NCBI GenBank assembly: GCA_026195905.1
Contig: JAPHRE010000063.1
Coordinates: 1 to 64,000 of the forward strand
Direction: 5' to 3'
Source: Pseudopelagicola sp.
GTDB taxonomy: Bacteria > Pseudomonadota > Alphaproteobacteria > Rhodobacterales > Rhodobacteraceae
DNA: 64,000 bases
Of this stretch, positions 1 through 64,000 are shown piece after piece. The notes under the pieces are model-generated. The model had not been told where the DNA came from and made no database searches. It saw only the letters and a program-made list of their open reading frames with translations. Each line of letters begins with the position of its first letter. The stretch's first letter is position 1. Both the position numbers and the translations under genes were made by a program.

Positions 1-542
1 AAATCTCCAACGATACGACCGAGCCAGGCAAAAATCTCCGGCCGCGTCATTAGAAAAAAATACAGCACCCCGATAAAAGTCAGCATTTGGCCCAACACCC
101 TCGGCGCAAATACAAGCGCATCACGCGCCGTTGGCACGTCAATCGCCGGCGACTCCTTATCGCCTCCCTTGCCCTCTGGGTTAACCGTCGACTCCACGCG
201 CTCAACCATCTCGTCCAGCCCAAGAAGCATCCGGCGCAGTTCTTGCACCTCCGATCTAACCTCGAACCAGATGCGCGGGGCAATCTCGATCGCGCGCGAC
301 ACATAAGGCTCTGCAAACACCACCACCACCGCAGCACAGGCCACCCCGATCAAAACCGACAGAAGCGACGACGCCGCAGGCCGCACCCCAAGGCTTTCGA
401 ACCAATTGACGAGGGGCGACAAAATGATGCCAAACACCAAGGCGGTCACCACCGGGCCAAAAAACGTCTGACCCAATTCCAAGGCAGCAATCGTCACCGT
501 GATGGCGCTCGTCCAGAGCAATAATCTCAAAGGGTTGGTCAT
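1..542 (-). CDS. AI-2E family transporter, N-terminal part (cut by window edge)
   Basis: The minus-strand frame from the ATG at 540-542 stays open to base 1, giving about 180 residues of an integral membrane protein with its C-terminus outside the window. The start reads MTNPLRLLLWTSAITVTIAA. It is followed by a second hydrophobic pair (GPVVTALVFGIILSPLVNWF, then SSLLSVLIGVACAAVVVVFA), a charged soluble helix with ARRMLLG-like and EMVERVES character, and a further membrane segment near the edge (MLTFIGVLYFFLM). This order matches the AI-2E/PerM transporter family, whose members are about 350 residues and export diverse small solutes. The substrate cannot be read from sequence. The family call is firm; the role is not. 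Confidence 0.8.
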   Translation of the reverse strand, partial: MTNPLRLLLWTSAITVTIAALELGQTFFGPVVTALVFGIILSPLVNWFESLGVRPAASSLLSVLIGVACAAVVVVFAEPYVSRAIEIAPRIWFEVRSEVQELRRMLLGLDEMVERVESTVNPEGKGGDKESPAIDVPTARDALVFAPRVLGQMLTFIGVLYFFLMTRPEIFAWLGRIVGD

Positions 543-716
543 AATCTCTATCCTTTTTTCCCGTTTCGGGCCTGCCGCGCTGGCCCGCCACGCCCCGCAT
601 CCACGACGTCAAAGACGACATCGAACCCTGGGTCTGCATTGGCTATCCAACCCCTCGACCATCACTTTGGTTCCGGCATCTTTCCGCACGGTGTCAGAGA
701 AAATTCGGTTTTGGAC

Positions 717-741
717 GGAACATTCTGTCGGCCGATGCGTT
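717..741 (+). promoter_or_regulatory. Candidate EcfG-type (general stress) promoter, GGAAC-N16-CGTT
   Basis: GGAAC at 717-721 and CGTT at 738-741 are separated by exactly 16 bases, about 30 bases before the ATG at 771. This is the consensus of the alphaproteobacterial general-stress ECF sigma factor EcfG. The downstream genes (DUF883 and a small holin-like membrane protein) are of the type often found in stress regulons. Many Rhodobacterales are thought to lack EcfG, so another ECF factor could be the user. Confidence 0.45.
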
Positions 742-770
742 GGGAGGATGAACACGAAAGGAGAAACCAA

Positions 771-1064
771 ATGCCTAAGAATGCTCAAACCGCAAAAACC
801 GAAGACATTGCCGCCCAATTCGAAACCCTGCGCGAAGACGTGGCCAAGCTGACCGAGATTGTCTCCGAAGTTTCCGCCGCCAAAGTCGATAGCGCCAAGG
901 CATCGGCCAAGAAAAACGCCGAAGCCAACATGGAAAGGCTCTCGCAAAACGCGACCCATTACAAAACCATGACCGAAGACAGCATCCGCAAACAGCCTGT
1001 GATGGCCACTGCGGTCGCCGCAACGCTCGGCTTTGCCGTCGGCTATCTTGCCAACCGCAGCTAA
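771..1064 (+). CDS. DUF883 (ElaB/YqjD-like) membrane-anchored small protein
   Basis: This 97-residue protein has a long charged amphipathic helix (residues about 5-70, rich in Ala, Lys and Glu) followed by a C-terminal hydrophobic anchor, VMATAVAATLGFAVGYLANR. That is the DUF883 layout of E. coli ElaB/YqjD, stationary-phase inner-membrane proteins. The ATG at 771 is chosen because AAAGGAG lies about 8 bases upstream and the protein aligns from this Met. It is followed after 4 bases by a holin-like gene, so the two are probably co-transcribed from the GGAAC-N16-CGTT promoter match at 717-741. A role in stress or membrane attachment is inferred from the family. Confidence 0.8.
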   Translation: MPKNAQTAKTEDIAAQFETLREDVAKLTEIVSEVSAAKVDSAKASAKKNAEANMERLSQNATHYKTMTEDSIRKQPVMATAVAATLGFAVGYLANRS

Positions 1065-1068
1065 GCCC

Positions 1069-1410
1069 ATGCTCTCGCGGATCGCATATCTTCTCGAGGA
1101 CAAGCTGCGCCGGGCCATTTTCTGGTCCGCCGCAGCGGTCGCGGTCGCGGTCGGCGCAGGTCTGGCCACGCTGGCGGGACTTGCCGCGCTGGCCGAAGCC
1201 GGCTTGTCAGAGGCGCTACGCCTGCTGGTGGTAAGCTGCGTCTGGTTCGGGATCGGCGGGCTTTTGGCATTGGTCGCCACGGCCAAAGGCGCGCGCCCAA
1301 CCTCCCGGCAATCCGCGCAGCCCCGTCCGGCGACAACTGGCCTTGCCGAGGCGTTTAGCGCCGGATTTTCCGAAGGCGCAACCTCGGCCAACCGCCAAAC
1401 CAGCCGCTAA
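1069..1410 (+). CDS. Small two-helix membrane protein (phage-holin superfamily 3_6-like)
   Basis: A 113-residue protein. A short basic N-terminus (MLSRIAYLLEDKLRR) precedes two hydrophobic helices, AIFWSAAAVAVAVGAGLATL and LRLLVVSCVWFGIGGLLALV, and then a polar tail rich in Ala, Thr, Ser and Arg. The two-helix pattern and the position right after a DUF883 gene resemble the small holin-superfamily proteins often paired with DUF883/YqjD in proteobacteria. They are envelope proteins, not phage genes, and no prophage is nearby. The start at 1069 lies 4 bases after the DUF883 stop, implying one operon. Function is unknown. Confidence 0.65.
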   Translation: MLSRIAYLLEDKLRRAIFWSAAAVAVAVGAGLATLAGLAALAEAGLSEALRLLVVSCVWFGIGGLLALVATAKGARPTSRQSAQPRPATTGLAEAFSAGFSEGATSANRQTSR

Positions 1411-1720
1411 TACGCCCACGGCCTCCCCGCGCCCCCACCATGCCGGGGGTGCCGCGACAAACCTCCCCTCCCAGGGGCCGTGATCGCGGCGGGCAATCCG
1501 ATAAACAAGATCGCGGAGACAAAGAAGGTTAGCGCATCAAGCAATGGCGCTCGAAAACGGGATCCGAACGATCCTTAGAGATCGCATGAAGGCCGGACAC
1601 GAGCATCGATCAGCCCCACCCTGCTTTCCATGAGAACACCTTTTGTAACCAAAGCTGTAACGACAGAACGGACACAAGCCCCTGATTGCAAGGCTTTTCT
1701 TTAATTTCAAAGGGATGAGA
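1411..1720. other. 310-base stretch without a recognisable gene
   Basis: This lies between the holin-like gene and the first tRNA-Val. I found no plausible coding frame with a ribosome site and no strong hairpin with a T-run. The first 80 bases are C-rich and the last 100 are more AT-rich. Part of it must hold the 3' processing and termination region of tRNA-Val(TAC). Confidence 0.4.
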
Positions 1721-1796
<76 letters not shown>

Positions 1797-1866
1797 GATG
1801 AGCGTCTTATTAGCCGCGAGCGCTAGGGTGTTCAACAAGAATTTTCATTCGATCCAAGAAAACGAA

Positions 1867-1898
1867 AAAGGGCGCTCAAACCTCTCGGTGAGCGCCCT
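1867..1898 (-). terminator. Rho-independent terminator of tRNA-Val(CAC)
   Basis: A perfect 11-bp inverted repeat (AAGGGCGCTCA / TGAGCGCCCTT) with a 10-base loop lies just beyond the tRNA at 1905-1979. On the minus strand it is followed by CTTTTTCGTT. It separates the two tRNA-Val genes into two transcription units. Confidence 0.85.
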
Positions 1899-1904
1899 TG
1901 AATC

Positions 1905-1979
1905 TGGTGGGTGATAAGAGATTTGAACTCCTGACATCTTCGATGTGAACGAAGCGCTCTACCACTGAGCTAATCACCC
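1905..1979 (-). tRNA. tRNA-Val (anticodon CAC)
   Basis: A 75-base cloverleaf on the minus strand starting GGGTGATTAGCTCAGTGG. The anticodon stem is CTTCG/CGAAG and the loop TTCACAT gives anticodon CAC (valine). CCA is encoded. The anticodon stem equals that of the neighbouring tRNA-Val(TAC), while the acceptor stems differ (GGGTGAT versus GGGTCGT). The two look like an old duplication that diverged to cover GTG codons. Confidence 0.96.
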
Positions 1980-1998
1980 GGTGCCGCGCTATCTAGCC

Positions 1999-2451
1999 TC
2001 ACTCGGCTGCGTCCGCAACCCCTACTTTCGGAGCCTCCGGTGCCTTTTTCGGTTGGCGCACACGCACGTTCATCACCTTGCCGTTCGACACCACCTTGGC
2101 GCGCTGCACCTTCATTTTACCGAAAGGCCGCAGGTTCAATTCCCGCCCCTCGTCAAGCGCCTCGCCAAGCACCGCAAGCATCGCTTCGACCGTCGGTTTG
2201 GCAAAGCGTTTCTTGATGCCCGAGCGTTCGACAACCATGTCGATCAGCTCTTTTTTCTTGAGTTCGGGACCGGCGACAACGGGTTTGGCTTCGTTGACGA
2301 CAACCGGCTTGGCCGCTGTGGTGCTTGCGGTTTTGCGCGGGGTCGCGGCGCTCTTTGCCGTGCTGGTCTTGCTGCTTGTCGCTTTTCTGGTTGTGCTGCT
2401 CGCGGCTTTGCTCGTCGTGCTCTTGGCGCGGGTCGTGGTCGTTCTTGCCAT
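1999..2451 (-). CDS. HU-family DNA-binding protein with histone-like N-terminal tail
   Basis: 150 residues. Residues about 64-150 (LKKKELIDMVVERSGIKK onward, with RPFGKMKVQRAKV and KVMNVRVR in the arm region) form an HU/IHF fold that binds and bends DNA as a dimer. Residues 1-62 are a low-complexity tail of Thr, Ser, Ala and Lys (MARTTTTRAKSTTSKAASS), resembling the lysine- and alanine-rich tails of eukaryotic H1 and of some bacterial HU variants. Canonical HU is about 90 residues, so the tail adds roughly 65%. The gene stands alone, divergent from the S74-domain gene. It is probably a nucleoid protein whose tail adds non-specific DNA contacts; the tail's role is inference. Confidence 0.88.
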   Translation of the reverse strand: MARTTTTRAKSTTSKAASSTTRKATSSKTSTAKSAATPRKTASTTAAKPVVVNEAKPVVAGPELKKKELIDMVVERSGIKKRFAKPTVEAMLAVLGEALDEGRELNLRPFGKMKVQRAKVVSNGKVMNVRVRQPKKAPEAPKVGVADAAE

Positions 2452-2576
2452 CTTGGACTCACCTCACTGTTTTCAGTTTGGAAACAAGCTATCAGCACAG
2501 CAGCGTTGACTCCACCCCGCTTTTGGAGAACGCTGAAAACATATCTCAAAAACGGCACCTCTGGGGGGAGGATATC

Positions 2577-3005
2577 ATGCGTAAACACCTGACCGCGACC
2601 CTGCTCGCCGCGTCTCTGACCGCCACAACCGCGATCGCCGGCCCGCCTGTGGCCCCGGTGATCTCGTCGCAATCCGTCGCCGCCGACGCCACCAAGGCCG
2701 AGGTGGATCGCGGCCTCATCGCCGCGCTCGCCTTTTCCGTGATCCTCGTCGCGATCTCCGCCGGTAGCGCGCCCGCACCCGTCCCAAGCGACAGCCGCCT
2801 CAAAACGGATATCGCCCCGGTTGGCACCGCGCCCAACGGCCTGACCCTCTATAATTTCCGCTACAAAGGCTCCGACGCGCTCTATCAGGGCGTGATGGCC
2901 CAAGATGTCCTCGCCCACACGCCCGAAGCGGTCGTAACTATGGCCAATGGCTACTACGCCGTGAACTACGACATGCTCGGCCTTGAGATGACCCGCATCG
3001 ACTGA
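2577..3005 (+). CDS. Secreted protein with C-terminal S74-type intramolecular chaperone domain
   Basis: 142 residues. Residues 1-21 (MRKHLTATLLAASLTATTAIA) form a Sec signal peptide. A hydrophobic helix at about 46-62 (LIAALAFSVILVAISAG) follows. Residues 71-142 (SDSRLKTDI, then GLTLYNF, GVMAQDVL and VNYDMLG) match the Peptidase_S74 / tail-fibre chaperone domain. The Ser71...Lys76 pair has the five-residue spacing of the catalytic Ser/Lys dyad of self-cleaving endosialidase chaperones. Such domains usually end long phage or adhesin fibres; here almost nothing precedes it and no phage genes are near. The start at 2577 has GGGGGGAGG just upstream. The function is unknown. Confidence 0.7.
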   Translation: MRKHLTATLLAASLTATTAIAGPPVAPVISSQSVAADATKAEVDRGLIAALAFSVILVAISAGSAPAPVPSDSRLKTDIAPVGTAPNGLTLYNFRYKGSDALYQGVMAQDVLAHTPEAVVTMANGYYAVNYDMLGLEMTRID

Positions 3006-3026
3006 TCCGGCAATATCCGAAACGAC

Positions 3027-3060
3027 AAAGGGCGCGGATCTCTCCGCGCCCTTTTCTTTT
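3027..3060. terminator. Bidirectional terminator between S74-domain gene and lon
   Basis: The inverted repeat GGGCGCGGA / TCCGCGCCC is flanked by AAA on one side and CTTTTCTTTT on the other. It lies between two convergent genes and can end transcription from both. Confidence 0.85.
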
Positions 3061-3076
3061 CTCGGTATGGCGCGGC

Positions 3077-5473
3077 TTAATGCGCCGTGGCGCCCGCCTT
3101 TTCGTCGCGGGCAAGTGCGGCGGCGATTTCTGCCGCCTCGTCCCATTCGATCGACTCCGGCTCACGCACCAGCGCCAGTTTGAGCACATCACGCACATGG
3201 GCGACCGGAATGATCTCCAGCCCGTCTTTGACGTTGTCGGGGATCTCTACGAGGTCTTTCTCGTTCTCCTCGGGGATGAGCACCGTCTTGACCCCGCCCC
3301 GAAGTGCCGCGAGGAGCTTCTCCTTGAGACCGCCAATCGCAGAGGCATTGCCGCGCAGCGTGACCTCGCCGGTCATGGCAATATCCTTGCGCACCGGAAT
3401 CCCCGTGAGCGTCGAGACAATCGCCGTCACCATCGCAAGACCCGCCGACGGCCCGTCCTTGGGCGTCGCCCCGTCCGGCACATGCACGTGAATGTCCCAC
3501 TTATCAAACAGCGGCGGCTTGACCCCGATCTGCGGCGCGATAGAGCGCACATAGCTTGAGGCCGCGTCGATGGATTCCTTCATCACATCGCCAAGTTTCC
3601 CCGTCGTCTTCATCCGCCCCTTGCCCGGCAGGCGCAGCGCCTCGATAGACAAAAGGTCGCCGCCGACGCTGGTATAGGCCAGCCCGGTGACGACACCGAC
3701 CTGATCTTCCTTCTCGGCCAACCCATAGCGGAATTTCTTCACCCCAAGGAAATCGTCGAGGTTCTCCGCCGTCACAGCGACCGCCTCGGCCTCGCCTTTG
3801 ACGATCTTGGTCACCGCCTTACGCGCCAGTTTCCCAAGCTCACGCTCAAGGTTCCGCACCCCGGCTTCGCGAGTATAGGTGCGGATCATCTCCATCAACG
3901 CCTCTGGCTCGATCGAGAATTCATTGGCCTTGAGACCATGATTCTTGACCTGTTTGGGGATCAAATGGCGCGTGGCAATCTCGGCCTTTTCTTCCTCGGT
4001 ATAGCCTGCAAGCGGAATGATCTCCATCCGATCAAGAAGGGGCCCCGGCATGTTGTAGCTATTGGCCGTGGTGAGGAACATCACGTTCGACAGATCATAT
4101 TCGACCTCAAGGTAATGGTCCACAAAGGTGCCGTTCTGCTCGGGGTCGAGCACCTCGAGCATCGCCGACGCCGGATCGCCGCGGAAATCCTGCCCCATCT
4201 TGTCGATCTCATCGAGAAGGATAAGCGGGTTCGTGGTTTTCGCCTTCTTCAGCGCCTGAATGATCTTGCCCGGCATCGACCCGATATAGGTTCGCCGGTG
4301 GCCGCGAATTTCGCTCTCATCGCGCACACCGCCCAACGAAATACGAATAAATTCACGCCCCGTGGCATTGGCCACCGATTTCCCGAGCGACGTTTTACCA
4401 ACCCCCGGAGGCCCAACAAGGCACAGAATCGGCCCCTTGAGCTTGGCCGAGCGTTGCTGCACCGCGAGGTATTCGACAATGCGCTCTTTGACCTTCTCAA
4501 GCCCGTAATGATCCTCATCAAGGATGGTTTCGGCCCGGCCAAGGTCTTTCTTGACGCGGGATTTCTTACCCCACGGGATCGACAGCATCCAGTCGAGATA
4601 GTTGCGCACGACCGTCGCCTCAGCGCTCATCGGGCTCATATTCTTGAGCTTCTTAAGCTCCGCCTCGGCCTTTTCCCTGGCCTCTTTCGAGAGCTTGGTC
4701 TTGGCAATTTTTTCTTCGAGTTCCGCGATTTCGCCTTCGCCGTCCTCGCCGTCGCCAAGCTCCTTCTGAATGGCCTTCATCTGCTCATTCAGATAATATT
4801 CGCGCTGTGTGCGCTCCATCTGGCTCTTGACGCGCGTCTTGATCTTCTTCTCGACCTGAAGAACGCTCATCTCGCCCTGCATCAGGCCATAGACCTTCTC
4901 AAGCCGCTCGCTGACCGAAAGCGTCTCAAGAAGCTCCTGCTTCTGGTCAACCTCGATGCCAAGATGCCCCGCAACAAGATCGGCGAGCTTTTGCGGCTCA
5001 ACCGTCTCGGAGACCGCCGAAAGCGCCTCTTCGGGGATGTTTTTCTTGATCTTGGCATAGCGTTCGAACTCGTCCGTCACCGTGCGCAAAAGCGCCTCGA
5101 TGGTGGCCGCATCGCCCGGAAGCTCTGTAAGATATTCGGCTTCGGCCTCGAAAAACTCATCGTTTTCAAGGAAGTCCGTGATCTGCACACGGCTGACGCC
5201 TTCGACAAGAACCTTCACGGTCCCATCGGGCAGCTTCAAAAGCTGAAGCACATTGGCCAACACGCCAGCGCGGTAAATGCCGTTCGCATCCGGATCGTCC
5301 TCGGCGGGATCAATCTGGCTCGAAAGCAGGATTTGCTTGTCATCCGCCATGACGGCTTCGAGCGCCCGCACAGATTTGTCGCGCCCCACGAAAAGCGGCA
5401 CGATCATGTGCGGGAACACCACGATATCACGCAGCGGCAGCACAGGATAAGAAGAATTGAGAGGCTCTTGCAT
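3077..5473 (-). CDS. lon: ATP-dependent endopeptidase Lon
   Basis: 798 residues, close to the 784 of E. coli Lon. An N-terminal LAN domain ([20 protein letters not shown]), a coiled-coil middle, and an AAA+ module with Walker A GPPGVGKT and sensor motifs precede the C-terminal protease domain. Its Ser/Lys dyad is Ser676 in PKDGPSAG and Lys719 in GGLKEK, at the standard 43-residue spacing. Lon degrades damaged and short-lived regulatory proteins in the cytoplasm. I chose the ATG at 5471-5473 because AAGGACC lies before it and the LAN domain starts right after; an upstream extension to 5581 would add 36 unconserved residues. Single gene, ending at the shared terminator at 3027-3060. Confidence 0.97.
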
Positions 5474-5759
5474 ACTCGGTCCTTGTTCTTGGCAAAACGA
5501 CACGGGCCCCATACGCGGCAGCCCATTGGCCGTTTCCGTTTCCTCGCAGATTAAAGTGGGGCACCACCCCGCCAGTTTCAACTGCTCCGTTCAGGTCGAC
5601 CCACAATGCCGCCCCTATTCGGGAGCCACAAGGCGCGAATTCCGGCAATCTGTGAAAAATTCATCTTGATCGCCAGGATCGGCGCCGATGCGCTGCATGT
5701 GGACAGCATCAAGGGCCAAGGCTATCGTCGCACGACCCCATCCCCGACCGCCGGTCCCC

Positions 5760-6686
5760 ATGTCCCATTCGCCCCAATCCCTGCGCCTTGCCGCCATCGT
5801 CGTGACGATGAACCGCCCCGACCAGATCCGCGTGACTGTCGCTCGACTGCACGCGGAAGGCGTTGATTGTCTCGTGATCGTGGACAATGGTTCGGATCAG
5901 GAAACCCGCGATTGGCTGCAAAGCCTTGAGAATGACCAAACCCTGATTCTGCTGTCGGATCGCAATCTCGGTGGCGCAGGCGGCTTTGCCCGCGCCATAA
6001 CCGCGGCCCGCGAGGCGTTCGATCCTGACTGGATGGTGTTGATGGACGATGACGCCCGCCCCGATCCCGGCACCATCGCCGCGTTTCGCCGGATGGAGCG
6101 CACCGGCTGGGACGCGCTGGCCGGGGCCGCCTATTATCCCGATGGCACGATCTGCGACATGAACCGCCCCGTGGTCAACCGCCTGCCCGGCCCCGGCTTT
6201 GTCCCGACGCATCTTGCGCCCGAGGACTACGCCCGCCCCCATATGCGCCGGGTCGCCGCGTCATCTTTCGTGGGCCTGTTCCTGTCGCGCACGACCGTGC
6301 AAACCCTTGGCCTGCCTGACGAAAAGCTCTTTCTCTACATGGAGGACGGGCTTTATACCCTCGCCCTGACCCGCGCAGGGCTTCGCCTGGGCTTTGCCCC
6401 AAAGCTGCGCTTTACCCATGACTGCAAGACCTTCACAGGCCGCAAAACCGGCTTTCGCCCGGTCTGGAAGGCCTATTACTATCATCGCAACCTGTTGATT
6501 TTTTACCGCCGCGCTATGGGACCGCTGTTTTGGCCCGCGCTGGCCTACCTGCTCCCCAAATGGCTCTTGAAGGCACGCGCCCAAAAAGGCGACGCAGGCG
6601 CCTACCTGCACTATCTGCGCCGCGCTATTTTTGACGGGCTACGCGGTCGGATCGGCACCGGCCCGGTTGAGGACGGCGAAGTCTAA
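5760..6686 (+). CDS. Family 2 glycosyltransferase
   Basis: 308 residues. It opens with the GT-A start pattern [28 protein letters not shown] and the metal/sugar-nucleotide motif MDDDARPDP follow at about residues 95-105, and GLFLSR and EDGLYTLAL lie in the acceptor region. The pattern resembles rhamnosyl- or galactofuranosyl-type GT2 enzymes that build polysaccharide or O-antigen chains. A hydrophobic stretch at [13 protein letters not shown] may touch the membrane. It stands alone, divergent from lon, and its 3' end overlaps the convergent tgt gene by 4 bases. The sugar donor cannot be told. Confidence 0.85.
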
Positions 6687-7813
6687 ACCGGCTCGATATC
6701 GCCAAGGGCACGGGTTGCATGGAACTCCGCCTCCCATGCCGCGAACGTCCCCGCGTCGATCGCATCGCGCATCCCCTGCATGATCTCCTGAAAGTAATGC
6801 AGGTTGTGCCACGTAAGCAGCATCCCCGAGATCATCTCGCCCGCCCGGAACACATGATGCAGATAGGCGCGGCTATAGCTTGAACAGGCCGGACAGGTGC
6901 AATGCTCGTCCAAGGGGCGCGGATCATCCGCATGGCGCGCGTTCTTGATATTGACCTGCCCCCGCCGGGTCCAGGCCTGGCCGGTGCGCCCCGACCGGCT
7001 CGGCAACACGCAATCCATCATATCAATGCCACGTTTGACCGCGCCGACAATATCATCCGGCTTGCCCACCCCCATAAGATAGCGAGGCCGGTCCTGCGGC
7101 AAAAACCCCGGCGCATAATCAAGACAGTTGAACATCGCCGCCTGCCCCTCGCCAACCGCCAGCCCGCCAATGGCATAGCCATCAAAGCCGATGTTTTTAA
7201 GCGCCTCGGCGCTCTCCTCGCGAAAATCGCGCTCCAACCCGCCCTGCACAATACCAAAAAGCGCATGGCCGGGCCGATCCCCAAACGCCTCTTTCGACCG
7301 CTCCGCCCACCGCATCGAAAGCCGCATCGACTCGGCAATGCGATCGCGATCCGCCGGAAGCGCCGGGCATTCATCGAAACAAATGACAATATCCGACCCC
7401 AAAAGGCGCTGAATTTCCATCGACCGTTCCGGCGTCAACTCGTGGCGCGACCCGTCGATATGGCTCTTGAAGGTGACGCCTGTCTCGGTGAGCTTGCGCA
7501 GGTCCGCGAGGCTCATAACCTGAAACCCGCCAGAATCCGTCAGGATCGGCCGGTCCCAATTCATGAACTTGTGCAAGCCGCCAAGCCGGTCAATCCGCTC
7601 TGCCGTCGGCCGCAGCATCAGATGATAGGTATTGCCCAATAGGATATCCGCCCCCGTCGCGCGCACGCTCTCGGGCAGCATCGCCTTGACCGTCGCCGCC
7701 GTGCCGACCGGCATAAAGGCAGGAGTGCGAATATCGCCGCGCGGGGTCTGGATGACGCCTTTACGCGCCGCGCCGTCTGTGGCCTGAAGCTCAAAGGAAA
7801 AGCGGGATGTCAT
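6683..7813 (-). CDS. tgt: tRNA-guanine(34) transglycosylase (queuosine synthesis)
   Basis: 376 residues, the normal bacterial length. It exchanges guanine-34 for preQ1 in tRNAs for Asp, Asn, His and Tyr. Visible motifs are [12 protein letters not shown] with the substrate-contact Asp, [16 protein letters not shown] with the nucleophilic Asp in DCV, and the zinc site CTCPAC followed 27 residues later by a His in TWHNLHYF. The ATG at 7811-7813 is chosen because the conserved domain begins within ten residues; the frame stays open further upstream without similarity. Neither queA nor other queuosine genes are in view. Confidence 0.96.
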
Positions 7814-7930
7814 GCGATACCTTTCGGGGTTTTCTTTCTCCAACCACAAAACCGTGGCCTTGTAAAACCGCCCGCCCGCGCGCACTCTGGACCCAAGCGA
7901 CCCTGAGGCGCGATTTTACGGAGAGTTTTC

Positions 7931-8821
7931 ATGACCGAAGATGTTCTTTTCGACCTGCTTGCAAGCAATATCCTCTACCTTCTTGGCGCGATCTTCGTCG
8001 TCCTGTTTATCCTCAAAGGCGTGCGCATCGTACCGCAATCGGAAAAACACGTCGTCGAACGCTTTGGCCGCCTGCAATCGGTGCTTGGGCCGGGCATCAA
8101 CCTGATCGTGCCGTTCCTCGACGTGGTGCGCCATCAGGTCTCGATCCTCGAACGCCAACTCCCCAACGCCAATCAGGACGCCATCACCAAGGACAACGTG
8201 CTGCTTGAGGTGGAAACCTCGGTCTTCTACCGCATCATCGAGCCGGAAAAGACCGTCTACCGGATCCGCGACGTGGACGCCGCCATCGCCACAACCGTCG
8301 CCGGGATCGTGCGCGCCGAGATCGGCATGATGGATCTTGACGATGTGCAGGCCAACCGCGCCAACCTGATCTCGACCATCAAGGAATCGGTCGAATCCGC
8401 CGTGGACGATTGGGGCATCGAAGTAACCCGCGCCGAAATCCTCGACGTGAACCTCGATCAAGCCACCCGCGACGCCATGCTGCAACAGCTCAACGCCGAA
8501 CGCGCCCGCCGCGCCCAGGTGACCGAAGCCGAAGGCACCAAACGCGCCGTGGAACTTGCCTCAGACGCCGAACTTTATGCCGCCGAACAGGCCGCCAAGG
8601 CCCGCAGGATTTCCGCCGACGCAGAGGCCTACGCCACCGAGGTCGTCGCCAAGGCGATTCGTGAAAACGGCATCGAGGCGGCGCAATACCAAGTCGCCCT
8701 GAAACAGGTCGAAGCCCTCAACGCGCTTGGCAACGGAAGCGGCAAACAAACCATCGTCCTGCCCGCCGCCGCGCTCGAAGCCTTTGGCGACGCCTTCAAG
8801 CTCCTGAAGGGCAGCGCATGA
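7931..8821 (+). CDS. SPFH/band-7 membrane protein (QmcA/stomatin type)
   Basis: 296 residues. An N-terminal membrane anchor (ILYLLGAIFVVLFILKGV) is followed by a prohibitin-homology domain (VPQSEKHVVERFGRLQ, GPGINLIVPFLDVV, TKDNVLLEVETSVFYRI). A long Ala/Glu/Arg coiled coil spans about residues 190-250, and the C-terminus is GKQTIVLPA. This is the QmcA-like branch of the SPFH superfamily, which forms large ring assemblies on the inner membrane. It overlaps by 4 bases the next gene, an NfeD-like protein; paralogue/NfeD pairs of this kind are a conserved bacterial operon. GGAGAG lies about 5 bases before the ATG. Confidence 0.93.
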   Translation: MTEDVLFDLLASNILYLLGAIFVVLFILKGVRIVPQSEKHVVERFGRLQSVLGPGINLIVPFLDVVRHQVSILERQLPNANQDAITKDNVLLEVETSVFYRIIEPEKTVYRIRDVDAAIATTVAGIVRAEIGMMDLDDVQANRANLISTIKESVESAVDDWGIEVTRAEILDVNLDQATRDAMLQQLNAERARRAQVTEAEGTKRAVELASDAELYAAEQAAKARRISADAEAYATEVVAKAIRENGIEAAQYQVALKQVEALNALGNGSGKQTIVLPAAALEAFGDAFKLLKGSA

Positions 8822-9105
8822 TGGACCCCCTGCCCCTCTTTGCGACCTGGTGGATCTGGCTCGCGGTCGCGCTTGGCCTTGCCATCCTCGAAGTGCTCGC
8901 CCCCGGCTTTGTCTTTCTCGGCTTTGCCATCGGCGTTGCCCTTGTCGGTCTGCTGCTGCTGATCCCTGCCGCAACGTCCCTGTCGCTCTCGCTCTTGCTG
9001 TTGATCGCGGCGGTGCTGTCGCTGGGGGCATGGCTCCTGCTGCGTCATTTCTTCAACATCCCCGGCAGCACGCCGAAAACCTTCGATCACGATATCAACG
9101 AGTGA
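8818..9105 (+). CDS. NfeD-like short membrane protein
   Basis: 95 residues with two or three hydrophobic helices ([60 protein letters not shown]) and a short polar tail. It starts within the stop of the SPFH gene (ATGATGG), showing translational coupling. It is shorter than YbbK/NfeD-1b proteins, which carry a C-terminal OB-fold; here the OB-fold is missing or reduced to a few residues. It probably acts with the SPFH partner in membrane protein quality control; the exact role is not known. Confidence 0.85.
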
Positions 9106-9250
9106 TCCGCCCCGCGCGCGCCCTGCGATTTTTTGCCCTCTCCGCACTTCTCTCTTGCGCCGGTTCACAGACAGCTCTTCATGCTGCATCCTGCCCCATG
9201 CGCCACAGGGCGCACCCAAGACCGATTCCCGCTCCAAAGGAGGCCAAGGC

Positions 9251-10657
9251 ATGTCCGATACCCAATCCCCCACCCCGCTCAATCTCGGCTGGGAGGAATG
9301 GATAAGCCTGCCTGATCTCGGCCTTCCGGCGATGCGCGCCAAGGTTGATACCGGCGCGCGCACCTCCTCGCTCCACGCGACAGAGATTGAACCCTTCGGC
9401 ACCAAAGACCGCCCCCGCGTGCGCTTTACCGTGCATCCCATTCCGGGCAATGACGACCTGCTGATCCCCTGCTCGGCCGAGATCAAGGACCGCCGCGAGA
9501 TCACCTCCTCCAATGGCGAAAGCGAAATGCGCTACGTCATCGAAAGCACGCTGTCTGTCGGCGGCGAAAGCTGGCCTATCGAACTGACCCTGACCGACCG
9601 GCGCGGCATGGCGCTGCATATGCTGCTGGGCCGTCAGGCGCTTGGCGATAACGTCACCGTGATGCCCGCTGACCGCTTCTGTCAGCCCGAACTGGACTAC
9701 TCCGTCTATTCCTCGTCCCATATTCGCAAGACCGCTCCCAACCGCGCCCTGCGCATCGCGGTGCTGTCACGCGAAGACAATTATTCAACCCGCCGCTTCG
9801 TCGAAGAAGGCGAACATCGCGGCCACACGGTCGAGGTCATCGACACCACCCGCTGCTATATGTCCATCAATGCCTTGGCCCCGGAAATTCACTATGACGG
9901 CAAACGCTTGCCGCGCTACGATGCCGTGATCCCGCGCATCGGCGCGTCGATTACCCCCTATGGCACCGCCCTGTTGCGTCAATTCGAAACAATGGGCACC
10001 TATTGCCTCAACGGCAGCGCCGGCATCTCCGCCAGCCGCGACAAGCTCCACGCCCATCAGGTGCTCGCCGGGCACAAGATCGGCATGCCCGCGACCGCCT
10101 TTGCCGCCTCGCCCAAGGATACCAAGAACCTGATCGACATCGTGGGTGGCGCGCCGATGATCGTCAAACTTCTCGAAAGCACCCAAGGCAAAGGCGTCGT
10201 TCTCGCCGAAACCCGCAAGGCTGCCGAATCCGTCATCACCGCCTTTCGCGGCCTGCGGGCCAACTTCCTCGTGCAACATTTCGTCAAAGAAGCCGCCGGC
10301 GAAGATATCCGCTGCATGGTGATCGGCTCCAAGGTCGTCGGGGCCATCAAACGCACCGGCGCCGAAGGCGACTTCCGCTCCAACCTGCATCTTGGCGGCT
10401 CGGCCAAAAGGGTGCGCATCACCAAGGAAGAACGCGACACCGCGGTGCGCGCCGCCCGCGCCTTTGGTCTCAACATGGCCGGGGTCGATATGCTGCGCTC
10501 CGAAACCGGGCCAAAAGTCCTCGAAGTGAACTCCTCGCCTGGTTTCGAAGGCATCGAGAAAGCCACCGAAAAGAACCTCGTGGGCGCGCTTTATGACAAG
10601 ATCGAACAGCGCGTCCGCCCCGCGCCCGTCCGAAAACGCAGCATCAGCAAGAGTTGA
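9251..10657 (+). CDS. RimB-RimK fusion: retropepsin-like domain plus ATP-grasp glutamate ligase
   Basis: 468 residues in two modules. Residues about 10-150 form an ATP-dependent zinc-protease-like (RimB, retropepsin-fold) domain with the Asp33-Thr-Gly-Ala motif in [13 protein letters not shown] and a second conserved stretch, LLGRQAL. Residues about 175-455 form a RimK ATP-grasp ligase ([64 protein letters not shown]). RimK adds glutamates to the C-terminus of ribosomal protein S6, and RimB processes or regulates this. In Pseudomonas they are separate genes of the rimABK operon. The ATG at 9251 follows AAAGGAGGCC. The joining implies tight coupling of ligation and processing. Confidence 0.9.
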
Positions 10658-10670
10658 TCCCGGCGCTTAG

Positions 10671-10737
10671 GGTCGAAAATCCGCACTGTCGCGATACCGA
10701 CGCAATACCGACGCGACACATACGCGCATTTTCGACC
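10671..10737 (+). repeat. Dispersed 11-bp iteron repeat, copy 1 (core 10693-10725)
   Basis: Three tandem 11-bp units: GATACCGACGC (10693-10703), AATACCGACGC (10704-10714) and a diverged GACACATACGC (10715-10725). They are enclosed by a perfect 10-bp inverted repeat, GGTCGAAAAT (10671-10680) and ATTTTCGACC (10728-10737). It lies in the gap between the rimK fusion and the Fe-S assembly gene, and the same element recurs near 35.0, 40.4 and 51.7 kb. The right arm overlaps a -35-like TTCGAC. Confidence 0.85.
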
Positions 10738-10759
10738 TCTGGACCTCTGCGCCTATAAT
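10731..10759 (+). promoter_or_regulatory. Candidate sigma-70 promoter behind iteron copy 1
   Basis: TTCGAC (10731-10736) and a perfect TATAAT (10754-10759) are 17 bp apart, placing the start of transcription about 30 bases before the ATG at 10798. The -35 hexamer begins 6 bp after the last iteron unit, so the iterons occupy roughly -75 to -42. Confidence 0.6.
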
Positions 10760-10797
10760 CCTTATATGTTTGCTCAAGTAACACGCAGGACAGGCAC

Positions 10798-11160
10798 ATG
10801 ACTGAACTATCCGATCCCGTCGAAGGCACACCGCTGATCGCTCCATCAAGCACGGACCACCCGCTGCATGAACAGGCTGTCGAGGCCTGCCGCAGTGTGT
10901 TCGACCCCGAGATTCCGGTCAATATCTACGATCTTGGCCTGATCTACACGATTGAAATATCTGAAGAAAATGACGTCCACGTCATTATGACCCTGACCGC
11001 GCCGGGCTGCCCTGTTGCGGGCGAAATGCCCGGTTGGGTGCAAGAGGCCATCGCCGGGGTCGGCGGCGTGCGCGCCGTGACCGTCGATCTCGTCTGGCAA
11101 CCGCCCTGGGGCATGGAAATGATGAGCGACGAAGCCCGACTTGAACTCGGGTTTATGTAA
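10798..11160 (+). CDS. SUF-associated Fe-S assembly protein, MIP18/DUF59 family (SufT type)
   Basis: 120 residues. The DUF59 core spans about 22-105, with FDPEIPVNIYDLGLIY, the conserved Cys in TLTAPGCPVAGEMP, and VDLVWQPPWGMEMMS. Such proteins help insert or mature Fe-S clusters and are often coded with sufABCDS; here only a SufA-like gene follows 28 bases later. The first 20 residues are a poorly conserved polar extension. Transcription probably starts from the TATAAT promoter that follows iteron copy 1. The exact step served, scaffold loading or target maturation, is not settled for this family. Confidence 0.88.
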   Translation: MTELSDPVEGTPLIAPSSTDHPLHEQAVEACRSVFDPEIPVNIYDLGLIYTIEISEENDVHVIMTLTAPGCPVAGEMPGWVQEAIAGVGGVRAVTVDLVWQPPWGMEMMSDEARLELGFM

Positions 11161-11188
11161 TTTTTCAAAGGCTTGAGGAGGAAAGCTC

Positions 11189-11539
11189 ATGTTCGGCATT
11201 CCCGGAAAATCGCCTGTCACAATCACCCCCGCCGCCGTGGCTCAAATCGCGAGGCTGATGCAAAAAGACGGCCACGCCGGTCTGCGTATCGGCGTCAAGA
11301 AAGGCGGCTGCGCGGGCATGGAATATACGATGGACTACGTGTCTGAACCCGACCCCAACGACGAAGTCGTCGAAGTCGAAGGCGCCCGCGTGATGATCGC
11401 CCCTATGGCCCAGATGTTCCTGTTTGGAACCGAAATCGACTATGAAACCTCGCTCCTCGAAAGCGGTTTCAAATTCAACAACCCCAATGTCACCGAAGCC
11501 TGCGGCTGCGGCGAGTCGATCAAGTTCGAAGGCATGTAA
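11189..11539 (+). CDS. HesB/IscA-family Fe-S carrier (SufA-like)
   Basis: 116 residues of A-type carrier fold (TPAAVAQIARLM, LRIGVKKGGCAGMEYTMDY). The three ligand cysteines lie in GGCAGM and EACGCGES near the C-terminus. A-type carriers pass 2Fe-2S or 4Fe-4S clusters from a scaffold to apoproteins. It follows the DUF59 gene in the same direction with a strong AGGAGG before its ATG, so it is the second gene of a two-gene unit. Whether it belongs to the SUF or ISC route cannot be decided; the DUF59 partner favours SUF. Confidence 0.92.
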   Translation: MFGIPGKSPVTITPAAVAQIARLMQKDGHAGLRIGVKKGGCAGMEYTMDYVSEPDPNDEVVEVEGARVMIAPMAQMFLFGTEIDYETSLLESGFKFNNPNVTEACGCGESIKFEGM

Positions 11540-11570
11540 AGCGGGTGTGAGAAGCGCCCCTAACCCCTTC

Positions 11571-12485
11571 TTATGACACATCTTTCAGGTGTAGATAGGT
11601 CTCGTTGAATCGCTTCTCGAGGTGGTCCCCGGCAAGGATAACCCGTCCTGATCCGATCGGCGCAACATTGGTGTCGTGGTTTGGATTAAAGAACATCGGC
11701 ACCGAAATCCGCGCCTCTCGCGTCCCCCGGACGCGATGCGGCGTTGCCCGCACTTTGCCATCGGTCCACATCTCCAACATCTCGCCAAAATTGATGATGA
11801 ACACCCCCGGCTCCGCCTCGACCGGGATCCACGTCCCGTCACGCCGCTGCGCCTCAAGCCCGCCAACACCATCCGTCCCCAAAAGCGTCACACAGCCATA
11901 ATCAGTATGTGTGGCAATGCCAAAATCCTTGTCCGTCGCCCAATCCGGGCGTGGCGGATAATAATTGGCCCGAAGCAACGCCATAGGCCGCGAAAACGCC
12001 GCGTCGAAATAGTCTTCCGGCTGCCCAATCGCCGCCGCGATCCCGCGCAAAATCCCCAAGGAAACGTCCAACGCCCGATCATAATAGCCTTGCACCGTAG
12101 CCCGAAATCCCTCCGGCGCGCGCGGCCAAAGGTTGTCGCCATAAACCGACAGGTTCAACGCCCGAAGCGGATCATCCGGCGCAAGCTCAAACCCACAATC
12201 AAAGACCTGTTTATAGTCGGGATTGGCCTGCGGATCGACCTGCTCCGACCCCGCCGCGCCCCAGCCCCGATTGGCCCCGGTGCGCGCCATGTCAACATCG
12301 CGTTTCTGCGCCTCGCTCAACTGAAAGAACGCTCGGTAAGCCTCTATAACTTCAAGAACATCTTCACGTGTCAGTGCCGAGTTCTCGACAACCAAAAACC
12401 CTGCATCCTCAACCCCCTGACGCAAGAGTGTCATGGTCTTTGCCTCACGCGCGTCGATCTTTCGGGCATCAAGTCTTGGGATCAT
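11571..12485 (-). CDS. Isopenicillin N synthase-family 2-oxoglutarate/Fe(II) dioxygenase
   Basis: 304 residues. The N-terminal DIOX_N region (ESA-like [20 protein letters not shown]) is followed by the 2OG-Fe(II) oxygenase domain with the iron ligands in ATHTDYG and ATPHRVRG. The 2-oxoglutarate-binding Arg-x-Ser is in [12 protein letters not shown]. Members hydroxylate, desaturate or cyclise small molecules; despite the family name this does not imply antibiotic synthesis. Two starts are possible, GTG at 12488 and ATG at 12485; I chose the ATG. It stands alone, convergent with the sufA-like gene and divergent from tpiA. The substrate is unknown. Confidence 0.9.
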
Positions 12486-12605
12486 CACCGGCCTCCTGTC
12501 GGACGCGTCCTTTTACGCCGTGCACCGCCTATGGCGCAAGCCGCCCTTGACGCCCGCCAACGAACCCACGAAAACAGATCAACCAAATTCAACAGGGGGT
12601 CGCAG

Positions 12606-13346
12606 ATGCGTCGTAAACTGGCCGCAGGCAATTGGAAGATGAACGGGCTTGGCGCCGATCTCGCCGAGTTAGAACGCCTCGCCGCCGCCCCCGCGCCGGC
12701 CCAAACGGGCCGCCTTATCTGCCCCCCTGCGACGCTCATTTCGCGCGCCACGCTGATCGCGGGCGATATCGCCATCGGCGGCCAGGACTGCCACGCCGCC
12801 CAATCCGGCGCACATACCGGCGACATCTCCGCCGAAATGCTCGCGGATTGCGGCGCCTCGGCGGTGATCGTCGGCCATTCTGAACGCCGCGCCGATCATG
12901 GGGAAACCGACGCCACCATCGCCGCCAAGGCCAAAGCCGCCTGGGACGAAGGTCTTCTGGCGGTGATCTGCATCGGCGAAAGCCTCGCCCAACGTGACGC
13001 GGGCGAGACCCTCGACCTGATCGCGGCACAACTCGCGGGCTCCCTGCCCGACAACGCCACCGGCGCCAATACCGTGGTCGCCTATGAACCGATCTGGGCC
13101 ATCGGCACCGGCCTCGTCCCGACCCTTGAGCAAATCGCCCAAGCGCACGACTTCATCCGCGAAACCCTCACCGCGCGCTTTGGCGGCGAAGGCCATGCCT
13201 TCCGCCTGCTCTATGGCGGCTCGGTCAAACCCGACAACGCGGCCGATATCTTCTCGGTCGCCAATGTCGACGGCGCATTGGTCGGCGGCGCAAGCCTCAA
13301 GGCCGACGATTTTCAGGCCATCATCGACGCGCTCGACGCCGCCTGA
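12606..13346 (+). CDS. tpiA: Triose-phosphate isomerase
   Basis: 246 residues, the full TIM barrel. It interconverts dihydroxyacetone phosphate and glyceraldehyde 3-phosphate in glycolysis and gluconeogenesis. Motifs seen are the substrate-binding AAGNWKMNG, the electrophilic His in VIVGHSERR, the catalytic Glu in [13 protein letters not shown] (signature), and the phosphate-binding [12 protein letters not shown] plus LVGGASL. The start at 12606 follows a weak GGGGG and is the first Met before the conserved domain. It is monocistronic; three hairpins separate it from the convergent dctM gene. Confidence 0.97.
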
Positions 13347-13349
13347 TCC

Positions 13350-13381
13350 TTCACCTTTGTGAAAATACTCCCGCCGGAGGC
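13350..13381 (+). repeat. 32-bp post-stop repeat, copy 1
   Basis: A 32-base motif beginning TTCACCTTTG and containing AAAATACTCCCGCCGGAGGC starts 3 bases after the tpiA stop. It matches the motif at 34872-34903 (after mlaF) at 26 of 32 positions. Both copies lie just after a stop codon and read in the same direction as the gene before them. Confidence 0.65.
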
Positions 13382-13430
13382 AGATCCCGCAGGCAGCGGC
13401 CCCCTTGGGGCTGCTGACGAGATATCCTGC

Positions 13431-13448
13431 GCGCGGCCCTGGCCGCGC
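13431..13448. other. Perfect GC-rich hairpin between tpiA and dctM
   Basis: GCGCGGCC and GGCCGCGC are separated by two bases. There is no T-run after it, so it may slow polymerase or protect a 3' end rather than terminate. A weaker hairpin, GCAGCGGCCCC / GGGGCTGC, lies at about 13393-13415. Confidence 0.5.
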
Positions 13449-13473
13449 TCCATTCGACATCCGTAAATACAAA

Positions 13474-13497
13474 ACGGCGCCCCAGAAGGAGCGCCGT
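13474..13497 (-). terminator. Terminator of the TRAP transporter operon
   Basis: ACGGCGC (13474-13480) pairs with GCGCCGT (13491-13497). On the minus strand it is followed by TTTTGTATTT, 23 bases after the dctM stop. Confidence 0.8.
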
Positions 13498-13519
13498 CTC
13501 ATCTCTCATAGCAATCCGC

Positions 13520-14896
13520 CTATTGCGTGATGATCTCCGGCCCCATGAACGTATTGGGCAGGACCGTCGAAAGCCACGGAATATAGGTCACCATAATCAG
13601 GAACACGAAGAGCACCGCAAGAAACGGCAACGCCGCCCGCACCACGGCCATCATCGGCATTCCCGCAACCCCGGAGGTTACGAACAGGTTCAAACCAACC
13701 GGCGGCGTGATCATTCCGATCTCCATGTTGACCACCATGATGATGCCAAGGTGAATCGGATCAATCCCCAGCTCCATCGCAATCGGGAACACCAACGGCG
13801 CCACGATCACAAGAAGCCCCGACGGCTCCATGAACTGCCCACCGATCAGCAGGATCACATTGACCACGATGAGGAACATCACCGGCCCAAAGCCCGCCGA
13901 GAGCATCGCGTTGGCAATGGTCTGCGGCACCTGTTCATCGGTCAAAACATGCTTGAGGATAAGCGCGTTGGCGATCACGAACAAAAGCGTCACGGTGAGC
14001 TTGCCTGCCTCGAAAAGCGTATGTTTCGTATCCGGGTGGAAAAACGCGGTGACAAGCGCATAGGGCTTGCGCAGAAGGCTCGATTTTACGCCCGTATCGC
14101 CGCCAGCGAGCGGCCCCATGTCCTTGTAGACAAAACAGGCGATCAAAAAGGCATAGACGGCGGCCACGGCGGCGGCTTCTGTCGGGGTAAAGATCCCGCC
14201 ATAAATCCCGCCAAGGATAATCACGATCAGGAAAAGCCCAAATCCCGCATCCCGTCCCGACTCCAGGATTTCACCCCAGCCAAGCCACTCGCCCTTGGGC
14301 AGGTTCTTGACCCGCGCCATGACATAGATCGTCACCATGAGCATAAAGCCCGCAAGCAACCCCGGAATGACACCGGCAAGGAACATCCGGCCCACCGAAA
14401 CCTCGACCGCGGCGGCATAGACCACCATGACAATGGACGGCGGAATAAGAATACCAAGCGTGCCCGCATTACAAATCACACCGGCGGCAAACTCCTTGGT
14501 ATAGCCAACCTGCCGCATCCCCGCGATCACGATCGACCCGATCGCCACCACGGTCGCTGGCGACGATCCCGACAGCGCGGCAAACAACATACAGGCAAAG
14601 ACCCCCGCAATCGCAAGCCCACCCGGAAGATGCCCGACACAGGCAATCGAGAACCGGATGATCCGCTGCGCAACCCCGCCCGTGGTCATGAAACTTGAGG
14701 CAAGGATAAAGAACGGAATGGCCAGAAGGGTGAAATGCCCCTCGAACGCCTCAAAAAGCGTGCCAGCGACCGATGCCAGCGAGCTTTCCGAGAAGAAGAG
14801 CAAAAACAGCGTCGAGCTGAGGCCGAGCGAGACCGCAATCGGCACCCCGATCAGCAATAGCCCGATCACCATCGTGAAAAGAAGAACCACTTCCAT
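13520..14896 (-). CDS. dctM: TRAP transporter large permease subunit (DctM)
   Basis: 458 residues with about 12 to 13 hydrophobic segments spread along the whole length, as in DctM of Rhodobacter. It opens with MEVVLLFTMVIGLLLIGVPI. Typical conserved parts are LAIPFFILASSFM, the GxSGSSxAxxxAxG pattern in AALSGSSPATVVAIGS, and ITPPVGLNLFV. It forms the ion-coupled pore of a tripartite ATP-independent periplasmic transporter. The start overlaps the dctQ stop by one base (TGATG), so the two subunits are translated together. Last gene of dctP-dctQ-dctM, ending at the terminator at 13474-13497. Confidence 0.96.
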   Translation of the reverse strand: MEVVLLFTMVIGLLLIGVPIAVSLGLSSTLFLLFFSESSLASVAGTLFEAFEGHFTLLAIPFFILASSFMTTGGVAQRIIRFSIACVGHLPGGLAIAGVFACMLFAALSGSSPATVVAIGSIVIAGMRQVGYTKEFAAGVICNAGTLGILIPPSIVMVVYAAAVEVSVGRMFLAGVIPGLLAGFMLMVTIYVMARVKNLPKGEWLGWGEILESGRDAGFGLFLIVIILGGIYGGIFTPTEAAAVAAVYAFLIACFVYKDMGPLAGGDTGVKSSLLRKPYALVTAFFHPDTKHTLFEAGKLTVTLLFVIANALILKHVLTDEQVPQTIANAMLSAGFGPVMFLIVVNVILLIGGQFMEPSGLLVIVAPLVFPIAMELGIDPIHLGIIMVVNMEIGMITPPVGLNLFVTSGVAGMPMMAVVRAALPFLAVLFVFLIMVTYIPWLSTVLPNTFMGPEIITQ

Positions 14897-15561
14897 CAGT
14901 CATGCTCCCCCTGCAAAGCGCGCACTTCTTCGATCTCGTCCTCAACCTCATGGCTGGCAACAAGACGATCTGTCTCTCCGCGCCAGATTTGCAGCGCCGC
15001 CTGAAAAAAGCGAAAGACCATAAGCGCCATAGACACCGGAAGCACGAGATACGGCACCACCTTGGGCAGTTTCTCATATTCCTCGCCATAGTTGATCCAG
15101 TCCTCAAGGAACCGCAGCGCGCCAATCATCGGCACGTCCTGCACCTCATAGAAGGATTGCGAACGGAACTTGTCTTCGAACCCCGTCGGGAACCAGCGCC
15201 CCGAGGTCGGCGGCAAATCCGCGAAAACGGCCCAGTAATCATACGCCCCCTTAAGGAGCAGGAGCGAGAACACCAGACAGATGGCAACCGAGATCAATCC
15301 CATGATCCGCGCCGCCGAGGGCGGCACCATGTTGAGGATCGCATCCACGCCAAGATGGCTGTGTTTTTTGACCGCATAAGAGGCACCCAGCAGGACAAGC
15401 CAGCCAAACAGGAACACCGTCAGTTCCAGCGCCCAGAGAATATTCGAGTTGAATCCGAAACGAGCGATGACATTGGCAAAAGTGATCAACGTCATAAGCC
15501 CAAGCAGGAGCGCAATAAGCGTCTCCTCGATCCGGTCCACAAAGCTATGCCGTTGCTGCAT
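14896..15561 (-). CDS. dctQ: TRAP transporter small permease subunit (DctQ)
   Basis: 221 residues with four membrane helices (LIALLLGLMTLITFANVIAR, LELTVFLFGWLVLLGASYAV, IMGLISVAICLVFSLLLLKG, VVPYLVLPVSMALMVFRFFQ). An unusually long loop, about residues 105-165, between helices 3 and 4 carries several aromatic residues. The standard DctQ motif ANVIARF...ELTVF is present. DctQ binds and stabilises DctM. The start ATG at 15559-15561 is chosen because upstream codons in the frame overlap a strong hairpin that belongs to the dctP-dctQ spacer. The long loop is typical of the dicarboxylate-type group found beside DctBD. Confidence 0.94.
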   Translation of the reverse strand: MQQRHSFVDRIEETLIALLLGLMTLITFANVIARFGFNSNILWALELTVFLFGWLVLLGASYAVKKHSHLGVDAILNMVPPSAARIMGLISVAICLVFSLLLLKGAYDYWAVFADLPPTSGRWFPTGFEDKFRSQSFYEVQDVPMIGALRFLEDWINYGEEYEKLPKVVPYLVLPVSMALMVFRFFQAALQIWRGETDRLVASHEVEDEIEEVRALQGEHD

Positions 15562-15597
15562 ATGGCCTGTCCCCGTCTTGGAAGGTTGGTTTGAAAA

Positions 15598-15623
15598 GGG
15601 CGGCCCGTGTTTCGGGGCCGCCC
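15598..15623 (-). terminator. Intercistronic hairpin between dctP and dctQ
   Basis: GGGCGGCCC pairs with GGGCCGCCC and, on the minus strand, is followed by CTTTTC. It sits between the binding-protein gene and the permease genes. It probably acts as a partial terminator or 3' stabiliser, so that the periplasmic protein is made in excess over the permease. Confidence 0.7.
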
Positions 15624-15662
15624 GTTGTCTTGCACGCATGGCGCGCAAGACGGGAGGTCCGA

Positions 15663-16667
15663 TTACATGGACGCGTTGATCGCTTGCGCCGCGTCGATGT
15701 TGTCCTGGCCAACGTCATCCGAGAACTGCTCCCAGACCGGCTTCATCGTATCGACCCAGTCCTGACGCTGTTCTGCCGAAAGCTGACGGATGGTGCCACC
15801 TGCATCGACAATCGCCTGTTTGGCGGCGTTGTTGACGGCGGTCGATTCCGAGTTCCGCATCGCGGTGACTTCGCCAAGAATGGTCAGGAACTGATCGCGC
15901 ACATCCGCATCAAGGCTGTCGAGCCAATCCACGCTCGTCACAACAAGATAGTCGATCACACCGTGGTTGGTCTCGGTGATGCCGTCCTGCACCTCAAAGA
16001 ACTTCTTGCCGTAGATGTTCGACCAGGTGTTCTCCTGACCGTCGACAACACCCTGCTGAAGCGCGCCGTAAACTTCCGAGAAGGCCATTTTCTGCGGGCT
16101 GCCGCCGATGGCTTCCATCTGCGCCACAAGCACATCCGAAGACTGCACGCGGAACTTGAGACCGTTGGCATCGCTCGGCGACACAAGCGGCTTGTTGGCC
16201 GACATCTGCTTCATGCCATTGTGCCAATAGGCCAGCCCCTGAAGGCCGCGGCGCTGCATCGAGTCAAGAAGCGCCTGACCGGCATCAGACGCTTGGAATG
16301 CGTCCACGGCGTTGATGTCTTTGAACATGAACGGCAGGTCAAAAATGCGGAATTTCTTGGTGAATTTTTCAAACTTCGAAAGGCTCGGCGCGGCAAGTTG
16401 CACATCGCCCTGAAGCATTGCTTCAAGCACCTTGTTGTCGTTGTAAAGCGTCGAGTTCGGGAACACTTCCATGCAGGCGGTGCCGTTCATCTCTTCATTG
16501 ACGCGCTTTTCAAGCAGCGAGGCCGCGATGCCTTTGGGGTGCTTGTCGGTGTTGGTCACGTGGCTGAACTTGATGACGATCTCGCCATCGTCGCACGCGG
16601 CCATTGCGGTAGTGCCTGCGGTGACGGTCAGGGCCAGCGCGGTGGCGGCAGTGGTCAAAAATTTCAT
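15663..16667 (-). CDS. dctP: TRAP transporter substrate-binding protein (DctP)
   Basis: 334 residues. Signal peptide 1-23 (MKFLTTAATALALTVTAGTTAMA) precedes a DctP-family periplasmic receptor: IVIKFSHVTNTDKHPKG, the substrate Arg region in GLKFRVQSSDVLVAQMEAIGG, and GVVDGQENTWSNIYGKKF. The match to the C4-dicarboxylate receptor group, together with adjacent dctD and dctB, points to succinate, fumarate or malate uptake. It is the first gene of dctP-dctQ-dctM. Two GTGCG...CGCAC operators lie about 195 to 245 bases upstream, the probable DctD sites. Confidence 0.95.
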   Translation of the reverse strand: MKFLTTAATALALTVTAGTTAMAACDDGEIVIKFSHVTNTDKHPKGIAASLLEKRVNEEMNGTACMEVFPNSTLYNDNKVLEAMLQGDVQLAAPSLSKFEKFTKKFRIFDLPFMFKDINAVDAFQASDAGQALLDSMQRRGLQGLAYWHNGMKQMSANKPLVSPSDANGLKFRVQSSDVLVAQMEAIGGSPQKMAFSEVYGALQQGVVDGQENTWSNIYGKKFFEVQDGITETNHGVIDYLVVTSVDWLDSLDADVRDQFLTILGEVTAMRNSESTAVNNAAKQAIVDAGGTIRQLSAEQRQDWVDTMKPVWEQFSDDVGQDNIDAAQAINASM

Positions 16668-16860
16668 GGTATCTCCTCCCAGAGGTCAGACTTCGAATTT
16701 GGTGATGCCCGAAAAACCGGGCGCTCCGCGCAAAACACTGCCGTTGTCGCAATAGCCGCTCAAGGGTTTGTTACCCGACCGTGTGAATTTTGCATTTCCG
16801 ATTTGTTTTCAACGCAATAGAGACCAATCCACTGCAACACCCCGCATGGCGCGGCCCAAT

Positions 16861-16880
16861 CTGTGCGATTTTTCGCACAG
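16861..16880. promoter_or_regulatory. Probable DctD-binding site, distal of two
   Basis: CTGTGCGATTTTTCGCACAG has perfect 8-base arms around TTTT. Its core GTGCG...CGCAC resembles DctD upstream activator sites of rhizobia. Its centre is 32 bp, about three helical turns, from that of the second site. Confidence 0.7.
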
Positions 16881-16893
16881 GCATTCCCCGCTT

Positions 16894-16911
16894 TGTGCGG
16901 AAAGTCGCACA
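16894..16911. promoter_or_regulatory. Probable DctD-binding site, second of two
   Basis: TGTGCGGAAAGTCGCACA has 6-base perfect arms around a 6-base centre. It shares GTGCG...CGCAC with the site at 16861-16880, on the same helix face, as expected for co-operative binding of a dimeric regulator. Confidence 0.7.
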
Positions 16912-17014
16912 GGACTCGCCACCGCCCAGCGCCCGACACCATTCTCATACCGACGATTATAAACCTGATCCCGGCGCAAATAGGTCCCAAAAGGGCGGGC
17001 AAAAGCCCTTGCCC

Positions 17015-18247
17015 CTACCGAAACTCTTCCGGCTTTAACCCGTGCTTGGCCAGCTTGTCATAGAAGGTCTTGCGCGGCAGCTTGAGCGCCTGTGCCGCCG
17101 CGCTGGCCCGCCCGCCGGCGCGCCGCAGCGCCTCGGTCAAGAGCGAGCGTTCGACCTGCGCCATCTGCTCGGCAAGGCCAAGCCCGCCATGATCGCGCGC
17201 CTCGTCACTCTCCTGAAGCCCAAGCACAAACCGCATCGCCACGCCCATCAACGCACGTGCATTGCCCGGCCAATCCCGCGCCATAAGATCGGCCACAAGG
17301 TCCGGCGTGATCTCTGGCGCGGTGAGACCCGCCTGCTCTGCCGACTGGGCCACGTAATGACGAAACAGAACCGGAATATCCTCGGGCCGCTCGGCCAGTG
17401 TCGGAATGCGCACCTGCATCGCGTCAAGCCGATAATAAAGATCGGCATGCAACTGCCCGGCCTCGACCGCCCGCCCCAAATCCTGCGTGCTGCCAAAAAG
17501 AAGCCGCGGATGTCCGCCCTGCTCCATCAAGCCCATCAACGCAAATTGCGTCTCCATCGGCAGAACCGCCACCTCGTCAAGAAACAGGCTCCCGCCCGCC
17601 GTATCCTTAACCGCAACATTGAACCGCCCGGCATCCATCCCGCTGGCGGCGTATTTGCCAAATGGCCCCTTTGACAGCGGCGAACACAGATGCACCACCT
17701 CTGCGACCTTGGAAACCCCGCTTCCCGGTGCACCGCTGACAAGAACCTCGGCTTGGGTGCGCGCCACGCTGCGCACCCTTTGACGCAATGCCCCGGCAAG
17801 CTCGGATGTCCCAAAAAGCATCCGCGCCGCCGGGTCGCCCGTCTCAAGCTGCGCCTTGAGCCGCCGGTTCTCAAGCACAAGCGCGCGCGTCCGAAGCGCA
17901 CGTTCGATCACCGCCAGTAAATCTTTCGGCGCACAGGGTTTTTCAAGAAAATCAAACGCGCCCTGCCCCATCGCCGATACCGCCATCGGGATATCGCCCT
18001 CGCCGGTCAAAAGGATGACCGGCAATTCCGCGTCAACCTCTCGCGTATAGGACAAAAGATGAAACCCGTCCCGGCCCGGCATCCGAATATCCGATAGGAT
18101 CACGCCCTCGAACCCCGGCGCGATATGGTCCTTGGCGGCGATAAAACTGCCCGCCGGGATCGCCTCCAGGTCGGCCAGCTCAAGCGTCTGCGCCAGCGCC
18201 GCACGCACCGCCGCATCATCATCGACAAGAAGAACTTTCCGCGTCAT
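17015..18247 (-). CDS. dctD: DctD-type response regulator lacking the sigma-54 contact loop
   Basis: 410 residues. The receiver domain spans 1-120 with phospho-acceptor Asp53 (LSDIRMPG) and Lys103. The AAA+ domain is about 145-340 and a Fis-type helix-turn-helix is at 375-405 (ASAAAQALKLPRKTFYDKL). Two features of normal DctD are lost: the Walker A lysine (GAPGSGVSK instead of GExGTGKE), and the whole ESELFGHxxGAFTGA segment, since the chain runs from SGMDAGRF directly to the Walker B strand GGSLFLDEV. It is therefore about 30 residues shorter than sigma-54 activators and probably works without sigma-54. It overlaps dctB by 4 bases. Confidence 0.88.
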   Translation of the reverse strand: MTRKVLLVDDDAAVRAALAQTLELADLEAIPAGSFIAAKDHIAPGFEGVILSDIRMPGRDGFHLLSYTREVDAELPVILLTGEGDIPMAVSAMGQGAFDFLEKPCAPKDLLAVIERALRTRALVLENRRLKAQLETGDPAARMLFGTSELAGALRQRVRSVARTQAEVLVSGAPGSGVSKVAEVVHLCSPLSKGPFGKYAASGMDAGRFNVAVKDTAGGSLFLDEVAVLPMETQFALMGLMEQGGHPRLLFGSTQDLGRAVEAGQLHADLYYRLDAMQVRIPTLAERPEDIPVLFRHYVAQSAEQAGLTAPEITPDLVADLMARDWPGNARALMGVAMRFVLGLQESDEARDHGGLGLAEQMAQVERSLLTEALRRAGGRASAAAQALKLPRKTFYDKLAKHGLKPEEFR

Positions 18248-20016
18248 GCCGCCGCCGCCTCCTCGTTCCACGGGTCAAGCTCGACCGTGAACATCGCCCC
18301 GCGCTCATAGTTGCTGCCCCGGATATTGCCGCCAAAACTCTGCACCAAGCCATAGGAAATCGACAACCCAAGCCCCATTCCGTCGGCACTCCCGACCGCC
18401 TTGGTAGAATAAAACGGCTCGAAAATGCGGTCCGGGTCTTCGATCCCCGGCCCCGTATCGGCCACATCAACCGCCAATCGCGCGCCGCGATGCAAGGTGA
18501 TGGTGATCGTCTTTTCCGCCTCTCCCGCCATCGCATCCGCCGCATTGTTGATAAGATTGACAAACACCTGCACCAACCGCACCTCGCCGCCCCACGCCAG
18601 AACCGCCGCCCCCGGGGAGGTCCAGACAAGCGCGACATCCTCGGCCCGAAGCCGCGCCGCCGTCAATTCAACCGCCGTCTCAATCACCTGCACAAGGTCG
18701 ACCTTGCCCATCGGCTCGCTCTCATTGCGGGCAAAGGCGCGCAGGTTCTTGATGATCCGCGCCATCCGCGCCGCCATAGCGCTGATCCGGCCAAGGTTAT
18801 CGCTCGCCACCTCCGGCTTGTCACGCTCAAGGAAAAGCGCGGCATTGTCAGCATATTGCCGGATCGCCATAAGCGGCTGGTTCAACTCGTGACTGATCCC
18901 CGCCGACATCTGGCCCAGCGCCGACAATTTGCCCGCCTGCACAAGATCCGCCTGCGCTTTCTTAAGCGCCGCTTCGGCTTCTTGGCGTTCCGCGATCTCC
19001 CGGCGCAGTTGCGTGTTGCTGCGCGAAAGCGCCTTGGTGCGCGCCGCGACCCGCTCTTCAAGAACTGCATTGGCTTGCGCCAGAACCTGCCGCCGCCGCA
19101 TCGCCTGATCCAGGAAAACCCCAAAGGCAAGAAACACCGCCGCCACAACCGCCGCCTGCAACCCCGCCAGACGCCGTGCCGGGGCGGCATCAATCACCGC
19201 CTCGCCCGTCATCCCGATCACCGGCAAGGGCTGCACAAGATGCAGGCCGAGGCGCGGCACATAGCTCCCCCAATCCATCCGCCAGAGCCGATACCCGGCG
19301 CGGGTGATTTCGCGAAACGGCACCGCCGCGCCCACCGGCGGCACAAGCCCCGCCATCTCGCCACGCCGCTCCCAAAAAAGGATTTCCGAGCGGTTGGTGA
19401 TAAAAACGCGCCGATTGTCGTCGACAAAAAAGACCGCGGGCCCATCCCCGCGCCAATTCTCCTCGACCGAGGCCACATCGACACTCACCACAAGAACCCC
19501 CTGCACCCGGCCATCGCTGGCAAAGCTGGGGGCGGCGAAATGAAACGCCCGCCGCCCGGTCTCGGGGTCCACATCATGATGCGCCCCAAGCGCGCCCTGC
19601 AAAGCGCGCTCGAAATGGGGTCGCCCGCGCAGGATTTCCCCCGCATCGCCAAAGGCCGAGGCAAGAACCTGCCCGCCCCGGTCGGCATAGACCATCGCCC
19701 GCGCCGAGGTCTTGTCCGCCGCATCCAACAATAGCGCCTTGGCCGCTTTCTGCCCGTCTTGCCCCTCTTGGCCGCCTTGACCCCGCGACAAATCCTGAAG
19801 CGTCGGATGCGGGGCCATCAAAACCGCAAGCTCCTGATACCTTTGCAACTGCGCCGTAAGCCGGTCCGCCGCCAGCGCAAGGTCGGCCTTGCCGCGTTCT
19901 TCAAGCTGCGCCAGCGCCTGACCATAGCCAAACCACCAAACGCCGCCCGACACCGTGCCAAGCACAAGCGCAAAGATCAAAAGGATCGCATATCTATGGC
20001 GCACCAACGCTTTCAT
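18244..20016 (-). CDS. dctB: C4-dicarboxylate sensor histidine kinase (DctB)
   Basis: 590 residues. TM1 is at about 10-30 (AILLIFALVLGTVSGGVWWF). A periplasmic double-PAS-like sensor region of about 245 residues contains RAMVYADRGGQVLAS and AVFFVDDNRRVFITNR. TM2 is LAGLQAAVVAAVFLAFGVFL, followed by a coiled-coil linker rich in Glu, Ala and Arg. The kinase core has the H-box ISHELNQPLMAIRQYADNA, N-box NLINNAADAM, G1 VADTGPGI and G2 GMGLGLSISYGLV. This is the DctB layout; it senses dicarboxylates in the periplasm and phosphorylates DctD. It is first in dctB-dctD, upstream of dctPQM. A Gly/Gln-rich insert (RGQGGQEGQDGQK) in the sensor is odd. Confidence 0.93.
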   Translation of the reverse strand: MKALVRHRYAILLIFALVLGTVSGGVWWFGYGQALAQLEERGKADLALAADRLTAQLQRYQELAVLMAPHPTLQDLSRGQGGQEGQDGQKAAKALLLDAADKTSARAMVYADRGGQVLASAFGDAGEILRGRPHFERALQGALGAHHDVDPETGRRAFHFAAPSFASDGRVQGVLVVSVDVASVEENWRGDGPAVFFVDDNRRVFITNRSEILFWERRGEMAGLVPPVGAAVPFREITRAGYRLWRMDWGSYVPRLGLHLVQPLPVIGMTGEAVIDAAPARRLAGLQAAVVAAVFLAFGVFLDQAMRRRQVLAQANAVLEERVAARTKALSRSNTQLRREIAERQEAEAALKKAQADLVQAGKLSALGQMSAGISHELNQPLMAIRQYADNAALFLERDKPEVASDNLGRISAMAARMARIIKNLRAFARNESEPMGKVDLVQVIETAVELTAARLRAEDVALVWTSPGAAVLAWGGEVRLVQVFVNLINNAADAMAGEAEKTITITLHRGARLAVDVADTGPGIEDPDRIFEPFYSTKAVGSADGMGLGLSISYGLVQSFGGNIRGSNYERGAMFTVELDPWNEEAAAA

Positions 20017-20057
20017 CGCTTCGATCCTAGCAGTGCGCGCCCCCTGCTGACCATGAC

Positions 20058-20537
20058 TCAGGTTCCGCTCTGCGCCACAAGCGGCAGCCGCGTTGTGGAC
20101 TTGATCTCTTGCATCGACAAAAGCGCGGTTACGTTATGCACCCGCACCTCCGAGATAAGCGCCTGATAAAATTCGTCATAGGCCCGCGCATTGGCGACTC
20201 GCACCTTGAGGATATAGTCGATATCCCCCGCCAAACGATGCGCCTCAAGAACCTCTGGCCGATCCCGGAGCGCCTTGAGAAACGCCGCCTGCCAATCGGC
20301 CTCGTGCGCGCTGGTGCGGATTAGGACAAAGAAACACGCCTCAAACCCAAGCGCCTCCGGGTCAAGGATCACGGTTTGCTGCCGGATCACCCCCGCCTCA
20401 CGCAGCTTGCGAATACGGTTCCAGACCGGGGTTTTGGACGACCCCACGATCTTGGCGATCTCATCAAGAGACCGGCTTGAATCTTCCTGAAGACACTCAA
20501 GGATCCTGCGATCCAGATCGTCGATTTTCATCGCCAT
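20058..20537 (-). CDS. Lrp/AsnC-family transcriptional regulator
   Basis: 159 residues. An N-terminal winged helix-turn-helix (IDDLDRRILECLQEDSSRSL, then DEIAKIVGSSKTPVWNRI) precedes a RAM/AsnC ligand domain (LRDRPEVLEAHRLAGDIDYILKVRV). Such regulators form octamers and respond to amino acids. The start MAMKIDD at 20537 is preferred over the ATG six bases later because GGGGAG lies at good distance. It is divergent from a ferredoxin-NADP reductase and follows dctB on the same strand, but no link in function is evident. The amino acid sensed is unknown. Confidence 0.92.
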   Translation of the reverse strand: MAMKIDDLDRRILECLQEDSSRSLDEIAKIVGSSKTPVWNRIRKLREAGVIRQQTVILDPEALGFEACFFVLIRTSAHEADWQAAFLKALRDRPEVLEAHRLAGDIDYILKVRVANARAYDEFYQALISEVRVHNVTALLSMQEIKSTTRLPLVAQSGT

Positions 20538-20867
20538 GACGCTCTCCCCGGTCACACGGATATCGCCGCAGAGATTCGGAACATATGTTCCAATTTTTCC
20601 CGCTGCACCGCTTCGATACGGGAGAGTCTCCCCCACCTCAAGACAACACAGCATCAGCGCGCGACGACAAAGACGCAATTTTTCGGGATTTTCGTCCGCG
20701 CCACAGCGCATCTGCAACATGTTGTTCCGTCAAACCCGACTTGGATAAAAAACTTGCGCCAGATCAAAGCAATCTTTCAGATACATTTTTAAAACCGCGA
20801 TCAACCTGCTAGGCAAAGCCAAAGTTTTGCCACCCTCCCTTGCAACCGAACGAGCGAGCATCCTGAC
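20538..20867. other. 330-base divergent promoter region, no gene
   Basis: This lies between the lrp-type gene (minus) and the ferredoxin-NADP reductase (plus). The part at 20740-20800 is AT-rich for this genome. I saw no hairpin, repeat or convincing reading frame. One imperfect FNR-like box was judged too weak and is listed under rejected items. Confidence 0.5.
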
Positions 20868-21707
20868 GTGACCGACGCCCAAGCGACCGCCATCCCCAAA
20901 GTCCCGACCCTGCCTGACGCCCAGACCGTCACCGAGGTCAAACATTATACCGACCGGCTCTTTGCCTTCAAATGCACCCGCCCCGCCTCGCTGCGGTTTC
21001 GCTCGGGCGAATTTGTGATGATCGGCCTGATGGGCGATCCCGACCCCAAGACCGGCAAGCAAAAGCCGCTCCTGCGCGCCTATTCCATCGCCTCGCCCTC
21101 TTGGGATGAAGAACTGGAGTTCTACTCGATCAAGGTTCAGGACGGCCCGTTGACCTCCAAGCTTCAGCATATCCAACCCGGCGATCAGATCATCCTGCGT
21201 CCCAAACCCGTGGGCACGCTGGTGCATGACGCGCTGTTGCCCGGCAAACGCATCTGGTTCTTCGCAACCGGCACCGGCTTTGCCCCCTTCGCCTCGCTCC
21301 TGCGCGAACCGCAAACCTACGAGGACTACGAAGAAGTCATCATCACCCACACTTGCCGCGAAGCCGGTGAGCTGACCTATGGCCGCGAAATCATCGAAAG
21401 CCTCAAGACGGATGAACTCCTCAACGAGGTGATCGGCGAAGGTTTTTGGAAAAAGATCAAATACTACCCGACAACGACCCGCGAAGAGAGCGCCAAGATG
21501 GGCCGTATCACCGACCTGATGCGCTCTGGCGAGGCGTTCGAGGATCTCGGGGTCGAGCCGATCTGTCCGCAAAACGACCGCGCTATGGTCTGCGGCAACC
21601 TGCCCTTCAATCTCGAAATCAAAGACATGCTCGAGGAATACGGCCTCGTTGAGGGCGCCAATTCCGACCCGCAAACCTATGTGGTCGAAAAAGCCTTCCT
21701 CGACTAA
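20868..21707 (+). CDS. fpr: Ferredoxin/flavodoxin-NADP+ reductase
   Basis: 279 residues. The FAD-binding barrel includes SLRFRSGEFVMIGLMG and the FAD signature RAYSIASP. The NADP domain includes FATGTGFAPFASLLR, YPTTTREES, and MVCGNLPFNLEIKDML. It ends with a VEKAFLD tail containing an aromatic residue, as in bacterial Fpr. It transfers electrons between NADPH and ferredoxin or flavodoxin, supporting oxidative-stress defence and Fe-S assembly. The start is GTG at 20868, the only start near the conserved sequence. Single gene. Confidence 0.93.
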   Translation: MTDAQATAIPKVPTLPDAQTVTEVKHYTDRLFAFKCTRPASLRFRSGEFVMIGLMGDPDPKTGKQKPLLRAYSIASPSWDEELEFYSIKVQDGPLTSKLQHIQPGDQIILRPKPVGTLVHDALLPGKRIWFFATGTGFAPFASLLREPQTYEDYEEVIITHTCREAGELTYGREIIESLKTDELLNEVIGEGFWKKIKYYPTTTREESAKMGRITDLMRSGEAFEDLGVEPICPQNDRAMVCGNLPFNLEIKDMLEEYGLVEGANSDPQTYVVEKAFLD

Positions 21708-21842
21708 GCCGCGCCAAAGCGGTTCACGCCCCTCTCAAAGCCGGTCCACAGGGCCGGCTTTTTGCGGTCCGGGACAAAATCACACGGGTGACAAACCGCG
21801 CCCGCACGGCCTAAAGTTGCATCAGGCAACCAAGGGACCGCC

Positions 21843-22778
21843 ATGACCACTGCGCTCGTCGCCCAAATTCGCCACCATTCCCGCCATCTTGTGCGCGAGC
21901 TCGGCGTCCTCAATAGCGCCCTGCCCGGCATAGGCCTCTCCTCTTCCGCCGTGCACGCCATTGTCGAGATGGGGTTCGAAGACGGGCTGACGGCGCGCGA
22001 TCTCTCGGCGCGGCTGCTGCTGGAAAAATCAACCATTTCGCGGCTGGTCAAATCGCTGATCGCCAAGGGATTGGTCAACGAAACACCAGACCCGGAAGAC
22101 CGCCGCGCCAAACGGCTCTCCCTGACCCCCGAAGGGCTGGCCCGACTGGATCAGATCAACCGCCTTGCCGTGACCCGCGTCTCTGCGGCCCTTGAGCGTG
22201 CAACCCCCCGCGAAGGCGATACCATCCGCGAGGGTCTGCGCCTCTATGCCGGAGCGTTGGCCGCCGCCCGCGACGATCGCACGCCCCCCGCGCCTGCGAT
22301 CCGCACCGGCTATACCCCCGGCCTTCTGGGGCGCATCGTGACCCTGCACGCGCGGTATTATAGCTGTCTTGTGGGCTTTGGCCTGCCGTTCGAGGCCAAG
22401 GTCGCCGCCGACATGGCCGATTTCCTGCCCCGCCTGTCCAATCCCGCCAACGGCACATGGTGGCTCGACCGCGACGGCGATATTGTCGGCGGTATCTCCA
22501 TCGACGGCCAAGACCTCGGTGACGGCATCGCGCATCTGCGCTGGTTTATCCTCGACCCCGCCCTGCATGGCTCTGGCCTTGGCAACGCCCTCTTGGAAAC
22601 CGCCCTCGCCCATTGCCGCGCCCAAGGCTTCGCCCGCGTCGACCTCTGGACCTTCCACGGCCTCGACGCCGCCCGCGCCCTCTATGAAACCCACGGGTTT
22701 ACCCTTGCCGAAGAATTCACCGGCACCCAATGGGGCAAGGATATGCTCGAACAACGCTTCTCGCTGACGCTGACGTAA
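21843..22778 (+). CDS. MarR-type regulator fused to GNAT acetyltransferase
   Basis: 311 residues. Residues 1-140 are a MarR winged helix domain (LTARDLSARLLLEKSTISRLVKSLIAKGLV, then the wing DPEDRRAKRLSLTPEG). Residues 150-311 are a GNAT acetyltransferase with an acetyl-CoA loop (LDPALHGSGLGNALLETAL) and the ARALYETHGF motif. Fusions of this type are widespread and often annotated bifunctional. The target of acetylation is unknown and the regulator may control neighbouring or distant genes. It starts with ATG at 21843 after GGGACC, in the same direction as fpr but separated by 135 bases. Confidence 0.92.
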   Translation: MTTALVAQIRHHSRHLVRELGVLNSALPGIGLSSSAVHAIVEMGFEDGLTARDLSARLLLEKSTISRLVKSLIAKGLVNETPDPEDRRAKRLSLTPEGLARLDQINRLAVTRVSAALERATPREGDTIREGLRLYAGALAAARDDRTPPAPAIRTGYTPGLLGRIVTLHARYYSCLVGFGLPFEAKVAADMADFLPRLSNPANGTWWLDRDGDIVGGISIDGQDLGDGIAHLRWFILDPALHGSGLGNALLETALAHCRAQGFARVDLWTFHGLDAARALYETHGFTLAEEFTGTQWGKDMLEQRFSLTLT

Positions 22779-22791
22779 TCGCGAGGCCGAT

Positions 22792-23355
22792 CTACAAGTA
22801 CCGGCGCACAGAGCGGCAATACGCCTCAAACGCGTCGCCATATTCCTGCGCAAGCCATCTTTCCTCTAGGAAAATGGCGACAAGATACAGCAGCCCCCAA
22901 CACAACAGCGCCGCAACGACAAACGCCTGTGGTACAAGCAAAGCCCACCCCGCCAGCCCGAGCCACGTCGCGATATAGATCGGATTGCGGGAATACTTGA
23001 ATATCCCGCTGGTCCTGAGGCCTTCTTTCGATCCGAATGCATTCGACCAGCCAAGCACGCCAGTCGCGGCAAACGCAATCAAAAATCCTATAAAAATCAA
23101 TAGTATAGCCGAAATATTTACGACAGAGAACACCTGCGCGCCGCTCTGCCATAGGTGCAAGGCGGAGACCACAACAAGGCCATAAACCATCGTTCGGAAC
23201 AAACCCATGAAGACCGCCCTTTTCCATAGTTGATCGTCTGGCGGTGGCCAGAAATGGAAAGAGGGGTTTAAGAACTGATAGGTGGCAAGGCCCAACAGAC
23301 CGAGGCTCGCGGCAAAGCTCAGGATCGGCACAATGTTGAGAATGAACACCGTCAT
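22792..23355 (-). CDS. Isoprenylcysteine carboxyl methyltransferase-like membrane protein
   Basis: 187 residues with about five hydrophobic segments. The C-terminal half shows the ICMT/PEMT signature: GIFKYSRNPIYIATWLGLAG, then FLEERWLAQEYGDAFEAYCR. The Arg-Asn-Pro and Glu-Glu positions are the SAM-binding residues in this superfamily. The gene has more AT-rich codons (TATAAAAATCAATAG within 23090-23105) than its neighbours, suggesting more recent acquisition. The substrate in bacteria is generally unknown; lipid or isoprenoid methylation is possible. It is convergent with the MarR-GNAT gene, with only 13 bases between stops. Confidence 0.83.
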   Translation of the reverse strand: MTVFILNIVPILSFAASLGLLGLATYQFLNPSFHFWPPPDDQLWKRAVFMGLFRTMVYGLVVVSALHLWQSGAQVFSVVNISAILLIFIGFLIAFAATGVLGWSNAFGSKEGLRTSGIFKYSRNPIYIATWLGLAGWALLVPQAFVVAALLCWGLLYLVAIFLEERWLAQEYGDAFEAYCRSVRRYL

Positions 23356-23424
23356 GACACAACCCTAACCGGGATAGCGTGCCGGACAAGGGCGCATTTT
23401 TGTGGGCAATTCGGTGCCCCAAAC

Positions 23425-23459
23425 GAAAACGCCCCCGCAGTATCCTGCGAGGGCGTTTC
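23425..23459 (-). terminator. Terminator of the Ala-rich membrane protein gene
   Basis: An AAACGCCC...CGCA / TGCG...GGGCGTTT hairpin lies 20 to 50 bases beyond the stop at 23481. On the minus strand it is followed by TTTTCGTTTGG. Confidence 0.8.
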
Positions 23460-23480
23460 TGTCTTGGCTTAAACGCTGGC

Positions 23481-24302
23481 TTAGAGGCCAAGCGCCGCAC
23501 GGGCTTTTTCAAGCGCGGTCTTGAGCAGATCAGGGTTGCCCTTGGCCTGCTCCAACGCGCTCTTGAGCGTCATCTTGGTCATATCGCCAAGCGAAGAGCC
23601 ATCAATCGTCTCTTTGGCTTTTTCAAGATCGAACCCATCCACGGTCAGCGCCTCAGGAGCCTCAGGGGCTTGCGCTGCGGCATCGGGCGCAGTGTCCGTT
23701 ATCGCGTCGCTGGCCGCCTCGGTCGCCTCCGTTGCGGCCTCTTCGGTGGCCTCAACGGCATCGCCTGCGGTATCCATTGCTGCTTCGGCCGCATCTTCCG
23801 TCGCCTCTGCGGCGTCGTCGGCAACATCCGCCGTTGCATCTACTGCGTCACTGGCCGCATCTGCCGTCGCGTCTGCCGCATCAGTCGCAACATCTGCCGC
23901 CGCGTCGGTGGCGTCGTCCGCGGTCTCTGCGACCGCACCCGCTGCATCGCTGGCCGCATCCGTAGTGCTCTCTACGGCATCCGCTACACCATCGGATGCC
24001 GCTTCCGCCGCCTCCGTGGCGCTCTCGACGGCGCCTTCAACCGCATCGCTTACGGCCTCTTTGGCGTCATCCACAACCGCTGCGGCATCGTCCGCCGCCT
24101 CGGTGACGGCGTTTTCAACCGCCTCTTGGACGCTCTGCGCGTCCGGCGCGTCGGCCTCAAGTTCTGCCGGGGCTTCAACCTCGGCCTGCGGAGCCTCTTC
24201 CACAATTTCCGACATTCCCGGCGGCGTTCCTTTGTCCGCAAACATCAGATAGCCGAGAATGGCAACAACGACGGCGAGTCCTGCCCAAATCAGTTTTTGC
24301 AT
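23481..24302 (-). CDS. Membrane-anchored Ala/Asp/Glu/Thr-repeat protein
   Basis: 273 residues. A hydrophobic N-terminus ([20 protein letters not shown]) anchors it or serves as a signal anchor. Residues about 30-205 are extremely rich in Ala, Asp, Glu, Thr and Val, in loose 7-to-11-residue units such as [20 protein letters not shown]. They would form a long acidic amphipathic helix facing the periplasm. Residues 215-273 are less biased ([20 protein letters not shown]...[17 protein letters not shown]) and look like a small helical domain. Composition resembles LEA-like or apolipoprotein-like helices. No catalytic motif is seen. The repetitive codons also open long antisense frames, which I do not consider genes. 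Confidence 0.7.
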
Positions 24303-24597
24303 AGGCTTTCCTTCCTTTTCATTTCACAGGTTCGCTCTCACGGGCCGCCTTTACAAGATCGCCCCGCGCGCTCCTTGCCGACACACATGGGACCACCGCG
24401 CCGCATCGACAAGGGGGAAACCACGTCAACCTGTCCCATGTAAGCCCCCATCCAAGCCGCTCAAAACCCGCACCCGTCGCTGGCGTTTCGGCCCAAACCA
24501 GAGCGCCCATGCACCGCCCCCGATTTGCCGCTTGAAGTACCCGCAAACGCCAGATAATTTAGCGCCAATCTATTCTGACGATAAAAGGAACGAACCC

Positions 24598-25143
24598 ATA
24601 GCTCGCAGACCTCATAACGCGCCCCCGACGCGCGACACCGGCCCCCGCGTCAACGACCGCATCCGCTCGACCGAAATCCGCCTCATTGGGGCGGAAGGCG
24701 AGAACGTGGGCGTCGTAACCCCGCGCGAGGCGCTCACAATGGCCGCTGAAGCTGGCCTTGACTTGGTCGAGATTTCGCCCAACGCCAATCCCCCTGTCTG
24801 CAAAATCATGGACTACGGGAAGTTCAAATACGAACAGCAAAAGCGCGAATCCGAGGCCCGCAAGAAACAGACCACGATTCAGGTCAAAGAGGTCAAGTTT
24901 CGTCCCAACACCGATACGCATGACTATGAGGTCAAAATGCGCAACGTGATCAAATTCCTCGAAAAGGGCGATAAGGTCAAAGTGACCCTGCGCTTCCGGG
25001 GACGCGAAATGGCGCACCAAAATCTTGGCCGCGAACTGCTTTTGCGTGTCGCCGAAGACACCAAAGAGTTGGGCAAGGTTGAGAACATGCCGAAAATGGA
25101 AGGCCGCCAGATGATTATGATGATCGGCCCGCTTTCGCGCTAA
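24598..25143 (+). CDS. infC: Translation initiation factor IF-3, started at ATA
   Basis: 181 residues, equal to other IF-3 proteins. IF3-N is at about 12-80 ([45 protein letters not shown]) and IF3-C at 88-180 ([32 protein letters not shown]). It binds the 30S subunit and checks initiator tRNA and start codons. No ATG, GTG or TTG sits at the start of the conserved protein. The codon after an AAAAGGAA ribosome site is ATA (24598-24600), giving (M)ARRPHNAPP. Rare infC start codons (ATT in E. coli) underlie autoregulation by IF-3, so ATA is the likely true start. Confidence 0.93.
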
Positions 25144-25165
25144 TCGCTGCGAAAGTCCGCTTTTT

Positions 25166-25205
25166 TGACGCCCCCGGCCAACCCTGCGCCGGGGGCGTTT
25201 TTCTT
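25166..25205 (+). terminator. Terminator after infC
   Basis: An 11-bp perfect stem, ACGCCCCCGGC / GCCGGGGGCGT, is followed by TTTTTCTTT and lies 25 bases after the infC stop. A T-run also precedes the stem, so it may serve the convergent xdhC-like gene too. Confidence 0.9.
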
Positions 25206-25223
25206 TGTCGAGCGGCCCGCGTC

Positions 25224-26192
25224 TTACGCCTTGCCGCGCAACGCCGCGATCCCCTCGGCCAAGATCGAAACCGCGATCTCGCCGGGGTTGGCCGCTCCAA
25301 TATCAAGCCCAACAGGGCCACGGATGCGCGCGATCTCATCTTGCGAAAACCCCGCCGCCTCAAGCCGCGCCACGCGTTTGGCATGGGTGCGCGTCGATCC
25401 CAACGCCCCGATGTAAAACGCCCGCGACCGCATCCCGACCGCAAGCGCGGGATCGTCAAGTTTGGGATCATGGGTCAAGGTGACAAGCGCCGTGCGCGCA
25501 TCAATGCCGACCGCCTCAAGCGCCGCATCGGGCCATTCCTCGACAATCCGCTCGCCGGGAAAGCGCGCCGCGTTGCCAAAGGCGCTGCGCGGGTCAATGA
25601 GAATCGGATCAAACCCCACGTGCCGCGCCATTCCCACAAGCGCCTGCGCGATATGCACCGCGCCCACCACAATCATCCGCAGAGGCGGATTGTGGATCGC
25701 GACGAACCGCCCATCCTCCTCTGTCCCTGAACGATCCAAACGAAACCGCGCCTCAAACCCATCAAACTGCACCACTCCGCCGCCCGTCTGCGCATCACAG
25801 ACATAGGCCACCGCCCGCCGCGCGGCCCGCGCCGCGACCAGTTCCGCAAGCACCTCAGGGGCCAAAACCGCGCCCACTGGCTCGACCAGAACCCGGATCG
25901 TCCCGCCACAGGCAAGACCCACCGCAAACGCATCCCCGTCGCTGACGCCGAACTGCAATAGCCGCCCCCGGCCCGCCGCAAGCGCAGCTTCGGCCGCCGC
26001 CACCACCGCCCCCTCGACACAGCCGCCCGAGACCGACCCCGCAATCTCGCCATCGCCGGAAATCGCCATCTGTGCGCCCGCGCGCCGTGGTGCCGATCCC
26101 CATGTCTCGACCACCGTCGCCAATACCGCGCCCCGCCCGGCCTCATGCCAAAGAAGCGCCTTTTCCGGCGCGCCGTTTACCCCGTCGCTCAT
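25224..26192 (-). CDS. XdhC/CoxI-family accessory protein
   Basis: 322 residues. The N-terminal XdhC/CoxI domain includes AVLATVVETWGSAPRRAGAQM and GSVSGGCVEGAVV, with the conserved Cys. The C-terminal XdhC Rossmann domain includes LRMIVVGAVHIAQALVGMAR and THDPKLDDPALAVGM, and RAFYIGALGSTRTHAKRVARL is the family hallmark. Family members load or sulfurate molybdenum cofactor for xanthine and CO dehydrogenases. No molybdoenzyme subunit gene is in the window, so its client is elsewhere. The ATG at 26192 (MSDGVNG) is chosen because further upstream codons lack conserved residues. Confidence 0.9.
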   Translation of the reverse strand: MSDGVNGAPEKALLWHEAGRGAVLATVVETWGSAPRRAGAQMAISGDGEIAGSVSGGCVEGAVVAAAEAALAAGRGRLLQFGVSDGDAFAVGLACGGTIRVLVEPVGAVLAPEVLAELVAARAARRAVAYVCDAQTGGGVVQFDGFEARFRLDRSGTEEDGRFVAIHNPPLRMIVVGAVHIAQALVGMARHVGFDPILIDPRSAFGNAARFPGERIVEEWPDAALEAVGIDARTALVTLTHDPKLDDPALAVGMRSRAFYIGALGSTRTHAKRVARLEAAGFSQDEIARIRGPVGLDIGAANPGEIAVSILAEGIAALRGKA

Positions 26193-26330
26193 CGCTATCC
26201 CCTTGCAAGCAAGGCACATCATGATCCGCCCCTCTCGCCTTGGCAATCCCGCGCACTCCCGCGCGCCCAAAGAAAAAGCGGCCAGCCCTTTCGGACCAGC
26301 CGCCTGCCTCGCTCATCTCAGAGACGGTAT

Positions 26331-26915
26331 TTATTCGACCGCAATCTCTGCGCCATCCCCGACAAGGCTGTCGGGCAAAACAAACGCCACGATCACAAAC
26401 ACAAGCCCAAGCACAAGGCCAAGAACATCGCCCGGAAGCGCCATCATGCCCTCGAATTTCGACCCCGGCACCGTGCCAAGCGTCACCTTGCCGCCCGCGA
26501 TCCCGTCCAAAAGGCCCGACGCTTTCCAGCCGTCATAGGTGACCATATACGCCGCCGCGCCCAAAAGGCCGCCCGCGATAAAGAACAGCGCATCCTTGCG
26601 CCCCGACGCCGCCGCACAGACGCCCGTGCCCGGACAATAGCCCGACGCCGCCCAGCCACCGCCCAGCAGCAGCCCGCCAATGAAGACGCCGATATAGGCC
26701 GATTTGACCGACATATGCAGGACATCCACAAGGCCAAGCATCTGGCCGCCAAACATCAGGATGGACCCAACGCCAATCGCCAGAATGATGGTCTTCATCA
26801 GGTGCAGGTTGCGCAAGCTCAACATGCGAATGATCCAGTTCGGGTTGGTCGCCCCAACCCGGTCAAGCGTGGCACCGAAAAGCGCGCCAATCACAAGTGC
26901 GAGAATGATTTGCAT
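26331..26915 (-). CDS. YeeE/YedE-family membrane protein (second of pair)
   Basis: 194 residues with about five membrane helices. The family Cys motif lies in GWAASGYCPGTGVCAAASG, between IGVFIGGLLLGGGW and FFIAGGLLGAAAYMV. YeeE/YedE proteins transport thiosulfate or related sulfur compounds through conserved cysteines. This half-size protein follows another of the same family with a gap of only 3 bases, so together they may form one transporter equal to the fused two-unit YeeE. Sulfur import or export is inferred from the family. Confidence 0.87.
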   Translation of the reverse strand: MQIILALVIGALFGATLDRVGATNPNWIIRMLSLRNLHLMKTIILAIGVGSILMFGGQMLGLVDVLHMSVKSAYIGVFIGGLLLGGGWAASGYCPGTGVCAAASGRKDALFFIAGGLLGAAAYMVTYDGWKASGLLDGIAGGKVTLGTVPGSKFEGMMALPGDVLGLVLGLVFVIVAFVLPDSLVGDGAEIAVE

Positions 26916-26918
26916 ATC

Positions 26919-27473
26919 TTACGCCCCTTTCTTGTAAACCAACATCGCAACCGGAACGGCTGCGAGGAATGCGCCAGCGGCAAAGATATACCCCGAAAGC
27001 GATGTCTGCATCATGCCCGACATCATATGCCCCGAGGTGCATCCGCCCGCGAGCCGCGCGCCGTAAAGCACGATAAACCCGCCCACAAAGGCCACCGCAT
27101 AGCGTTTGACCGGCGTATCGCCATAGTTGACATACCAAACCACCGGAAGCCGTGCCTCATCCTTGCCAATGCCGCCACGCGCCTTGACCGAGATAAACGC
27201 CCCGATCATCATCGCAATGACGAAAATAAAGCTGTAGTTCAGCGGGTTTGACGCGTTTTTCGCGTATTTTCCGTCTGATTTCGCAAGATACGCATTGGTC
27301 GACGTATAGGCGCCATCATCGGTCTGGGTGATCAACTCCGGGTTCACCGCATCCGCGACAATGGCATCCAAAATGACGAACTGAGTCGAAACCCCAATGG
27401 GTTTCACAAGCAGCACCGCCAGAAAAAACACGAAGCCCAATAGGACGCCGCCTGTTTTCCAGTTGAGAACCAT
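26919..27473 (-). CDS. YeeE/YedE-family membrane protein (first of pair)
   Basis: 184 residues. Helices include GGVLLGFVFFLAVLLVKPIG, SFIFVIAMMIGAFISVKA and YAVAFVGGFIVLYGARLAGGC. The Cys of GGCTSGHMMSGM is the conserved sulfur-binding residue. Between helices 1 and 2 there is a polar periplasmic-looking loop of about 45 residues (NPELITQTDDGAYTSTNAYL). The ATG at 27471-27473 follows GGGAA on the minus strand. Upstream are two small palindromes (27500-27518, 27531-27542) that could hold an operator. In related bacteria such pairs are often controlled by ArsR-type sulfide sensors (BigR/SqrR); none is coded here. Confidence 0.87.
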   Translation of the reverse strand: MVLNWKTGGVLLGFVFFLAVLLVKPIGVSTQFVILDAIVADAVNPELITQTDDGAYTSTNAYLAKSDGKYAKNASNPLNYSFIFVIAMMIGAFISVKARGGIGKDEARLPVVWYVNYGDTPVKRYAVAFVGGFIVLYGARLAGGCTSGHMMSGMMQTSLSGYIFAAGAFLAAVPVAMLVYKKGA

Positions 27474-27499
27474 GTTCCCTTCCCCTCTTCCTGAGTGAG

Positions 27500-27518
27500 G
27501 TGATGCTTTTTGCATCAC
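27500..27518. promoter_or_regulatory. Palindrome upstream of the YeeE pair
   Basis: GTGATGC-TTTTT-GCATCAC has perfect 7-base arms and lies 27 bases before the start codon on the minus strand. It could be an operator or, in the RNA, a leader hairpin. Confidence 0.45.
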
Positions 27519-27530
27519 ATGCGAATTCCT

Positions 27531-27542
27531 TCATATATATGA
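27531..27542. promoter_or_regulatory. AT-rich palindrome TCATATATATGA upstream of the YeeE pair
   Basis: A perfect 12-bp palindrome stands out in an otherwise GC-rich sequence. ArsR-family sulfur sensors of the BigR/SqrR type bind AT-rich dyads such as this in front of sulfur transport genes. The link to that family is inference from position and gene content. Confidence 0.45.
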
Positions 27543-27753
27543 TTGCGAATTTAATCAAGAAACCGACGCCCGCTCTGCCCGCGTCACCTACAACACTCCG
27601 GCAACAACACTCCGGCGCGAGACCCCGAAAACTCCGATATAACACTGCGCGAGCGGGCGGGAATTTGTCTATCTTCCCAATTTTTGCCGCATTGCCGCGC
27701 TATACCTCCTCCAAAAGCAGGTAAAATCCGCCAAACGGCGAGAAGAGGACTCG

Positions 27754-28701
27754 ATGCAGGACGCCCCCAATGGATTCGACACGCCCATGCTGGGCCTTGA
27801 ACCCGCCGATTGGCTGGCCAAGCTCGAAGAGATTGCGGGCGAGGACGGCTATTACCAACCGCTCGGCCCGCGTCACCATGCGGTGCTGATCGAGGACAAA
27901 CCGATCCTGCTGGTGACTTTCGAATCCATCGACACGATTCAGGCGCGGGGCGACACCGGCCAACCGCTTGGCTTTGAACTGGTGCGCGAATTTGGCTGGT
28001 CGCATATGTGTCTCCTGTGCGAAGAGGACACCTGGTTCCGCGATCCCCATGTCTATGCCTATTTCGACCGCATGGCCGACGATGGGTTCTTTGACGAATT
28101 TGATCAGGTGATCTTCTACGGCGCGGGTCCGGGCTGTGCCTATGCTGCAGCCGCCTTCTCCGTTGCCGCCCCCGGCGCGACCGTCATCGCCGTGCAGCCA
28201 CAGGCGACGCTCGATCCCCGCCTCGCGGGCTGGGATAGCCGCTTTCCACAGATGCGCCGCGTGTCTTTTGTCGATCGCTACGGCTTTGCCCCCAACATGA
28301 TCGACGCCGCCAACCGCGCCTTCGTGATCTATGATCCACTCGAGGAAAAAGACGCCATCCACGCCGCCCTGTTTGCGCGCGATAATGTGACGCTCCTGCC
28401 GATGACCCACATGGGCAGCGAGATCGAAACCGCGCTCCTGAACATGCAAATCCTGTTTCCAATGCTGGCCAAGGCCGGCACGGGCACCTTCACCGCCGGC
28501 GCCTTCTACCGCCTCGCCCGCGCCCGGCGCACCTATATGCCCTATCTCGACACCCTCCTGCGCGCCATCGAGTCGCAGAAACGCCCCTTCCTCAAGGCGC
28601 TCCTGTGCGCCAATGTCGTGCGCCGCATGAAAGCCCCGCGCTACATGCGCAAACTTGAGCTTCTGGAAAAGGCCGCGCTCGAAGGCAAACTGCCCGGCTA
28701 A
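27754..28701 (+). CDS. Uncharacterised protein with a glycine-rich alpha/beta-type loop
   Basis: 315 residues; I do not recognise the family with certainty. No signal peptide or membrane helix is seen. Midway is a beta-strand and glycine loop, [18 protein letters not shown], followed by a strand [13 protein letters not shown]. This resembles the nucleophile-elbow or nucleotide-loop region of alpha/beta folds, but without a Ser nucleophile. An N-terminal pair CLLCEED could bind metal. The C-terminus is very basic ([19 protein letters not shown]). It lies between the YeeE pair (divergent) and pyrC (same strand, 62 bases away). A soluble enzyme is likely; function is unknown. Confidence 0.6.
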
Positions 28702-28763
28702 GCGCGCCCCCGCGACATCAAAATCACTGGCGCGGCGCGTGGGATTTGGCTAAACCCGCCCCC

Positions 28764-29807
28764 ATGAGCACCTCCCTGACCATCACCCGCCCCGATGACT
28801 GGCACCTGCACCTGCGCGACGGCGCCGTGCTGCGCGCCGTTCTGCCCGAAACCGCCCGCGATTTTGCCCGTGCCATCATCATGCCCAACCTCATCCCCCC
28901 CGTCGTAACCGGGGCCGAGGCCGCGTCCTACCGCGACCGCATCCTGTCGGCGCTGCCCGAGGGAATGACGTTCGAGCCGCTGATGACGCTCTACCTCACC
29001 GAAGAAACCGACCCGGCCGATGTGGCGCTTGCCGCTGAAAGCGGTCTGGTCAAAGCCGTGAAACTCTATCCCGCAGGCGCGACCACCAACTCCGCCTCCG
29101 GGGTGCGCGACTTTGACAAGGTCCGCCCGGTGCTTGAGAAAATGGCCGAGATCGGCCTGCCGCTCTGCGTGCATGGCGAAGTGACCGACGCCGAGATCGA
29201 CATTTTCGACCGCGAAGCCGTGTTTATCGACCATGTGCTCGACCCCCTGCGCCACGCCACCCCCGGCCTGCGCGTGGTGATGGAACATATCACGACGAAA
29301 AACGGCGTGGATTACGTCAAATCCAACGCGGCCGACCTTGGCGGCACGATCACCACGCACCACCTCATCATCAACCGCAACCATATCCTCGTGGGCGGGA
29401 TCAAGCCGCATTACTACTGCCTGCCCGTTGCTAAACGCGAGGAACACCGCCTCGCCTTGCGCGCCGCCGCAACCTCGGGCGATGCGCGGTTCTTCCTCGG
29501 CACCGATAGCGCGCCGCACACCGACGAGAACAAGGAAAGCGCCTGTGGCTGTGCCGGGTGTTTCACCGCGACCAACACAATGGCGCTTCTGGCGCAGGTC
29601 TTTGAAGAAGACGACGCGCTCAACAACCTCGAAGCCTTCGCCTCCAAAAACGGCCCCGCCTTCTATCGCCTGCCCGAGAACGAAGACACGCTCACCCTCG
29701 TCAAAAGCCAAACGCCAACCGATTTCCCCGACAAGATCGACACCGGCGAAGGCCCGGTGACCGTCTTTGACCCCGGCTACCCGGTCTACTGGCGTGTGCA
29801 GGACTAG
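28764..29807 (+). CDS. pyrC: Dihydroorotase, class II
   Basis: 347 residues, the E. coli PyrC length. It cyclises carbamoyl aspartate to dihydroorotate in pyrimidine synthesis. Metal ligands are seen in [10 protein letters not shown], the carboxylated Lys in [15 protein letters not shown], His in PLCVHGEV and VVMEHITT, and the catalytic Asp in [10 protein letters not shown]. The ATG at 28764 begins just before the first strand. It is followed by pyrE after 74 bases that contain two hairpins, so the two pyrimidine genes form one cluster. Confidence 0.96.
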
Positions 29808-29809
29808 GA

Positions 29810-29859
29810 AAGTCTTCTCGAAGACTTCCCCCCGGCAGCGTTGTTAAGAAAACGCTGCC
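29810..29859 (+). other. Two tandem hairpins between pyrC and pyrE
   Basis: AAGTCTTC / GAAGACTT (29810-29827, 2-base loop) and GGCAGCGTT / AACGCTGCC (29834-29859, 8-base loop) occupy most of the 74-base spacer. Neither ends in a T-run. They may differentially stabilise pyrC and pyrE mRNA or act as an attenuator pair. Confidence 0.65.
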
Positions 29860-29881
29860 CCCTCAAGACAAAGGACACCCC

Positions 29882-30562
29882 ATGATCCCAACCGCCTATC
29901 CCGCCCAAGACGAAATTGCCCGCCTGACCGCGCGTATGCTGCTTGAAATCGGCGCGGTGAACTTCAATACCGAGACGCCCTATACCCTCGCCTCCGGCCT
30001 GCCGTCGCCGTCTTATATCGACTGCCGCAAGCTGATCTCCTTCCCGCGCATCCGCGCAACCCTGATGGATTTCCTCTGTGTGACCGTGATGCGCAACGCG
30101 GGCCTTGAGGCATTTGACAACATCGCCGGTGGCGAGACCGCAGGCATTCCCTTTGCCGCGCTGGTGGCCGAACGTATGGCCCTGCCGATGACCTATGTGC
30201 GTAAAAAGCCCAAAGGCTACGGCAAGAACGCCCGCATCGAGGGTGCCATGTCCGAAGGCGAACGCGTGCTGCTCGTGGAAGATCTGACAACCGATGGCGG
30301 CTCCAAGCTGTCCTTCGTGGACGCCATCCGCGACACCGGCGCGACCTGTGGTCATACGGCGGTGATCTTCTATTACGACATCTTCCCCGAGACGACGAAA
30401 ACCCTCGGCGATCATGGCGTGGACCTGCATTACCTCTGCACCTGGTGGGATGTCCTCGCCGAGGCCCGCGCCCAACAAGCCTTCTCCGAAGAGACCCTCT
30501 CAGAGGTCGAATCCTTCCTCAAAGCCCCGCGCGCCTGGCAAGAGGCCCGCATGAAGGGCTAA
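29882..30562 (+). CDS. pyrE: Orotate phosphoribosyltransferase
   Basis: 226 residues. It joins orotate and PRPP to give OMP, two steps after PyrC. The PRPP-binding motif is [17 protein letters not shown]; the orotate region includes [17 protein letters not shown] and [20 protein letters not shown]. The length and KPKGYG stretch fit the alphaproteobacterial type. The ATG at 29882 follows AAAGGACACC. The next gene, dnaB, starts 133 bases on, probably from its own promoter. Confidence 0.95.
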
Positions 30563-30695
30563 AGACCAAGGCTTTGCAAAAATCCCCCTGCGCCGCACCT
30601 CTGCGAGGCGCCGGGCACATCCTGACTTATCCACAGAAACATACAATTTGCCTGCCCCGCGGACCGTCGTCTAAAAGACAGGGTCAGAGAAAGAC

Positions 30696-32192
30696 ATGAG
30701 AGCAGAGATGAACGAAGTGTCGACGATAAACCCAACCGGCGAAACCAACGACGGCGATCCGATGCCGCATTCGATCGAAGCCGAGCAACAGCTCCTCGGC
30801 GCGATTCTGACCAATAACGACATCTTTGACCGCATCGCCGCGATCATCCGCCCCGAACATTTCTACGATCCGGTGCACGCCCGCATCTTTGAAATCGCCG
30901 CCGCCCGCATCGCCAAGAACGCGCTGGCCTCGCCGGTGACGCTCAAGGCGTTTCTCGAAGACGACGAAGGTCTCAAGGAACTGGGCGGTCCCGCCTATCT
31001 TGCCCGCCTCGCCGGGGCCGCGATCTCGGCCTTTGCCGCGCGCGATTACGCCCAGATGATCTATGACATGGCGATCCGCCGCGAACTCATTGGCCTTGGC
31101 ACCGACATTTCGACCAAGGCTAAAAAAGTCGATGTCGCGTCGGAGCCGCGCGAACAGATCGTCGAGGCCGAACAAGCCCTCTACAAACTCTCCGAACAGG
31201 GCCAGACCGAGCGCGGTTTCGTCTCTTTCCTCAAGGCCGTGACCGAAGCCGTGAACTCCGCCAACGCCGCCTATCAACGCGAAGGCGGCCTTGCCGGGAT
31301 CTCCACCGGCCTCATCGACATGGACAAGAAACTCGGCGGGCTGCACCCCTCTGACCTGCTGATCCTCGCCGGGCGTCCCTCGATGGGCAAAACCTCACTG
31401 GCCACCAACATCGCCTTCAACGTCGCCAAAGCCTACAAAAAAGGCCTGCGCCACGACGGCACCGAAGGCGCGGTCGAAGGCGGCGTGGTCGGGTTCTACT
31501 CGCTTGAGATGAGCGCCGAACAGCTTGCCGCGCGTATTCTGTCCGAGGCCGCCGAAGTGCCCTCCGAGCAAATCCGCCGTGGCGACATGACCGAGGCCGA
31601 ATTCCGCCGCTTTGTCGATGCCGCCAAATCGCTTGAGGCCTGCCCGCTCTATATCGACGACACACCCGCCCTGCCGATTGCCCAACTGGCCGCCCGCGCC
31701 CGCCGCCTCAAGCGGACCCACGGGCTGGACCTGCTGATCATCGACTATCTTCAGCTCTGTCGCGGCACTGCCGAAAACCGCGTCAACGAGATTGCCGAGA
31801 TTTCGATGGGCATGAAGGCCATCGCCAAGGAACTCAACATCCCCGTGATCGCCCTGTCCCAGCTCTCGCGTCAGGTTGAGAGCCGCGAAGACAAACGTCC
31901 ACAGCTTTCGGACCTGCGCGAATCCGGCTCGATTGAACAGGACGCCGACGTTGTGATGTTCGTGTTCCGCGAGGAATACTACGTCGAGCGCGAAAAACCC
32001 TCTGATGACCGGCTTGATGAAATGGCCGCCTGGCAGGAGCGCATGGAAAAGCTGCACGGCAAGGCCGAAGTCGTCATCGGCAAACAACGTCACGGCCCGA
32101 TTGGCACCGTCGAACTGTCTTTCGAGGGGCGCTTTACCCGCTTTGGCAACCTCGTCAAACCGTGGCAACAAGGCGAAGACCAAGACTTTTGA
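30696..32192 (+). CDS. dnaB: Replicative DNA helicase DnaB
   Basis: 498 residues. The N-terminal DnaB domain spans about 20-120 (PHSIEAEQQLLGAILTN, RPEHFYDPVHARIF). The RecA-like helicase domain has Walker A GRPSMGKTSL, Walker B DLLIIDYLQL, the H3 motif VIALSQLSRQVESREDKRP and the Arg finger region GKQRHGPIGTVELSF. It forms the hexameric ring that unwinds the fork. Two starts are possible, 30696 (MRAEMNEV) and 30708 (MNEV); neither has a strong ribosome site, and I give the longer. Confidence 0.96.
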   Translation: MRAEMNEVSTINPTGETNDGDPMPHSIEAEQQLLGAILTNNDIFDRIAAIIRPEHFYDPVHARIFEIAAARIAKNALASPVTLKAFLEDDEGLKELGGPAYLARLAGAAISAFAARDYAQMIYDMAIRRELIGLGTDISTKAKKVDVASEPREQIVEAEQALYKLSEQGQTERGFVSFLKAVTEAVNSANAAYQREGGLAGISTGLIDMDKKLGGLHPSDLLILAGRPSMGKTSLATNIAFNVAKAYKKGLRHDGTEGAVEGGVVGFYSLEMSAEQLAARILSEAAEVPSEQIRRGDMTEAEFRRFVDAAKSLEACPLYIDDTPALPIAQLAARARRLKRTHGLDLLIIDYLQLCRGTAENRVNEIAEISMGMKAIAKELNIPVIALSQLSRQVESREDKRPQLSDLRESGSIEQDADVVMFVFREEYYVEREKPSDDRLDEMAAWQERMEKLHGKAEVVIGKQRHGPIGTVELSFEGRFTRFGNLVKPWQQGEDQDF

Positions 32193-32288
32193 CCTCCGCG
32201 CGCGCGCCATACACCCCAAGCGCGCATCGCACAGGCCAAAACCCCCTTTCCGCTTGACCTTGGCGGCGGCTAGGACAACAAAAGGCGC

Positions 32289-33326
32289 ATGGCTACTGCG
32301 ACCCTGACAATCGACCTCGACGCTCTTGCAGCAAACTGGCACGCGCTGGATTCCCTCGCCACCTGCGAGACCGCCGCCGTGGTCAAGGCCGATGGCTACG
32401 GCCTCGGGGCCGACCGCGTGGCCCGCGCGCTCTACGCCGCCGGGACGCGACGCTTCTTTGTCGCCCTCGCCGAAGAAGGCGCCGCCCTGCGCGCCGCGCT
32501 CGGCCCGGAACCAGAAATCAACGTCTTTTCCGGCCATATGCCCGGCGATGCAGAAATCCTCGCCGAGATGGCGCTGACCCCGATGCTGAACTCGCTCGAT
32601 CAAATGCTGCGGCATTTTGAACACCTGCCCGGTGCGCCCTTCGGTGTGCAACTCGACACCGGCATGAACCGCCTCGGCATGGAACCCGCCGAATGGGACG
32701 CCGTGCGCGACATCGCGCTGGAACAAAACCCGACCCTGCTGATGTCGCATCTTGCCTGCGCCGATGACCCCGAACACCCGATGAACCCGCAACAACTCGC
32801 CACCTTCCGCGCCATGACGGACGGGCTTGACGTGCCGCGCTCGCTCGCGGCGACCGGCGGCATCCTCTTGGGAGATGACTATCATTTCGACCTCACCCGC
32901 CCCGGCATCGGCCTCTATGGCGGCCTGCCCTTCATCGACGCCGCGCCCGTCGCCGCAATCGACATCCCCGTGATCCAAATCCGAGAGGTCGCCCCCGGCG
33001 AAACCGTCGGCTATGGCAACACATGGACCGCCCCCCGCCCCTCACGCATTGCCACCCTCTCGGCCGGCTATGCCGACGGTATCCTGCGCGCGATGGGACC
33101 ACAGGCCTATGTCTACGCTGGCGAACACCGCTGTAAAATCGTGGGCCGCATCTCGATGGACCTGATCGGCGTCGACATCACCGACGCCCCCGACATCCCC
33201 GACACCGTAGAATTGCTCGGGCGACATCAATCTGTCGATACGCTGGCCGACGCGGCCGGCACCATCGGCTATGAAATCCTGACCTCGCTTGGCGCGCGCT
33301 ACGCCCGCCACGTCCTGGCGTCATGA
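32289..33326 (+). CDS. alr: Alanine racemase
   Basis: 345 residues. It makes D-alanine for peptidoglycan. The PLP lysine is Lys33 in [10 protein letters not shown], the second catalytic base is the Tyr in [11 protein letters not shown], and the substrate Arg region is [14 protein letters not shown]. It is slightly shorter than most Alr (about 360). It overlaps the mlaE-like gene by 4 bases (ATGA), so envelope lipid transport and cell-wall precursor genes are translationally coupled. Confidence 0.95.
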
Positions 33327-34105
33327 TCCTGACCGCCCCCCTCGCCGCCCTGGGCCGCGCAACGCTCGCCCTCCTGTCCAGCATCGGGCAAGTGGCGCTT
33401 TTTGCCTTCTCGGCCCTGTCGCATATCCTGCGCCCGCCGTTCTATGGCCGCGAATTCGCCTCTGCCCTGCTCAACGTGGGCTGGCTCTCGCTGCCCGTCG
33501 TGGGCCTCACCGCGATCTTCACAGGCGCAGCCCTGGCGCTGCAAATCTATGACGGCGGCTCGCGCTTTTCCGCCGAAGCCGTGGTGCCCCAGATCGTCGC
33601 CATCGGTATGGTGCGCGAACTTGGCCCGGTGCTTGTCGGCCTCATGGTCGCCGCCCGCGTGACCTCCTCCATCGCCGCCGAAATCGCGACGATGAAAGTC
33701 ACCGAACAAATCGACGCGCTGGTGACGCTTTCGACCCACCCGATGAAATACCTCACCGCCCCGCGCGTCCTCGCCGCGCTGCTGGTGGTGCCGCTGCTTG
33801 TCGGCGTGGGCGATATCATCGGCGTCTACGGCGGCTTCCTCGTCGCGACCGGCAACCTTGGCTTCAACCCCGCGACCTACATCACCAACACATGGAACTT
33901 CCTTGAGATTTCCGACATCGTCTCCTCACTGATCAAAGGCTCGGTCTTCGGCTTTATCGCCGCCACTATGGGCTGTTATTACGGCATGAACTCGGGCCGC
34001 GGCGCACAAGGCGTGGGCCGCGCCACCAAATCCTCGGTGCAAGCCGCCGCCGTGCTCATCCTTGCCGCCAACTTTGCCCTCACATCGCTGTTCTTTGCCT
34101 CATGA
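33323..34105 (+). CDS. MlaE-family ABC transporter permease
   Basis: 260 residues with about six hydrophobic helices and the MlaE/YrbE signature ([65 protein letters not shown]). MlaE forms the inner-membrane channel of a phospholipid transporter keeping outer-membrane asymmetry. It sits between alr and the ATPase gene, overlapping each by 4 bases. MlaD, MlaC and MlaB genes are not adjacent, unlike the E. coli operon, so the MCE protein must be coded elsewhere. Confidence 0.93.
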
Positions 34106-34848
34106 TTACCTTTGAAAACGTCCATAAATCCTTCGGGCCGAAACACGTCCTGCGCGGCGTGAACCTTGAGATCCCCAAGGGCGAATCTATGGTCATCATC
34201 GGCGGTTCCGGGACGGGCAAATCCGTGGCGCTGAAATGCGTCCTTGGCCTCATCACCCCCGACAGCGGCACAATCCGCGTCGACGGCAAAGACGCAACCC
34301 TTGGCGACCGTGACGCCTTCCTCGCCCGCTTTGGGATGCTGTTTCAGGGCGGCGCATTATTTGACTCGCTCCCGGTCTGGCAAAACGTCGCCTTCCGCCT
34401 GCTGCGCGGCTCGCTCAAACGCCCCCGCGACGAGGCCCGCGAGATCGCCATCGAGAAACTGCGTCGCGTCGGCCTGACGCCGGATGTCGCCGATCTCTTC
34501 CCGTCTGAACTTTCGGGCGGCATGCAAAAACGCGTCGGCCTCGCCCGCGCCATCGCCGCCGAGCCGGAAATCATCTTCTTTGACGAACCCACCACCGGCC
34601 TCGACCCGATCATGTCCGGCGTCATCAACGACCTGATCCGCGAGATCGTTGTCGAAATGGGCGCCACCGCGATGACCATCACCCACGACATGACAAGCGT
34701 GCGCGCCATCGCCGATAAGGTCGCCATGCTGCATGACGGCATCATCCAATGGACCGGCCCGGTCGCCCAAATGGACACCTCCGGCGACCCCTACCTGACA
34801 CAATTCATCTCCGGCAGCGCCGAAGGCCCGATCGAAGCGGTGCGTTAA
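34102..34848 (+). CDS. MlaF-family ABC transporter ATPase
   Basis: 248 residues. Walker A is IIGGSGTGKSVALKC, the Q-loop is FGMLFQGGALFDSLPV with the MlaF-typical GALFDSL, the signature is LSGGMQKRVGLARAIA, Walker B is IIFFDEPTTGLDP, and the H-loop is TITHDMTS. It powers the MlaE channel. Translation is coupled to the permease by ATGA. The 32-bp post-stop motif follows 23 bases after its stop codon, and iteron repeat copy 2 lies about 160 bases beyond the stop. Confidence 0.94.
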   Translation: MITFENVHKSFGPKHVLRGVNLEIPKGESMVIIGGSGTGKSVALKCVLGLITPDSGTIRVDGKDATLGDRDAFLARFGMLFQGGALFDSLPVWQNVAFRLLRGSLKRPRDEAREIAIEKLRRVGLTPDVADLFPSELSGGMQKRVGLARAIAAEPEIIFFDEPTTGLDPIMSGVINDLIREIVVEMGATAMTITHDMTSVRAIADKVAMLHDGIIQWTGPVAQMDTSGDPYLTQFISGSAEGPIEAVR

Positions 34849-34871
34849 CTCCGCACCTCACCGCCCTCCCC

Positions 34872-34903
34872 TTCATCTTGGCAAAAATACTCGCGCCGCA
34901 GGC
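34872..34903 (+). repeat. 32-bp post-stop repeat, copy 2
   Basis: Starts TTCATCTTGG and contains AAAAATACTCGCGCCGCAGG. It matches the element at 13350-13381 at 26 of 32 positions, with AAAATACTC unchanged. As there, it lies just downstream of a stop codon (mlaF) in the same orientation. Confidence 0.65.
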
Positions 34904-34996
34904 CTCAAATCTCGCCTTGGAAAATCCCATTTTCCGAGGCCCGCCACCGCCCGCCGCGTGAACCACCGTCCGCGCTCTTAATCCACCGCCCGACTC

Positions 34997-35050
34997 AAAC
35001 CCCACCGACGCGATACCGACGCAATACCGACGCGATACCGACATGGGTTT
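34997..35050 (+). repeat. Dispersed 11-bp iteron repeat, copy 2 (core 35012-35044)
   Basis: Units GATACCGACGC (35012-35022), AATACCGACGC (35023-35033) and GATACCGACAT (35034-35044), with a further partial unit before them (CCGACGC to 35011). Short arms AAACCC (34997-35002) and GGGTTT (35045-35050) flank the array. It is the best-preserved of the four copies. It lies 92 bases before the pqiA-like start, and TTCGCC at 35050-35055 has the same spacing as the -35-like boxes at copies 1 and 4. Confidence 0.85.
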
Positions 35051-35136
35051 TCGCCGCCCCACCGCCGTTAACTCTGACGCGCCGCGCCGAATCCTCCCCC
35101 TTGCGCGACGGGGCGCAGCGCCTTAGCTCTACCCCC

Positions 35137-35565
35137 ATGCTTTTGCGCCTCGCCAATCTCTCGCTGCTGCTGCTGTTCCCCATCGCGTGGTTCGCGCCGC
35201 TCTTGCATGCGGGCCTGTTGCCGATATTCGGCCTTTCCGAAATCTCGATCATCTCCGGCCTGCAATCGCTCTGGGACACCGACCCGGCGCTGGCGCTTCT
35301 TGTGACCTTCCTCGCCCTCTTCGCGCCCTATATGAAGACCATCGGGCTGGCCCTGATCCAATTCGGCTACCTGCGCCGCAAGACCCTCCCGGCCCTTGAA
35401 ATCCTTGGCAAATTAGCGATGGCCGACGTGTTCCTGATCGCGCTCTATGTGGTGCTTGCCAAAGGCGTGGGGCGCGTCACGGTCGAGACCGGCTGGGGGC
35501 TTTACCTCTTTACCGCCTGCGTTCTGGCCTCAATTGGCATTAGCCATTTGACCCGCCGCCGTTAG
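35137..35565 (+). CDS. PqiA-like small integral membrane protein
   Basis: 142 residues with four hydrophobic helices (LSLLLLFPIAWFAPLLHAG, PALALLVTFLALFAPYMKTI, MADVFLIALYVVLAKGVG, YLFTACVLASIGISHL). The pattern LFAPYMKTIGLALIQ and the ADVFLIAL helix match paraquat-inducible protein A family halves. E. coli PqiA has two such units plus zinc ribbons; this protein is a single unit without cysteines. PqiA works with an MCE protein in envelope lipid traffic, consistent with the preceding mlaEF genes. It has no clear ribosome site and follows iteron copy 2. Confidence 0.8.
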   Translation: MLLRLANLSLLLLFPIAWFAPLLHAGLLPIFGLSEISIISGLQSLWDTDPALALLVTFLALFAPYMKTIGLALIQFGYLRRKTLPALEILGKLAMADVFLIALYVVLAKGVGRVTVETGWGLYLFTACVLASIGISHLTRRR

Positions 35566-35582
35566 TGGTCCAAAACAAGAAC

Positions 35583-36950
35583 ATGGCAAAATCAAAACCC
35601 CAGTTCACCTGCTCCGCCTGTGGCAATCAAACGACCAAATGGTCCGGGCGCTGCGAAGCCTGCGGCGAATGGAACTCCATCGTCGAAGAGACCCCGCTCT
35701 CGACCGGCCCCTCTGCGGCGGGTCTCGGCACCGCCAAGGGCCGCACTATCCCCCTCACCGACCTGCGCACCGAGGAAACCCCACCCCCCAGAACCCTCTC
35801 TGGCATGGGCGAACTCGACCGCGTCCTCGGCGGCGGCCTCGTGCCCGCTTCGGCCATTCTGGTGGGCGGCGATCCCGGCATCGGCAAGTCGACACTGCTC
35901 TTGCAAGCGGCCGCGCAATTTGCCCTCAAGGGCATGAAAACGCTCTATATTTCTGGCGAAGAAGCCTCGGCACAGGTGCGGATGCGCGCCCAGCGTCTTG
36001 GCCTGACCAAGGCTCCGGTGAAGCTCGCGGCGGAAACCAATTTGCGCGACATCCTGACCACGCTTGATGCCGAACGCCCCGCGCTGGCCATCATTGATTC
36101 CATCCAGACCATGTGGTCCGATACGGTCGGCTCCGCGCCCGGCTCGGTCAGCCAGGTGCGCGCCGCCGCGCATGAGCTGACCTCCTTTGCCAAGCGGCGC
36201 GGCATCTCGGTGATCCTCGTCGGTCACGTGACCAAAGACGGCCAGATCGCTGGCCCCCGCGTGGTCGAACACATGGTCGACACCGTGCTCTATTTCGAAG
36301 GCGAACGCGGCCATCAATTCCGCATCCTACGCGCGGTGAAGAACCGCTTTGGCCCGGCGGATGAAATCGGTGTGTTTGAGATGACCGGCGGCGGTCTGGC
36401 CGAGGTGCTGAACCCGTCGGCACTGTTCCTGTCGGATCGTGGCACCCCCTCGCCCGGCTCGGTGGTCTTCGCCGGGATCGAGGGCACCCGCCCGGTCTTG
36501 ATCGAGCTTCAGGCGCTGGTCGCCCCCTCCCCCCATAGCCAACCCCGGCGCACCGTGGTCGGTTGGGATAGCGGGCGCCTGGCGATGATCCTCGCCGTGC
36601 TCGAGGCGCGCTGCGGCATCCCTTTTGCCGGGCTGGATGTCTATCTCAACGTTGCAGGCGGCATGAAGATCAACGAACCCGCCGCCGACCTCGCCGTCGC
36701 TGCGGCGCTTTTGTCGGCCCGCGAAGACGCCGCTTTGCCCGCCGATACCGTGGTTTTTGGAGAAATCTCCCTCTCAGGAGCCCTCAGACCCGTCGGTCAG
36801 GCCGAAAACAGGTTGAAAGAAGCGCAAAAACTTGGTTTCTCATCCGCAATCGCCCCGAAAGGCGGGAAGTCTCCCAAGGTCAACGGCATGACGCTGAATG
36901 GCATTGGGGATCTCGCAAGCTTCGTCGGAGAAGTCTTTGGGGCAGGATGA
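35583..36950 (+). CDS. radA: DNA repair protein RadA
   Basis: 455 residues. The N-terminal zinc ribbon is FTCSACGNQTTKWSGRCEACG (two CxxC pairs). The RecA-like core has Walker A GGDPGIGKSTLL, the RadA-specific KNRFG motif in AVKNRFGPADEIGVF, and a C-terminal Lon-protease-like domain (GGMKINEPAADLAVAAALLS) lacking the catalytic Ser/Lys dyad. RadA drives branch migration in recombination. The start at 35583 (MAKSKPQF) fits other RadA proteins; a GTG at 35565 overlapping the preceding stop is the alternative. The order radA-cvpA-purF is conserved in Rhodobacteraceae. Confidence 0.96.
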   Translation: MAKSKPQFTCSACGNQTTKWSGRCEACGEWNSIVEETPLSTGPSAAGLGTAKGRTIPLTDLRTEETPPPRTLSGMGELDRVLGGGLVPASAILVGGDPGIGKSTLLLQAAAQFALKGMKTLYISGEEASAQVRMRAQRLGLTKAPVKLAAETNLRDILTTLDAERPALAIIDSIQTMWSDTVGSAPGSVSQVRAAAHELTSFAKRRGISVILVGHVTKDGQIAGPRVVEHMVDTVLYFEGERGHQFRILRAVKNRFGPADEIGVFEMTGGGLAEVLNPSALFLSDRGTPSPGSVVFAGIEGTRPVLIELQALVAPSPHSQPRRTVVGWDSGRLAMILAVLEARCGIPFAGLDVYLNVAGGMKINEPAADLAVAAALLSAREDAALPADTVVFGEISLSGALRPVGQAENRLKEAQKLGFSSAIAPKGGKSPKVNGMTLNGIGDLASFVGEVFGAG

Positions 36951-36986
36951 CCGCCGCGCCGCGGCCTTTGAAAAACGGATTTGAGC

Positions 36987-37541
36987 ATGGACGGTTTTAC
37001 CATCATCGACGGCGTGGTCGCAGGCGTCATTATTATCTCGGCGCTTCTCGCCTATAGCCGCGGCTTGGTGCGTGAAGGCATGGCGATTGTCGGCTGGATC
37101 GCCGCCGCCGTGCTCGCTTTCATGTTCGCGCCGCAGGTCGAGCCGCTGATGACGGAAATCCCCGTCGTGGGCGAATATCTTGCCGATAGCTGTGAATTGT
37201 CGATCATCGCCGCCTTTGCCGCTGTCTTTGCGGCGTCTTTGGTCGTTGTGTCGCTGTTCACGCCGCTGTTTTCTTCGCTGGTGCAACGCTCTGCCCTTGG
37301 CGGGATCGACCAGGGGCTTGGCTTTCTCTTTGGTGTGCTGCGCGGTATCCTCCTCGTGGCCATTGCCTTCTTTGTGTATGAAACCATCGCCTCGACCCAG
37401 TCGATCCCGATGGTGGATGAAAGCCGCTCGGCCAAGGTCTTTTCGCGCATGACCAACAAGATCGAAGACCGCGACCCCTCACAGGCACTTGGCTGGATCA
37501 CCAACCAATACGAAGAGCTTGTCGGCGTCTGCGAAAAATAA
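36987..37541 (+). CDS. cvpA: CvpA family membrane protein
   Basis: 184 residues with four N-terminal membrane helices (VVAGVIIISALLAYSRGLVREG, MAIVGWIAAAVLAFMFAP, IIAAFAAVFAASLVVVSLFT, LGFLFGVLRGILLVAIAFFV) and a soluble C-tail. The motif AYSRGLVRE is the CvpA hallmark. E. coli CvpA is required for colicin V production and sits before purF, as here. Its general function is in the cell envelope. A TTG at 36981 precedes the ATG at 36987; the ATG is preferred. Confidence 0.93.
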   Translation: MDGFTIIDGVVAGVIIISALLAYSRGLVREGMAIVGWIAAAVLAFMFAPQVEPLMTEIPVVGEYLADSCELSIIAAFAAVFAASLVVVSLFTPLFSSLVQRSALGGIDQGLGFLFGVLRGILLVAIAFFVYETIASTQSIPMVDESRSAKVFSRMTNKIEDRDPSQALGWITNQYEELVGVCEK

Positions 37542-37828
37542 CACCCGTGCAAGGGCATCACATTGCCCGAAACACTGTCATCCTTTCGTGACATACCGCA
37601 CAGGAGCGCTTAAGAGAGGCCAAGACGCGCGCCCTAATGGATTCGGAGCCCTATCTTGTCTTGTTGCCCGATGCCTGCCCCTGCCCGCATCGCCCCCGTG
37701 GCGATGACCGGCCCCGGCTCATCCGGTGATACGATGGCCCAACAGGCCCGAAAACGGCCCCCGATCCATCCGAACGTGCGCCTCATTGCCTTTCATCGAC
37801 ATACCTAACGGGAAACGGGAGCTGCCTC

Positions 37829-39352
37829 ATGTGCGGGATTTTGGGGATCGCCAACCGGAACGAAGACGTCTTCGCCGAGATCTATGATGGGCTTCTGATG
37901 CTTCAGCATCGCGGCCAGGACGCCTCTGGCATGGTGACCTACACCGGGGAATTCTTCCGCGAGCGCAAGGAAAACGGCCTCGTCAAGGACGTGTTCCAGG
38001 CCGAAGACGCCGAAAAACTCACCGGGCGCATCGGCATGGGCCATGTGCGCTACCCGACCGCCGGGTCGCTTTCCGCCACCGAGGCCCAGCCCTTCTTCGT
38101 CAATGCGCCCTATGGCATCTACCTTGTCCATAACGGCAACATTACCAACACCGAAGAACAACGCCAGAAGGTCACCGCCAAATATTCCCGCCACCTGCGC
38201 ACCACCTCGGATTCCGAAATCCTGCTCAACGTGCTCGCCGACAAAGTCTCGGACGCGATCAAGGTCAACGGCACCGCCGATCCGGTTCGCAATATCTTTG
38301 CCGGGGTCAAAATGACGATGGAGCGTGTGCAGGGCGCCTATTCCGTGATCTGCCTGATCGCCGGTGTCGGGATGCTCGCCTTCCGCGACCCGCACGGCAT
38401 CCGCCCGCTTTCTGTCGCCAAGCGCAGCAGTAAGGCAGGTGGCGATGATTACGCTTTTGCTTCCGAGGATGTGGCCTTTGGCATCAATGGTTTCAAAAAG
38501 CTGCGCGATCTGCACCCCGGAGAGGCGATCCTGATCGACCTTGAGGGCAACATGCACGAGTTTCAGGCCGTCGAAGGCCAACTGACCCCCTGCATTTTCG
38601 AATATGTCTATCTCGCCCGCCCCGATTCCATGCTCGACGGCATCTCGGTCTACAAGACCCAGATGCGCATGGGCACAACGCTGGCCGAACAAATCAAGGC
38701 CAGCGGGCTAGAGATCGACCGCATCATCCCCGTCCCCGATAGCGCCCGCCCCGTCGCCCTCGAAGTGGCCAAGGCCACCGGCATTTCCTATCGCGAGGGT
38801 CTGGTCAAAAACCGCTATGTTGGCCGGACCTTCATCATGCCCGGTCAGGGCGAGCGCAAGAAATCTGTGCGCCGCAAGCTCAACGCGATCCCGCTCGAAT
38901 TCAAAGGCCTGAACGTGCTGTTGATCGACGATTCCATCGTGCGCGGCAACACGATCAAAAAGATCGTTGAAATGTGCCGCGAAGCCGGGGCCAAGAAGGT
39001 CTATGTCGCCTCCGCCTCGCCGCCGGTAAAATACCCCAATGTCTACGGCATCGACATGCCAACCAAGCATGAGCTGATCGCGCATGATCGCTCAATCGAG
39101 GACATCCGCGAGGAACTTGGGGCCGACGCCCTATTCTATCAAAAACTAGATGACCTGATCTGGGCCGCGCAGGAAGGCAACCCCGACATTGCGCAATTTG
39201 ACTGCTCCTGTTTTGATGGCAAATACATCACCGGCTCGATTTCCGACGACTATCTCGGCGCGTTGGAAAATTCCTCCCGTGTGAGCCAGAAAATCAAGGA
39301 TATGCCGGAACCCGGTGCCTCGTGGAACGCCGATCAAAGCGCCGCAAGCTAG
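37829..39352 (+). CDS. purF: Amidophosphoribosyltransferase (first step of purine synthesis)
   Basis: 507 residues. The N-terminal nucleophile glutaminase has Cys2 (MCGILGIA) with RHRGQDASGM-type LQHRGQDASGM. The PRPP domain carries VLLIDDSIVRGNTIKK. No propeptide precedes Cys2, and the cluster cysteines of the Bacillus-type enzyme are not evident, so it belongs to the E. coli type. The start Met is fixed because the nucleophile must be residue 2 after Met removal. GGGAGCTG precedes it. The 287-base gap upstream holds no gene and probably its promoter. Confidence 0.97.
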   Translation: MCGILGIANRNEDVFAEIYDGLLMLQHRGQDASGMVTYTGEFFRERKENGLVKDVFQAEDAEKLTGRIGMGHVRYPTAGSLSATEAQPFFVNAPYGIYLVHNGNITNTEEQRQKVTAKYSRHLRTTSDSEILLNVLADKVSDAIKVNGTADPVRNIFAGVKMTMERVQGAYSVICLIAGVGMLAFRDPHGIRPLSVAKRSSKAGGDDYAFASEDVAFGINGFKKLRDLHPGEAILIDLEGNMHEFQAVEGQLTPCIFEYVYLARPDSMLDGISVYKTQMRMGTTLAEQIKASGLEIDRIIPVPDSARPVALEVAKATGISYREGLVKNRYVGRTFIMPGQGERKKSVRRKLNAIPLEFKGLNVLLIDDSIVRGNTIKKIVEMCREAGAKKVYVASASPPVKYPNVYGIDMPTKHELIAHDRSIEDIREELGADALFYQKLDDLIWAAQEGNPDIAQFDCSCFDGKYITGSISDDYLGALENSSRVSQKIKDMPEPGASWNADQSAAS

Positions 39353-39364
39353 GCGGCGCGGGCG

Positions 39365-39931
39365 ATGTCTCTTCTTGCGCTTGATGCCCGCTGGCGTCGC
39401 CTGCATGACGAGGCGCGCAGCTGCCCCTGTTGCGGGCGGCGGTTTTCCGGGCTGATTGATTTCGCCTATGCCCACCCCGACGCATGGCCCCACGCCGAAC
39501 CAACTCCCGACACCCCCGTGATCGCGGTAGGCGCGGATCGCCTGTCGCCCGATCTCTGTCGCCTTGGCGAGGATCGTTGTCTATGTGCCTTGCTGAGCCT
39601 GCCAGTGCGCGGCAGTGACGAAGCGGTGCATTTCGCCCTATGGGTCGCCGTCGCGCCCGAAACCTTCTACGCCTACCTTGAGGCCGCAACCGACGACCGC
39701 GCGGCGTTCCACGGCGGGCAAGGCTGGTTGATGAATGATCTTCCCGGCTACGCAAGCGAAGACCCAATCGCTTGCACCCTCATCCCCGGCGGTCCCGGCG
39801 AACGCCCCCGCATTGCCGTGAGTGACGGTCCCCTTGCCACGCTTTCGGCGGAGGGCATCGGCTTTGACGCCCTGCTTGATCTCTACGCAGCCCTTGGCGA
39901 CGACATCCGCCCCCACCTCGCCGCCGACTGA
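39365..39931 (+). CDS. DUF2199-family protein
   Basis: 188 residues, 12 bases after purF on the same strand. An N-terminal CPCCGRRFSGL zinc-like knuckle is followed by AYAHPDAWPH, DRLSPDLCRLGEDRCLCALLSLPVRGSDEAVHFALWV and LPGYASEDPIAC, which fit the DUF2199 pattern. No catalytic motif is known for the family. No signal peptide or membrane helix is present. A hairpin with a short T-run at 39937-39960 ends the purF unit right after its stop. Confidence 0.75.
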   Translation: MSLLALDARWRRLHDEARSCPCCGRRFSGLIDFAYAHPDAWPHAEPTPDTPVIAVGADRLSPDLCRLGEDRCLCALLSLPVRGSDEAVHFALWVAVAPETFYAYLEAATDDRAAFHGGQGWLMNDLPGYASEDPIACTLIPGGPGERPRIAVSDGPLATLSAEGIGFDALLDLYAALGDDIRPHLAAD

Positions 39932-39936
39932 GCAAG

Positions 39937-39960
39937 AAATTGCTGCGTCGCAGCAATTTT
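39937..39960 (+). terminator. Hairpin terminator after the purF-DUF2199 unit
   Basis: AAATTGCTGC / GCAGCAATTT is a perfect 10-bp stem with a 3-base loop, ending in TTTT, 6 bases after the stop codon. The T-run is short, so termination may be partial. Confidence 0.75.
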
Positions 39961-40065
39961 CCGCCGATCCTCCCTGTCCATGCGCTTTCCATTGCCGCTG
40001 CCCCCTGTTATCCGCCGCCGTTCGCCCCATATCGGCGCGATACACGCACAGGACACCGACCGGAC

Positions 40066-40335
40066 ATGACGACAGAGAATGGCCAAACCACCCCCAACAA
40101 TGTCGCCGAGATCGCGACAGAGCGCGGCACGCTGGATCAGCGCGGCGTGTTTACCTTGCTCGGCATCATGGGGGCCGAAGGCGCGCTGCGCGCACTGATC
40201 CTATTGCCCTCCGGCAAAACCGTCATGACCCAAGCCGACGGCACCTCGTCCATCGGCCCGGTCCGCGCCATTGACGATCGCTCGGTGACGTTGCTGCGCG
40301 GCGGGCGTCTGATGCGGCTCGAACTCCCGGCCTAA
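40066..40335 (+). CDS. Small protein resembling the GspC/PilP homology-region fold
   Basis: 89 residues. The pattern LRALILLPSGKTVMTQADGT, then IGPVRAIDDRSVTLLRGGRLMRLELP, has the beta-rich order (basic residue, glycine turn, 'I' strand, R-G-G-R) seen in the periplasmic HR domain of GspC and PilP. No signal peptide or transmembrane helix precedes it, unlike true GspC, and no secretion or pilus genes are near. It may be an orphan domain. ATG at 40066 follows CCGGAC, a weak site. Confidence in coding is fair, in function low. Confidence 0.55.
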   Translation: MTTENGQTTPNNVAEIATERGTLDQRGVFTLLGIMGAEGALRALILLPSGKTVMTQADGTSSIGPVRAIDDRSVTLLRGGRLMRLELPA

Positions 40336-40344
40336 TCGGCACCA

Positions 40345-40383
40345 CCGCAATACAGACGCAATACCGACGCGATACAGATGCGG
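40345..40383 (+). repeat. Dispersed 11-bp iteron repeat, copy 3 (core 40349-40381)
   Basis: Units AATACAGACGC (40349-40359), AATACCGACGC (40360-40370) and GATACAGATGC (40371-40381). The ends CCGCA (40345-40349) and TGCGG (40379-40383) form a short inverted repeat. The middle unit is identical in all four copies. It lies 49 bases before the SDR start. Here the -35-like TTGACC (40396-40401) is 9 bases further away than in the other copies. Confidence 0.85.
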
Positions 40384-40430
40384 CTAAACCGCCCCTTGAC
40401 CTTGTCGCATCAAGGGCGCACATCCCTCCT

Positions 40431-41087
40431 ATGACCGATACAAAATCTCCCAAAATCGCCCTCGTAACCGGGGCGTCGCGAGGCCTCGGCGCTGCTTTTG
40501 CCGAGGCGCTTGCCGAAACCCACCACGTTGTCGCCGTCGCCCGCACCACCGGCGCGCTTGAAGAGCTCGACGACCGCATTCAGTCCAAGGGCGGCGCCGC
40601 CACGCTCGCGCCTATGGACATTACCAATACCGACGCAATGGCCCAACTTTGCCGCTCGATCCATGATCGCTGGGGCACGGTGGATCTCTGGGTGCACGCC
40701 GCCGTTCATGCCGCGCCTCTGACCCCTGCGGATCATATTGACCCGAAGGATTGGGAGAAATCCATCGCCACCAACCTGACCGCAACCGGCCAGTTGATTT
40801 CCTTCCTAAGCCCGCTATTGGGGCAAAACGGTCACGCCGTGTTCTTTGACGATCCCCATAACGGCGAGAAATTCTTCGGCGCTTACGGCGCGACCAAGAC
40901 CGCCCAGATCGCCCTCGCCCAAAGCTGGCAGGCCGAAAGCCTGCGCACCGGACCGCAAATCTCGATTGTGACGCCCACCCCCATGCCAACCGCGACCCGC
41001 GCGCGTTTCTTCCCCGGCGAAGACCGCGCCCCGCTCAAGGATACCCGCGACGAGACCGCCCGGATCATGGCCGACCTCGCGCTCTGA
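40431..41087 (+). CDS. SDR-fold protein with altered catalytic serine
   Basis: 218 residues. The Rossmann start ALVTGASRGLGAAFAEAL is a standard TGxxxGxG cofactor site, and GAYGATKTAQ gives the YxxxK pair. The Ser expected 12 to 14 residues before Tyr is replaced by Asp or Phe (VFFDDPHNGEKFF), and NAG is read as VHAAVHAAP. It is therefore either a changed reductase or a non-enzymatic relative. It is preceded by iteron copy 3 and followed after 137 bases by surE. The substrate is unknown. Confidence 0.82.
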   Translation: MTDTKSPKIALVTGASRGLGAAFAEALAETHHVVAVARTTGALEELDDRIQSKGGAATLAPMDITNTDAMAQLCRSIHDRWGTVDLWVHAAVHAAPLTPADHIDPKDWEKSIATNLTATGQLISFLSPLLGQNGHAVFFDDPHNGEKFFGAYGATKTAQIALAQSWQAESLRTGPQISIVTPTPMPTATRARFFPGEDRAPLKDTRDETARIMADLAL

Positions 41088-41224
41088 ACCGACCTGTGCG
41101 GGGCTGTCCATTGGCCCCGCAAGCCGCCCTCGCCCCCCCCTTGGGACCAAGGGCGCTCTTGCCCCACGCCCGCCCCTCCACTAGACAGGAAACACAGGTA
41201 TTTTCCAGAGAATAAGGGCGGTCC

Positions 41225-42010
41225 ATGCGCATCCTGATTACCAATGACGACGGCATCAACGCGCCGGGTCTCCAAGTGCTGCTTGAAATTGCAACCGAAC
41301 TGGCCGGACCAAAGGGCGACGTTTGGACCGTGGCCCCCGCCTTTGAGCAATCCGGCGTCGCCCACTGCATAAGCTATACCCACCCGACCATGATCGCCAA
41401 AATGGGCGCGCGCCGCTTTGCCGCCGAAGGCAGCCCCGCCGACTGCGTCCTTGCAGGCGTGCATGACGTGATCGAAGGCGGGCGCCCCGACCTCGTTCTC
41501 TCTGGCATCAATCGCGGCAACAATTCGGCCGAAAACGCGCTCTATTCCGGAACCCTCGGCGGCGCTATGGAAGCCGCGCTTCAGGGCATCCCGGCGATTG
41601 CCCTGTCGCAATATCTCGGCCCCGAAAACTATGAAATCGACACCCCGTTTGAGGCCGCCGCCGCCTTTGGCGTCGAGGTCATTCAAAAAATCCTCGCCGC
41701 AACACCAGATGAAACACAAGATTACCGCCTGTTTTACAACGTGAATTTCCCGCCCGTGCGGGCCGCAAACGTCAAAGGCACCCGCGTCACCGCGCAAGGC
41801 TTTCGTCAAGGCACCTCCTTCTCCGTGGTGCCGCACAATGCGCCCACGGGGCGGCGTTTCCTCTGGGCGCGGGGCGGCAATCAACAAATCCCAACCGCCC
41901 CCGGCTCGGACGCGGCGGCCAATCTTGACGGCTATATCTCTGTGACCCCGATGCGCGCCGACCTGACGGACCATGCGATGCTCGACGCGCTGAAAGTCCT
42001 CAATACATGA
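41225..42010 (+). CDS. surE: 5'/3'-nucleotidase SurE
   Basis: 261 residues. The metal site is [16 protein letters not shown] (Asp8, Asp9), with the conserved Ser and Asn in [10 protein letters not shown] and EGSPADCV in the active cleft. SurE dephosphorylates nucleoside monophosphates and short polyphosphates and supports stationary survival. It overlaps pcm by 4 bases (ATGA) and is followed by an NlpD-type gene, the classic surE-pcm-nlpD cluster. In many relatives serS precedes it; here an SDR-fold gene does. Confidence 0.96.
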
Positions 42011-42663
42011 CCATTGCGCCCGCCTCCGATGCAGAACGCAAGATGCAGTTCCTCTTTGCGTTGCGCTCCAAGGGGGTGACGGATGCGCGTGTGCTTTCGG
42101 CGATGGAACGGATCGACCGGGCACGTTTTCTGCGCGGGCTTTTTGCCGAACGGGCCTATGAGGATACGCCGCTGCCCATCGCTTGTGGCCAAACCATCTC
42201 ACAACCCTCTGTCGTCGGCCTGATGACCCAGGCGCTCAACGTGCAACCGCGCGATAAGGTGCTCGAAATCGGCACCGGGTCGGGCTATCAGGCGGCGATC
42301 CTGAGCCAACTGGCCCGTCGCGTCTATACGATCGACCGCCACAAACGCCTCGTGCGCGAGGCTCGGACCGTGTTCGAGGCGCTTGACCTGTCCAATATCA
42401 CCGCCCTGACCGACGACGGGAGCTTCGGCCTGCCCGATCAGGCGCCCTTTGATCGCATCATCGTGACCGCCGCCGCCGAGGACCCCCCCGGCCCTCTCTT
42501 GGCGCAACTCAAGCCCGGCGGTATCATGGTATTGCCCGTGGGCCAGTCCGATACGGTCCAGAGCCTGATCCGTGTGCGACGCACAGAAGACGGGTTTGAC
42601 TATGACGAATTACGCCCCGTGCGGTTTGTGCCGCTGATCGAAGGGGTTGCCCCCGAGAACTGA
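42007..42663 (+). CDS. pcm: Protein-L-isoaspartate O-methyltransferase
   Basis: 218 residues. It repairs isoaspartyl residues in aged proteins with SAM. Motif I is [15 protein letters not shown], the substrate-binding PCMT hallmark is [20 protein letters not shown], and [20 protein letters not shown] matches the post-I region. Translation is coupled to surE by ATGA. Both genes serve stationary-phase maintenance in E. coli. Confidence 0.95.
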
Positions 42664-42770
42664 TCTGGGGCAAAACCAAAGAAAACAGGCCAAAAATTGG
42701 CCATTTGGTATGAGTAGAGCATCGCCGCCCCGTCCCGATAACGGCATCGGGCGAGAATTGAGGACCCAAG

Positions 42771-43970
42771 ATGACCTTTGAGCGCAAAGCCCCGCCCCCC
42801 GCACGGCTCTTGATGACGGGCCTGACCCTTATCCTCGCCGGTGCCTGTAGCGAGGGTCTCGACTTTGATTTGCGCGGTGGCGTTGGCGCGGGCCTCGACA
42901 CAAGCGCCGCAGCCAAGGCCGCGCGCGCCGAACGACCACGCCCCGACAAACGAGGCATTATCTCTTATCCCAATTACCAAGTGGCCGTGGCCCGGCGTGG
43001 CGATACGCTCTCGGATGTCGCCGCCCGCATCGACATGCCCGCCGACAACCTTGCCCGCTACAACGGTTTGCGCCCGGATGATCAACTCCGCCCCGGCGAA
43101 GTGATTGCCCTGCCATATCGTGTCGCCGAACCTTCGCCCGCGACGGGCGGGCGCGGTGTCGTCATGCCGCCCTCGGGGGTCGATATTACCTCGATGGCCG
43201 ATAGCGCCCTAAGCGATGCCGAAAAACGCCGTGTCTCGACCCAACCGCTGCAACCGGCACCGCGCAACGCCCCCAAAGGCGAAACCGGGCTAGAGCCGGT
43301 GCGCCACAAGGTCCGCCGTGGCGAGACCGCCTTTACCATCTCGCGGCTCTATGATGTGACGCCGCGCGCCCTTGCCGAATGGAACGGGCTTGATAGCACC
43401 TTTACCATTCGTGAGGATCAGGTTCTCCTGATCCCGCCCGCCGCCATCGGCGCACCAGATCGCAGCGTTGCGACCGACACCGCCGCCCCCGCCGTGGTCA
43501 ATACCCCCGGCAGCGCCTCTCCGGCCCCGACACCGCCGAGCGCGCGCAAGCCTCTGCCCGCCCCTGACAAGGTCATCACACCGCCCAAAGCGCCCGACCT
43601 TGGCCAGACCCAGACCGCCAGCACCAGCCGGATGGGCTATCCCGTGGATGGCAAGATCATCCGCCCCTATGTGCGCGGCAAGAATAACGGCATCGACATC
43701 GCCGCCGCCGCCGGAACCCCGGTTCAGGCGGCCCGTGATGGCAAGGTCGCCGCGATCACCACGGACGCCGACAATGTGCGGATCGTCGTTTTGCGTCATG
43801 ACGCGAACCTGATGACGGTCTATTACAACGTCGAAGAGGTAAAGGTCGCCAAAGGCGCAAACGTCAAGCGCGGCCAAGCCATCGCCGCCATCCCCCAAAA
43901 GGATAGCTTCGTGCATTTCGAGGTCCGCAAGGGCTTTGATTCCATCGACCCGATGCCCTACCTCAAATAG
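42771..43970 (+). CDS. nlpD: NlpD-like lipoprotein: two LysM domains plus degenerate M23 domain
   Basis: 399 residues. A lipobox (LAGAC, Cys26) ends the signal peptide. LysM repeats occupy about 64-115 (YQVAVARRGDTLSDVAARI) and 178-225 (HKVRRGETAFTISRLYDV), and an M23/LytM domain lies at 285-399. The zinc ligands are mostly lost: HxGxD reads GKNNGID, the catalytic YxH pattern reads VYYN, and HxH reads FVHFEVR. As in E. coli NlpD and EnvC, it should activate an amidase rather than cut peptidoglycan itself. It is the third gene of surE-pcm-nlpD, 107 bases after pcm. Confidence 0.92.
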   Translation: MTFERKAPPPARLLMTGLTLILAGACSEGLDFDLRGGVGAGLDTSAAAKAARAERPRPDKRGIISYPNYQVAVARRGDTLSDVAARIDMPADNLARYNGLRPDDQLRPGEVIALPYRVAEPSPATGGRGVVMPPSGVDITSMADSALSDAEKRRVSTQPLQPAPRNAPKGETGLEPVRHKVRRGETAFTISRLYDVTPRALAEWNGLDSTFTIREDQVLLIPPAAIGAPDRSVATDTAAPAVVNTPGSASPAPTPPSARKPLPAPDKVITPPKAPDLGQTQTASTSRMGYPVDGKIIRPYVRGKNNGIDIAAAAGTPVQAARDGKVAAITTDADNVRIVVLRHDANLMTVYYNVEEVKVAKGANVKRGQAIAAIPQKDSFVHFEVRKGFDSIDPMPYLK

Positions 43971-43990
43971 GGCATCAATCGCTGCGGGCT

Positions 43991-44833
43991 TTAGTCAATC
44001 CGCACGCCGCGCCGCCCGGCGAGATCGGTGAAATACTGCCACGCAACCCGGCCCGACCGCGCGCCGCGCGTGGCCTGCCATTCAATCGCTTCGGCATAAA
44101 GCGTCGCATCGTCAATCTCGACCCCATGCGCCGCGCAATAGCCACGGATCATGGCAAGATACTCATCCTGGCTACAGGCATGAAACCCAAGCCACAGGCC
44201 GAACCGATCCGAGAGCGAGACCTTTTCCTCAACCGCCTCGGCCGGATTGATCGCGCTTGACCGTTCGTTCTCGATCATGTCACGCGGCATAAGGTGACGG
44301 CGGTTCGACGTGGCATAGAAAATGACGTTATCGGGCCGCCCCTCAATCCCGCCATCAAGCACTGCTTTGAGGCTTTTGTAATGCTGATCGTCATGGCTAA
44401 AGGACAGATCATCACAAAATAGCACGAACCGCGCCGCACTCTCGCGCAAAAGGTTAAGAAGCCGCGACACGCTCGGCAGGTCTTCGCGCTGCAACTCCAC
44501 GATCTTGAGCGGCAGCCCCCGGCGCAGAACCTCGGCATGCACCGCCTTCACAAGCGAGGACTTCCCCATCCCCCGCGCGCCCCAAAGAAGCGCGTTGTTG
44601 GCGGGCAGGCCTTTGGCAAATTGCGCCGTGTTGTCCAAAAGCGTTTCCCGCGTTCTGTCCACCCCGACCAAAAGCGATAAATCCACCCGGTTCACATCTT
44701 TCACCGGCACAAGCCGATCCGGTTCGGTGTGCCAAACAAACGCCTCCGCCGCATCAAAATCCGGCGCAGCCACAGGGGCCGGCGCCATCCGCTCCAAAGC
44801 GTCGGCAATACGGGTCAGGGTCTCTTGGTCCAT
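43991..44833 (-). CDS. DUF815-family AAA ATPase
   Basis: 280 residues. Walker A is ALLWGARGMGKSSLVKA, Walker B VLFCDDLSF, and the sensor region FYATSNRRHLMPRD. This fits the DUF815 family found beside tat or nlpD genes in alphaproteobacteria. The biochemical role is not known. MDQETL at 44833 is chosen because GGAG lies 9 bases upstream; MESRP at 44848 is an alternative. It lies downstream of tatC on the same strand, but the strong terminator at 44909-44934 separates them. It is convergent with nlpD. Confidence 0.88.
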   Translation of the reverse strand: MDQETLTRIADALERMAPAPVAAPDFDAAEAFVWHTEPDRLVPVKDVNRVDLSLLVGVDRTRETLLDNTAQFAKGLPANNALLWGARGMGKSSLVKAVHAEVLRRGLPLKIVELQREDLPSVSRLLNLLRESAARFVLFCDDLSFSHDDQHYKSLKAVLDGGIEGRPDNVIFYATSNRRHLMPRDMIENERSSAINPAEAVEEKVSLSDRFGLWLGFHACSQDEYLAMIRGYCAAHGVEIDDATLYAEAIEWQATRGARSGRVAWQYFTDLAGRRGVRID

Positions 44834-44908
44834 CGGGCGGCTCTCCATCTCGTGCCCTCGGTTTGAACCACGAAGCCGCGCCCCCGGCAAGAGGTTGTGC
44901 CAACGAAA

Positions 44909-44934
44909 AAGGCGCGCCACAACGGACGCGCCTT
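44909..44934 (-). terminator. Terminator of tatABC
   Basis: AAGGCGCG / CGCGCCTT with a 10-base loop, followed on the minus strand by TTTTTCG, 20 bases after the tatC stop. It separates tatABC from the DUF815 ATPase gene. Confidence 0.85.
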
Positions 44935-44953
44935 TTGCTTAAAGGAGATGGGA

Positions 44954-45976
44954 TCAGGAGGTTCTGTCGACCTGCCCGTCATCCTCATCGTCATCTTCCG
45001 CCTCGTCAAATTCCTTCATGAGCGGATCGTCAAACTCTTCCTCGTCATCTTCAAAGGGACGCTGGGCGGCCGGGGCTGCCTCGTCCTCTTCGTCATCGTA
45101 ATAGCCTTCGGCCCGAAGCTGCGCCTCGCGCTTTTTCTCGACCCGCCGCACAAGGAAAATCGACACCTCGTAAAGACCATAGACCACCGTAAAGAGGATC
45201 AACTGCGTGACGACATCCGGCGGCGTCACAAGCGCGGCCAGCACAAGAATGCCCACCATCGCGTATTTGCGCACCGACCCAAGCCCGTCCGCCGACACAA
45301 GCCCCGCCTTGCCCATCAGCGTCAGAAGCACCGGAAGCTGAAAGCAAAGGCCAAAGGCGATGATGAATTTGAGCGTAATATCAAGACTTTCATTCACCTT
45401 ACCAAAGAAAGTGACCTTGATCCCCTCTTGCGTCTCCGGCACCACCACGGCTTCGGATGGCAGGTTCGGCGCATCCCCCAACAGATTGGCAAAAATCGAG
45501 CTGACATCGGCAAAGCCAAGGAAGAACGACATCGCCAGCGGCGTCACCACGAAATGCGCGAAACTCGCCCCGAGCAGGAACATGAACGGCGAGGCCACCA
45601 TAAAGGGCAGAAACGCGCCCTTCTCATTGCGGTAAAGCCCCGGCGCCACAAAGCGCCACATCTGAAAGGCGATGACCGGGAACGCCATCGCAAACCCGAA
45701 CACCATCGAAATGCGGAACAGGGTAAAGAGATATTCCTGCGGCGAGGTATATTGCAGCGTCGGCGACGGGTCGCCAAGTGCGCGCAACGACGCCTCGATC
45801 GGAGACAGCAGGAAGTTGAGGATATGCACGGCGATAAAATCGCCACCGATCGGGATAAAGCAGATGGTGATCCCCACGAGAAGCGCAAGCACCGACCGGA
45901 TCAGCCGCGTGCGCAATTCCGCCAGATGCTCGATCAGCGGCGCGGAGCTTTCCTCCATGTCGTCTGTGCTGCTCAT
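44954..45976 (-). CDS. tatC: Twin-arginine translocase subunit TatC
   Basis: 340 residues. Six helices carry the family motifs [50 protein letters not shown] and [20 protein letters not shown]. TatC recognises twin-arginine signal peptides on folded proteins. It has a long C-terminal extension of about 60 residues that is strongly acidic ([30 protein letters not shown]), well beyond the about 258 residues of E. coli TatC. It overlaps tatB by 4 bases. Confidence 0.96.
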
Positions 45977-46476
45977 GCTGTATCGTCCTTCCCGGCACCC
46001 GTCCCTGCGTCCGTGGTCGCGGGCGTTTTATCCGCCTCTGCTGCCTTGGCCGCTGCTGCCGCCTCCTCGGCGGCCTGCTTCTCTTTGGCAATGCGGGCTT
46101 CGGCCTTGGCCGTGCTCGCTTCGCGGATCTTGCGCGCGGCTTCGGCGCGTTCCGCCGAAAGTTTGCCGGTCTCGCTTTCGGGGGTCACATCGGTCATGGA
46201 TTTCGCCGCGTCCTTGACCGCGCTGGTCGCGGATTTGACCGGGTTCTTCACCTTGCCAATTCCGTCCGTCGCACTCTTCAAAGAATCGCTCACGTCCTTC
46301 ATGCCTGACTGTTCCGCCGCTTGGTTCATGGCGCTGGAAAACTCCCGCGCCATCCCCTTGGCCTTGCCGACAAACTGACCAACCCGCCGGAACAGAACCG
46401 GAAGGTCTTTTGGCCCCACAACAATCAGCGCCACAACGCCAATCACCAGAAGCTCGGGCATACCGAGATCAAACAT
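45973..46476 (-). CDS. tatB: Sec-independent translocase subunit TatB
   Basis: 167 residues. A short N-terminal helix ([26 protein letters not shown]) and the amphipathic helix [20 protein letters not shown] are the TatB type, with Glu8 and GPKDLP. The C-terminal half is a low-complexity Ala/Lys/Glu helix ([20 protein letters not shown]...[12 protein letters not shown]). It pairs with TatC in the receptor complex. Second gene of tatA-tatB-tatC. Confidence 0.94.
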
Positions 46477-46494
46477 GGCCTATAAGCCCCCGTT

Positions 46495-46713
46495 TCAGAC
46501 TTTGTCTTTTTCGTCTTCCGGGGTGACGTCCTTGGCAACGTCTGCTTTGTCGTCTTCAAGCTCGGCCTGCCCTTCGCTAATGCCTTTCTTGAACGACGTG
46601 ATGCCCTTGCCCACTTCGCCCATCAGGCCCGAAATCTTGCCGCGTCCGAAAAGCACAAGCACGACAATCGCGATCAGTAGAATGCCCGGAAGGCCGATAT
46701 TTCCAATTCCCAT
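46495..46713 (-). CDS. tatA: Sec-independent translocase subunit TatA
   Basis: 72 residues. The start MGIGNIGLPGILLIAIVVLVLFGRGKI gives the short membrane helix and the FGRGK hinge, and LMGEVGKGITSFKKGI is the amphipathic helix typical of TatA. The tail is charged. TatA polymerises to make the passage. It is first in the operon, 18 bases before tatB. Confidence 0.95.
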   Translation of the reverse strand: MGIGNIGLPGILLIAIVVLVLFGRGKISGLMGEVGKGITSFKKGISEGQAELEDDKADVAKDVTPEDEKDKV

Positions 46714-46849
46714 AGTCTTTCTCCCATGTGTCCCGGCTCACCCGCAAGCCGTTCAAAAATCCAGACCCATTTCTAAGCCCTCTGCCCCGGAACGAAAAGC
46801 AGCAATCACAGCCCGTTTCGGCCTTTTTGGGCTGTTTTTTGCCCGCAAA

Positions 46850-46885
46850 TTGTCAGCAGCTTGTCAGTTGACAGGTTTTTGTCAG
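46850..46885. promoter_or_regulatory. TTGTCAG cluster with TGTCA-GT-TGACA dyad before the WYL gene
   Basis: TTGTCAG occurs at 46850, 46861 and 46879, and TTGACAG at 46868. The middle pair forms the dyad TGTCAGTTGACA (46862-46873). It lies 34 to 70 bases before the ATG at 46920, where an autoregulated WYL regulator would bind. Binding is inferred. Confidence 0.55.
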
Positions 46886-46919
46886 TATGGCCCCGAACGA
46901 CATGAGAGAATCACCCGCG

Positions 46920-47588
46920 ATGAAACGCTCTGAAAGGCTCTATGCCCTGATCGAAATCCTCAAGGATGGACGCCTGCACCGCGCCGAGGATATGGCCCGG
47001 CGGCTCGATGTTTCGGTGCGCACCATCTACCGCGATATGGACACGCTCGTCGCCTCTGGTGTGCCGGTCGAGGGCGAACGCGGTATCGGTTATTCGGCCC
47101 GCGCCGCCATTACCCTGCCGCCCCTGAACCTGACCGAAACCGAACTGGAGGCGCTGCATCTTGGGCTTGCCGCCGTCGGCAATGGGGTTGATGGCGACCT
47201 GCGCAACGCCGCACAAAGCCTCTCGGCCAAGATCGACGCCGTGCTTCCCGAAGACCACCACGGCGCGCCGAAATCCTTTGGCTTTGCCGTCTACCCCTTT
47301 GCCGACGCCGCCGAGGGCTTCCGCCACCTGAGCACACTGCGCGCCGCGATCCGAGGCCGCCAGAAACTCCGCCTTGTCATGCAAGATGGCACAGTGCGCG
47401 ACGTCCGGCCGCTCAAGCTTGATTACTGGGGGCGTGTCTGGACCTGCCTCGTCTGGTGCGACAGTAGCGGCGATTTCGCCACCCTGCGCGCCGATCAGAT
47501 CACCGAGGTTAGCGTCCTTCCCGGCCTTTTCGTCGATGAACCGGGCAAGCGGCTCGAAGACTACCGGGCGGGGCTGGACGCGCCTTAG
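46920..47588 (+). CDS. YafY-type transcriptional regulator with WYL domain
   Basis: 222 residues. The N-terminal DeoR-like helix-turn-helix (RSERLYALIEIL, HRAEDMARRLDVSVRTIYRDM) precedes a WYL domain (KLRLVMQDGTVRDVRPLKLDYWGRVWTCLVWCDSSGDFATLRADQI). WYL modules sense nucleic-acid or nucleotide ligands. The start MKRSERLY at 46920 is preferred since GAGAGAA precedes it; ATGs at 46887 and 46902 would add up to 11 residues. A TTGTCAG cluster lies directly upstream. Its 3' end overlaps the convergent ABC ATPase gene by 4 bases. Confidence 0.9.
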   Translation: MKRSERLYALIEILKDGRLHRAEDMARRLDVSVRTIYRDMDTLVASGVPVEGERGIGYSARAAITLPPLNLTETELEALHLGLAAVGNGVDGDLRNAAQSLSAKIDAVLPEDHHGAPKSFGFAVYPFADAAEGFRHLSTLRAAIRGRQKLRLVMQDGTVRDVRPLKLDYWGRVWTCLVWCDSSGDFATLRADQITEVSVLPGLFVDEPGKRLEDYRAGLDAP

Positions 47589-48670
47589 CGCCCGGCGCGG
47601 AATACGAAACAGCGGTCCCGCCGCAGCATGAGCCAAAGCGGCGTGCCGGGTTTGGGCAGGAACACATTCGGCACCGTCGCCTTCAACGTCGATCCGTCGT
47701 GATCCATGCGAAATTCCACAAGGCTCTCCGTGCCCATAAACCGCGCCCGCTCGACCACGCCCCGTGCCGCGACCCCATCGCCCGGTGTCGGCAATGGCCC
47801 TTTTCCGTGCCGGTCAAAGTCAAGTTTGAGATGCTGCGGACGGATCACGATCTCGACCTCCTCGCCATCCTCAAACCCCGGCGTCAGGAACTGGCCAAAC
47901 GGCGTATCGGTCAACGCGCCGTTGCTGGTGCCACGGATCACGTTGATATCGCTAAAAAACGCCACCGCGGCCTTATCGACCGGCGCGTTGTAAATGTTAT
48001 AGGGCGCGCCTTGCTGCACGATCTTGCCGTCGCGCATAAGCGCGATCTCATCGGCCATGCGAAGCGCCTCTTCCGGTTCATGCGTCACCAAAAGAACGGC
48101 CGTGTCCTCGTCCTTGAGGATCGCCAGCGTCTCGTCGCGAATCCCGTCTCGTAGCCGGTTATCAAGTCCCGAAAACGGCTCATCCATAAGCATAATCCGG
48201 GGTCGCGGCGCCAAGGCCCGCGCCAGCGCGATACGCTGTTGCTCGCCCCCCGAAAGGCTATGCGGATAGGCGTCGATGGTCCACTCAAGCCCCACCTTGG
48301 CCAAAAGCTCCTCGACCCGCGCCCGTTTCTCGGCCTTACTGCCCTTAAGGCCAAACGCCACGTTATCGGCGACAGTCAGATGCGGGAAAAGCGCGAAATC
48401 CTGAAACATAAGGCCGATATGACGCCGCTCTGGCGGCACTCGGAACACCGTGTCACAAATCAGATTGCCATCGACATAAATCTCGCCGGAATCCTGCATA
48501 TCGACCCCGGCAATGATCCGCAGCGTCGTCGATTTGCCACAACCCGACGGCCCCAGGAGGCAGGTCACATGCCCCGGCTGAATGGTGAGCGAGACGCCCG
48601 CCACCACGTCACGGTCGCCAAAACGGCGCCGCAGATTGCGGATTTCAAGTCTGGGAGGGGGCTGCGTCAC
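47585..48670 (-). CDS. ABC transporter ATPase of the FbpC/PotA type, without a permease in view
   Basis: 361 residues. Walker A is LLGPSGCGKSTTLRIIAG, the Q-loop MFQDFALFPHLTV, the signature LSGGEQQRIALARALA, Walker B IMLMDEPFSGLD, the H-loop VLLVTHEPEEAL, and a C-terminal TOBE domain follows (VEIVIRPQHLKL). The type serves ferric iron, spermidine or putrescine uptake. It starts with GTG at 48670. No permease or binding-protein gene lies beside it: upstream is an SDR-like gene and downstream a WYL regulator. The substrate cannot be told. Confidence 0.9.
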   Translation of the reverse strand: MTQPPPRLEIRNLRRRFGDRDVVAGVSLTIQPGHVTCLLGPSGCGKSTTLRIIAGVDMQDSGEIYVDGNLICDTVFRVPPERRHIGLMFQDFALFPHLTVADNVAFGLKGSKAEKRARVEELLAKVGLEWTIDAYPHSLSGGEQQRIALARALAPRPRIMLMDEPFSGLDNRLRDGIRDETLAILKDEDTAVLLVTHEPEEALRMADEIALMRDGKIVQQGAPYNIYNAPVDKAAVAFFSDINVIRGTSNGALTDTPFGQFLTPGFEDGEEVEIVIRPQHLKLDFDRHGKGPLPTPGDGVAARGVVERARFMGTESLVEFRMDHDGSTLKATVPNVFLPKPGTPLWLMLRRDRCFVFRAGR

Positions 48671-48785
48671 GACGGTCTCTCAATCGGATCTCTCAATCGG
48701 GGTCTTTCATGGCGTCTCTGATCCCGACTGAGTGAAAGGCTCGGGAATTTTGCGACCCTTACCAGCCCCCCTCCCGGCTCGCAAC

Positions 48786-49565
48786 CTAAAGCGTTGCGTT
48801 GACCGCGCCACCATCCAGCAGAATGTTCTGCCCGACAATGAACCCGGCATGCTGTGAACACAGGAACGCACAGGTCGCGCCAAACTCCTGCGCCGTGCCA
48901 TAGCGCCCGGCCGGAATTGTCGCGCAGCGGTTGGCCTTGGCCTCTTCAAGGCTGATCCCCTGCTGCGTCGCAACGCCGGTATCAAGCGATACGGCACGAT
49001 CCGTCGCATGAATGCCCGGCAACAGGTTATTGATGGTGACACCGCTGCCCGCCACCTGCCGCGCCGTGCCCGCAACATAGCCCGTAAGCCCGGCGCGCGC
49101 CGAATTGGACAGGCCAAGAACCGCAATCGGTGCCTTGACGGATTGCGAGGTGATGTTGACCACCCGGCCCCATCCCTTGTCCATCATCCCCGGCAAAAGC
49201 GCCTTCATAAGCGCAATCGGCGCAAGCATATTGGCATCGAGCGCCTTGATAAAATCCTCACGATCCCAATCGCTCCAAAGACCCGGCGGCGGGCCGCCCG
49301 CATTGGTCACAAGAATATCGGCCCCTTCGGCAGCCCGTAGCACGGCGGCTTGCCCCTCAGGCGTCGCCACATCCGCAACGACGGTTTCAATCGCAACTCC
49401 GAACCGCGCCCGTAAATCCGCTGCGGCCGCCTCAAGCGCCTCTGCACCGCGCGCATTCATCACAAGCTCCACGCCCGCCTCTGCAAGCGCCTCGGCACAG
49501 CCAAAGCCCAAGCCTTTGGAGGATGCGCACACAAGCGCCTTTTTACCTTTAATTCCAAGTTCCAT
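48786..49565 (-). CDS. SDR-family protein with altered YxxxK site
   Basis: 259 residues. The Rossmann start ALVCASSKGLGFGCAEAL has TGxxxGxG changed to CASSKGLG, and NAG is kept in ILVTNAGGPPPG. The catalytic Ser may be in VVNITSQSV, but the YxxxK pair reads SNSAR, so both Tyr and Lys are changed. The C-terminus is normal (FGATCAFLCSQHAGFIVGQNILLDGG). Such divergent SDRs occur widely and may still bind NAD(P). It is upstream of, and co-directional with, the ABC ATPase gene (115 bases). Function is unknown. Confidence 0.82.
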   Translation of the reverse strand: MELGIKGKKALVCASSKGLGFGCAEALAEAGVELVMNARGAEALEAAAADLRARFGVAIETVVADVATPEGQAAVLRAAEGADILVTNAGGPPPGLWSDWDREDFIKALDANMLAPIALMKALLPGMMDKGWGRVVNITSQSVKAPIAVLGLSNSARAGLTGYVAGTARQVAGSGVTINNLLPGIHATDRAVSLDTGVATQQGISLEEAKANRCATIPAGRYGTAQEFGATCAFLCSQHAGFIVGQNILLDGGAVNATL

Positions 49566-49707
49566 TGTATCTCTCTCCTGTTCTTCGCGCCTCAGGTAAC
49601 GTGAATTTCATCGCGACTGCCAGCAAATTGCCGACAGCATGGCCACAATCTGCCATAATCAGGGGCCATAGCTTGCATACCGCAGAGCTATCAGAGAAAA
49701 CCGCGCC

Positions 49708-50733
49708 ATGTCATCGCCCCGCCCTCAATCCACGTTTCCCGCTCAACAACTGCCTGTGCATATGGCGGAAGATTTTTGTGTGATCAACGGGGCGAATCTA
49801 GGCGACGCGCTCTCTTTTGCCGACGAACTTGTGCCCGACGATATCTACGAACTCAGCCCCAAAACCGAAATCCATCGCCTGTCGATGCATATCGGCGAGG
49901 ACGACGCCTACCGCGTCAGCGACGAAAGCGCGACCGGAATCCCCGGTGCCGCGCTTTATGCGGATTGTGTTTTGACCATCATGCCACCAACCGGCGAAAC
50001 CGTCGAAATCGTGGTGCTTGTCGAGGTCGATAGCGAGGGCAACGTGGCCCAGATTTACGCCGCCCCCCTTACCCCCCTCTTGGCCAAGACACCCTATACA
50101 TTGGTCGGCATCGACCGCCCCGCCGCCCGCCTGCGCATGGCGCAGCTCGCCTGCGTCAGCTTCACCCGTGGCACCCGCATCACTATGGCCACCGGCGAAC
50201 AGAAACCTGTCGAAAACATCGAACCCGGCGACCGCATCCTGACGCGTGATGATGGCCCGCAGCCCGTGCGCTGGATCGGCCACCTGACGATGCGCGCACA
50301 GGGTGAATTTGCCCCGATTGTCATCACCGAAGGCACCCTCAACAATGCGGGTGACCTAACCGTTAGCCCCGATCACCGCCTCTTCATCTACCAGCGCCAC
50401 GACCATATCGGCGCGGGCCGCTCGGAACTGCTCGTCCGGGCGCGCCATCTGGTCAATGGCGAAACCGTCTTCGTTCAGGAGGGCGGCTTTGTCGACTACT
50501 TCCAAATCCTCTTTGACACGCATCAGATCATCTTTGCCGAAGGTATCTGCGCCGAAACCATGCAGGCCGATCAACGCACTCGGCCGGTCTTGCCGCGCGA
50601 TGTTGAAAAGCACCTTAATAAGCTTTCCAACGCGGCCCCCGGCGGGGCCACACGGCGCGCCTTTGAGCCGCAAAAAACCCTGCTGGATCGCCCCGATGCC
50701 GTCGATCTTCTGCGCCGGGCATCAAGCCGCTGA
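49708..50733 (+). CDS. Hint-domain protein with Ser in place of the splicing Cys
   Basis: 341 residues. Residues about 1-145 form an N-terminal region with repeated acidic strands. The Hedgehog/Intein (Hint) module at about 150-300 starts ACVSFTRGTRITMATGEQKPVENIEPGDRILTRDDGPQPVRWIG. It continues with SPDHRLFI (block B His) and VYFQ-like FVDYFQILFDTHQIIFAEG. The usual first residue Cys of CFTxGT is Ser here. Such stand-alone Hint proteins are common in Roseobacter genomes; many sit at the end of secreted adhesins. No signal peptide is obvious. Function is unknown. Confidence 0.82.
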   Translation: MSSPRPQSTFPAQQLPVHMAEDFCVINGANLGDALSFADELVPDDIYELSPKTEIHRLSMHIGEDDAYRVSDESATGIPGAALYADCVLTIMPPTGETVEIVVLVEVDSEGNVAQIYAAPLTPLLAKTPYTLVGIDRPAARLRMAQLACVSFTRGTRITMATGEQKPVENIEPGDRILTRDDGPQPVRWIGHLTMRAQGEFAPIVITEGTLNNAGDLTVSPDHRLFIYQRHDHIGAGRSELLVRARHLVNGETVFVQEGGFVDYFQILFDTHQIIFAEGICAETMQADQRTRPVLPRDVEKHLNKLSNAAPGGATRRAFEPQKTLLDRPDAVDLLRRASSR

Positions 50734-50804
50734 ATTCGACGCCAAAGGCTTGAACGGCGCCGCCACTGACACCACATCTAAAAGAGAGATATCGGGAGTC
50801 AGAC

Positions 50805-51641
50805 ATGCCAAAAACCATCCTCGCCACCACCGACCTTTCCGCCCGCAGCGACCGCGCCTTGCACCGTGCTTTGCGCTTGGCGCGCGCCAACGATGCCTCC
50901 CTCACGGTGATGCATATTGTGGACGACGCGATCCCCGATGCTATGGCGCAAACTCACCGCGACGCCGTAGAATCCAATCTGCGTCAGCTCATGGCGTCGA
51001 TGGACGGCGGAGAGACGGCAAAAATCGAGGTGATCATCGGCGACCCGATCACCGACATCATCGCTCAGGTTCAGGACACGCACCCGGATTTGCTTGTGAT
51101 GGGGGTGCACCGTGTGCGGCCCTTCTTTGATACATGGCGCGAAACCACGGCCCAACGGATCACGCGCATGGCGTCTTGTCCGGTTCTCATGGTCAAAGAC
51201 TCTGCCGATCGCCCCTATGACAAAGTGGTGGCCGCAACCGATTTCTCGCCCGCGAGCACTGCCGCTATCGTCCGCGCCGCGTCGCTCGCGCCCGACGCCA
51301 CGATCACGCCCCTCCATGCCTTCCATGTGCCCTATAGCGGCATGCTGGCGCATGGACCGGATGGCCGTAACGATCTCGAAGCGAGCTTTCAGGCCGAGGC
51401 CAAGGCCGATGATGACCGCTGGCGCGCGACAACCGACTTGCCCGAGACCTGTGGCGAGACGCTCTTTGTCACCGGCCAGCCGCGCCGCGCGCTTGAGGCC
51501 CATGTCGCCAGCAGCGATACCAACCTGATCTGTGCCGGTGCGCATGGCCGTGTCGGACAGGGGCGCGCTCTGCTTGGCTCGACCGCAACGGATTTGCTGC
51601 GCGCGCCGCCCTGCGATATTTTGATCGCCCGCCCGGCCTGA
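50805..51641 (+). CDS. Tandem universal stress protein (two Usp domains)
   Basis: 278 residues. Each half starts with a Usp beta strand (ILATTDLSARSDRALHRALR and VVAATDFSPASTAAIVRAA). The C-terminal domain keeps the ATP-binding G-x2-G-x9-G-S motif in GAHGRVGQGRALLGSTATDLL, whereas the N-terminal one (GVHRVRPFFDTWRETTAQRI) has lost it. Usp proteins support survival in starvation and oxidative stress. GGGAGTC lies before the ATG. Single gene; iteron copy 4 starts 35 bases after its stop, before prfC. Confidence 0.9.
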   Translation: MPKTILATTDLSARSDRALHRALRLARANDASLTVMHIVDDAIPDAMAQTHRDAVESNLRQLMASMDGGETAKIEVIIGDPITDIIAQVQDTHPDLLVMGVHRVRPFFDTWRETTAQRITRMASCPVLMVKDSADRPYDKVVAATDFSPASTAAIVRAASLAPDATITPLHAFHVPYSGMLAHGPDGRNDLEASFQAEAKADDDRWRATTDLPETCGETLFVTGQPRRALEAHVASSDTNLICAGAHGRVGQGRALLGSTATDLLRAPPCDILIARPA

Positions 51642-51676
51642 AGCGACCCGAAAACCGCACAAAACCGCACAGTCGC

Positions 51677-51709
51677 AATACCGACGCAATACCGACGCGA
51701 TACATATCC
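51677..51709 (+). repeat. Dispersed 11-bp iteron repeat, copy 4
   Basis: Units AATACCGACGC (51677-51687), AATACCGACGC (51688-51698) and GATACATATCC (51699-51709). The A-rich left flank AAAACCGCAC (twice, 51650-51670) resembles that of copy 1. The array ends 41 bases before prfC. Confidence 0.85.
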
Positions 51710-51714
51710 CTGTA

Positions 51715-51743
51715 TTGCGCCGCCGCCTCGCGCCTTCTATACG
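51715..51743 (+). promoter_or_regulatory. Candidate promoter behind iteron copy 4 (possibly leaderless prfC)
   Basis: TTGCGC (51715-51720) and TATACG (51738-51743) lie 17 bp apart. TTGCGC starts 6 bp after the last iteron unit, as at copy 1. A start about 7 bases after the -10 would fall on the prfC ATG (51751), and no Shine-Dalgarno sequence precedes that ATG, so the mRNA may be leaderless. Confidence 0.5.
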
Positions 51744-51750
51744 CGGTCCC

Positions 51751-53358
51751 ATGCTTGACGCCTTGACAAATCGCCCCGCCCTGCCGCCCGAAATTAGCCG
51801 CCGCCGCACCTTTGCGATCATTTCGCACCCGGACGCGGGCAAGACAACTCTGACCGAAAAATTCCTTCTTTATGGCGGTGCCATTCAGATGGCCGGTCAG
51901 GTGCGCGCCAAGGGCGAAGCGCGGCGCACGCGCTCGGATTTCATGCAGATGGAAAAGGACCGGGGCATCTCTGTATCCGCCTCGGCTATGTCCTTTGATT
52001 TTCAAAAGTTCCGCTTCAACCTTGTCGACACCCCCGGTCACTCGGATTTCTCGGAAGACACCTATCGAACCCTGACCGCCGTCGATGCCGCAGTGATGGT
52101 CATCGACGGGGCCAAGGGCGTCGAAAGCCAGACCCAAAAGCTCTTTGAGGTGTGTCGCCTGCGGGATCTTCCGATCCTGACCTTCTGTAACAAGATGGAC
52201 CGAGAGAGCCGGGATACCTTTGATATTATTGATGAAATTCAGGAGAACCTTGCCATTGACGTAAGCCCTGCAAGCTGGCCGATCGGTGTCGGACGTGAGT
52301 TTATGGGCTGTTACGATCTCCTCAATGACCGGCTTGAGCTGATGGATCGCGCCGACCGTAACGTGGTGGCCGAAAGCGTCTCGATCCAAGGTCTCGACGA
52401 CCCCAAACTCGCCGAACATATCCCCGCCCATCTCCTCGAGCAGCTTCGCGAAGAGGTCGAGATGGCGCGCGAACTCTTGCCCACCCTCAACCTCCAAGCC
52501 GTGCTCGAAGGCCACATGACCCCGATCTGGTTCGGCTCTGCGATCAACTCTTTCGGGGTGCAGGAACTGATGGACGGGATCGCCAAATATGGCCCCGAGC
52601 CGCAACCCCAAGCCGCCGAACCGCGCCCTATTTCCCCCGAGGAAACCAAGGTCGCGGGCTTTGTGTTCAAGGTCCAAGCCAACATGGACCCCAAACACCG
52701 CGACCGCGTCGCCTTTGTCCGCCTCGCCTCCGGCCATTTCAAACGCGGCATGAAACTCACCCACGTCCGCACCAAGAAACCGATGGCAATCTCAAACCCC
52801 GTCCTCTTCCTCGCCTCCGACCGCGAGCTTGCCGAAGAAGCCTGGGCGGGCGATATCATCGGCATCCCCAACCACGGCCAGCTTCGCATTGGCGATACCC
52901 TGACCGAGGGCGAAATGATCCGCGCGACCGGCATCCCCTCCTTTGCCCCTGAACTGCTTCAAGGGGTGCGCGCGGGCGATCCGATGAAAGCCAAGCATCT
53001 TGAAAAGGCGTTGATGCAATTCGCCGAGGAAGGCGCGGCCAAAGTGTTCAAGCCCAATATCGGCTCGGGCTTTATCGTTGGCGTGGTCGGCGCGCTCCAA
53101 TTCGAGGTTCTGGCAAGCCGGATTGAGATGGAATACGGCCTGCCTGTGCGCTTTGAACAGTCGCAATTTACCTCGGCCCGTTGGGTCTCCGGAAGCCGCG
53201 AGGCAGTTGACAAATTCGTCAACGCTAACAAGCAACATATCTCCTATGACCATGACGGCGACGTGGTGTATCTGACGCGCTTGCAATGGGATATTGACCG
53301 CGTGGCGCGCGACTACCCGGACATCAATCTCACCGCGACCAAGGAAATGATGGTCTGA
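51751..53358 (+). CDS. prfC: Peptide chain release factor 3
   Basis: 535 residues. The GTPase G1 is SHPDAGKTTLTEKFLL, G3 DTPGHSDFSEDTYRTL, G4 NKMDRESRDTFDII, and the RF3-specific C-terminal domains follow (GVVGALQFEVLASRIEMEYGLPVRF). RF3 recycles RF1 and RF2 after termination. The ATG at 51751 lacks a Shine-Dalgarno sequence and lies 41 bases after iteron copy 4. A small unknown gene follows 47 bases on. Confidence 0.96.
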   Translation: MLDALTNRPALPPEISRRRTFAIISHPDAGKTTLTEKFLLYGGAIQMAGQVRAKGEARRTRSDFMQMEKDRGISVSASAMSFDFQKFRFNLVDTPGHSDFSEDTYRTLTAVDAAVMVIDGAKGVESQTQKLFEVCRLRDLPILTFCNKMDRESRDTFDIIDEIQENLAIDVSPASWPIGVGREFMGCYDLLNDRLELMDRADRNVVAESVSIQGLDDPKLAEHIPAHLLEQLREEVEMARELLPTLNLQAVLEGHMTPIWFGSAINSFGVQELMDGIAKYGPEPQPQAAEPRPISPEETKVAGFVFKVQANMDPKHRDRVAFVRLASGHFKRGMKLTHVRTKKPMAISNPVLFLASDRELAEEAWAGDIIGIPNHGQLRIGDTLTEGEMIRATGIPSFAPELLQGVRAGDPMKAKHLEKALMQFAEEGAAKVFKPNIGSGFIVGVVGALQFEVLASRIEMEYGLPVRFEQSQFTSARWVSGSREAVDKFVNANKQHISYDHDGDVVYLTRLQWDIDRVARDYPDINLTATKEMMV

Positions 53359-53405
53359 TCCAATGGGGGAATTGCGCGGGGCGTGACCCCGTGCCATCAT
53401 ACGCC

Positions 53406-54167
53406 ATGAGCAGCGACAACGAGACTTATCCCGGTGGCCTGAACGCCCTGCTTGGGCGCTACAACTCCCGCCGTGATCCCTTTGATTTTACCGGAGAATC
53501 CTTTCCGCCCGGCGATATTGATCTCGCCGCGCTCACAATGGCAAAAGTAACCGAAGACGCCACCCGCAAACAAAAGGGGGCGGCCAACCCGCGCTCGGCT
53601 TGGGCCAACAAGCGGCGCGCCATCGCACAAGAGTTTGTCGGCAATTCCGAGCTTGCCTATCTCAACGCGCTCCTGATCTCGAGCTTGCGCAAATCCTCCG
53701 CACCTGACGGCGCCGCCGCGCTGTTCCTGCGCCTTTGGCACGAACAGCATGCACATCTGATCGACGTGCTCGACATCCGCTGGAAAGTCTCTTCGATCAT
53801 GACCTTCGCCGATCATGGCGGCACCGATGTGCAACGTCAGGTCGGCCAAGCCCTGCGGATGCTTTTCGGCCTGATGAAGCTCTATGAATTCGAACGGCTC
53901 TATAGCGGGTTTGACCCACAAACCCCTTTCGGCTTTAGCCGCAAGAAACGTGTCCCGCTACCGCTCAATATGGATCAATATTCGCTGCGCGCGGGTGGGC
54001 TGGATTCCAACCTGTTGGCCCCGGTCTGGGAACTCGCCATGACCGACCCCGGCATAGCCCCGCTTGCCAATCACCTCATGGAAGAACTCAACCGCGATCC
54101 CGGCACCGTGTTCCGCCGCATCCGACGCATGCGAGAGGTCTATGGCCGCCTCAAGGGCGATACATGA
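53406..54167 (+). CDS. Uncharacterised protein, 253 residues
   Basis: I do not recognise this protein. The first 60 residues are polar (YPGGLNALLGRYNSRRDPF), followed by a helical region without membrane segments (LAYLNALLISSLRKSSAPDGAAALFLRLWHEQHAHLIDVLDI). FDPQTPFGFSRKKRVPLPLNMDQY and a basic C-terminal helix (RDPGTVFRRIRRMREVYGRL) end it. It overlaps the next glycosyltransferase gene by 4 bases (ATGA), so the two are translated together and may act in one pathway. The ATG at 53406 is chosen over a GTG at 53391. Confidence 0.7.
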   Translation: MSSDNETYPGGLNALLGRYNSRRDPFDFTGESFPPGDIDLAALTMAKVTEDATRKQKGAANPRSAWANKRRAIAQEFVGNSELAYLNALLISSLRKSSAPDGAAALFLRLWHEQHAHLIDVLDIRWKVSSIMTFADHGGTDVQRQVGQALRMLFGLMKLYEFERLYSGFDPQTPFGFSRKKRVPLPLNMDQYSLRAGGLDSNLLAPVWELAMTDPGIAPLANHLMEELNRDPGTVFRRIRRMREVYGRLKGDT

Positions 54168-55138
54168 GTCGCTGGGGCGTTGTCTCTACGATCAAGGCAC
54201 CGGCGCGCGAGGTTCTCGACTTTGCCGCCTATCATCTCGATCTCGGCGCAGATCATCTGTTTATCTACCTCGACAATGACACCCCCAAAGCATACGCCGC
54301 CCTCGACGCGCACCCCAAAGTCACGGTCCAGCACACCGACAAAACCTATTGGCAGACAACCAATGGCCGCAAACCCGCAAAGCACCAACTCCGCCAGACC
54401 CTGAACGCCACACATGCCTATGACCAAGCCGAGGCTATGGGCCTTGACTGGCTTGGCCATATAGATGTGGACGAATTCCTCTGCCCCGCCCTGGATTTCC
54501 GCGCCGCGCTCGCCGCCCTGCCGCCCAACATCAAAGCCGCCCGCATCGCCCCCGCCGAGACCATGACCCAGGACGGGCAAACCGGCCTTGATCCAAAGGC
54601 CGTCTACTGCAAAGCGTGGGAACCCAACACATCCCGCCGTCAGGAGCTTGAAACCGCGCTCTACCCGACCTTCGGCCTCTATCTACGTGGCGGTTTCGTA
54701 AGCCACACACTCGGCAAAAGTTTCCTGCGCACCGGGCTCGGCCCGCTGACCTTCAAAATCCATCGCGCCATGCACGAGTCGCAAGAGATTGGGCCAAGCC
54801 AATTCCTTACCGGGGTCGACCTCTGCCATCGCCACATCAAAAGCTGGGAGAGCTGGCAGAAAAGTTTCGCCTACCGTCTCGAAAAAGGCTCCTACCGGGC
54901 CGAACTTCAATCCGTGCGCCCCGGCGATCCGGGTGGCCTTTCCATGCATCAACTTTTCACGCTCCTGATGGAGGAAAAAGGCGAAGACGCCCTGCGCGCC
55001 TTTTTTAACGAAATATGCCTGGCGCGCCCCGACCTTCTCCAAGGACTTGAGGCGCGTGGCCTGTTGCGGGTTTATTACCTCGCATTAGATGAAAAACGGG
55101 AACGCATCTTTCCGGGCTGGCGCGACAATAAGGCGTGA
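54164..55138 (+). CDS. Glycosyltransferase family 2-type protein (Glyco_tranf_2_4-like)
   Basis: 324 residues. The start WGVVSTIKAPAREVLDFAAYHLDLGADHLFIYLDND is the pattern of GT2/GT92-like enzymes. The DxD motif is in WLGHIDVDEFLCP, and MHESQEIGPSQF and LCHRHIKSWESW follow. This group in Rhodobacteraceae is often coded near polysaccharide genes, although here only a coupled unknown gene accompanies it. Donor and acceptor are unknown. There is no signal peptide; it is probably cytoplasmic. Confidence 0.82.
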   Translation: MSRWGVVSTIKAPAREVLDFAAYHLDLGADHLFIYLDNDTPKAYAALDAHPKVTVQHTDKTYWQTTNGRKPAKHQLRQTLNATHAYDQAEAMGLDWLGHIDVDEFLCPALDFRAALAALPPNIKAARIAPAETMTQDGQTGLDPKAVYCKAWEPNTSRRQELETALYPTFGLYLRGGFVSHTLGKSFLRTGLGPLTFKIHRAMHESQEIGPSQFLTGVDLCHRHIKSWESWQKSFAYRLEKGSYRAELQSVRPGDPGGLSMHQLFTLLMEEKGEDALRAFFNEICLARPDLLQGLEARGLLRVYYLALDEKRERIFPGWRDNKA

Positions 55139-55275
55139 ATTGGCTGAAAACCCTTTGTTTCCGGCCATTTGATTGACCTGACGCGCCGCTTGGGCTACAA
55201 CCCGCGTCGTGGGTCATATACGTGACAAACCGCGGGACCGCACGGGTCCGATCCGCATTTTCGCTACGGGCCGCA

Positions 55276-55298
55276 CGTGTCCGTAAACCACGGATACG
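55276..55298 (+). promoter_or_regulatory. Hairpin directly before the DEAD-box helicase start codon
   Basis: CGTGTCCGT / ACGGATACG (one G-U pair) with loop AAACC ends 1 base before the ATG at 55300. It covers the place where a ribosome site would be. It could block initiation and open at low temperature or by helicase action. Confidence 0.5.
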
Positions 55299-55299
55299 C

Positions 55300-56733
55300 A
55301 TGACAAAATTCTCTGATCTTAACCTCAACCCCAAGGTTCTCAAAGCGATTGACGAGGCTGGCTATGAGTCGCCGACGCCCATTCAGGCCGGAGCGATTCC
55401 CCCCGCCCTAGAAGGTCGCGACGTTCTAGGCATCGCCCAAACGGGCACCGGCAAAACGGCAAGTTTCACGCTGCCGATGCTTTCGCTTCTTGCCCGTGGT
55501 CGCGCCCGCGCCCGCATGCCGCGCAGCTTGGTGCTATGTCCGACGCGCGAACTCGCCGCGCAGGTGGCCGAAAACTTTGACACCTATTCCAAACATCTCA
55601 AGCTGACCAAGGCGCTCTTGATTGGTGGTGTGTCGTTCAAAGAACAAGACGCCCTGATCGACCGTGGCGTTGACGTTCTCATCGCAACACCCGGCCGTCT
55701 GCTCGACCATTTCGAGCGCGGCAAGCTCTTGTTGACCGGGGTGCAGATCATGGTCGTGGACGAGGCGGACCGGATGCTCGATATGGGCTTTATTCCCGAT
55801 ATCGAACGTATCTTCTCGCTGACCCCGTTTACCCGCCAGACGCTGTTTTTCTCGGCCACTATGGCCCCTGAAATTGAGCGCATCACCAACACCTTTCTGT
55901 CCGCCCCCGCGCGCATCGAAGTTGCCCGTCAGGCGACCGCGTCGGAAACCATCGAACAGGGCGTGGTGATGTTCAAACCCTCGCGCCGTGACCGAGAAGG
56001 AAGCGAGAAGCGCCGCGTTCTGCGCGAGCTGATCGAAAAAGAAGGTGACGCCTGCACCAACGCGATCATCTTCTGCAACCGCAAGACCGACGTGGACATC
56101 TGCGCCAAGTCGCTCAAGAAATACGGTCTCGACGCCGCACCTATCCACGGCGACCTCGATCAGAGCCAGCGCACACGCACCCTTGATGCGTTCCGCAATG
56201 GAGAGTTGCGTTTCCTTGTGGCTTCCGACGTTGCCGCCCGTGGTCTTGATGTCCCTGCCGTGAGCCACGTGTTCAATTTCGACGTTCCCGGCCATGCCGA
56301 GGACTATGTGCACCGCATTGGGCGCACCGGTCGCGCCGGACGCCAAGGCAAGGCGCTCATGATCTGTACGCCACGCGACGAGAAAAACTTCGACGCGGTT
56401 GAAAAGCTGATCCAGAAGGAAATCCCGCGCGTTGAGGTCGAGGCCAAGTCAACCCGCAAGCGCAAATCCGATGAACAGCCCAAGGCCGAAGAAAAAGTCG
56501 AGAGCACATCTCAGGTCGAGAGCACACCGCAGGTCGAAACCAAGACCGAGGACACACCCAAGAGCGACAAACCGTCCTCCTCAAAAAGCAGCCGGAGCCG
56601 GTCGCGCTCGCGTTCGTCAGACCGCAACGACCGCAACAACGATCGTGGTGGCAAGGACAACAAGGTCGTTGGCATGGGCGATCACCTGCCAAGTTTCATC
56701 GCGCTGAGCTTTGACGAGCGCCGCGCAGGCTAG
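55300..56733 (+). CDS. DEAD-box ATP-dependent RNA helicase (RhlE type)
   Basis: 477 residues. Q motif is FSDLNLNPKVLKAI...ESPTPIQ, motif I AQTGTGKT, Ia PTRELAAQ, II VVDEADRML, III FFSATM, V ASDVAARGLDVP, and VI HRIGRTGRAG. A charged, disordered C-tail (about 400-470) has Ser/Arg repeats (SRSRSRSRSSDRNDRNNDRGG). The family unwinds structured RNA and aids ribosome assembly and cold growth. Start MTKFSDL at 55300 matches homologues. A hairpin next to the start codon suggests autoregulation or cold control. It ends at the terminator at 56750-56793. Confidence 0.93.
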   Translation: MTKFSDLNLNPKVLKAIDEAGYESPTPIQAGAIPPALEGRDVLGIAQTGTGKTASFTLPMLSLLARGRARARMPRSLVLCPTRELAAQVAENFDTYSKHLKLTKALLIGGVSFKEQDALIDRGVDVLIATPGRLLDHFERGKLLLTGVQIMVVDEADRMLDMGFIPDIERIFSLTPFTRQTLFFSATMAPEIERITNTFLSAPARIEVARQATASETIEQGVVMFKPSRRDREGSEKRRVLRELIEKEGDACTNAIIFCNRKTDVDICAKSLKKYGLDAAPIHGDLDQSQRTRTLDAFRNGELRFLVASDVAARGLDVPAVSHVFNFDVPGHAEDYVHRIGRTGRAGRQGKALMICTPRDEKNFDAVEKLIQKEIPRVEVEAKSTRKRKSDEQPKAEEKVESTSQVESTPQVETKTEDTPKSDKPSSSKSSRSRSRSRSSDRNDRNNDRGGKDNKVVGMGDHLPSFIALSFDERRAG

Positions 56734-56749
56734 ATACAACACAGCCACA

Positions 56750-56793
56750 AAAACGGGCCGGAAAGCAAACGCTTCCCGGCCCGTTTTCTTTTT
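56750..56793. terminator. Bidirectional terminator between the helicase and RNase J genes
   Basis: A 12-bp perfect stem, AAAACGGGCCGG / CCGGCCCGTTTT, with a 14-base loop and TTTTCTTTTTT after it. It serves both convergent genes. Confidence 0.93.
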
Positions 56794-56806
56794 TGATACG
56801 AGCGGC

Positions 56807-58474
56807 TTAGCTCAACCGGCTCACAATGACCGTGACTTCCGGCTTGCGCCCGATCTCGTCATTACAGGTATTGCGCGCAATCCGACGAAGCTCTTCTTCG
56901 AGCTTGTCATCATCGGCCAGTGTCTTGTCTTTGGCCCGGCCAAGGAACTGCGTGAGATCCTCTTCAAGCACATCAAGAAGCGGTGCAAAGCTACGCCCCT
57001 GTTCCGGCAAGCCTTTGATCTCGCACCACGCTTCGCCAAGCGGTTCGTTGTCATCATCAAGGATAACATTGACCACGAGATGCCCATTCAGCGCCATCCG
57101 AATACGATCCCGCACGATCCCATCCATCGCGCCGATCTTCACCGCGCCATCAAGATACGTCCGCCCGGTTTCGACATAACCCACAACCTTGGGCGCATCG
57201 CCCGTAAGGTCGAGCATCGTGCCGTTGACCGCCACAATCGACGCCCGCCCGCGCGCCTTGGAAATCTTGGCGTGTTCGCGCAGGTGGCGATGTTCGCCGT
57301 GGTTCGGAATAACCATCTGCGGATTGACGATATCCTGCAACGCCTCAAGGTCGGGACGGTTGGCATGGCCCGACACGTGATAGCGCCCTTCGTGATCGTC
57401 CACGACCTCGACGCCCATTTCCGAGAATTGGTTCATGATGCGGATCACGCCGCGCTCATTGCCCGGAATGGTCTTGGACGAGAACAGGAACATATCCCCT
57501 TCCTTAAGCGTCATGCCATTATACTTGCCACGCGCCAATTGCGCCGAAGCCGCGCGCCGTTCGCCCTGTGATCCGGTCACAAGAAGCATGAGATTTTCGC
57601 GCGGAACCGCCCGCGCGTCTTCGATACTGACCACCTTGGGGAAATTCTCAAGAACGCCAGTCTCTACCGCCGCCTCGATCATCCGCCGCATCGCGCGCCC
57701 CATAAGACAGATCGACCGCCCGGCCCGTTCGCCCGCTTCAGCCAGCGTTTTGACCCGCGCCACGTTCGAGGCAAAAGTCGTCGCGACAACCATATGCGGA
57801 GCCTCGCTGACAAGCGCCTCAATCTCGCGCCCTACACTGGACTCGGACCGGCCGGGATGCGGCGAAAAGACGTTGGTCGAGTCGCAAATGAGCGCCTTGA
57901 CCCCATCCTTGCTGACCTCTTTCCAGAGATCTTTGTCAAAGGGTTCGCCAACAACCGGCGCCTCGTCGAGTTTGAAATCGCCCGAATGGATGACACGACC
58001 TGCCGGGCTGTCGATCACGAGGGCGGCGCTTTCGGGGATCGAATGGCTGACCGGAAGAAAACCAACGCTAAACGGCCCCGCCTTTGTCGTCTCGGGCCAG
58101 GCCGAAACGGTGATGACCTCGGCCTCGGGAGCGCCCCGGTCCTTCATCTTGTAGCGCGCCAATGCCGCGGTAAAGACCCGCGCATATACAGGCACGCCAA
58201 GCGCCTCCCAGAAATGGCCCACCGCACCGACATGGTCTTCATGCCCGTGGGTGATAAACACCGCCTCAAGACGATCCTTGTTCTCAATAAGCCATGTCAT
58301 ATCCGGGAAGATCAGATCCACACCGGGGCTTGTCTCCATATCCGAAAACGTCACGCCCAGATCAACAAGGATCAGGCGTTCTTTGCCCTCCTTGCCATAG
58401 CCATAGACATAGGCATTCATGCCGATTTCGCCCGCTCCACCGAGGGGCAGATAGATTAATTTATCGCTGCTCAA
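56807..58474 (-). CDS. rnj: Ribonuclease J
   Basis: 555 residues, the RNase J1/J2 length. The metallo-beta-lactamase motif is VFITHGHEDHVGAVGHF, with the beta-CASP region LICDSTNVFSPHPGRSE and LLVTGSQGERRAASAQLARG, and then VIPNHGEHRHLREHAKI. It performs 5' exonuclease and endonuclease RNA decay and rRNA maturation. It overlaps coaX by 4 bases. Together with coaX and birA it follows the nuo genes. Confidence 0.95.
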   Translation of the reverse strand: MSSDKLIYLPLGGAGEIGMNAYVYGYGKEGKERLILVDLGVTFSDMETSPGVDLIFPDMTWLIENKDRLEAVFITHGHEDHVGAVGHFWEALGVPVYARVFTAALARYKMKDRGAPEAEVITVSAWPETTKAGPFSVGFLPVSHSIPESAALVIDSPAGRVIHSGDFKLDEAPVVGEPFDKDLWKEVSKDGVKALICDSTNVFSPHPGRSESSVGREIEALVSEAPHMVVATTFASNVARVKTLAEAGERAGRSICLMGRAMRRMIEAAVETGVLENFPKVVSIEDARAVPRENLMLLVTGSQGERRAASAQLARGKYNGMTLKEGDMFLFSSKTIPGNERGVIRIMNQFSEMGVEVVDDHEGRYHVSGHANRPDLEALQDIVNPQMVIPNHGEHRHLREHAKISKARGRASIVAVNGTMLDLTGDAPKVVGYVETGRTYLDGAVKIGAMDGIVRDRIRMALNGHLVVNVILDDDNEPLGEAWCEIKGLPEQGRSFAPLLDVLEEDLTQFLGRAKDKTLADDDKLEEELRRIARNTCNDEIGRKPEVTVIVSRLS

Positions 58475-59247
58475 GCCGCGTTATCCTTATTGTATTTGTG
58501 AATCACGGTCAGGCCGTGCATTGTCAGATCATCTTCGAAACAGTCGAATAGCTCGACCGATTGCTGGAACAGAGGTGCCAGCCCACCTGTCGCGATAATT
58601 TGCATCGACCGATCGCGCTCGGCCTTAATCCGCTCACATATTTCGCGCACGAGCCCCACATAGCCCCAGAATATTCCCGACTGGATACAGGCAACCGTGT
58701 TGGACCCCACAACCTTCTGCGGCTTGGCAATATCCACATGCGGCAGGGCCGCCGCCGAATTGTGGAGCGCCTCAAGGCTAAGGTTGACGCCCGGCGCAAT
58801 GACACCGCCCACATAGGCGCCGTCCTTGGCCACAACATCAAAGGTTGTCGCGGTGCCAAAATCCACGACGATGATATCGCCGCCATGTCGATCGAACGCG
58901 CCCGCCGCGTTAACGACCCTATCCGGCCCGACCTGCGTGCCCTCATCAACCCGCGGTTCGATCGGCAATAGGCATTCGGGCCTGCCGACGACAATCGGAC
59001 GGCATCCGAAAAACCGATCCGCAAAAACCCGCAGATTGAACACAACCCGCGGCACCGTCGACGAGATGATGACATCGCTGATGTCGGCATCAATCCCGTA
59101 ATGCTTTACCAACGTGGAATACCACGTGAAATAGGCATCTGCCGTGCGCGCATGGTGCGTCGATGTCCGGAGCGTGCAGAGAAACTTCTCTCCGTCCCAG
59201 ATCGAGAAAACCGTATTGGTGTTGCCGCAATCAATGGCAAGAAGCAT
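58471..59247 (-). CDS. coaX: Type III pantothenate kinase
   Basis: 258 residues. The ATPase-type phosphate motif is LLAIDCGNTNTVFSIWDG; GPDRVVNAAGAFDRHGGDIIVVDFGTATTFDVV gives the second site, and ILATGGLAPLFQ-type IIATGGLAPLFQ ends the core. It phosphorylates pantothenate, the first step to coenzyme A, and needs a monovalent cation. It lies between birA and rnj, both coupled or close. Confidence 0.95.
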   Translation of the reverse strand: MLLAIDCGNTNTVFSIWDGEKFLCTLRTSTHHARTADAYFTWYSTLVKHYGIDADISDVIISSTVPRVVFNLRVFADRFFGCRPIVVGRPECLLPIEPRVDEGTQVGPDRVVNAAGAFDRHGGDIIVVDFGTATTFDVVAKDGAYVGGVIAPGVNLSLEALHNSAAALPHVDIAKPQKVVGSNTVACIQSGIFWGYVGLVREICERIKAERDRSMQIIATGGLAPLFQQSVELFDCFEDDLTMHGLTVIHKYNKDNAA

Positions 59248-59258
59248 AGCCTGCCTCC

Positions 59259-60011
59259 CTAGAAAAACACCTCCGCCGCCGGAATGGCCACGGACCCTTG
59301 GCCCGTGTTCAACACCAGATTGCCGGCACTGTCCACCGTTTCAAAAATTCCGACTGTCTCCTCACGCGACGTTCGCGCCGTGATCGTCTCGCCAATCCGC
59401 GCCGCCCGCGCAAGCCACGCGGTTCGGATCGGGGCAAACCCATAGGTGCGAAACTGCATCTCATAGCGCGCATAGGCCGCCGCAAGAAGATCAAGGAACG
59501 CCTCCGGCGCAACCTCGACGCCGGTTTCCGCAAACAGGCTTTTGGGGGCAACGGCCCCCGGCTCGACCTCGGCCGGTGTCGGAGCATGGCGTAGGTTAAC
59601 CCCGATTCCGATGGCAATATGGCTGACTGCGCCGCCCGCAAACCCCGCACTTTCAAGCAGGATACCCGCAACCTTGCCACCATTCAAAAGCACATCATTG
59701 GGCCATTTAAGGGCAAACGGCGTGCTCTGTGCGGTGGCCGTGACAAACGCATCAAACAACGCAAGCGACGCCACGAAAGACCGCAACGCAATCCGGTCCG
59801 GGGTCTCGGTCGGATGCATCACGAGGGTTGCGGCGAAATTGCCCTCCGGGTCAGCCCAGGGCCGCCCGCGCCGCCCGCGCCCCTTGGTCTGGCGCAACCC
59901 GAGAATCCATTCCGGGCGCGTCAGGCTGGGCGCGATCCGCGCAGCTTCGGCATTGGTGCTATCGACCTGTGCCAGAACCCGCCGTCCATAACCCTCGGGC
60001 CAGTCCGCCAT
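59259..60011 (-). CDS. birA: Biotin-[acetyl-CoA carboxylase] ligase
   Basis: 250 residues. The biotin/ATP site is LRQTKGRGRRGRPWADPEGNFAATL, and KWPNDVLLNGGKVAGILLES is the second hallmark. No N-terminal helix-turn-helix is present, so unlike E. coli BirA it does not regulate transcription. It biotinylates acetyl-CoA carboxylase and related carboxylases. It starts at 60011, downstream of nuoN behind a hairpin (60041-60058), and is followed by coaX after 11 bases. Confidence 0.95.
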   Translation of the reverse strand: MADWPEGYGRRVLAQVDSTNAEAARIAPSLTRPEWILGLRQTKGRGRRGRPWADPEGNFAATLVMHPTETPDRIALRSFVASLALFDAFVTATAQSTPFALKWPNDVLLNGGKVAGILLESAGFAGGAVSHIAIGIGVNLRHAPTPAEVEPGAVAPKSLFAETGVEVAPEAFLDLLAAAYARYEMQFRTYGFAPIRTAWLARAARIGETITARTSREETVGIFETVDSAGNLVLNTGQGSVAIPAAEVFF

Positions 60012-60040
60012 CTGCTTGTCCTTCCCTTAAAAACAAGCAA

Positions 60041-60058
60041 CGCGCCCCAAGGGGCGCG
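60041..60058 (-). terminator. Hairpin between nuoN and birA
   Basis: CGCGCCCC-AA-GGGGCGCG, a perfect 8-bp stem. On the minus strand a T-run (GTTTTTAAG) follows about 7 bases later. It probably reduces, but need not abolish, read-through from nuo into birA-coaX-rnj. Confidence 0.7.
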
Positions 60059-60082
60059 CCGCTCTTAGTCTTCATTTGCGGA

Positions 60083-61525
60083 TCAGCGCAGAAGGGTTTC
60101 CGCCGCAACAAGCGCCGGGGCTTCGATCCCGAAGAGGTTCACCACCCCCACAAGCATAATCGCCGCCGACCCCATAAGCATGACCCAAAGCACCGGGGAT
60201 TTGCCTTTGTCGAGCGCGTCGCCCTCTTCTTCGCCGAAATACATGTAATAGACGATGCGCAGGTAGTAGAACGCCCCGATCACCGATGCGATCACACCAA
60301 GAACCGCCAGCCACGCAAGACCCGCCTCATAGGCAGCGCGTAACACGTAGAGCTTGCCAAAGAAGCCCACAAGCGGCGGCACACCGGCGAGCGAGAACAT
60401 CAGGATCAGCACCGCCAACGCCTTGCCCGGCTCACGCTTGGAATACATGTTGAGCGCCGCAATATCCGTCACCGGCTGGCCGTCTTTTTCCATCGTCAGG
60501 ATAAAGGCGAATGTGCCAACGCTCATCGTCACGTAAATCGCCATGTAGATCAGGAGCGCCTGAACCCCGAACGCCGTCCCGGCCGCCAAGCCCATAAGCG
60601 CATAGCCCATATGCGCGATCGAGGAATAGGCCATCAGGCGCTTGATGTTGGTTTGCCCAATTGCGGCCACCGCCCCAAGGAACATCGACAACACCGACAT
60701 AAGCGCAATGATCTGCTGCCAGTCGCCGACCACGCCGCCGAACGCATCATGCAGGACACGCGCGAAAAGACCCATCGCCGCCATTTTCGGCGCCGTAGCA
60801 AAGAACGCCGTAACCGGGGTCGGCGCGCCCTCATAGACGTCAGGCGTCCACATATGGAACGGCACAGCCGAAACCTTGAACGCCAGCCCCGACGCCACCA
60901 GCGTCAGACCGATCAAAAGACCAATCGGCGCATGGCCCTCGCCCGCGGCAGCAATAATGCCGCTGAAGAGCGTGGTGCCTGCAAAGCCATAGACAAGCGA
61001 CGCCCCAAACAGGAGAAGCCCCGAAGAAAGCGCGCCAAGCACGAAATACTTGAGGCCCGCTTCGGTCGATTTGACACTGTCGCGGCGGATCGAGGCCACC
61101 ACATAGAGCGCCAGCGATTGCAGCTCCAGCCCCATGTAAAGCGCCATAAGGTCGCCTGCCGAGACCATGACCATCATCCCCACGACCGAGAGGGTCACGA
61201 GGATCGGGTATTCAAACCGCAGCATGTCGCGGCGGCTCATATAGTCCTGGCCCATAACAAGCACCGCCGCCGCCGAAACGAGGATGACGATCTTGGCAAA
61301 CCGGGCAAAGGCATCGTCCTTAAACATGCCACCAAAGGCGCTGTGCGTGCCCTCGCCGTTGATGCCAATCCATGCTGCCACGAGCACGAGAACCACCGCC
61401 GTGGCCCATGTCACCATCGGCGCCAGCTTGTCCTTGCCGGTATATACCGCACTCAGGAGCGCCAGCATCGCAAAGACAGCCAGAACGATTTCCGGCAGGA
61501 TAATGTTGAGATCAGCCTGGATCAT
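60083..61525 (-). CDS. nuoN: NADH-quinone oxidoreductase subunit N
   Basis: 480 residues, fully hydrophobic with about 14 helices. Antiporter-like features include [23 protein letters not shown] with the conserved Lys, [18 protein letters not shown], and [17 protein letters not shown]. It is one of three antiporter-like membrane subunits of complex I that pump protons. It is last in nuoL-M-N and has a 14-base gap to nuoM. Confidence 0.96.
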
Positions 61526-61539
61526 TTCTCAAGCTCTCC

Positions 61540-63087
61540 TTAATGCGACGCCATCTGGGGCGCCCCTTCCGAGGCGCTGCCCAGTGCGGCATGGTAATTG
61601 GAAATCAGATTCTCGACCGAAGGGCCGATGATATCGGTGACAAGCACCGGATACACCCCAAGGATCAGTGTCATCGCCACGAGCGGCGCGAAAATCCATT
61701 TCTCGCGCGCCGTCATGTCCGAAATCGTGCGCAGGCTCTCTTTGATGAGATCCCCAAACACAACCCGCCGATAAAGCCATAGCGCATAAGACGCCGAGAG
61801 GATCACCCCCGAGGTCGCGATAAGCGCAACCCAAGTGTTGACCTGGAAAATCCCCACCAACGTAAGGAATTCCCCAACAAAACCCGAGGTGCCCGGAAGG
61901 CCGACATTGGCCATAGTGAAGAACATAAAGATCAATGCATAGGCCGGCATCCGCGTCACAAGACCGCCATAGGCGTCAATGTCGCGGGTGTGCATCCGGT
62001 CATAGATCACGCCGACGCAAAGGAAGAGCGCGCCGGAAATGAACCCGTGGCTGATCATCTGGAAGATCGCGCCATCAATACCTTGCTGGTTCGCGGCAAA
62101 AATACCCATCGTGACATAGCCCATATGCGCCACCGATGAGTAGGCAATGAGCTTTTTCATGTCTTCCTGCACCAGCGCGACAAGCGAGGTATAGACAATG
62201 GCAATCGCCGACATCCACAGCACAAGATCGGTCATGACATCCGCACCGACCGGGAACATCGGCAGGCTAAAGCGCAAGAAGCCATAGCCGCCCATTTTCA
62301 ACAGGATCGCCGCAAGCACGACCGACCCGGCGGTCGGCGCCTGCACGTGCGCATCCGGAAGCCACGTATGCACCGGCCACATCGGCATCTTCACGGCAAA
62401 ACTTGCAAAGAAGGCGAGGAACAAGAGCGTCTGCATCCCGCCAACAATATGAATGCCCAAGATAGAGAAGCTCTCAGAGGCGAACTCGTGACTCATCAAG
62501 ATCGGAATATCGGTGGTGCCCGCATCCGAGAACATCGCCACCATCGCCACCAGCATCAGCACCGAGCCGAGGAAGGTATAAAGGAAGAACTTGAAGCTCG
62601 CATAGATGCGGTTCGCCCCGCCCCAAATCCCGATGATAAGGAACATCGGAATAAGGCCCGCCTCGAAGAAGAGGTAAAAGAGCACAAGATCCAGCGCCAT
62701 GAACACGCCGAGCATCAGCGTCTCCAAAAGCAGGAAGGCGATCATGTATTCCTTGACCCGCGTCTCGACCTTCCAGGACGCCGCAATGACAAGTGGCATC
62801 ATAAAGGTGGTGAGCATCACGAACAGAACAGAGATCCCGTCGACCCCCATCTTGTATTTCATACCCAGAAGCCATTCGCGTTCTTCAACAAATTGGAATC
62901 CGGTGTTGGAGGGATCAAACTCGACAAGGATGAAAAGCGAGACAAGGAAGGTGATGACAGTGGCCACCATCGCGACCCATTTCGCATTCCGCTGCGCTGC
63001 GGCCTCTTCCCCGCGCAGGAAGATCGCCAAAATGGCCGCCGCCAGCGCCGGGATAAAGGTAACGAGAGAGAGCAGGCTATCGTTCAT
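61540..63087 (-). CDS. nuoM: NADH-quinone oxidoreductase subunit M
   Basis: 515 residues. The conserved Glu is in [15 protein letters not shown]...[20 protein letters not shown], Lys in [15 protein letters not shown], and His-rich [30 protein letters not shown]. It is the second antiporter-like subunit of complex I. Its start overlaps the nuoL stop by one base (TAATG). Confidence 0.97.
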
Positions 63088-64000
63088 TAGTGCGCTCCTC
63101 CGCTGAGCGTCATCCAGGTGATGAGCACGACGATGCCGATCACCATAGCAAAAGCATAAGTGAAGATGTAGCCGGATTGGGCGCGACCTGCGAGACGGGT
63201 GAAGAAGGGGATGATCCCCATCGCCACGCCGTTGAGCGCGCCGTCAATGACCATGCCATCCCCGCGTTTCCAAAGGAAGCGACCAATCGCCCGTGCCGGA
63301 CGCACAAAGATCACGTCATAAATCTCGTCAAAATACCATTTGTTGAGCAGGAAGAGGTAAAGCGGACGCTGCACCTCTGCGAGCTTTTTGGGCATCGCCG
63401 GGTTCCAGATATAGAACCAGACCGCCGTCAGGAACCCAATGACCATCGCGACGAACGGGCTGACCTTGACCCATTTGGGGGCGTGGTGCGCCTCGTCCAT
63501 AACGTGGTTGTCCGGCGCCATGAAAATCGCGCCTTGCGGTGCCATGCCATGCGTGTCGGCGGCCGCATGATCGTCGGCAGGGGCCGCGCCGTGGTCGGTG
63601 CCTTCGCCTTGGCCGCTGTCGGCCTCTGCGGCGTGATGCGCCTCAATCCCAAAGAAGGCATTGACCTGCTCGTGCTTGCCGAAGAACCCGCCATACCAGA
63701 CCATCCCCGAGAACACCGCCCCAAGCGCCAGAACGCCAAGCGGCACAAGCATAACCGTCGGGCTTTCGTGGGCGTGATCATGCGTATGCTTGTTGCCACG
63801 CGCCTCGCCAAAGAACGTCAGGAACATCAGACGCCAGCTATAAAACGACGTGAACAGCGCCGCGATGACCAGCATCCAGAAGGCATAGCCTCCGCCCGTC
63901 CCGGCCCATGCGCTCTCGATGATCGCGTCTTTTGACAGGAACCCGGCAAAGCCGATGGTTGTTAGCGGAATACCGACGCCCGTAATCGCCAGCGTGCCGA
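63087..64000 (-). CDS. nuoL: NADH-quinone oxidoreductase subunit L, C-terminal part (cut by window edge)
   Basis: The frame continues through the window edge at 64000, so the N-terminal half is absent. Seen are [31 protein letters not shown] and [18 protein letters not shown] of the NuoL core, then [15 protein letters not shown] and the terminal helices of the lateral arm ([19 protein letters not shown]). Between them lies an extramembrane loop of about 60 residues rich in His, Asp and Ala ([20 protein letters not shown]), longer than in E. coli. It overlaps nuoM. Confidence 0.96.

Follow-up and report, generated by a model that had tools for sequence, protein, structure and literature searches.

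The window, that is, the whole 64,000-nucleotide stretch of Pseudopelagicola sp. DNA that was analysed, carries four short arrays of tandem 11-bp units in front of unrelated genes, which raises the question of what reads these arrays and what they are for. The original prediction had described three-unit cores on the plus strand with a shared middle unit. Coordinates and strand were verified for all four cores, and each contained an exact match to the degenerate triple, which was found zero times in 100 dinucleotide shuffles, arguing that the cores are non-random. The middle unit was AATACCGACGC throughout, and the third unit started with GACAC or GATAC in every core, in agreement with the proposed GA(T/C)AC. 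The triple is real, but it is preceded in each case by an additional weaker unit, by which the array extends to four units and 44 bp (Table 1). The names given to the downstream genes were correct (PF01883 Fe-S assembly, PqiA, SDR, and RF3), but the rule that the arrays lie upstream of plus-strand genes failed genome-wide. No named family was found for the array, as had been stated, and its reading as a phased protein-binding array, originally proposed with an unknown binder, is supported by the sequence.

Table 1. The four arrays of the window. The first of the units listed is the additional weaker unit, which begins at the first position of the array.
Array	Position	Strand	Units	Flanking genes
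1	10682–10725	+	CGCACTGTCGC / GATACCGACGC / AATACCGACGC / GACACATACGC	RimK-type ATP-grasp gene (end 10657) upstream; Fe-S assembly gene (10798) downstream
2	35001–35044	+	CCCACCGACGC / GATACCGACGC / AATACCGACGC / GATACCGACAT	ABC-transporter ATPase gene; PqiA-like gene
3	40338–40381	+	GGCACCACCGC / AATACAGACGC / AATACCGACGC / GATACAGATGC	89-aa ORF (no Pfam match); SDR gene
4	51666–51709	+	CGCACAGTCGC / AATACCGACGC / AATACCGACGC / GATACATATCC	universal-stress-protein gene; prfC (RF3)

Copy number and distribution of the arrays

The expectation of many further copies was borne out, as at least 86 distinct arrays were identified in the stretches read of the source genome. These 20 stretches were hand-picked on array-bearing contigs, so that array densities in them are not unbiased. 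The whole-genome search gave 130 raw matches with up to three mismatches, overlapping registers being counted, and none with the reversed control. None of the 86 arrays fell within genes called by a rough codon-usage script, the start positions of which are approximate. Within a 464-kb sample, arrays showed 0–1 mismatch in the best register and all other places at least seven, leaving no decayed tail. TTTT was present within 25 bp downstream of 64 of 83 copies and AAAA upstream of 30, and the A tract was retained across two repeat types. The flanking sequence varied between copies, and the aligned copies had neither a conserved hairpin nor a conserved terminus. GTTAACC was considered as an independent dispersed motif and rejected, since 34 of its 50 intergenic sites have an array no more than 120 bp away, making it an array companion.

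Among 23 other genomes of the same genus, taken as Shimia, 20 contained arrays and three had none. In a family sample of 198 Rhodobacteraceae genomes, one per genus, the distribution of ATACCGAC arrays was patchy (9/198), and the relaxed repeat ACCGNCG returned the same nine genera. Viral contigs, PLSDB plasmids and phage records gave no array match in searches run without a positive control. RepC matches occurred in 4 of 25 genomes; in one of these (G022), the exact arrays among the matches listed avoid its three RepC contigs, which represent too little sequence for this to carry weight.

A candidate reader that varies with the repeat

The likely binder of the arrays, judged from sequence, is a BrnA-type ribbon-helix-helix (RHH) protein. 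In the source genome it is a 121-aa member of the BrnA antitoxin family (Pfam PF14384) encoded on contig C58, outside the window, and a conserved P-x-x-W stretch precedes its RHH domain. Its gene was found in 21/21 array-bearing and 0/3 array-free genomes of the genus (24 compared; Fisher p = 5e-4). The region upstream of the gene was analysed in 51 homologues, which were the loci returned for 22/22 Shimia genomes and for 29 of the 70 remaining genera in the family. Among periods of 5–22 bp, the top direct-repeat period was 11 bp in 42 of these loci and 22 bp in three, and the promoter array usually lay 50–90 bp ahead of the called RHH start (starts are approximate). No clear array was seen upstream of the RHH gene in four Shimia genomes that have it (G003, G011, G013, and G237), and G016 has 39 array matches, yet a stop codon inside the RHH domain. 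No RHH match at E ≤ 0.001 was obtained in five genera where ATACCGAC matches are few (8, 7, 3, 1, and 1). Nine genera possess a strong RHH homologue without ATACCGAC arrays; in eight of them the gene is preceded by an 11-bp array of another unit, and in G223 by none. In the two of these genera where dispersal of the other unit was looked at, G155 gave four matches and G074 one further array in 400 kb.

The unit is lineage-specific (GTCGGTAT, GTCGGCAT, GTCGGAC, GTATGG, GTGCACA, or CGTCTTCC) and its changes between genera parallel those at residues 1, 3 and 5 of the β-strand that would read the DNA. With unit classes assigned by eye, lysine accompanied GG in 14 of 15 genera and arginine its absence in 9 of 9; these counts exclude G183, G042, G223 and G120, which have no significant array, and set aside the histidine and glutamine rows (G105 with GG, G040 without). 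Tyrosine occupied strand residue 5 in all 20 rows with GTCGGTA. G016 was excluded from the tree. The promoter unit also served as a prediction for the whole genome. GTATGG forms the array before the RHH gene in G144, G106, G155 and G184, and a genome-wide search for arrays of this unit across the 198 genera detected them in 14, with between 1 and 159 raw matches; every one of the 14 belongs to the 71 genera that gave an RHH match (hypergeometric p = 2e-7). The reversed control gave 11 matches in G144 and one each in G110, G123, G139, G174 and G184. In G169, the homologue examined, one of two, has an ATGCACA promoter array, although the genome has 12 GTATGG matches.

Neither BrnT nor an ATPase partner was present among ten neighbour proteins of nine RHH homologues. 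A BrnT-like motif gave one unconvincing match in the six frames of the 51 RHH loci, and inspection by eye of their twelve largest neighbour clusters revealed no common ATPase partner. A PDB sequence search returned no real match, and an AlphaFold model built from a two-row alignment had a mean pLDDT of 45 and was not used.

Orientation, gene context and alternative explanations

Array orientation agreed with GC skew for 45 of the 53 arrays (out of 86) that lie on source-genome stretches of at least 8 kb. Arrays of the same contig are not independent; counted by contig, the agreement was 28/31 with one tie. For the local majority gene strand, p was 0.17. In a second set (74 of 80 arrays, on loci of at least 4 kb), skew-matched orientation was found for 69/74 arrays, and for 50/54 in other genera. 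GTATGG-type arrays behaved similarly: 10/10 followed the skew in G184, where the orientation switched at the skew switch, and 20/24 did so in short loci (24 counted, 28 loci given, 30 fetched). In G102, 3/3 arrays were on the opposite strand. Replication-arm orientation was judged here from GC skew. In three genomes the spacing of the arrays was more regular than expected at random (for G023, among the sites listed with 0 or 1 mismatch), and the arrays extended over most of the 1.56 Mb of one G023 contig and over four contigs of G017, with no confinement to the terminus.

Base composition could mimic this orientation bias. If arrays had no preferred direction and arose in place by mutation, their polarity would mirror strand composition, which alone predicts approximately 14:1 odds for the observed orientation of the consensus, near the observed 45:8 and 69:5. 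The C-rich unit CGTCTTCC of G116 speaks against this, as it lies on the G-rich strand in the only array with clear skew and also in its own promoter copy, where the skew is weak. Moreover, drift would be unlikely to build four units in phase. We regard an origin by composition as unlikely, if a serious contender.

A role in transcription was weighed against the gene context of the 79 arrays with both neighbours called (seven of the 86, at stretch edges, were left out). Convergent gaps held 26/79 arrays compared with 33/245 background gaps (Fisher p = 3e-4), while divergent gaps were depleted (4/79 vs. 61/245; Fisher p = 4e-5). These proportions lend no support to reading the arrays in general as activator or repressor sites at promoters. 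The RHH protein might nevertheless regulate transcription globally, with the arrays as its operators, of which the promoter-upstream ones, such as those at prfC and the Fe-S gene of the window, would be the working sites. BrnA is autoregulating, and the 11-bp array before most RHH genes would fit such a regulator, as would the 36 of 49 copies in codirectional gaps that point along transcription (p = 0.001) and the array at the Fe-S gene, whose position before that promoter is shared by 11 of 25 Shimia loci (one non-carrier is cut at a contig end). However, divergent regions are the richest in promoters, the array orientation tracks the skew, and site turnover is high, an array being in front of prfC in only 4 of 25 genomes (the source genome, G022, G020, and G001). 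We consider general regulation rather unlikely, although individual copies, such as the one preceding the RHH gene, may have a promoter as their target. Context differs somewhat in other genera, where called genes hold some arrays (2/80; 2/10 in G184; 1/24 in the short GTATGG-type loci) and G184 shows no convergent excess (1/10 arrays).

Spread by copying appears improbable. A REP- or MITE-like family inserting into the lagging strand by HUH-type transposition, with secondary binding of the RHH protein, would account for the intergenic and gene-end bias, the replication polarity and the patchy occurrence. A RAYT gene even adjoins the RHH gene in G000 (where it is NF047646), G020 and G158; RAYT was rejected as the spreader of the arrays, as its loci bear REP-like hairpins of their own (judged by eye). 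Such spread is at odds with the missing hairpin and conserved terminus, the flanks that differ among copies, the even spacing without clustering, the lack of a decayed tail in the 464-kb sample and a repeat that follows the RHH strand between genera. Bidirectional terminators or insulators at gene ends, with the array in a loop, are very improbable, for despite the A and T tracts on opposite sides and the long inverted arms of 10/83 copies (such as GGTCGAAAAT and ATTTTCGACC around array 1), arm pairing barely exceeded that of swapped arms in the source genome (z = 2.1) and did not exceed it in other genera (z = −1.2), on which ground the loop was rejected, and Rfam gave no match.

A proposed chromosome-marking system and its relatives

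The arrays, with their counts, context, polarity and spacing, the promoter arrays, and the co-occurrence and co-variation with the protein are best accommodated, at a probability of about 70%, if the arrays are sites for a BrnA-type RHH protein that lacks a toxin partner and has a chromosome-wide marking role. We infer that the protein would bind physically with one dimer per 11-bp unit, so that four dimers would line up along the same helical face beside the A tract, and that through the array before its own gene it probably controls its own level. The further copies, of which a chromosome in the genus has roughly ten to a hundred, are intergenic and fairly even in spacing, and their GCGTCGGTAT strand is the G-rich (leading) one. 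Most likely they serve the chromosome as a whole, much as matS or KOPS do, and not the control of neighbouring genes: they would be oriented, spaced marks with which a nucleoprotein complex organises, segregates or polices the chromosome during replication; an organising role is our best guess. Whether this amounts to a new class of chromosome-organisation system, in which a BrnA-type RHH protein has been domesticated to coat from tens to over 100 four-unit iterons that are evenly spaced and replichore-oriented, with joint re-coding of the protein and its iteron many times across Rhodobacteraceae, we would put at slightly under even odds.

If true, this would provide a natural series of cognate protein–iteron pairs, like an evolving centromere. 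The candidate mark of the chromosome arms and its candidate reader can each be recognised from sequence. Their coupled changes would put RHH specificity to many natural tests, for which the three relatives without arrays and without the RHH gene are natural controls. How other bacterial chromosomes are marked along their arms is a largely open question. A full-text literature search found no description of such a system, and the matches listed in a search with the repeat sequence look unrelated by title.

Several known systems share parts of this design. In ParR–parC of the plasmid R1 type, an RHH protein reads tandem 11-bp direct repeats before its own gene, with specificity drifting between relatives, all of which would recur here; that system is a single plasmid centromere with a ParM partner, whereas the present arrays are many and chromosomal, and no partner gene was seen beside the RHH genes examined. 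MetJ binds as cooperative RHH dimers to tandem 8-bp met boxes at promoters of a metabolic regulon; cooperative dimers on tandem units are proposed here too, but on units of 11 bp. REP elements with RAYT transposases are likewise multi-copy, intergenic and biased to gene ends, but they form hairpins, while the arrays are evenly spaced direct repeats without one. The RHH domain is shared with the BrnA antitoxin of BrnT–BrnA, from which the protein differs in the P-x-x-W stretch before the domain, the genome-wide sites and the absence of an adjacent BrnT in limited tests. MatP also has the RHH fold and many chromosomal sites, but it belongs to a different protein family, and each matS is a single 13-mer in the terminus region, unlike chromosome-wide, oriented arrays of four phased units. 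MatP is described from Enterobacteriaceae and Vibrionaceae only, with the enterobacterial matS as a 13-mer within an 800-kb region (PMC7188993). ZapT of Caulobacter, rejected as a homologue, is annotated as MerR family. CenR of Rhodobacter was rejected as the reader because its motif, given in an excerpt as a TGA-N8-TGA direct repeat (PMC9275681), does not match ATACCGAC every 11 bp. KOPS are oriented along the replication arms chromosome-wide (PMC2680272), and the arrays resemble them in both respects, their orientation being judged by GC skew, which composition confounds; each KOPS is an 8-bp motif standing singly and recognised by FtsK gamma, whereas the arrays are 44 bp long and linked to an RHH gene.

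Structure and flanks of the repeat arrays

The four array cores in the window lie exactly where the original prediction had placed them, and the triple pattern matched the window five times at ≤3 mismatches, once because copy 3 is matched in a second, overlapping register; 100 shuffles gave no match. The three units described for each array were present, but they are preceded in every case by a fourth, weaker one. The consensus of 83 aligned copies from the window's own genome, G000, reads CGCACCGACGC-RATACMGACGY-RATACCGACGY-GATACMGACNN-GCGTTTT; within the middle unit, conservation is 98–100% at positions 2 to 10, while 78% of the copies have A at position 1. The side on which an A tract accompanies the array is conserved between array sets (64/83, 36/77, and 6/10 vs. 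4/83, 3/77, and 0/10 in the controls). The surroundings of 25/83 G000 copies contain 38 GTTAAC sites in total, mainly 21–60 bp before or 40–59 bp after the array, compared with 27 such sites in 464 kb. The companion motif GTTAACC flanks 25/83 G000 arrays and many in other genera at about −60 to −21 and +40 to +59, and flank motifs related to GTTAAC were also seen beside arrays in other genera. Long inverted arms resembling terminator hairpins flank ten G000 copies (among them window 10670–10745 and loci L019, L003, L053, and L009). Two tRNA genes were the sole Rfam matches in the whole window at the gathering threshold.

Features of the window and repeat units preceding the RHH (ribbon-helix-helix) gene
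Feature	Location	Strand	Basis
tRNA gene	window 1724-1796	minus	Rfam match
tRNA gene	window 1908-1979	minus	Rfam match
Single AATACCGACGC unit outside the four arrays	window 40626-40636		
Single AATACCGACGC unit outside the four arrays	window 63969-63979		
GCGTCGGTATT type before RHH gene	Shimia, G158, G190, G164		
ACGTCGGCATG before RHH gene	G181		
TCGGAC before RHH gene	G210, G103, G207		
GTATGG before RHH gene	G144, G155, G184, G106		
GTGCACA or ATGCACA before RHH gene	G050, G112, G071, G086, G169		
CGTCTTCC type before RHH gene	G116, G160		

Distribution of the arrays and the candidate binder

The many genomic copies expected from the window were indeed found: G000 (3.06 Mb, 80 contigs) gave 130 raw matches, overlapping registers included, and none with the reversed pattern. 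At least 86 distinct arrays were placed in context, with 0, 1, and 2 mismatches in 53, 30, and 3 of them, respectively. The pattern was present in 20/23 further genomes of the same genus, probably Shimia, with no match in G005, G008, and G012, and in 9 of the 198 genera sampled across the family, G000's included, four of which had at least 12 matches; 16 genomes representing the class's other families all lacked it. Among the matches listed in a scan of named genomes, all 80 loci were titled Rhodobacteraceae or Rhodobacterales, to which we take some of the named genera to belong. Viral contigs contained no exact repeat match, and a BLAST search of plasmid and phage records, run without a positive control, returned none.

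Genes adjoining 226 arrays were clustered. An array lies 71–91 bp before one small gene in three genomes (four loci, two probably from one genome), and the product of this gene, the putative binder, matches BrnA_antitoxin (PF14384). This RHH gene was detected in 22/25 Shimia genomes, including G237, whose arrays lie outside the genome-wide counts, and the genomes without it are exactly the three lacking the pattern. Across the family it was matched at E ≤ 0.001 in 71/198 genera and at E below 1e-26 in 13, among which are all four array-rich genera, G000's included (p = 1e-5). Five genera with 1 to 8 ATACCGAC matches (G094, G215, G119, G146, and G197) had no RHH match at E ≤ 0.001; their arrays are possibly relics after binder loss.

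A TAG stop interrupts the RHH domain in G016 (L377), a genome with 39 array matches; in G004 (L369; nine genome matches) one TAG was flagged in the match and the domain reads through intact. A REP-associated tyrosine transposase gene (NF047646 in G000), which seems to have REP-like hairpins of its own, lies downstream of the RHH gene at L364 (G000, contig C58), L366 (G020), and L386 (G158).

Gene context, orientation and spacing

None of the 86 G000 arrays lies in a called gene. The original prediction likened them to an activator or repressor array in front of genes, which their placement does not support as a general rule: of 79 arrays with both neighbours, 26 are in convergent and only 4 in divergent gaps, while the background comprises 33 convergent, 61 divergent, and 151 codirectional gaps. 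The remaining arrays run along both genes in 36 cases and opposite both in 13, a significant split (p = 0.001). In other genera (80 arrays) the corresponding numbers were 22 along, 15 opposite, 19 convergent, and 6 divergent, with 2 within genes and 16 at edges. One site, a leuC-leuD-like gap, is common to G000 and Boseongicola, and a further one, between a parC-like gene and its neighbour, to G000, a second Shimia genome, and a MAG (genes named by eye); this sharing across genera may be chance overlap.

Array orientation tracks GC skew. ATACCGAC is on the C-rich strand in 45/53 G000 arrays, or 39/44 by strand-balanced skew, and the local majority gene strand did not predict orientation in G000 (p = 0.17). 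Agreement was 50/54 in other genera and 19/20 in further Shimia loci. On contig C18 of G023, the points sampled between 0 and 1.29 Mb have negative skew; of the 26 arrays listed for the part below 1.31 Mb, 23 lie on the plus strand. In G017, sampled points have positive skew from 0.85 Mb on in C1 (14/14 arrays there minus) and from 0.2 to 0.9 Mb in C2 (9/9 minus), and negative skew at 0.42 and 0.58 Mb in C3 (4/4 plus between 0.42 and 0.68 Mb). Base composition is a confounder here, as base frequencies alone favour the C-rich strand 14-fold for the consensus. Spacing was evener than random in G015 (P = 0.002), G017 (P = 0.048), and G023 C18 (P = 0.0045).

Coupled change of repeat and protein, and the proposed role

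Among 51 RHH homologues, the top repeat period of the upstream region was 11 bp for 42 of them and 22 bp for another 3, and the unit itself differs between genera (see table; units are given in the direction of the RHH gene). In RHH proteins, strand positions 1, 3, and 5 (here in K-V-T-L-Y-L-D) are expected to face DNA, and these presumed contact residues appear to vary together with the unit. Strand lysine accompanies GG units in 14/15 cases and arginine units without GG in 9/9 (p = 7.6e-6, or 3.4e-5 when the GTCGGTA genera are counted once); the middle strand residue is asparagine in both CGTCTTCC-type proteins, and the last is tyrosine in 20/20 GTCGGTA rows. In the RHH tree, which is short and weakly resolved, G106 (lysine, GTATGG) adjoins G086 (arginine, TGCACA) with support 100/94, thus the switch does not reflect descent only.

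If each genome is marked by the unit that precedes its RHH gene, arrays of GTATGG units are expected genome-wide in other genera. They were found in 14/198 genera, all within the 71 RHH-positive ones, with raw matches up to 159 (G106), 74 (G184), and 32 (G144); by coordinates, G113 and G174 also have one directly before the RHH gene. The control with the reversed pattern gave 11 matches in G144 and one each in five others, including G123, where the real pattern likewise matched once. On contig C5 of G184, 10/10 GTATGG arrays are on the G-rich strand and direction flips where skew flips; skew agreement was 20/24 in short loci of GTATGG genera. Contrary to the other genera, 3/3 GTATGG-type arrays of G102 are on the C-rich strand.

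Sequence and topic searches of a literature library with few subscription papers (CenR, Rhodobacterales direct repeats, KOPS, Roseobacter repeats, MatP, and ParR; orphan BrnA or DUF4415, and BrnA together with RHH and iterons or with Rhodobacteraceae) yielded no description of the repeat among the best matches listed. The simplest reading of the sequence data is that RHH dimers would load adjacently on the four in-phase units, by which the protein may regulate its own gene and the bound arrays may mark the chromosome at spaced, oriented sites. Context, polarity, spacing, and turnover argue indirectly for a chromosomal rather than a regulatory role.
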